Below are positions 1 through 15,964 of a DNA stretch of 15,964 nt, piece after piece. Each line of letters opens with the position of its first letter. The stretch's first letter is position 1. The notes under the pieces are model-generated. The model was not told the origin of the DNA. It searched no databases and saw nothing but the letters and a program-made list of their open reading frames with translations. The translations under genes and the position numbers were made by a program. This DNA comes from Rhodospirillales bacterium (GTDB lineage: Bacteria > Pseudomonadota > Alphaproteobacteria > Rhodospirillales > Casp-alpha2), in the NCBI GenBank assembly GCA_018664265.1, contig JABJOR010000516.1, positions 1-15,964 on the forward strand, written 5' to 3'.

Positions 1-1
1 C

Positions 2-18
2 CATGAGATGATGCTCCT
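2..18 (-). promoter_or_regulatory. Ribosome-binding site and start codon of a probable next operon gene
   Basis: On the minus strand AGGAG lies at 18-14, followed after nine bases by ATG at 4-2, so a further minus-strand gene probably begins at the window edge, about 115 bases beyond the racemase-like gene. Only the first codon is inside the window, so its product cannot be named. Confidence 0.4.
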
Positions 19-133
19 GTCATGTGTGAGTTGAAGTCTTTACAGACTAACCCACTGGGGAAGCAGCCGGTCCATCCCATTAGCAGTCATTTTTATGTGC
101 CATCCTGATCATAAACTCAAATAAATTTCATAA

Positions 134-883
134 CTAAATATAGCCATTATATTGCATTGGAACGACGGCGCGATGCATCCACTCAATGCATGAAATGAAA
201 TCAAAAACGGGCAGACCGGTCTCTTTATTCACATCTGCGGCATACGGTGGGAAAGATGTGCACTCAAGAAGCACAGCCCCTATATTTAGATCTTGGACGC
301 GGGCGCGTGAAATACCGTTTAAAATATCATCACGTAGCTCATCTGTTTCGAGGGTGGTACCGGTTGCGCACATACAAATGGAATTGAAGGCAACAGAATT
401 GTCCAGTCCTACAAGTGTAATACGATCAGACATATCTACGTTTACAGCCGAAAAAAATTCAGTTGATAACAGCTTCGCTGAAGCCGTAACAACCGCGATT
501 GATTGATCCGGCCGTAGCATCTGTCGAATAATCGGAATCATCATCAACGGGGATGTCATCACCGGGATACTGACTGATTTTGCTATAACTTCCTGAATTA
601 GCGAGAAGAAACCACAGCACATAGCAATGGCCCGGACGCCGGCACGTTCAAGTTCCTGAGCGGCATTGATACACACCTGCACCTCTGGCGTATAACTCCC
701 GTCTTCACAGGTTAATGGGGGATAAGGATTATCTTCTAGTTCGGGGATCTGACGTAGCAGGACAGGAAATGGATATGTGGTAGCATTCCCAACGTCGCCG
801 GGCGGCATTGGAAATCGTTTATTATCGAACATCAAAATGCCGATACTGTATCCTTGGAATGAGTGACCACCTTCGACAATCAT
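134..883 (-). CDS. Asp/Glu/hydantoin racemase superfamily protein
   Basis: A 249-residue protein with the two-cysteine layout of the aspartate/glutamate racemase superfamily (amino-acid racemases, hydantoin racemase, maleate isomerase, arylmalonate decarboxylase). The first half ends a strand in AMCCGF (Cys89/Cys90). The second half carries ECTSFPPYA (Cys208), where the second catalytic cysteine is expected. It is cytoplasmic, with no signal peptide. I chose the ATG at 883 because GAAGGG (896-891) sits seven bases upstream. An ATG at 889 and a TTG at 898 are in frame but poorly spaced. It follows the Mo oxidoreductase gene by 26 bases and is the third gene of that operon. The superfamily is clear. 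Whether it racemises an amino acid or isomerises or decarboxylates a diacid cannot be read from the sequence. EutA of ectoine loci and NicE of nicotinate loci belong to the same superfamily. Confidence 0.82.
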   Translation of the reverse strand: MIVEGGHSFQGYSIGILMFDNKRFPMPPGDVGNATTYPFPVLLRQIPELEDNPYPPLTCEDGSYTPEVQVCINAAQELERAGVRAIAMCCGFFSLIQEVIAKSVSIPVMTSPLMMIPIIRQMLRPDQSIAVVTASAKLLSTEFFSAVNVDMSDRITLVGLDNSVAFNSICMCATGTTLETDELRDDILNGISRARVQDLNIGAVLLECTSFPPYAADVNKETGLPVFDFISCIEWMHRAVVPMQYNGYI

Positions 884-909
884 ATTCATACCCTTCAAAT
901 CAGCTACCG

Positions 910-2964
910 TTACCGTATTCTCTCCACTTTGACCGCGACGCCTTTCTGAACAGGGAAGCCATCAATAGGATCAAGAATATCGTCGTGAGTCAGGACATTG
1001 ATATTGGCCTCTTTCCAACCGTGGGTGGCTTGCAAGACACCGGGAATAATCTCTTGGCGAGATACGATTTTAACAGGAATTTCTATGCTTCCGATTGCCG
1101 AAGACAGCTTGACCGTCTCACCGTCGGTAATGCCGCTTCCATCTGCATCATCGGGGTGCATTTCGACCTGCGGCCCTGGAACTTCTGCGCGGAACCGCCC
1201 TACCCCACGATAGCTACTGTGATAACTAAGGTGATTACGCGCACCCGTAATTAATGAGAATGGATATTCCGGTTTTGGGCTACGGATATAGTACGGAGCC
1301 TTATATTCCCCAACCTCTTCATACCCGTTTGCGACCAAATAAGAAGATGCAAACTCGACTTTACCCGAGGGCGTAGTCAGAGGCCTGTGTTGCCATTTTT
1401 TGTGCTTGATGGCCTGATACTGAACGGCTTTTGATGTGTTTTGCAAATCCTTGAAATCAACATCTGTGCTTTGAAGCAACCATTCGTTCAGAACGCTTTC
1501 GTCTTCCCAAGGAAAATGCTCTCCAAAATCCATGCGGTGAGCTATGTCATGCCAGAACTGGTATTCATCCTGCACACCGGGAATGGATTGAACCCGTGTG
1601 CTCATACTGACCGACTGAATGGCTGCGTAGGTGTACAGCTCCGTACGCTCAAGAAATGTTGCAGCAGGCAAGATATAATCTGCCAGCTGTGCGGTTTCAG
1701 TCATGAACAATTCACGCACCACGAACAAATCAAGTGCTGACAGTGCTTTGCGAACTTTTTCCGAATTTGGATTGGTCATGACCGGGTTGGCCGCCGTCAT
1801 GATCATGCCTCTGAGAGAATACGGATCACCAGTCAGGATCGCATCGAGCGCCGTCATGGTGTTGCATTCCTGACGGAAGTCATGAAGCACCGGGAATTTC
1901 TCTCCGTCGACCCGTTTGAGTTGCTGCAGGGGGATTTCTTCATAAAGCGCCAGAGATTGCTGCCCAAGGCCATCGGCCTGCAAGGAGCCGCCTTCCATAT
2001 CAAAGGAGCCGCACAGTGCATCCAGATAGGCAATGGCACGTGTGTTGTTGACGCCGTTTTCATAATGCTCAACACCATTTCCCGTATACTGCGCAACACG
2101 GGAGCCGGCCTGATGCATAAGCGCCGCAACCTTGATAACGGTTTGCGCCGGAACACCGGTTTGCGCCTCGACGGCCTCCGGGGTAAAGTCCTTGGCATAG
2201 ACGGCAACTTTATCAAATCCAACGGTATAGTTTTTGACAAAATCCTTGTCGTACCAATCATTGGCGATCAGCTGATGTGCCAGCCCCCAGGCCAGTGCGC
2301 CATCAGTTCCGGGCTTTGGTTTTACATGGATGTCAGCCTGACGGGCAATTGTGGAAAGCCGGGGGTCGATAACAACCAAAGTCGCGCCACGCTCGCGACC
2401 TTTTAAAATCTGCCGGGTCAGGGGTGGGTGAGCCGCTGGTGGGTTTGCCCCCCACAATATCATACAGCGTGAGTTACGGAAATCCGGTTTGGGCCAACAC
2501 CCATAGACAAGCGACCAACCAATTTCACGCGTGCAAAAACATAATGAATCCACGGATAAATAATTTGGTGTTCCAAGTGCCCGGCAAAATCGTTTTGCTA
2601 AATCTTCCTGTTGATTAAAGGAAGTGGCTTCCCCCTTCCAGACGGACATGGTTTCAGGGCCATAGTTCGATTGCAGGTCGCCAACACGATCTGCAATTTC
2701 ATCCAGTGCCTGTTCCAGATCAATTTCCTTCCAGCCAGAACCAACCTTTTTTAGCGGGCGCATCAAACGATCAGGGTGATTGACAATTTCAACAGCGCCA
2801 CCGGCCTTGGAACAAATCCGGCCCTGATTCCAGGGATGATCAGGGTAGCTTTCTATATCGGAAATCTGTCCACTTACATCACGGTGCACCGTAATGGCGC
2901 AGTGGTTATCACACATCCGGCAAAACGTATTGACCGGGGAAAAGTTTCGCGACATCTCAGTCAT
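910..2964 (-). CDS. Molybdopterin (Mo/W-bis-MGD) oxidoreductase, catalytic subunit
   Basis: A 684-residue member of the DMSO-reductase superfamily. An N-terminal [4Fe-4S] site has the spacing C15-x2-C18-x3-C22-x28-C51, followed by Lys53, which usually helps electron transfer to the cofactor. The probable metal ligand lies in SLCFCTREIGW. Cys142 fits the usual ligand position, and Cys144 makes an uncommon CxC. The middle holds cofactor-binding segments such as LWGANPPAAHPP and VVIDPRLSTIARQAD. The C-terminal molydopterin-dinucleotide-binding domain includes LITGARNHLSYHSSYR. There is no Tat leader, so it should act in the cytoplasm. The ATG at 2964 follows GGGAGAGAG. It overlaps the ferredoxin gene by eight bases, so the two are translationally coupled and probably form a complex. 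Relatives include thiosulfate/polysulfide reductases, formate dehydrogenase-like enzymes and acetylene hydratase. The substrate is not predictable. An NAD(P)/FAD protein at 14222-15502 may complete the chain. Confidence 0.93.
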   Translation of the reverse strand: MTEMSRNFSPVNTFCRMCDNHCAITVHRDVSGQISDIESYPDHPWNQGRICSKAGGAVEIVNHPDRLMRPLKKVGSGWKEIDLEQALDEIADRVGDLQSNYGPETMSVWKGEATSFNQQEDLAKRFCRALGTPNYLSVDSLCFCTREIGWSLVYGCWPKPDFRNSRCMILWGANPPAAHPPLTRQILKGRERGATLVVIDPRLSTIARQADIHVKPKPGTDGALAWGLAHQLIANDWYDKDFVKNYTVGFDKVAVYAKDFTPEAVEAQTGVPAQTVIKVAALMHQAGSRVAQYTGNGVEHYENGVNNTRAIAYLDALCGSFDMEGGSLQADGLGQQSLALYEEIPLQQLKRVDGEKFPVLHDFRQECNTMTALDAILTGDPYSLRGMIMTAANPVMTNPNSEKVRKALSALDLFVVRELFMTETAQLADYILPAATFLERTELYTYAAIQSVSMSTRVQSIPGVQDEYQFWHDIAHRMDFGEHFPWEDESVLNEWLLQSTDVDFKDLQNTSKAVQYQAIKHKKWQHRPLTTPSGKVEFASSYLVANGYEEVGEYKAPYYIRSPKPEYPFSLITGARNHLSYHSSYRGVGRFRAEVPGPQVEMHPDDADGSGITDGETVKLSSAIGSIEIPVKIVSRQEIIPGVLQATHGWKEANINVLTHDDILDPIDGFPVQKGVAVKVERIR

Positions 2965-3439
2965 TATTCTCTCTCCCGAACATAACAGCTAGCCTGTTGT
3001 CGTGCTGGTTGCGATTGGCAAGGGGAACGGCTTCTTCGCTCTCGAACTCAAGGGCGCCGGGGAAGCAATGCTGAACACATTTTGGATTACCGCCGCAAAG
3101 ATCACATTTGAAACAGGTCAATTTTTCCGTATCAAAATTGATGGCGCCGAATGGGCAAGCGAGCATGCACATTTTGCAACCTATGCAGCGATTGGCATCG
3201 ATGAGAACAGCGTCTGTATCGGCGCTGCGGCTTATTGCTGCTGCCGGACAAACTTCCATGCACCATGCTTTGCGACAGTGCACGCATGTCATGGGAATAC
3301 AGGCTGATTTGTCAGGATAGTGATTTACACTAATGGCGGAGTTTCGGTGATCATAATCTCCTGTGCGATGGAAAGCACAGGCATTTTCACAATGACCACA
3401 AGCAACACACTTGCGGGGGTCCATTGTAACAATTTTCAT
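2957..3439 (-). CDS. 4Fe-4S ferredoxin-type electron-transfer subunit (four clusters)
   Basis: A 160-residue polyferredoxin of the DmsB/HycB type. Four cysteine groups are visible: C11-x2-C14-x2-C17-x3-C21; C52-x2-C55-x4-C60-x3-C64; C85-x2-C88-x2-C91-x3-C95; and C109-x2-C112-x8-C121-x3-C125. This predicts four [4Fe-4S] clusters forming a wire from the Mo enzyme to a partner. I chose the ATG at 3439 because a near-perfect GGGGAGG (3451-3445) lies five bases before it. A GTG at 3460 is in frame but would put this Shine-Dalgarno inside the gene. No signal peptide or membrane segment is present, so the complex should be soluble and cytoplasmic. It is the first gene of the minus-strand operon, and the palindrome at 3507-3518 lies 68 bases upstream. 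Its last eight bases overlap the Mo subunit gene. Function as the electron-transfer subunit of that enzyme is inferred from gene order and the cluster pattern. Confidence 0.92.
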   Translation of the reverse strand: MKIVTMDPRKCVACGHCENACAFHRTGDYDHRNSAISVNHYPDKSACIPMTCVHCRKAWCMEVCPAAAISRSADTDAVLIDANRCIGCKMCMLACPFGAINFDTEKLTCFKCDLCGGNPKCVQHCFPGALEFESEEAVPLANRNQHDNRLAVMFGRENND

Positions 3440-3488
3440 TTTTTCCTCCCCATTTTTCACCTTTTCATACAGGAGTGCCTTTTAAATT

Positions 3489-3518
3489 CTTGACGGTCAA
3501 GCAAAACTGTGATCACAG
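3489..3518. promoter_or_regulatory. Operator-like inverted repeats in the divergent promoter region
   Basis: CTTGAC-G-GTCAAG (3489-3501) is followed by the perfect 12-bp palindrome CTGTGATCACAG (3507-3518), midway between the divergent start codons at 3439 and 3598. The same TTGAC box and the same palindrome recur at 8841-8870 before the transporter operon, with nearly the same spacing (12 and 11 bases between TTGAC and CTGTG). Repetition of this arrangement before two related transcription units supports one regulator acting at both. The spacer-free TGTG-ATCACA form is not the CRP/FNR site (TGTGA-N6-TCACA). It could suit a GntR- or MarR-type dimer, but that is a guess. I see no good -10 box at normal distance from TTGAC. 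A possible -10 (TATAGT) lies at 3541-3546 for the rightward operon. Confidence 0.65.
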
Positions 3519-3597
3519 ATAGTCTATGGAAATAAATACATATAGTTTACGATATAGCAACGCTTAAATTCGTTCCTGCAATTATTTGGATTTATCA

Positions 3598-4689
3598 ATG
3601 GATAATAACAATTGGATTAGTGACCCAAAAGCTGGCGCACAAAATTTATTGGCTGATTGTGTCGGGTTAAAACCTGGAGAAACCCTTTTACTTGTTCGCG
3701 AAGATGCCCGGCATGGAAAATATGACGAGGCTGCCGGGGACGTTGTCGCAGAAGTTGCCGCGGAAATGGGTGCCCATGTTTTTCAGATTTTATCCCCTCC
3801 AATGTCCGGCCCAGAATCTTTCCCCGATGTTCTTGGCGGTGCCCTGCAACAAGCAGACCACGCAGTTTTTTTCAGCGGCATAGGGGATCAGATACGATTT
3901 AGCAAATATACCAGTAAGCAAACAGCGAGCATGTGTTACGCCCTTGATGTTGATCTTTTGGGGTCTCCATTTTGCTCCGTCCCGCACAGTCTTATGAAAA
4001 AAGTTGCGGCTTCGCTTCGACAACAATTGTCCCAAGGTGGAGAATGGAACATTACGTGCCCTCTGGGCACGGATCTAAAGGGCTATCTGGAACCCTATCT
4101 TGTTGAAGATAAAGACCCTAATGCCTTCACTGTAGAGTTATTCCCGTTGGGGATTTTGCCGCCAATTTCAGCGTCGACCATGAATGGTAGGGTGGCGACA
4201 AAATGGATTATGTCTACACAAAACCGTCAGTATGAACCCAGTGGTATGGTTCTTGATGATCATGTGTTTATTGATATCCAGCAAGGCCGATTGACTGAAA
4301 TTAGCGGCCCAGCCTCCTTATCTGAAAAAGTTCAACAGCATTATAGTCACGTTGCAGGCTTGTTCGATATTGATCGAGACTATATCCATTCATGGCACAC
4401 CGGAATTCACCCAAAGACTCATTACACGGGCAGTGTCCATGATGACATGACACGTTGGGGAACTGTGACATTCAACAGTCCGCGTTATACCCATATCCAC
4501 ACATGTGGTGACTATCCTCCCGGTGAAATCGCCCTTGTCATGATTGATGCGACGATCACCTTGAATGATGAACCTCTCTGGCAGGATGGCAAATTTGTAT
4601 TTTTGGAAAGATCCGAGGTCGTGTCATTGTTGAAAGATTACCCGGGCCATGAAGGTGCATTTGAAATGTTGTGGAATATTGGACTCTGA
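3598..4689 (+). CDS. M29 aminopeptidase / 2,5-dihydroxypyridine dioxygenase-like metalloprotein
   Basis: A 363-residue protein whose general plan resembles the fold shared by M29 aminopeptidases and the non-haem iron enzyme NicX (2,5-dihydroxypyridine 5,6-dioxygenase). The N-terminal part has NLLADCVGLKPGETLLLVRED. The C-terminal part has FPLGILPPISASTMNGRV, then a histidine-rich region (His264, His267, His271, His275, His299, His301), then a tail ending LNDEPLWQDGKF. Two M29 metal positions look altered: the glutamate of the PTGEVF-type motif is replaced in PLGILPP, and the late HxD motif reads M315-I-D317. The classic di-metal aminopeptidase site is therefore probably absent, and a different metal site from the histidine cluster is possible. 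The ATG at 3598 has only a weak TTGGA upstream; an in-frame TTG at 3586 is the alternative. It is the first gene of the rightward operon, 80 bases after the palindrome. Family assignment is moderate; the reaction is unknown. Confidence 0.6.
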   Translation: MDNNNWISDPKAGAQNLLADCVGLKPGETLLLVREDARHGKYDEAAGDVVAEVAAEMGAHVFQILSPPMSGPESFPDVLGGALQQADHAVFFSGIGDQIRFSKYTSKQTASMCYALDVDLLGSPFCSVPHSLMKKVAASLRQQLSQGGEWNITCPLGTDLKGYLEPYLVEDKDPNAFTVELFPLGILPPISASTMNGRVATKWIMSTQNRQYEPSGMVLDDHVFIDIQQGRLTEISGPASLSEKVQQHYSHVAGLFDIDRDYIHSWHTGIHPKTHYTGSVHDDMTRWGTVTFNSPRYTHIHTCGDYPPGEIALVMIDATITLNDEPLWQDGKFVFLERSEVVSLLKDYPGHEGAFEMLWNIGL

Positions 4690-4691
4690 AC

Positions 4692-4698
4692 GGGGAGG
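4692..4698 (+). promoter_or_regulatory. Ribosome-binding site that fixes a TTG start
   Basis: GGGGAGG lies three bases after the upstream stop codon and five bases before TTG at 4704. It is the strongest Shine-Dalgarno near this junction. No ATG in the frame is suitably placed, so the TTG is the likely initiator. Confidence 0.6.
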
Positions 4699-4703
4699 TT
4701 ATC

Positions 4704-5597
4704 TTGTCGCAAAAGACAATTCTGCTGATTGGTTTGTCTCTATCAAAACTTGATCTTCTGGACACGTTTCAGTCAGTCAATCATCGACTTTTAGCTTACA
4801 TAACCCAAGAAGATGGTACGTCCTTTACAGATCAGACACAAGACCGGGAAATTGAGGCTCACCATACTTTGGGTGCCTGGCTAAAAGATGTAGACGTTAT
4901 TATTCCATTGATTTCTGCTAACGATAGCGCTGACCACGCCACAGTAATGCAAACGTACCAGCGCATCACTCTGGCGCTTCAGGCTTTTCAGGAACCGCAA
5001 CAGGCCCCCCCCCTTCAGCCGTGCTGGATTGATACTGTTGATCCTGATGCGTCGTCTCCGGAGTTGCGCGAGATGTATGAATCGCTGGGCGGCGTTCATG
5101 GCAAAATACATAATCTCTACAAAGCGTTCTCCCTGCAGCCAGCACCCATGATAGCAGCAGATCAACATTACCGAGCTATTCTTCACAATGATGCCAACCA
5201 GTCTGATCCCTGGTTTTTGGAATTGCTATCCTCCCAAGTGGCAATTTTAACAGGGTGCACTTACGCGCTCGCCAATCACGGCGCCAATTTCAAAAAGCTA
5301 TTGGGCGACCCGGCTTTGGGCGAAGACATGCTTGGTGCCGTTCGAGAAGGCGATCTTGAAAACTCCAATTTATTCAATGCAAAGCAATCGGCCTTTTTGA
5401 AGTTTGGTGAAAAACTTACGCTTTGCCCGGATCATATGGATCAGACAGATATTGACGATCTTAGAATCACGGGGGCTACAGACACAGAAATTCTGGAAGC
5501 CGTACAGGCAATAGCCTGCTTTTCTTACTGGACCCGTTTTATTAATGGCCTGGGAATTCAGTTGGGTGACGAGACAATCGGGCGGCTAGATTTATAA
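4704..5597 (+). CDS. Carboxymuconolactone decarboxylase/AhpD-like protein with an extra N-terminal domain
   Basis: A 297-residue protein in two parts. Residues about 105-297 follow the AhpD/CMD 'peroxidase-related enzyme' pattern: ELREMYESLGGVHGKIHNLYKAFSLQP, the helix with the redox motif, and the closing RFINGLGIQLGDE. The usual CxxC-x3-H motif reads C185-T-Y-A188-x3-H192, so the second cysteine is lost and the disulfide peroxidase cycle is unlikely. Residues 1-100 (starting SQKTILLIGLSLSKLDLL) are additional to the usual family length of roughly 180-200 residues. I do not recognise them; they could be a small alpha/beta domain. The two parts meet at a nine-C homopolymer (5005-5013). The start is TTG at 4704, set by GGGGAGG; an upstream in-frame GTG at 4671 lacks one. 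The gene begins 14 bases after its neighbour. It may be an isomerase- or decarboxylase-like step rather than a peroxidase. Confidence 0.75.
   Translation: MSQKTILLIGLSLSKLDLLDTFQSVNHRLLAYITQEDGTSFTDQTQDREIEAHHTLGAWLKDVDVIIPLISANDSADHATVMQTYQRITLALQAFQEPQQAPPLQPCWIDTVDPDASSPELREMYESLGGVHGKIHNLYKAFSLQPAPMIAADQHYRAILHNDANQSDPWFLELLSSQVAILTGCTYALANHGANFKKLLGDPALGEDMLGAVREGDLENSNLFNAKQSAFLKFGEKLTLCPDHMDQTDIDDLRITGATDTEILEAVQAIACFSYWTRFINGLGIQLGDETIGRLDL
5005..5013 (+). repeat. Nine-C homopolymer inside the CMD-like gene
   Basis: An uninterrupted run of nine cytosines encodes the Ala-Pro-Pro linker (codons 101-103) between the unknown N-terminal domain and the CMD-like domain. Tracts of this length can slip in replication or be miscounted in sequencing. 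The reading frame is intact as given. Confidence 0.7.
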
Positions 5598-5613
5598 TCA
5601 GGGGAGATGCATT

Positions 5614-7023
5614 ATGGCCACAAAACGTGGAGCGAGGCGAAAGCGGCAAGCCACTGAAAAAAAAGCCAGGCCAAACCTGAATGCCAGACTGTCTCTGTTA
5701 AGTTCAAATCAACTTGTACAAATACGCTCAGCCGTGTTGATGGTTCTATGGCAAACCGGCGTTCGCATTGATGACCTTGAAACCCGTAAAATGCTTATAG
5801 CGACGGGTGACTGTAAGGAAGGCACCGATGGCTTTATTCATTTCAACGCTGACATTATCGAACGCTCACTAGAGACCACACCGAAGGAAGTTCGGCTCTA
5901 TGATCGTTCAGGCAATATGAAAGTTCATACAAGTGGTCGCAGCCTTGGCTTTGCTCCCGGTCTCAATTGCCCCAATATTCTGGATCATATTACAGGTGAA
6001 ATTCGCCCCTTTCTGCTTGATGATGTGCGTAACGTTGGCAAGTTGTGTCAGAAACTTGAGATGATCGATGTAGCTGCTTCGCTTGGTTATGATTCTGAAG
6101 CTTCTGCAGATGTTGAAGCGCCGCAAACATTACGAGCGTTGATAGAACAAACAGAAAAACCCGTCCTGTTTATCGGTCATGATGAAGTTGAGGTTGAGGT
6201 TATGTGGGGTATGCTCGCCCAAGAAGTTGGCGGCTGGGATAATCTTGCTGAAAAGCCTTGCGGTATTGATTTAACGGGGCCGTTGTCGCCATTACGCCTG
6301 AGCGATGAAACATGCAGACGGGTTCGCATGGCGGCGCGGTATAATATTCCGACGGCGTGTTATCCGGCAATTTTTCCTGGCATGTCATCCCCGGTAACCA
6401 TGGCAGGAACGATTGTTCAGGCATGCGTTGAATCAATTGCGGGAATTGTCATCAATCAGCTTGAACGACCGGGCGCGCCTATTCTGACCGGTTCTTCTGT
6501 CTTGCCGATGGATATGCGTCAAGCCGATTTGGCCTATGGATCTCCGGAATATGCTTTGGCCAATGCCGCTGCCGTTCAGTTTCTCAGCTATATGGAAATT
6601 CCGGCCTGGAATGGCGGAGGATGTAGTGATGCCCATTCGGTTGATCAGCAAGCAGCCAGCGAAATCGGTGCAAATATGCTCTCGGCGGCTTTGAGCGGGG
6701 CAACCTTTATAAAAAACCTGGGCATGTTATCTGGTGGGAAAACTGGTTCGCTGGAAATGCTGCTGCTGGGACATGAAATGGCAGGCTGGGTATCACGCTA
6801 CGGGGCTAATATTACGGTTGATGCGAATACCATTGCTGCTGAAGTTATTCAACAATCAGCAACCGATAACACCTTTATTCAGTCATCCCATACCCAGGAT
6901 AATTATCTGGCAGAGATGTGGATGCCACCTTTATTCCAACGCAATGATAAAGATGCATGGTTGGAAGCTGGTGCGAAAGACATGCATCAGCGATGCCTGG
7001 ATACATTAAACGACCTGCTTTGA
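5614..7023 (+). CDS. MttB-family (trimethylamine/quaternary-amine) methyltransferase
   Basis: A 469-residue member of the MttB superfamily (COG5598-type), whose known members move a methyl group from a methylated amine or betaine to a corrinoid protein. Recognisable parts are the basic leader RGARRKRQATEKK, VLWQTGVRIDD, GFAPGLNCPNILDHITGEIRPFLLDDVRN, the barrel segment ending WNGGGCSDAHSVDQQAASEIGAN (about 332-354), and a C-terminal tail MPPLFQRNDKDAWLEAGAKDM. No in-frame amber codon is present, so it is a non-pyrrolysine member like MtgB. Cys337 lies in the segment where I would expect pyrrolysine in true MttB, an alignment I could not run. The ATG at 5614 follows GGGGAG by seven bases; the gap from the previous gene is 16 bases. 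No corrinoid protein or reductive activase gene occurs in the window. The substrate is probably an N-methylated or quaternary amine, by family only. Confidence 0.88.
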   Translation: MATKRGARRKRQATEKKARPNLNARLSLLSSNQLVQIRSAVLMVLWQTGVRIDDLETRKMLIATGDCKEGTDGFIHFNADIIERSLETTPKEVRLYDRSGNMKVHTSGRSLGFAPGLNCPNILDHITGEIRPFLLDDVRNVGKLCQKLEMIDVAASLGYDSEASADVEAPQTLRALIEQTEKPVLFIGHDEVEVEVMWGMLAQEVGGWDNLAEKPCGIDLTGPLSPLRLSDETCRRVRMAARYNIPTACYPAIFPGMSSPVTMAGTIVQACVESIAGIVINQLERPGAPILTGSSVLPMDMRQADLAYGSPEYALANAAAVQFLSYMEIPAWNGGGCSDAHSVDQQAASEIGANMLSAALSGATFIKNLGMLSGGKTGSLEMLLLGHEMAGWVSRYGANITVDANTIAAEVIQQSATDNTFIQSSHTQDNYLAEMWMPPLFQRNDKDAWLEAGAKDMHQRCLDTLNDLL

Positions 7024-7041
7024 CACTATAGGACCACCACG

Positions 7042-7731
7042 ATGTATAAACTTTTCGCTTATCCAAATTCATATGCTATGAGCGCCCATGCAATTTTGGA
7101 AGAAACTGGCGCGCCCTATGATGTGCACTGGGTCCAGATTTTCACCGACAGCCCAGACCCCGCATTTCTGGTAGCCAGCCCCCATGCCCGGGTGCCGGCA
7201 TTGCAAACAGAGGAAGAGACAATCTTTGAGACAGGGGCTATTGCCCTCTATCTTGCAGAAGAACATCCCGAATCAGATCTGCTTATCAGGGAAAACATGC
7301 CAGGGCGTGCCACATTCTTACAATGGCTGCATTATCTGGCTTCGACATTACAGCCGGATGTCATCATTCAATTTCACCCTGAGCTTTATTTCCCAGATGA
7401 TGAGGACGCGCAGAAATGTCTTTTGCTTGCTTCCATGGGGCGTCTAAGCAGTGTCATGGATGTTATCGAAAATACTTTAGCGGTTGGTCCTTATTTTTGC
7501 GGCGAGAAAAGAACTATCCTGGATTACCTGTTTGTCATGCAGGCGATCTGGCCGGAAATTTTCCCGACATCCGCTGCGGACTATCCAAATATCGATCGGC
7601 TCATAAAAACACTTTTGGAACGCCCAGCCGTTACCCGCGCATACGGTCAACATATTCAGGAACAACGTGCCCCCATTAAAGCGGATGGCAGTCCTGCACC
7701 CGATGGTTACGGATTACACAAAGAGACGTAA
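7042..7731 (+). CDS. Glutathione S-transferase family protein
   Basis: A 229-residue protein with standard GST architecture. The N-terminal thioredoxin-fold domain (about 1-78) contains YPNSYAMSAHAILEETG, the cis-proline in VPAL (Pro52), and the Glu63-Thr64 pair in ETGAIALYLAE that normally binds the gamma-glutamyl group of glutathione. The helical C-terminal domain carries the N-capping box T158-I-L-D161 in GPYFCGEKRTILDYLF. There is no beta-class catalytic cysteine; Ser10, Tyr11 or Ser14 could activate the thiol. It is cytosolic. It starts 18 bases after the methyltransferase gene, with AGGA upstream of the ATG, and is the fourth gene of the operon. In a catabolic operon it may use glutathione to open, isomerise or de-thiolate an intermediate, rather than detoxify. 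That role is inference. Confidence 0.9.
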   Translation: MYKLFAYPNSYAMSAHAILEETGAPYDVHWVQIFTDSPDPAFLVASPHARVPALQTEEETIFETGAIALYLAEEHPESDLLIRENMPGRATFLQWLHYLASTLQPDVIIQFHPELYFPDDEDAQKCLLLASMGRLSSVMDVIENTLAVGPYFCGEKRTILDYLFVMQAIWPEIFPTSAADYPNIDRLIKTLLERPAVTRAYGQHIQEQRAPIKADGSPAPDGYGLHKET

Positions 7732-7752
7732 TTTGCTTGAAAGGAAGAAACT

Positions 7753-8808
7753 ATGGCTCCCGCACTCTCATACGGCCCTCTTTTTTGTGATCTGGATCTG
7801 GATAAGCCGGGGCGGCGTATTGGCGAAATTCTGCTCACTCACTCAGATAACATCCATTGCTATGGCACGATTCCTATTCCTATAACTGTTATTAAGGGCG
7901 GTGACGGCCCAACTGTTTTGCTTTCCGGCGGCAATCATGGCAACGAATATGAAGGGCAAATACTGTTAAGACGGCTGATAAATATCCTGGAGTCAAAAGA
8001 TGTTAATGGTCGGCTTATTATCATGCCGTCGTTGAATTTCCCGGCTGTTAAAGATATTCAGCGCGTATCTCCACTGGATCAGGGTAATTTGAATCGTTCA
8101 TTTCCCGGAGCACCAGATCAGGGGCCGACCAAGGCAATTGCCGGTTTCATTACTAACCATCTATTGCCTATTGCCGACTATGGACTGGACCTTCATTCCG
8201 GTGGAGCCCATGCGAATTTCGTAAATTGTGGGTTTTTGTGTGCCTGCGATGATCCAGTGCTGCATAAGAAAAATATTAAGCTGGCCGAAGCCTTTGGTGC
8301 ACCATACACCGTCGTTTCTCCCCTAGGTAATACAGCCGATGGCTATGATCCTGTCGCCCATACAATGGGTGTCCCATTCTTATCCTGTGAGTTGGGAGGG
8401 AATTGTGGAAGTTCTGTTGAAACACTTGATGTTGGCTGGCGCGGAATACTTGGGTTCCTTGTAGAAACAGGAATTCTCAATGAAAACCACACATTAATTC
8501 AACAGATTGAAAACCGGAAACACGGTACGCGTTACCTCATGGCAAAAGATCACCATGCGAATGTAATGGCGACACACTCAGGCCTGATGGAGCCTTTGGT
8601 CGAATTGGGTGACGTGGTGAGCGCGGGGCAGCCTGTTGCTAAAATTCATTCCATGCATGGTGCGCTGGATATCGTTCAAACGGCGAAATCCTCTCATGAT
8701 GGTATTATTGCAATTCAACGAACGGGGTGCCTGGTAGAAACTGGCAACTATGTGTGCAGTGTATATTCAGAAATTAAACACGACGCATTAATTTCTTTGG
8801 TTGAATAG
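7753..8808 (+). CDS. Zinc-dependent deacylase, aspartoacylase/succinylglutamate desuccinylase family (DoeB/EutE-like)
   Basis: A 351-residue M14-type amidohydrolase. Zinc ligands are His62 and Glu65 in GGNHGNEYEG, and His148 in DLHSGG. Substrate-carboxylate residues lie in NLNRSFPG (Asn114, Arg115). The probable catalytic base is Glu213 in CELGG. The C-terminal beta-rich domain (about 270-345) contains VSAGQPVAKIH. The sequence pattern (GGNHGNEYEG, PSLNFPAV, SPLDQGNLNRSFPG, DLHSGG) is closest to the DoeB/EutE branch, which removes acetyl from N-alpha-acetyl-diaminobutyrate in ectoine breakdown. No other ectoine genes are visible, so a different N-acyl amine or amino acid may be the substrate. 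GGAAG precedes the ATG at 7753, 21 bases after the GST gene. It is the last gene of the rightward catabolic operon; I found no convincing terminator after it. Confidence 0.9.
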   Translation: MAPALSYGPLFCDLDLDKPGRRIGEILLTHSDNIHCYGTIPIPITVIKGGDGPTVLLSGGNHGNEYEGQILLRRLINILESKDVNGRLIIMPSLNFPAVKDIQRVSPLDQGNLNRSFPGAPDQGPTKAIAGFITNHLLPIADYGLDLHSGGAHANFVNCGFLCACDDPVLHKKNIKLAEAFGAPYTVVSPLGNTADGYDPVAHTMGVPFLSCELGGNCGSSVETLDVGWRGILGFLVETGILNENHTLIQQIENRKHGTRYLMAKDHHANVMATHSGLMEPLVELGDVVSAGQPVAKIHSMHGALDIVQTAKSSHDGIIAIQRTGCLVETGNYVCSVYSEIKHDALISLVE

Positions 8809-9110
8809 CCAAAACCTATCCTATTGCGTAAGGTTAATTTCTTGACATACTAGTCAACTGTGATCACAGTGATATTGGTTAACAAAACAGGGGAGTTAAG
8901 AGAATATAACCTTGGTTGAGATGATTAGAACGAAACAATTTTGTCAGTATCAATTCACGACATGCGTTATTTTAAACCTCCCAGCCAAATCACCTTTGTA
9001 AATATCTTCTAAAACTCCTTCAGTCATTGCATTACGCGGCAATGCAGGTGTACGGTTATTTAAATATACAACCATTAGATGCAAAGATAAGCAAAAATTA
9101 GGGAGAGACC
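8809..9110 (+). other. Leader region of the transporter operon
   Basis: These 302 bases contain no supported gene. They hold the operator-like repeats at 8841-8870, a purine-rich GGGGAG at 8890 without a convincing start codon behind it, and a small inverted repeat TGCATT/AATGCA (9028-9033, 9041-9046). The Shine-Dalgarno GGGAGAG lies just before the ATG at 9111. The 5' leader would be about 200 bases if transcription begins near the operator. Confidence 0.55.
8841..8870. promoter_or_regulatory. Second operator-like element with TTGACA box and perfect palindrome
   Basis: CTTGACA (8841-8847) and GTCAA (8853-8857) lead straight into ACTGTGATCACAGT (8857-8870), a perfect 14-bp palindrome. Its 12-bp core is identical to 3507-3518. 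The TTGAC-to-palindrome distance is conserved within one base between the two sites, while the GTCAA half has moved. TTGACA could be a -35 box with the palindrome covering the spacer, which would suit a repressor, but no good -10 box follows at 16-18 bases. The element lies 241 bases before the binding-protein gene and just after the catabolic operon. Confidence 0.65.
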
Positions 9111-10703
9111 ATGTCAAATTTCATTAATTATTACATGTCCCAACTTACAAGAGGGGCTGTTTCAAGGCGCGAATTTATCGGCAGAATGACTGCTGCAGGT
9201 GTATCCGCTTCACTTATACCTTCTCTTTTGTCCAGCGCAGCCAATGCTGCCACACCTAAAAAGGGTGGAAAGATTACGGTTGGCGTAGAAGCCGCGCAAA
9301 ATGTAGATTCCCTTGACCCAACAAAATATTATGGAACAGCTGATTATTTGCGCGCTTTCTCAGTTTATGACCTCTTGGTCAATCGTGCTCCGGATTTGCG
9401 CCCAATGCCATGGCTTGCGACATCATGGGATGTTAACGACAGTGCCACAGAGTGGACTTTCCAGCTTCGCAAAGGCGTAACCTTCCATAATGGCAAAGAT
9501 TTCACGGCCGATGATGTTATCTATTCGTTCTCACGACATCTCACAGAAGCCACGGAATCACCCGCCAAGGCTTACCTGTCCCAAATCGTGGAAATGAAAA
9601 AGAACAGCAAGCATTCCGTAACATTTGTTCTGTCATCCCCTAACGCCGACTTCCCGATTGTGCTTTCTGATACCCGCGCACACATCTCTCAAGACGGACA
9701 AGAGGACTTTTCCAGCACAACATCCGGTACAGGCCCCTTCAAGGTCAAGAAATTCAAGGCTGGTTCTGTCTATATTCTTGAACGCAATGAAAACTATTGG
9801 GGTGATGATGGCCCTTATGTTGACGAGATTGAAACCGTTAGCATCGGTGACATCACTATGCGTACGAACGCTCTGATGTCTGACGATATCAATGTTCTTC
9901 TGGAACTTGATCCGAAAGCAGCATCCCTGGTCAGGAATAATGACCAACTTGATCTGCTCAATGCCAAGAGCGGGAAACACATTAATGTTGCGATGATGCT
10001 GGATCGTTCTCCAACCAATAACAATGATCTTCGTTTGGCCATGAAATACGCGATTGATCGCGAAAAAATCATTAAAAATGTTTTCAAGGGCCTTGGACAT
10101 ATAGGTAACGATCATCAGATTTCACCGATCGATCCATTCTATTGCAGTGATATTCCACAGCGCCCGTATGATCCGGACAAAGCCCGCTTCCATATCAAGA
10201 AAGCTGGTCTGGAAAACACGCCGATTGATTTCTACACATCTGATGTTCCTGCATCAGGAGCAATTGCTGCTTCTGAGGTTTATCAGCAATCAGCAAAAGC
10301 TGGCGGCGTAAATCTAAATCTGATTCGCCCACCAGCAGATGCATATTGGTCATCAGCCTGGATGCAGAAACCTGTTTGCGTTTCCGGTTGGGACGCCCGT
10401 CCTGTTCCTGATCTTATCCTGAGCATCGCGTGTAAAGGCGGCGCATCTTACAATGAGACTGCCTGGAATAACGAGCGGTTTGATAAACTGCTTTTGGAAG
10501 CACGCGGAGTAACGGATTTCACAAAACGCAAAGAGATGTATTGTGAAATGCAAACCATGCTCCAGGATGATGGTGGTGTCATTATTATGGCGTTCTCAGA
10601 TTACCTCGATGCTAAACGCAGTGAGGTAAAGGGAATTACACCGCATGCATCTGGCCCACTTGGCTTCTACCAATTCGCACGCACTGTGTGGATCGACAGC
10701 TGA
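9111..10703 (+). CDS. ABC transporter substrate-binding protein (peptide/opine/nickel type, family 5), Tat-exported
   Basis: A 530-residue periplasmic binding protein of the SBP_bac_5 family. The leader has a twin-arginine motif S-R19-R20-E-F-I, a hydrophobic stretch (about 26-43) and a likely cleavage after ANA (residue 46), so it is exported folded by Tat. Family signatures include [75 protein letters not shown] and [15 protein letters not shown]. It should capture the substrate and deliver it to the permeases encoded next. GGGAGAG stands three bases before the ATG at 9111. It is the first gene of the importer operon and is followed by a strong hairpin (10741-10774). The palindrome shared with the catabolic operons suggests that the ligand is their substrate. 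Family members take up peptides, but also opines, sugars and quaternary compounds, so the ligand is open. Confidence 0.95.
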
Positions 10704-10740
10704 GTATAAATAAAATATGCAAAATAAAGCTTCTAATATT

Positions 10741-10774
10741 TTCCGCCGTTCCTTGCTTCACAGGAACGGCGGAA
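10741..10774 (+). terminator. Strong hairpin between binding-protein and permease genes (attenuating terminator or mRNA stabiliser)
   Basis: A perfect 12-bp stem, TTCCGCCGTTCC (10741-10752) with GGAACGGCGGAA (10763-10774), has a ten-base loop. It is followed only by GTTTG, so it lacks a full U-tract and probably terminates partially or protects the upstream mRNA. Such hairpins are common after binding-protein genes, where they raise binding protein relative to permease. Confidence 0.75.
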
Positions 10775-10820
10775 GTTTGCAAGCTGTAGCTTTCATCTAT
10801 TTGATAAATTTCTGCCCGAT

Positions 10821-11774
10821 ATGAATATCACACATCTCATTCTTCGCCGTCTTGGTATTGGTGTAGCAACGGTTTTTATCGTTTCATTGCTGGTATTTGT
10901 CGGCACTGAAATACTACCCGGCGACATCGCACATGCTATCTTAGGACAGGGTGCGACACCTGAGCTTGTTGCCAATATACGCGCTCGACTTGGCCTGGAT
11001 GATCCGGCACATATTCGTTATTTTCGTTGGCTTGGCAATCTCATCACCGGTGATCTTGGAACCTCTCTGGCGAACGGGGGAAGTATTGCCGATGACATTC
11101 GTGAGCGCGCCGGAAACACATTTATGCTTTCTGGCATAACCGCATTAATCGCGGTTCCGCTTTCATTGTTGCTTGGGCTTATCGCCTCTACGCGCCCGGG
11201 CGGCATTGTTGATAGAATAATTTCAAGCACCACACTGGCATTGATCTCGGTCCCTGATTTCTTGATCGCTGTGCTGCTGGTGATGTTCTTCTCGGTTTAT
11301 ATGGGCTGGCTTCCGTCTATTTCCAGCCTGCGAGGTGGCGAGGATATTTTCAAGATTGTCCGCGCGCTAACATTGCCCGTCATAACACTGGTCTTTACCG
11401 TTCTTGCGCATATGACACGTATGACACGAACCGCAGTGCTGAATGTGCTGGCGTCCCCTGCTATCGAAATGGCGTTTTTAAAAGGTGTGCCAAAGTGGCG
11501 TATTATTCTGCTTCATGCGCTGCCAAATGCCATAGCGCCGATCATCAACGTAATTGCACTTAATCTTGCCTATTTGATCAGTGGCATCGTCGTCATTGAA
11601 ACCATGTTTAATTACACTGGTCTTGGGCGATTGATGGTGCAGGGTGTTATCACCCGGGACATCCCGCTGGTTCAGGCATGCGCCATGATTTTCTGCTCGA
11701 TCTATATTCTTTTGAATATGTCGGCAGATATTATCTCAATTGTAGCAAACCCTCGCATCAGGCATCCGAAATGA
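10821..11774 (+). CDS. ABC transporter permease, DppB/OppB type
   Basis: A 317-residue inner-membrane protein. It begins with the typical LILRRLGIGVATVFIVSLLVFV first helix, then a periplasmic segment PELVANIRARLGLDDPAHIRYFRWLGNLITGDLGTS characteristic of DppB-type permeases. Further helices lie at about 101-123, 138-162, 181-200, 239-262 and 283-306. The EAA loop that docks on the ATPase is at about 216-235 (E216...G222...LP235). It forms a heterodimeric channel with the next protein. No clear Shine-Dalgarno precedes the ATG at 10821, which lies 46 bases after the hairpin. The stop codon overlaps the next start as ATGA, so the two permeases are translationally coupled. General function is certain by family; substrate is unknown. 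Confidence 0.93.
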   Translation: MNITHLILRRLGIGVATVFIVSLLVFVGTEILPGDIAHAILGQGATPELVANIRARLGLDDPAHIRYFRWLGNLITGDLGTSLANGGSIADDIRERAGNTFMLSGITALIAVPLSLLLGLIASTRPGGIVDRIISSTTLALISVPDFLIAVLLVMFFSVYMGWLPSISSLRGGEDIFKIVRALTLPVITLVFTVLAHMTRMTRTAVLNVLASPAIEMAFLKGVPKWRIILLHALPNAIAPIINVIALNLAYLISGIVVIETMFNYTGLGRLMVQGVITRDIPLVQACAMIFCSIYILLNMSADIISIVANPRIRHPK

Positions 11775-12631
11775 CCACAGAAACGAAAAAAAGTGCAATT
11801 CTGGATCTGTATGAAGATCTGACACCAACGGCAATTTTATGTATATTTTGCCTTGTAGCGATTGTCTTCGTATCTGTTTTTGCGCCTTTCATAGCACCGT
11901 TTGATGAAGCTGAAATTATTTCCGACGAGAGTTTTTTGTCTGCTGGGGACGAGTCCTTGATTTTGGGAAGTGATTATCTTGGACGCGATATGCTAAGTCG
12001 AATTTTTTATGGCACCCGGGTAACGGTCTATATCTCTGTTACCATAGCCACGCTGGCATTTTTTGTTGGCAGCATGTTTGGTTTTCTGGCAGCAACACTT
12101 GGTGGAATTTATGATGCAACGCTCAGCCGTGTTGTTGATGCACTTATTGCGTTTCCATCGATTATGCTGGCGATGATTCTTGTAACAGCGCTCGGCCCTT
12201 CCATTCCTGTTTTGATTATTACAATTGCGTTCATTGATTCAACACGGGTTTACCGTGTTGCACGTGCTCTTGCCATGGATATCATCGTTCAGGATTATAT
12301 CGAAGTTGCCAAAGTTCGCGGTGAAGGCTACGGCTGGATTATGTGGCATGAAATACTGCCCAATGCATTTGCACCGCTGGCGGCGGAATTTGGTATTCGC
12401 TTCACGTATGCAATTTTGTTTATCTCTGCGCTGAGCTTTTTAGGGCTGGGAGTGCAGCCACCGCACGCCGATCTTGGCGCCTTGGTGCGAGAAAATATGC
12501 AGGGGCTTCTGTATGGTACAGGGGCACCTATCTACCCGGCTTTATGCATTGCCATGATAACGATTTCCGTAAACCTTATCGTGGATTGGTTCCTGAAGCG
12601 CAGTGATGCGAGTTTACCTGATGAGTTCTGA
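11771..12631 (+). CDS. ABC transporter permease, DppC/OppC type
   Basis: A 286-residue inner-membrane protein with the DppC hallmark LGSDYLGRDMLSRIFYGTR (about 65-83) after the first membrane helix (about 21-44). Later helices lie near 88-112, 128-156, 205-228 and 253-273. The EAA loop, EVAKVRGEGYGWIMWHEILPN, is at about 178-198. It pairs with the DppB-type protein. I chose the ATG at 11771 because it shares the ATGA overlap with the upstream stop and gives the normal DppC N-terminus; a longer frame from 11678 would run deep into the upstream gene. Its 3' end overlaps the ATPase gene by about 11 bases. Confidence 0.93.
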   Translation: MTTETKKSAILDLYEDLTPTAILCIFCLVAIVFVSVFAPFIAPFDEAEIISDESFLSAGDESLILGSDYLGRDMLSRIFYGTRVTVYISVTIATLAFFVGSMFGFLAATLGGIYDATLSRVVDALIAFPSIMLAMILVTALGPSIPVLIITIAFIDSTRVYRVARALAMDIIVQDYIEVAKVRGEGYGWIMWHEILPNAFAPLAAEFGIRFTYAILFISALSFLGLGVQPPHADLGALVRENMQGLLYGTGAPIYPALCIAMITISVNLIVDWFLKRSDASLPDEF

Positions 12632-14273
12632 TCAAATGCACAACGATATCTTACAAGTCCGTAATCTTTGTGTTGACGCTGTACCGCGTAAGGGCAAACC
12701 TTTTGCAATTGTTAACGATATATCATTTTCAGTTGAACCCGGTAAGGTCGTGGCTCTGATCGGTGAATCCGGCTCCGGCAAGACAACGATATCCCTCGCT
12801 TGCATGGCCTATGCCAAGCCGGGGTGCGTTATTACAAGTGGCAGCGTTGAACTTGACGGCATGAAAATGTTGGAGCTCAATCAAAGTGAGAAGCAACTCG
12901 CACGCGGGGTTAATATCTCGTATGTTGCACAAAGCGCTGCTGCATCGTTTAACAGCGCGCTGACAATAAACAGGCAGGTCACAGAAATACCCGTTATCAA
13001 GAACCTCATGAGCCGTGAAGAAGCCGAGAAAAAAGCCATAGAGCTGTACAGGCAACTCGACCTCCCCGATCCAGAGAATATCGGTAAACGCTATCCTCAT
13101 CAGGTGAGTGGTGGGCAGTTGCAGCGTCTGATGGCTGCCATGGCTATGATCTGCGACCCCAAACTTTTGATACTTGATGAGCCGACAACGGCTCTCGATG
13201 TGACTACCCAGATCGAAGTGTTGCAGGCGTTCAAGAATTTGATACATCAAAAGAATACTTCGGCAATTTATGTCAGCCATGATCTGTCTGTCGTTGCACA
13301 AATTGCCGATGATATTTTGGTGCTCAAGGATGGAAAAATGGTTGAGTATGGTCCTGTTGAGCAAATAGTCTCAAATGCCAAGCAGGATTATACACGCATG
13401 CTGATTGACGCTGCGCACGTCATGCCCGATACAATTCACCCTGCACCCGTAAATACAAAGCAAGAAACTCCGATGTTTGAAGCCAATAATATCACAGCTG
13501 GTTACGGCATCAATCACGCATCAATCGTTTTAAAAGATGTATCCCTTCGTGTTAACAAGGGTGAAACCGTTGGTGTCATTGGCGAATCAGGTTCAGGGAA
13601 AAGTACTCTGGGGCGTGTTATATGTGGTTTGATGTCACCGAAAATTGGCGACCTAATTCTCGAAGGTGCTGCGATACCTGGTGCGCTCAAACAACGGTCT
13701 CTGGAACAACTGCAACGAATTCAAATTGTTTTCCAAATGGCGGATGTCGCCTTAAATCCGCGCCATCGTATCCAGAAAATACTACAACGGCCGTTAGAAT
13801 TCTATTTTGGCATGTCAGGGCAAGAGGCTAAAAACCGGGTCATTGAATTACTGGAACTCGTCGAGTTGCCGGCATCCTTTATGGACCGTTACCCGCGAGA
13901 GCTATCGGGAGGTCAGAAACAACGTGTCAATCTGGCGCGTGCACTGGCGGCCAAGCCTGATTTGATTATTTGCGATGAAATCACATCGGCACTCGACACC
14001 ATTGTTGCTGAAGCTATTTTAGATTTGCTACAGGATTTACAAGACAGGCTGGGCATCACCTACATTTTTATTTCACATGATATTTCCACAATCGCAAAGA
14101 TAGCCGATACCGTCGCCGTCATGCGTTTGGGGGAAGTCGTGGAATATGGATCGACAAGCGAAATTTTAACTCCGCCACATCATGAATATACGGAATTACT
14201 GCTCGATTCTGTTCCGGATCTTCACCCAGGCTGGCTTGAGAAAGTCATGGCAAAACGATTGGAATCGGCATAA
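12621..14273 (+). CDS. ABC transporter ATP-binding protein, fused DppD-DppF type (two nucleotide-binding domains)
   Basis: A 550-residue cytoplasmic ATPase carrying both NBDs of a peptide-type importer. NBD1: Walker A GESGSGKTT (48-56), Q-loop Gln104, signature VSGGQ (162-166), Walker B LLILDE (182-187), H-loop His220. NBD2: Walker A GESGSGKST (321-329), Q-loop Gln372, signature LSGGQ (428-432), Walker B LIICDE (448-453), H-loop His486. All catalytic motifs are intact, so both sites should hydrolyse ATP. Possible starts are GTG 12603, ATG 12606, ATG 12621 and ATG 12636. I prefer 12621, which gives a short overlap with the permease gene; none has a strong Shine-Dalgarno, fitting translational coupling. 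The last 52 bases overlap the 3' end of the opposing oxidoreductase gene. It completes a full importer of binding protein, two permeases and a double ATPase. Confidence 0.93.
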   Translation: MSSDQMHNDILQVRNLCVDAVPRKGKPFAIVNDISFSVEPGKVVALIGESGSGKTTISLACMAYAKPGCVITSGSVELDGMKMLELNQSEKQLARGVNISYVAQSAAASFNSALTINRQVTEIPVIKNLMSREEAEKKAIELYRQLDLPDPENIGKRYPHQVSGGQLQRLMAAMAMICDPKLLILDEPTTALDVTTQIEVLQAFKNLIHQKNTSAIYVSHDLSVVAQIADDILVLKDGKMVEYGPVEQIVSNAKQDYTRMLIDAAHVMPDTIHPAPVNTKQETPMFEANNITAGYGINHASIVLKDVSLRVNKGETVGVIGESGSGKSTLGRVICGLMSPKIGDLILEGAAIPGALKQRSLEQLQRIQIVFQMADVALNPRHRIQKILQRPLEFYFGMSGQEAKNRVIELLELVELPASFMDRYPRELSGGQKQRVNLARALAAKPDLIICDEITSALDTIVAEAILDLLQDLQDRLGITYIFISHDISTIAKIADTVAVMRLGEVVEYGSTSEILTPPHHEYTELLLDSVPDLHPGWLEKVMAKRLESA

Positions 14274-15502
14274 AGGCCGGGAAACAATTTCATCTGCAAC
14301 TCTTGTTCCAAATCATCCGGTCTTTGTTCTCCCAGATACCGATGATATCGAATATATGGTCTGAGCATGCCCAGAATGCCAACCCCACCCGCATGACCGA
14401 GTGAAATTCCCCCGACAGGCACGCCGCCATCAAGAAAAATACTGAGGTACGAGCCGTCTTTCTGATCATACCATGTCCAGGCTTCAAAGCCTTCGGTTTG
14501 CGTAAACTTGCCAATCGATGCTATCACCAACCCGAATAATTCCGTAACATTCATATTCAAAGAGCCTTGATAGGCAACCTGATCACCAGTCAGGTTCTGA
14601 CCAGCGATAGCCCCTTGTTCTACTGCACAGGGCCACAAAGCGCGAACCTCATGGGAATTGCCACAAGACGTACGTGCAGCAGCAACATCACCTGCGGCAA
14701 AAACATCTTGAACAGTGGTTTGCATAAAATCATTAACCAATACACCGCCGTCGATTTCAATGTCGCTCCCTTCCAGAAATTTTGTATTAGGCCTAACTCC
14801 GACGGCAGAAACAATTTTATCCACCACAATGGAGTGAGTATCAGAGAAAATAACTCGTAGCGTGCCATCGGCATTCGGGATTATTTTTTCTGGCATGGTG
14901 CCTTCCATGAGCGTGATGCCAAATGTATTGATGCGTTCTTTCAGGGAATCTCGTGCATGATCATCAAGGTCGCGACGCATGATGACAGAACGCACACAAA
15001 GTGTTGTCTCCATGCTGCATTGCGCAGCAGCCCAGGTAGCTTGCATGGCGATAAAACCACCACCCATGATCAAAACACGCTTTTGGCTCTCAAATGCATC
15101 TTTGAGGGCGAGCGCATCTTCCATGGTCCATATATTATGTATGCCGGAGGATTCAATCCCTAGTATTTCTGGAATAAAAGGCAAGGATCCAGAGCATATA
15201 AGTAGTCGGTCATATGCAAGGATTTGTTTGGTGTTTAAATAAATTTTTTTGGAAGTCGTATCAAGTTCGGTAACTTGACCAATCAGGATTTCTGCGTTTA
15301 ATTCTTCTACGTCGGAATCGTGACGAATGAAAAGGTTTTCCATATCCACTCGATCCTTCAAGTAGTAGGGAAGTTGTACCCGCGAATAAGGCTTGGGCAA
15401 TTCTTTTGATATGACTCGGACCTGAGAAACTGTATCAATTTTGCGAAAAGCTTCAAGTGCACTTAATCCTGCAGCACTATTACCGATAATAATAACCTTC
15501 AT
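14222..15502 (-). CDS. NAD(P)/FAD-dependent pyridine nucleotide-disulfide oxidoreductase family protein
   Basis: A 426-residue flavoprotein. The FAD Rossmann motif is IIIGNSAAG (4-12). RVQLPYYL (41-48) is typical of NirB/rubredoxin-reductase-like proteins. The NAD(P) site is MGGGFIA (146-152), and the second FAD motif VFAAGDVAA lies at 267-275. There is no CxxxxC redox pair, so it should act as an NAD(P)H:electron-carrier reductase. The C-terminal 110 residues (from about 315) are family-specific. The ATG at 15502 follows GGGTGGG; longer frames to 15571 lack support. Flavoproteins of this kind commonly accompany Mo enzyme and four-cluster ferredoxin pairs, so I infer that it links 910-3439 to NAD(P). 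It lies 10 kb away and is separately transcribed, so this is tentative. It converges on the ATPase gene with a 52-base overlap. Confidence 0.9.
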   Translation of the reverse strand: MKVIIIGNSAAGLSALEAFRKIDTVSQVRVISKELPKPYSRVQLPYYLKDRVDMENLFIRHDSDVEELNAEILIGQVTELDTTSKKIYLNTKQILAYDRLLICSGSLPFIPEILGIESSGIHNIWTMEDALALKDAFESQKRVLIMGGGFIAMQATWAAAQCSMETTLCVRSVIMRRDLDDHARDSLKERINTFGITLMEGTMPEKIIPNADGTLRVIFSDTHSIVVDKIVSAVGVRPNTKFLEGSDIEIDGGVLVNDFMQTTVQDVFAAGDVAAARTSCGNSHEVRALWPCAVEQGAIAGQNLTGDQVAYQGSLNMNVTELFGLVIASIGKFTQTEGFEAWTWYDQKDGSYLSIFLDGGVPVGGISLGHAGGVGILGMLRPYIRYHRYLGEQRPDDLEQELQMKLFPGLYADSNRFAMTFSSQPG

Positions 15503-15551
15503 TGGCCCACCCAATTTATCATTACGAATAAATAAGTTCATATTATCCATG

Positions 15552-15557
15552 ATTATA
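15552..15557 (-). promoter_or_regulatory. Possible -10 box for the flavoprotein gene
   Basis: On the minus strand TATAAT reads from 15557 to 15552, about 50 bases before the ATG at 15502, inside AT-rich DNA. No good -35 box lies at 17 bases, so an activator may be needed. Confidence 0.35.
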
Positions 15558-15600
15558 AAGGTAAACGCCATTCAAGTGAGTAATAATTTTCTATCGAATG

Positions 15601-15621
15601 ACAAGGTTCTATATATCTTGT
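15601..15621. promoter_or_regulatory. Imperfect palindrome upstream of the flavoprotein gene
   Basis: ACAAG (15601-15605) and CTTGT (15617-15621) flank an AT-rich centre, giving a 21-bp inverted repeat about 45 bases upstream of the TATAAT box. It could be an operator. It does not resemble the CTGTGATCACAG sites, so this gene may be controlled separately. Confidence 0.25.
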
Positions 15622-15848
15622 AACTCGCCGTGATATATAATTTTATACAAAGCTAACGTATATATTAGTTTGTCGGTTCGTGTCATGGCGAATGGGGATT
15701 GTAACTAATTTTCAATGACCGCTTGCACCCCAGAAAGCGGACTCTCTAATATTTTAACATCATTTACATCGCTCAAGCATGCCTGAGATAGATGCTGGTT
15801 GCTTACCTATAGCTTACCCGCGCTGGTTTTGGTGAATATATTGCAGAC

Positions 15849-15883
15849 AAAGAAAAACCCGTAAATTATTGAAGTTACGGGTT
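15849..15883 (-). terminator. Intrinsic terminator on the minus strand
   Basis: A perfect 9-bp stem, AACCCGTAA (15856-15864) with TTACGGGTT (15875-15883), has a ten-base loop. Read on the minus strand it is followed by TTTCTTTG, adjoining the TT of the stem, which makes a good U-tract. It would stop transcription arriving from a gene to the right of the window and insulate the flavoprotein gene. Confidence 0.7.
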
Positions 15884-15890
15884 AAATTAC

Positions 15891-15911
15891 TGGTTGCGGG
15901 GGCCCGAAACC
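15891..15911 (-). other. Fragment resembling a tRNA 3' end (initiator-tRNA-like)
   Basis: The minus strand reads CCCCCGCAACCA (15902-15891), identical to the 3' end of many bacterial initiator tRNAs including CCA. The sequence beyond it does not fold into a T-arm or the rest of a tRNA. It can also pair as a near-palindrome, GGTTGCGGG with CCCGAAACC (15892-15900, 15903-15911). A T-loop-like GGTTCAAATC occurs at 15947-15956 in the opposite orientation. It may be an attachment-site scar or chance. Confidence 0.3.
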
Positions 15912-15964
15912 ACCGAGAATTGACTATGCTTCGTATTAAAATATAAGGTTCAAATCGTGGGCTC

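Follow-up and report, generated by a model that had tools for sequence, protein, structure and literature searches.

Comparison with described systems

The closest described system is MtgBCD of Ruegeria pomeroyi, which sets a published precedent for aerobic demethylation of glycine betaine (PMC12478193). It resembles the locus reported here in pairing an MttB-superfamily protein with an aerobic marine alphaproteobacterial host and, if the present locus works as proposed, in using a stand-alone corrinoid protein and in leaving later demethylation to FAD enzymes. It differs in that the present locus has a peptide-type importer and a separate MttB subfamily under a common operator, which is also shared by genes for NicX-like, AhpD-like, glutathione S-transferase (GST), DoeB-like and racemase proteins. 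NicX, a 2,5-dihydroxypyridine 5,6-dioxygenase, is the best structural match of the NicX-like protein (14–15% identity) and establishes its fold. The window lacks nicotinate genes. The DoeB-like protein is in the same hydrolase family as DoeB, an N-acetyl-diaminobutyrate deacetylase, a solved structure of which ranks with its closest structural matches (E 5e-54); however, the score against the DoeB equivalog model TIGR02994 is 248.3 bits (cut-off 402.7), and the window shows no further recognisable ectoine gene. A Rieske gene that is under the operator in relatives and absent from the window has the glycine betaine monooxygenase GbcA as its nearest NCBIfam model, far below the cut-off (148.2 bits; cut-off 670). 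Among the papers listed in literature searches on hercynine, ergothioneine or amino-acid betaine breakdown via MttB proteins, none describes this gene set.

Organization of the locus

The window is the whole 15,964-nucleotide stretch of Rhodospirillales DNA that was analyzed. Within it the importer genes are next to a catabolic operon of five genes, from which a molybdenum-enzyme operon diverges (Table 1), and the full importer with adjacent divergent operons seen in the sequence-only reading is confirmed. The molybdopterin oxidoreductase gene overlaps the 4Fe-4S gene at its start, and the racemase gene is 12 nt away.

Table 1. Features of the window, with positions, strands and supporting matches.
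Feature	Position	Strand	Support
Asp/Glu racemase family protein	134..898	-	PF01177, 42.4 bits
Molybdopterin oxidoreductase	910..2964	-	PF00384, PF01568, PF04879
Ferredoxin-like 4Fe-4S electron carrier for the Mo enzyme	2957..3460	-	Fer4 families
Divergent promoter: -35-like TTCTTGAC and operator ACTGTGATCACAG	3487..3518	+	Palindrome 3507-3518
NicX/M29-fold metalloprotein	3586..4689	+	
AhpD/peroxidase-related protein	4671..5597	+	TIGR01926, 79.7 bits, residues 119-297
MttB1, MttB-superfamily methyltransferase	5614..7023	+	PF06253, 237.2 bits
Glutathione S-transferase	7042..7731	+	GST_N/GST_C
DoeB-like AstE/AspA-family hydrolase	7753..8808	+	PF24827, 116 bits
Second copy of TTCTTGAC with operator, upstream of importer operon	8839..8869	+	Palindrome 8858-8869
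Solute-binding protein, family 5	9111..10703	+	PF00496, 261.9 bits
Dpp-type permease 1	10821..11774	+	62-65% identity to relatives' permeases
Dpp-type permease 2	11678..12631	+	56-61% identity
Fused double ABC ATPase	12603..14273	+	60-63% identity to relatives' ATPases

A rare operator and a proposed dispersed regulon

The palindrome CTGTGATCACAG is common to two promoters of the window, in agreement with the earlier claim that the operons share a repeated operator-like motif. There are four such sites in the genome, two of them in the window. The third is upstream of a second MttB gene (MttB2), the other end of MttB2 being on a contig that continues with a dimethylglycine-dehydrogenase-like (DMGDH-like) gene and a GntR gene, and the fourth is between genes for a TPP decarboxylase, SoxB and SoxA and a gene for a HisC-like aminotransferase. 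Six further genomes contain 30 sites in total (3–8 each; control, 0), and all except three of these adjoin genes of the set (27 of 30). Among 295 genomes of one family, five have the 16-base form of the site, and four of these five are carriers. We note that G891 has one single 16-mer site. Within the genome the operator is uncommon, and it goes with the gene set, as in a single operator-controlled regulon. We take the window to belong to such a regulon, conserved and dispersed.

Operator sites flank a GntR gene in five loci (L107, L110, L115, L151 and L161), and the GntR protein of the window's genome is 39% identical to that of L110. Because the gene sits between operators, its product is the predicted operator-binding protein, and a GntR-family protein is probably the regulator acting at the palindrome. 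The view of GntR as regulator of every such module was narrowed, as Roseovarius-type loci use LacI.

Conservation of the gene set

In Rhodobacteraceae a largely similar gene set is found with this operator site, and ten of the 13 window genes are present in one named plasmid region; the regulon is plasmid-borne in some marine bacteria. A similar gene set and the same DNA switch recur in distantly related sea bacteria, which is the co-occurrence that the sequence-only reading had proposed to look for. Its view of the locus as a single uptake-and-catabolism unit is supported, as different families share the gene content and the operator is rare in genomes; content, conservation, operator and rarity are all read directly from the genomes. 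Each of the six further cluster stretches examined contains both MttB2 and the DMGDH-like gene. The solute-binding protein is 56–62% identical in L107, L110, L115 and L117, and the GST 47–69% identical in relatives. The racemase family protein is likely to be a core gene product, because copies are found in the relatives' clusters at 65% and 70% identity in two plasmid regions and at 65% in L149.

There are departures from this pattern. A flavoprotein once counted as part of the locus was not seen in the relatives' clusters, nor was the molybdenum enzyme. The latter is indeed encoded in the divergent operon, but its candidacy as a conserved part is not supported, with a match at E 1e-120 in only one of 150 genomes of relatives, the window's own. 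It scores 331.6 bits against formate dehydrogenase alpha (cut-off 666.25) and 289.6 bits against thiosulfate reductase PhsA (cut-off 694). Five plasmid records match at 25–30% identity; among the protein database matches listed there are three copies at 81–86%, and several named ones among the best 120 listed are from anaerobes. Among the 150 relatives the oxidoreductase is own to this lineage.

Methyltransferases and the NicX-like protein

The PF06253 match of MttB1 covers residues 5–469 of 469 and places it in the MttB superfamily. It scores 295.8 bits against TIGR02369, the pyrrolysine trimethylamine methyltransferase equivalog (cut-off 525), and its reading frame is open throughout without a stop codon and has no pyrrolysine codon. 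Identity is 43–62% within the MttB1 subfamily and 24–27% to the paralogs compared in the same genome. Two carriers lack MttB1, their best matches being at 28% (G874) and 26% (G945), and MttB1 is therefore not essential to the set. The gene was also not seen in the Leisingera thetidis region, whereas Alisedimentitalea scapharcae has it. The idea that a GbcA-like Rieske enzyme simply replaces it was dropped, because G890, G1093 and G1029 carry both. No corrinoid-protein gene was recognised in the window; contig C266 of the same genome encodes one MtgC-like protein with 174.5 bits, below the TIGR02370 cut-off of 215.3, in a search that also gives matches in 9 of 14 control genomes. SoxA and SoxB score slightly below their subfamily cut-offs.

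We propose that the NicX/M29-fold protein is a non-heme iron dioxygenase. Residues H271, H303, H305 and D321 are invariant in its family alignment; the iron ligands listed for NicX in PMC7910607 are His265, Ser302, His318 and Asp320, the two sets being compared without superposition. A PDB sequence search with the single protein gave no match at E 1, and a family profile gave only weak, apparently unrelated matches (best E 2.5e-5). Some relatives fall in the precomputed Pfam family PF26233, and five of this type had no match in a profile library that does not contain PF26233. The protein is present in 10 of 385 genomes of the class and 4 of 398 of the phylum, both counts including the window's own genome. 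Its AhpD-like partner has an additional N-terminal stretch of ~110 residues in the alignment.

Of 43 listed places, 40 were included, G349 was already represented as L040, and G973 and G893 were left out. L078 duplicates the record of L015; it counts towards the 57 loci with a NicX-like protein and was omitted from the tree and from the expectation for histidine-utilisation (hut) genes; L038 and L039 are of the same genus, as are L040 and L097. Eight of the 57 loci are beside hut genes (~0.3 expected), one of 18 in the window's branch and seven of 39 in the other.

Alternative explanations

The genes could instead serve breakdown of an N-methylpyridinium compound of the homarine or trigonelline type, with MttB1 or a Rieske oxygenase removing the ring N-methyl, the NicX-like protein opening the hydroxylated pyridine, the GST isomerising the product, and the DoeB-like and racemase proteins yielding a dicarboxylate. 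NicX is the best structural match, Rieske oxygenases adjoin many NicX-like genes, and the racemase-family enzyme and GST would suit maleyl/fumaryl chemistry, given the roles of NicE and zeta-GST. However, similarity to NicX is only 14–15%, other family members adjoin hut and not nicotinate genes, and the regulon's SoxBDAG, MttB2 and DMGDH-like genes are left unexplained. We consider this reading unlikely. Among the papers listed in a literature search on homarine, none deals with a homarine gene set.

Slightly less likely still is utilisation of peptides or N-acyl amino acids through the Dpp-type importer and the DoeB-like deacylase, with the other genes dealing with the freed amine and demethylation secondary. 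The nearest solved binding proteins do include dipeptide-binding proteins, and the acylated-amine option of the sequence-only reading gains from a DoeB-like gene in five of the six further stretches and one of the two plasmid regions, but at E 1e-10 no DoeB-like match turns up in the Leisingera thetidis region, and the constant companions are demethylase-family genes.

These companions might themselves form a second glycine betaine system, in which MttB2 and the DMGDH-like and Sox proteins convert glycine betaine to glycine and the rest are hitch-hikers. The structural matches of MttB2 include ones that carry the label glycine betaine methyltransferase (E 6.5e-64), and the 829-residue DMGDH-like protein is closest to mitochondrial dimethylglycine dehydrogenase (E 3.5e-155), but MttB2 is also near the structure of a putative trimethylamine methyltransferase that is not further specified (E 2.2e-68). 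We find this improbable, as such a system has no need of the NicX-like, AhpD-like, GST, DoeB-like, racemase, aminotransferase or peptide-type importer genes, several of which carry the same operator.

A reading of the motif as a CRP-like site of general use, with operons that do not form one system, is very improbable: TGTGATCACA resembles two CRP half sites without a spacer, but the operator is confined to four places in this genome and 3–8 in the six others, lies beside the same gene set at 27 of 30 sites, flanks the GntR gene in the five loci named above, and occurs as the 16-mer in only five of 295 genomes.

Proposed role and substrate

The reading we prefer, with a probability of roughly 55%, is a dispersed, probably GntR-controlled regulon for import and stepwise demethylation of an amino-acid betaine. 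These genes would probably let a marine bacterium take up a methylated amino acid and remove its methyl groups. The earlier suggestion of an N-methylated substrate is favoured by the two MttB-family, DMGDH-like and sarcosine-oxidase-like proteins of the regulon, as judged by family membership. In the following scheme the repressor, the sequence of steps and all activities are inferred. The substrate would enter through the family 5 binding protein and the Dpp-type ABC complex. MttB-family methyltransferases would take methyl groups from the quaternary nitrogen and load them onto a common corrinoid protein of the MtgC type, encoded outside the window, from which they would go on to folate, and the DMGDH-like and SoxBDAG-like FAD enzymes would take off the remaining N-methyls. 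The NicX-fold protein and its AhpD-like partner may attack a heteroaromatic side chain oxidatively, by ring opening or sulfur removal, with the product handled by the GST, DoeB-like hydrolase and racemase. In the window's lineage, the HisC-like aminotransferase and TPP decarboxylase would process the freed amino acid.

An alpha-N-trimethylated or otherwise quaternary amino acid is a likely substrate. The leading guess within this class, a tentative one, is the histidine betaine family (hercynine or ergothioneine); the hut genes beside eight of the 57 NicX-like loci speak for it, and the single such case among 18 in the window's branch speaks against it. The TPP enzyme exceeds the cut-off of the 5-guanidino-2-oxopentanoate decarboxylase subfamily (601.7 bits; cut-off 500), which points to an arginine-like and not a histidine-like acid. 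A membrane protein of family PF03601, a family usually labelled 'sulfate exporter', is 62.6% identical between two carriers, adjoining a regulon gene in one and lying behind an operator in the other, and would fit a sulfur-bearing substrate. A more specific and rather doubtful version is that this aerobic regulon consumes ergothioneine or hercynine by demethylation and not by trimethylamine release, the methyls going to a corrinoid via the new MttB subfamily, with the NicX-fold iron enzyme and AhpD-like partner removing sulfur or opening the (thio)imidazole ring.

Methylated amino acids make up a large, poorly charted share of the dissolved nitrogen in the sea. The regulon supplies a defined gene set and a rare operator with which further members can be located, and named strains (Leisingera thetidis and Alisedimentitalea scapharcae) for direct substrate testing. 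It also joins MttB1, the NicX-like protein and its AhpD-like partner, each standing for an uncharacterised group, to one pathway, and solving one would therefore place the others.

Gene organization and operator sites

The window is the whole of contig C336, from a 3.28-Mb bin that is 78% complete, and contains thirteen intact genes: a leftward and a rightward set on either side of a divergent promoter, and a convergent flavoprotein gene.

Features of the window and the basis on which each was named
Feature	Position	Arrangement	Basis or remark
4Fe-4S protein		leftward from divergent promoter	family scan; nearest model PadI
Molybdopterin oxidoreductase (Mo enzyme)	910-2964 (910-3460 with the 4Fe-4S gene)	leftward from divergent promoter	family scan
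Asp/Glu racemase family protein		leftward, 12 nt behind Mo enzyme gene	family scan
Operator TTCTTGAC	3487-3518		
NicX/M29-fold protein (NicX-like)	3586-4689 (+)	rightward, first group	family scan
AhpD-like protein		rightward, first group	family scan
N-terminal stretch of AhpD-like protein	4671-5020		~110 residues
MttB1, GST, DoeB-like hydrolase		rightward, first group	family scans
Operator ACTGTGATCACAG	8839-8869		
Family 5 binding protein		rightward, second group	
Inverted repeat CCGCCGTTCC / GGAACGGCGG	10741-10774	between binding-protein and first permease genes	
Two permeases, fused double ATPase		rightward, second group	identity to annotated plasmid genes
Flavoprotein	14222-15571	convergent, at window end	nearest NCBIfam models PadH, NirB

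The sequence-only reading held that the two operons share a motif, and this is the case: both promoters carry the operator, with 0.00 occurrences expected (200 shuffles). No operator was found upstream of the flavoprotein gene, which overlaps the end of the ATPase gene by about 50 nt; the flavoprotein and the 4Fe-4S protein might provide an NADH link for the Mo enzyme. The N-terminal stretch of the AhpD-like protein is absent from ten other aligned family members. An inverted repeat positioned like the one behind the binding-protein gene often accompanies a binding protein made in excess.

The pattern CTGTGATCACAG occurs at four places in the genome of the window, and a reversed control pattern at none. 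Two of these are in the window and a third lies upstream of a second MttB gene, MttB2 (L123), the apparent other end of which is on another contig (L128), followed by genes for an 829-residue dimethylglycine-dehydrogenase-like (DMGDH-like) protein and a GntR regulator. The fourth (L124) lies between a rightward gene for a HisC-like aminotransferase and leftward genes for a TPP decarboxylase, SoxB and SoxA, the last present as a fragment where the contig ends (SoxB and SoxA being named by likeness to those in loci of relatives).

Conservation of the unit

The unit extends beyond the window and is conserved. A scan with MttB1, using one genome per species, identified 13 loci, seven of which (L012–L017 and L019) are of Roseovarius/Ruegeria type with the order LacI, NicX-like, AhpD-like, MttB1, interrupted by an AraC gene in one; a family 5 binding protein gene is nearby in three (L012, L015, L017). 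Roseovarius aestuarii has, besides the intact copy in L012, a second NicX-like/AhpD-like/MttB1 set seen only as pieces (L021:8917-11175). In a Rhodospirillales MAG (L009), genes in the order AhpD-like, MttB1, GST, TPP enzyme, binding protein are accompanied by a divergent HisC-like gene and operators in three promoters; no NicX-like gene is present on its 6-kb contig.

With a Roseovarius NicX-like protein as query, 37 of the 295 genomes searched in a family taken to be Rhodobacteraceae gave matches. Four loci (L107, L110, L115 and L117) each contain NicX-like, AhpD-like, GST, importer, GntR and Rieske oxygenase genes, with 56–62% identity to the window for the binding protein and 59–65% for the permeases and ATPase. 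MttB1 and SoxA/SoxB-like genes are also present in the first three, and neither was found within the L117 stretch. Further stretches of six genomes contain MttB2 and a DMGDH-like gene in all six and a DoeB-like gene in five. The proposal of a single uptake and catabolism unit is thus borne out by the recurrence of gene set and operator in these genomes.

Co-occurrence elsewhere, suggested earlier as a check, is also seen in plasmid regions of two named strains. That of Alisedimentitalea scapharcae (source Anadara broughtonii) has ten of the 13 window genes and four operators; it also contains genes for GntR, sarcosine oxidase subunits, a phytanoyl-CoA dioxygenase family protein and a second MttB-family protein, and an FAD oxidoreductase gene occupies the DMGDH-like position. 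That of Leisingera thetidis has 8/13 and five operators, and contains neither MttB1 nor the DoeB-like gene.

The Mo enzyme, 4Fe-4S protein and flavoprotein are absent from both plasmid regions, and the racemase is kept there (65% and 70% identical), between the FAD oxidoreductase and MttB2 genes; the Mo genes therefore seem to be specific to this lineage, added to an operon that contains a core gene. Relatives of the Mo enzyme at 53–57% identity, among the best 120 listed, include names from Spirochaetales, Wukongibacter and Thermoleophilia; it is an anaerobe-type unit, whereas the regulon is otherwise seen in aerobic marine bacteria.

Specificity of the operator

A 12-mer form of the operator occurs at 30 places in six genomes (5, 5, 3, 5, 8 and 4; control 0), five of the Rhodobacteraceae-type family plus G013. 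All 30 were inspected, and 27 adjoin genes of the set (NicX-like, SoxB, Rieske, binding protein, GntR, DppB, DoeB-like, MttB2, GbcA-like, HisC-like, AhpD-like, GST and TPP), one of them weakly, its neighbor being a 32% GbcA-like match (L154). The other three are all in G1029: one adjoins a LysE-type exporter gene, one separates a PF03601 gene from a GMC oxidoreductase gene, and one is ~430 nt upstream of a gene 93% identical to S-(hydroxymethyl)glutathione dehydrogenase. PF03601 membrane proteins of two genomes (L148:8785-9804 and L157:7732-8772) are 62.6% identical; in one genome the gene adjoins a GbcA-like gene, in the other it follows an operator. The longer pattern AWCTGTGATCACAGWT is present in 5/295 family genomes, four with the cluster (G874, G890, G1029, G1093) and G891 with one place; G945 has the cluster, yet its operator sites do not fit this longer pattern.

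Proposed demethylation and candidate substrate

MttB-superfamily proteins (MtyB, MtcB and others) demethylate methylated amines, with a corrinoid protein as acceptor of the methyl group. In Ruegeria pomeroyi, methionine synthesis and glycine betaine demethylation both require MtgC and MtgD (PMC12478193). The genome of the window encodes one MtgC-like stand-alone protein, below the curated cut-off and on a different contig, and 17 MttB-family matches including MttB1, so that a corrinoid protein shared among them is plausible. The protein adjoining the MtgC-like gene is presumably a DUF1638 protein. Two of the 17 matches (contigs C10 and C486) resemble the two ends of a single gene.

The closest relative of the 829-residue protein is mitochondrial dimethylglycine dehydrogenase; the SoxA and SoxB proteins from a relative fall slightly short of their cut-offs. 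Judging by families and co-regulation, the MttB, DMGDH-like and SoxA/SoxB proteins would form a series of steps leading from a trimethylated to a free amine, with the aminotransferase and TPP decarboxylase then suited to the freed amino acid, and the unit appears to be a variant of quaternary-amine demethylation systems.

Genes for histidine utilization (hut) are present in eight of 57 NicX-like loci (two from one genus), compared with 0.34 expected for one 9-kb hut cluster placed at random in a 4.3-Mb genome. A tree of the 57 proteins has two branches, with hut genes beside 7/39 in one and 1/18 in that of the window, whose own protein is on a long branch and less surely placed; the histidine link is therefore strong across the family as a whole and weak in the window's branch. 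Loci of the other branch with hut genes adjoining or near (L038, L039, L042, L081, L082, L087, L109) often have an amino-acid ABC importer and a Rieske oxygenase close by or within the stretch, as L038 and L039 also have a 2OG oxygenase; these loci possibly represent a separate pathway for a modified histidine. Gene pairs resembling sulfopyruvate decarboxylase subunits, below cut-offs in a scan that covered L094, are in stretches with NicX-like and HisC-like genes (L042, L094, L106). The HisC-like aminotransferase (243.6 bits, cut-off 276.55) would fit an imidazole amino acid, whereas the TPP enzyme (601.7, cut-off 500; 5-guanidino-2-oxopentanoate decarboxylase subfamily) would instead fit an arginine-like acid. 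Histidine betaines are a tentative choice of substrate, at about three chances in ten. The presence of the regulon in named strains opens it to direct experimental test.
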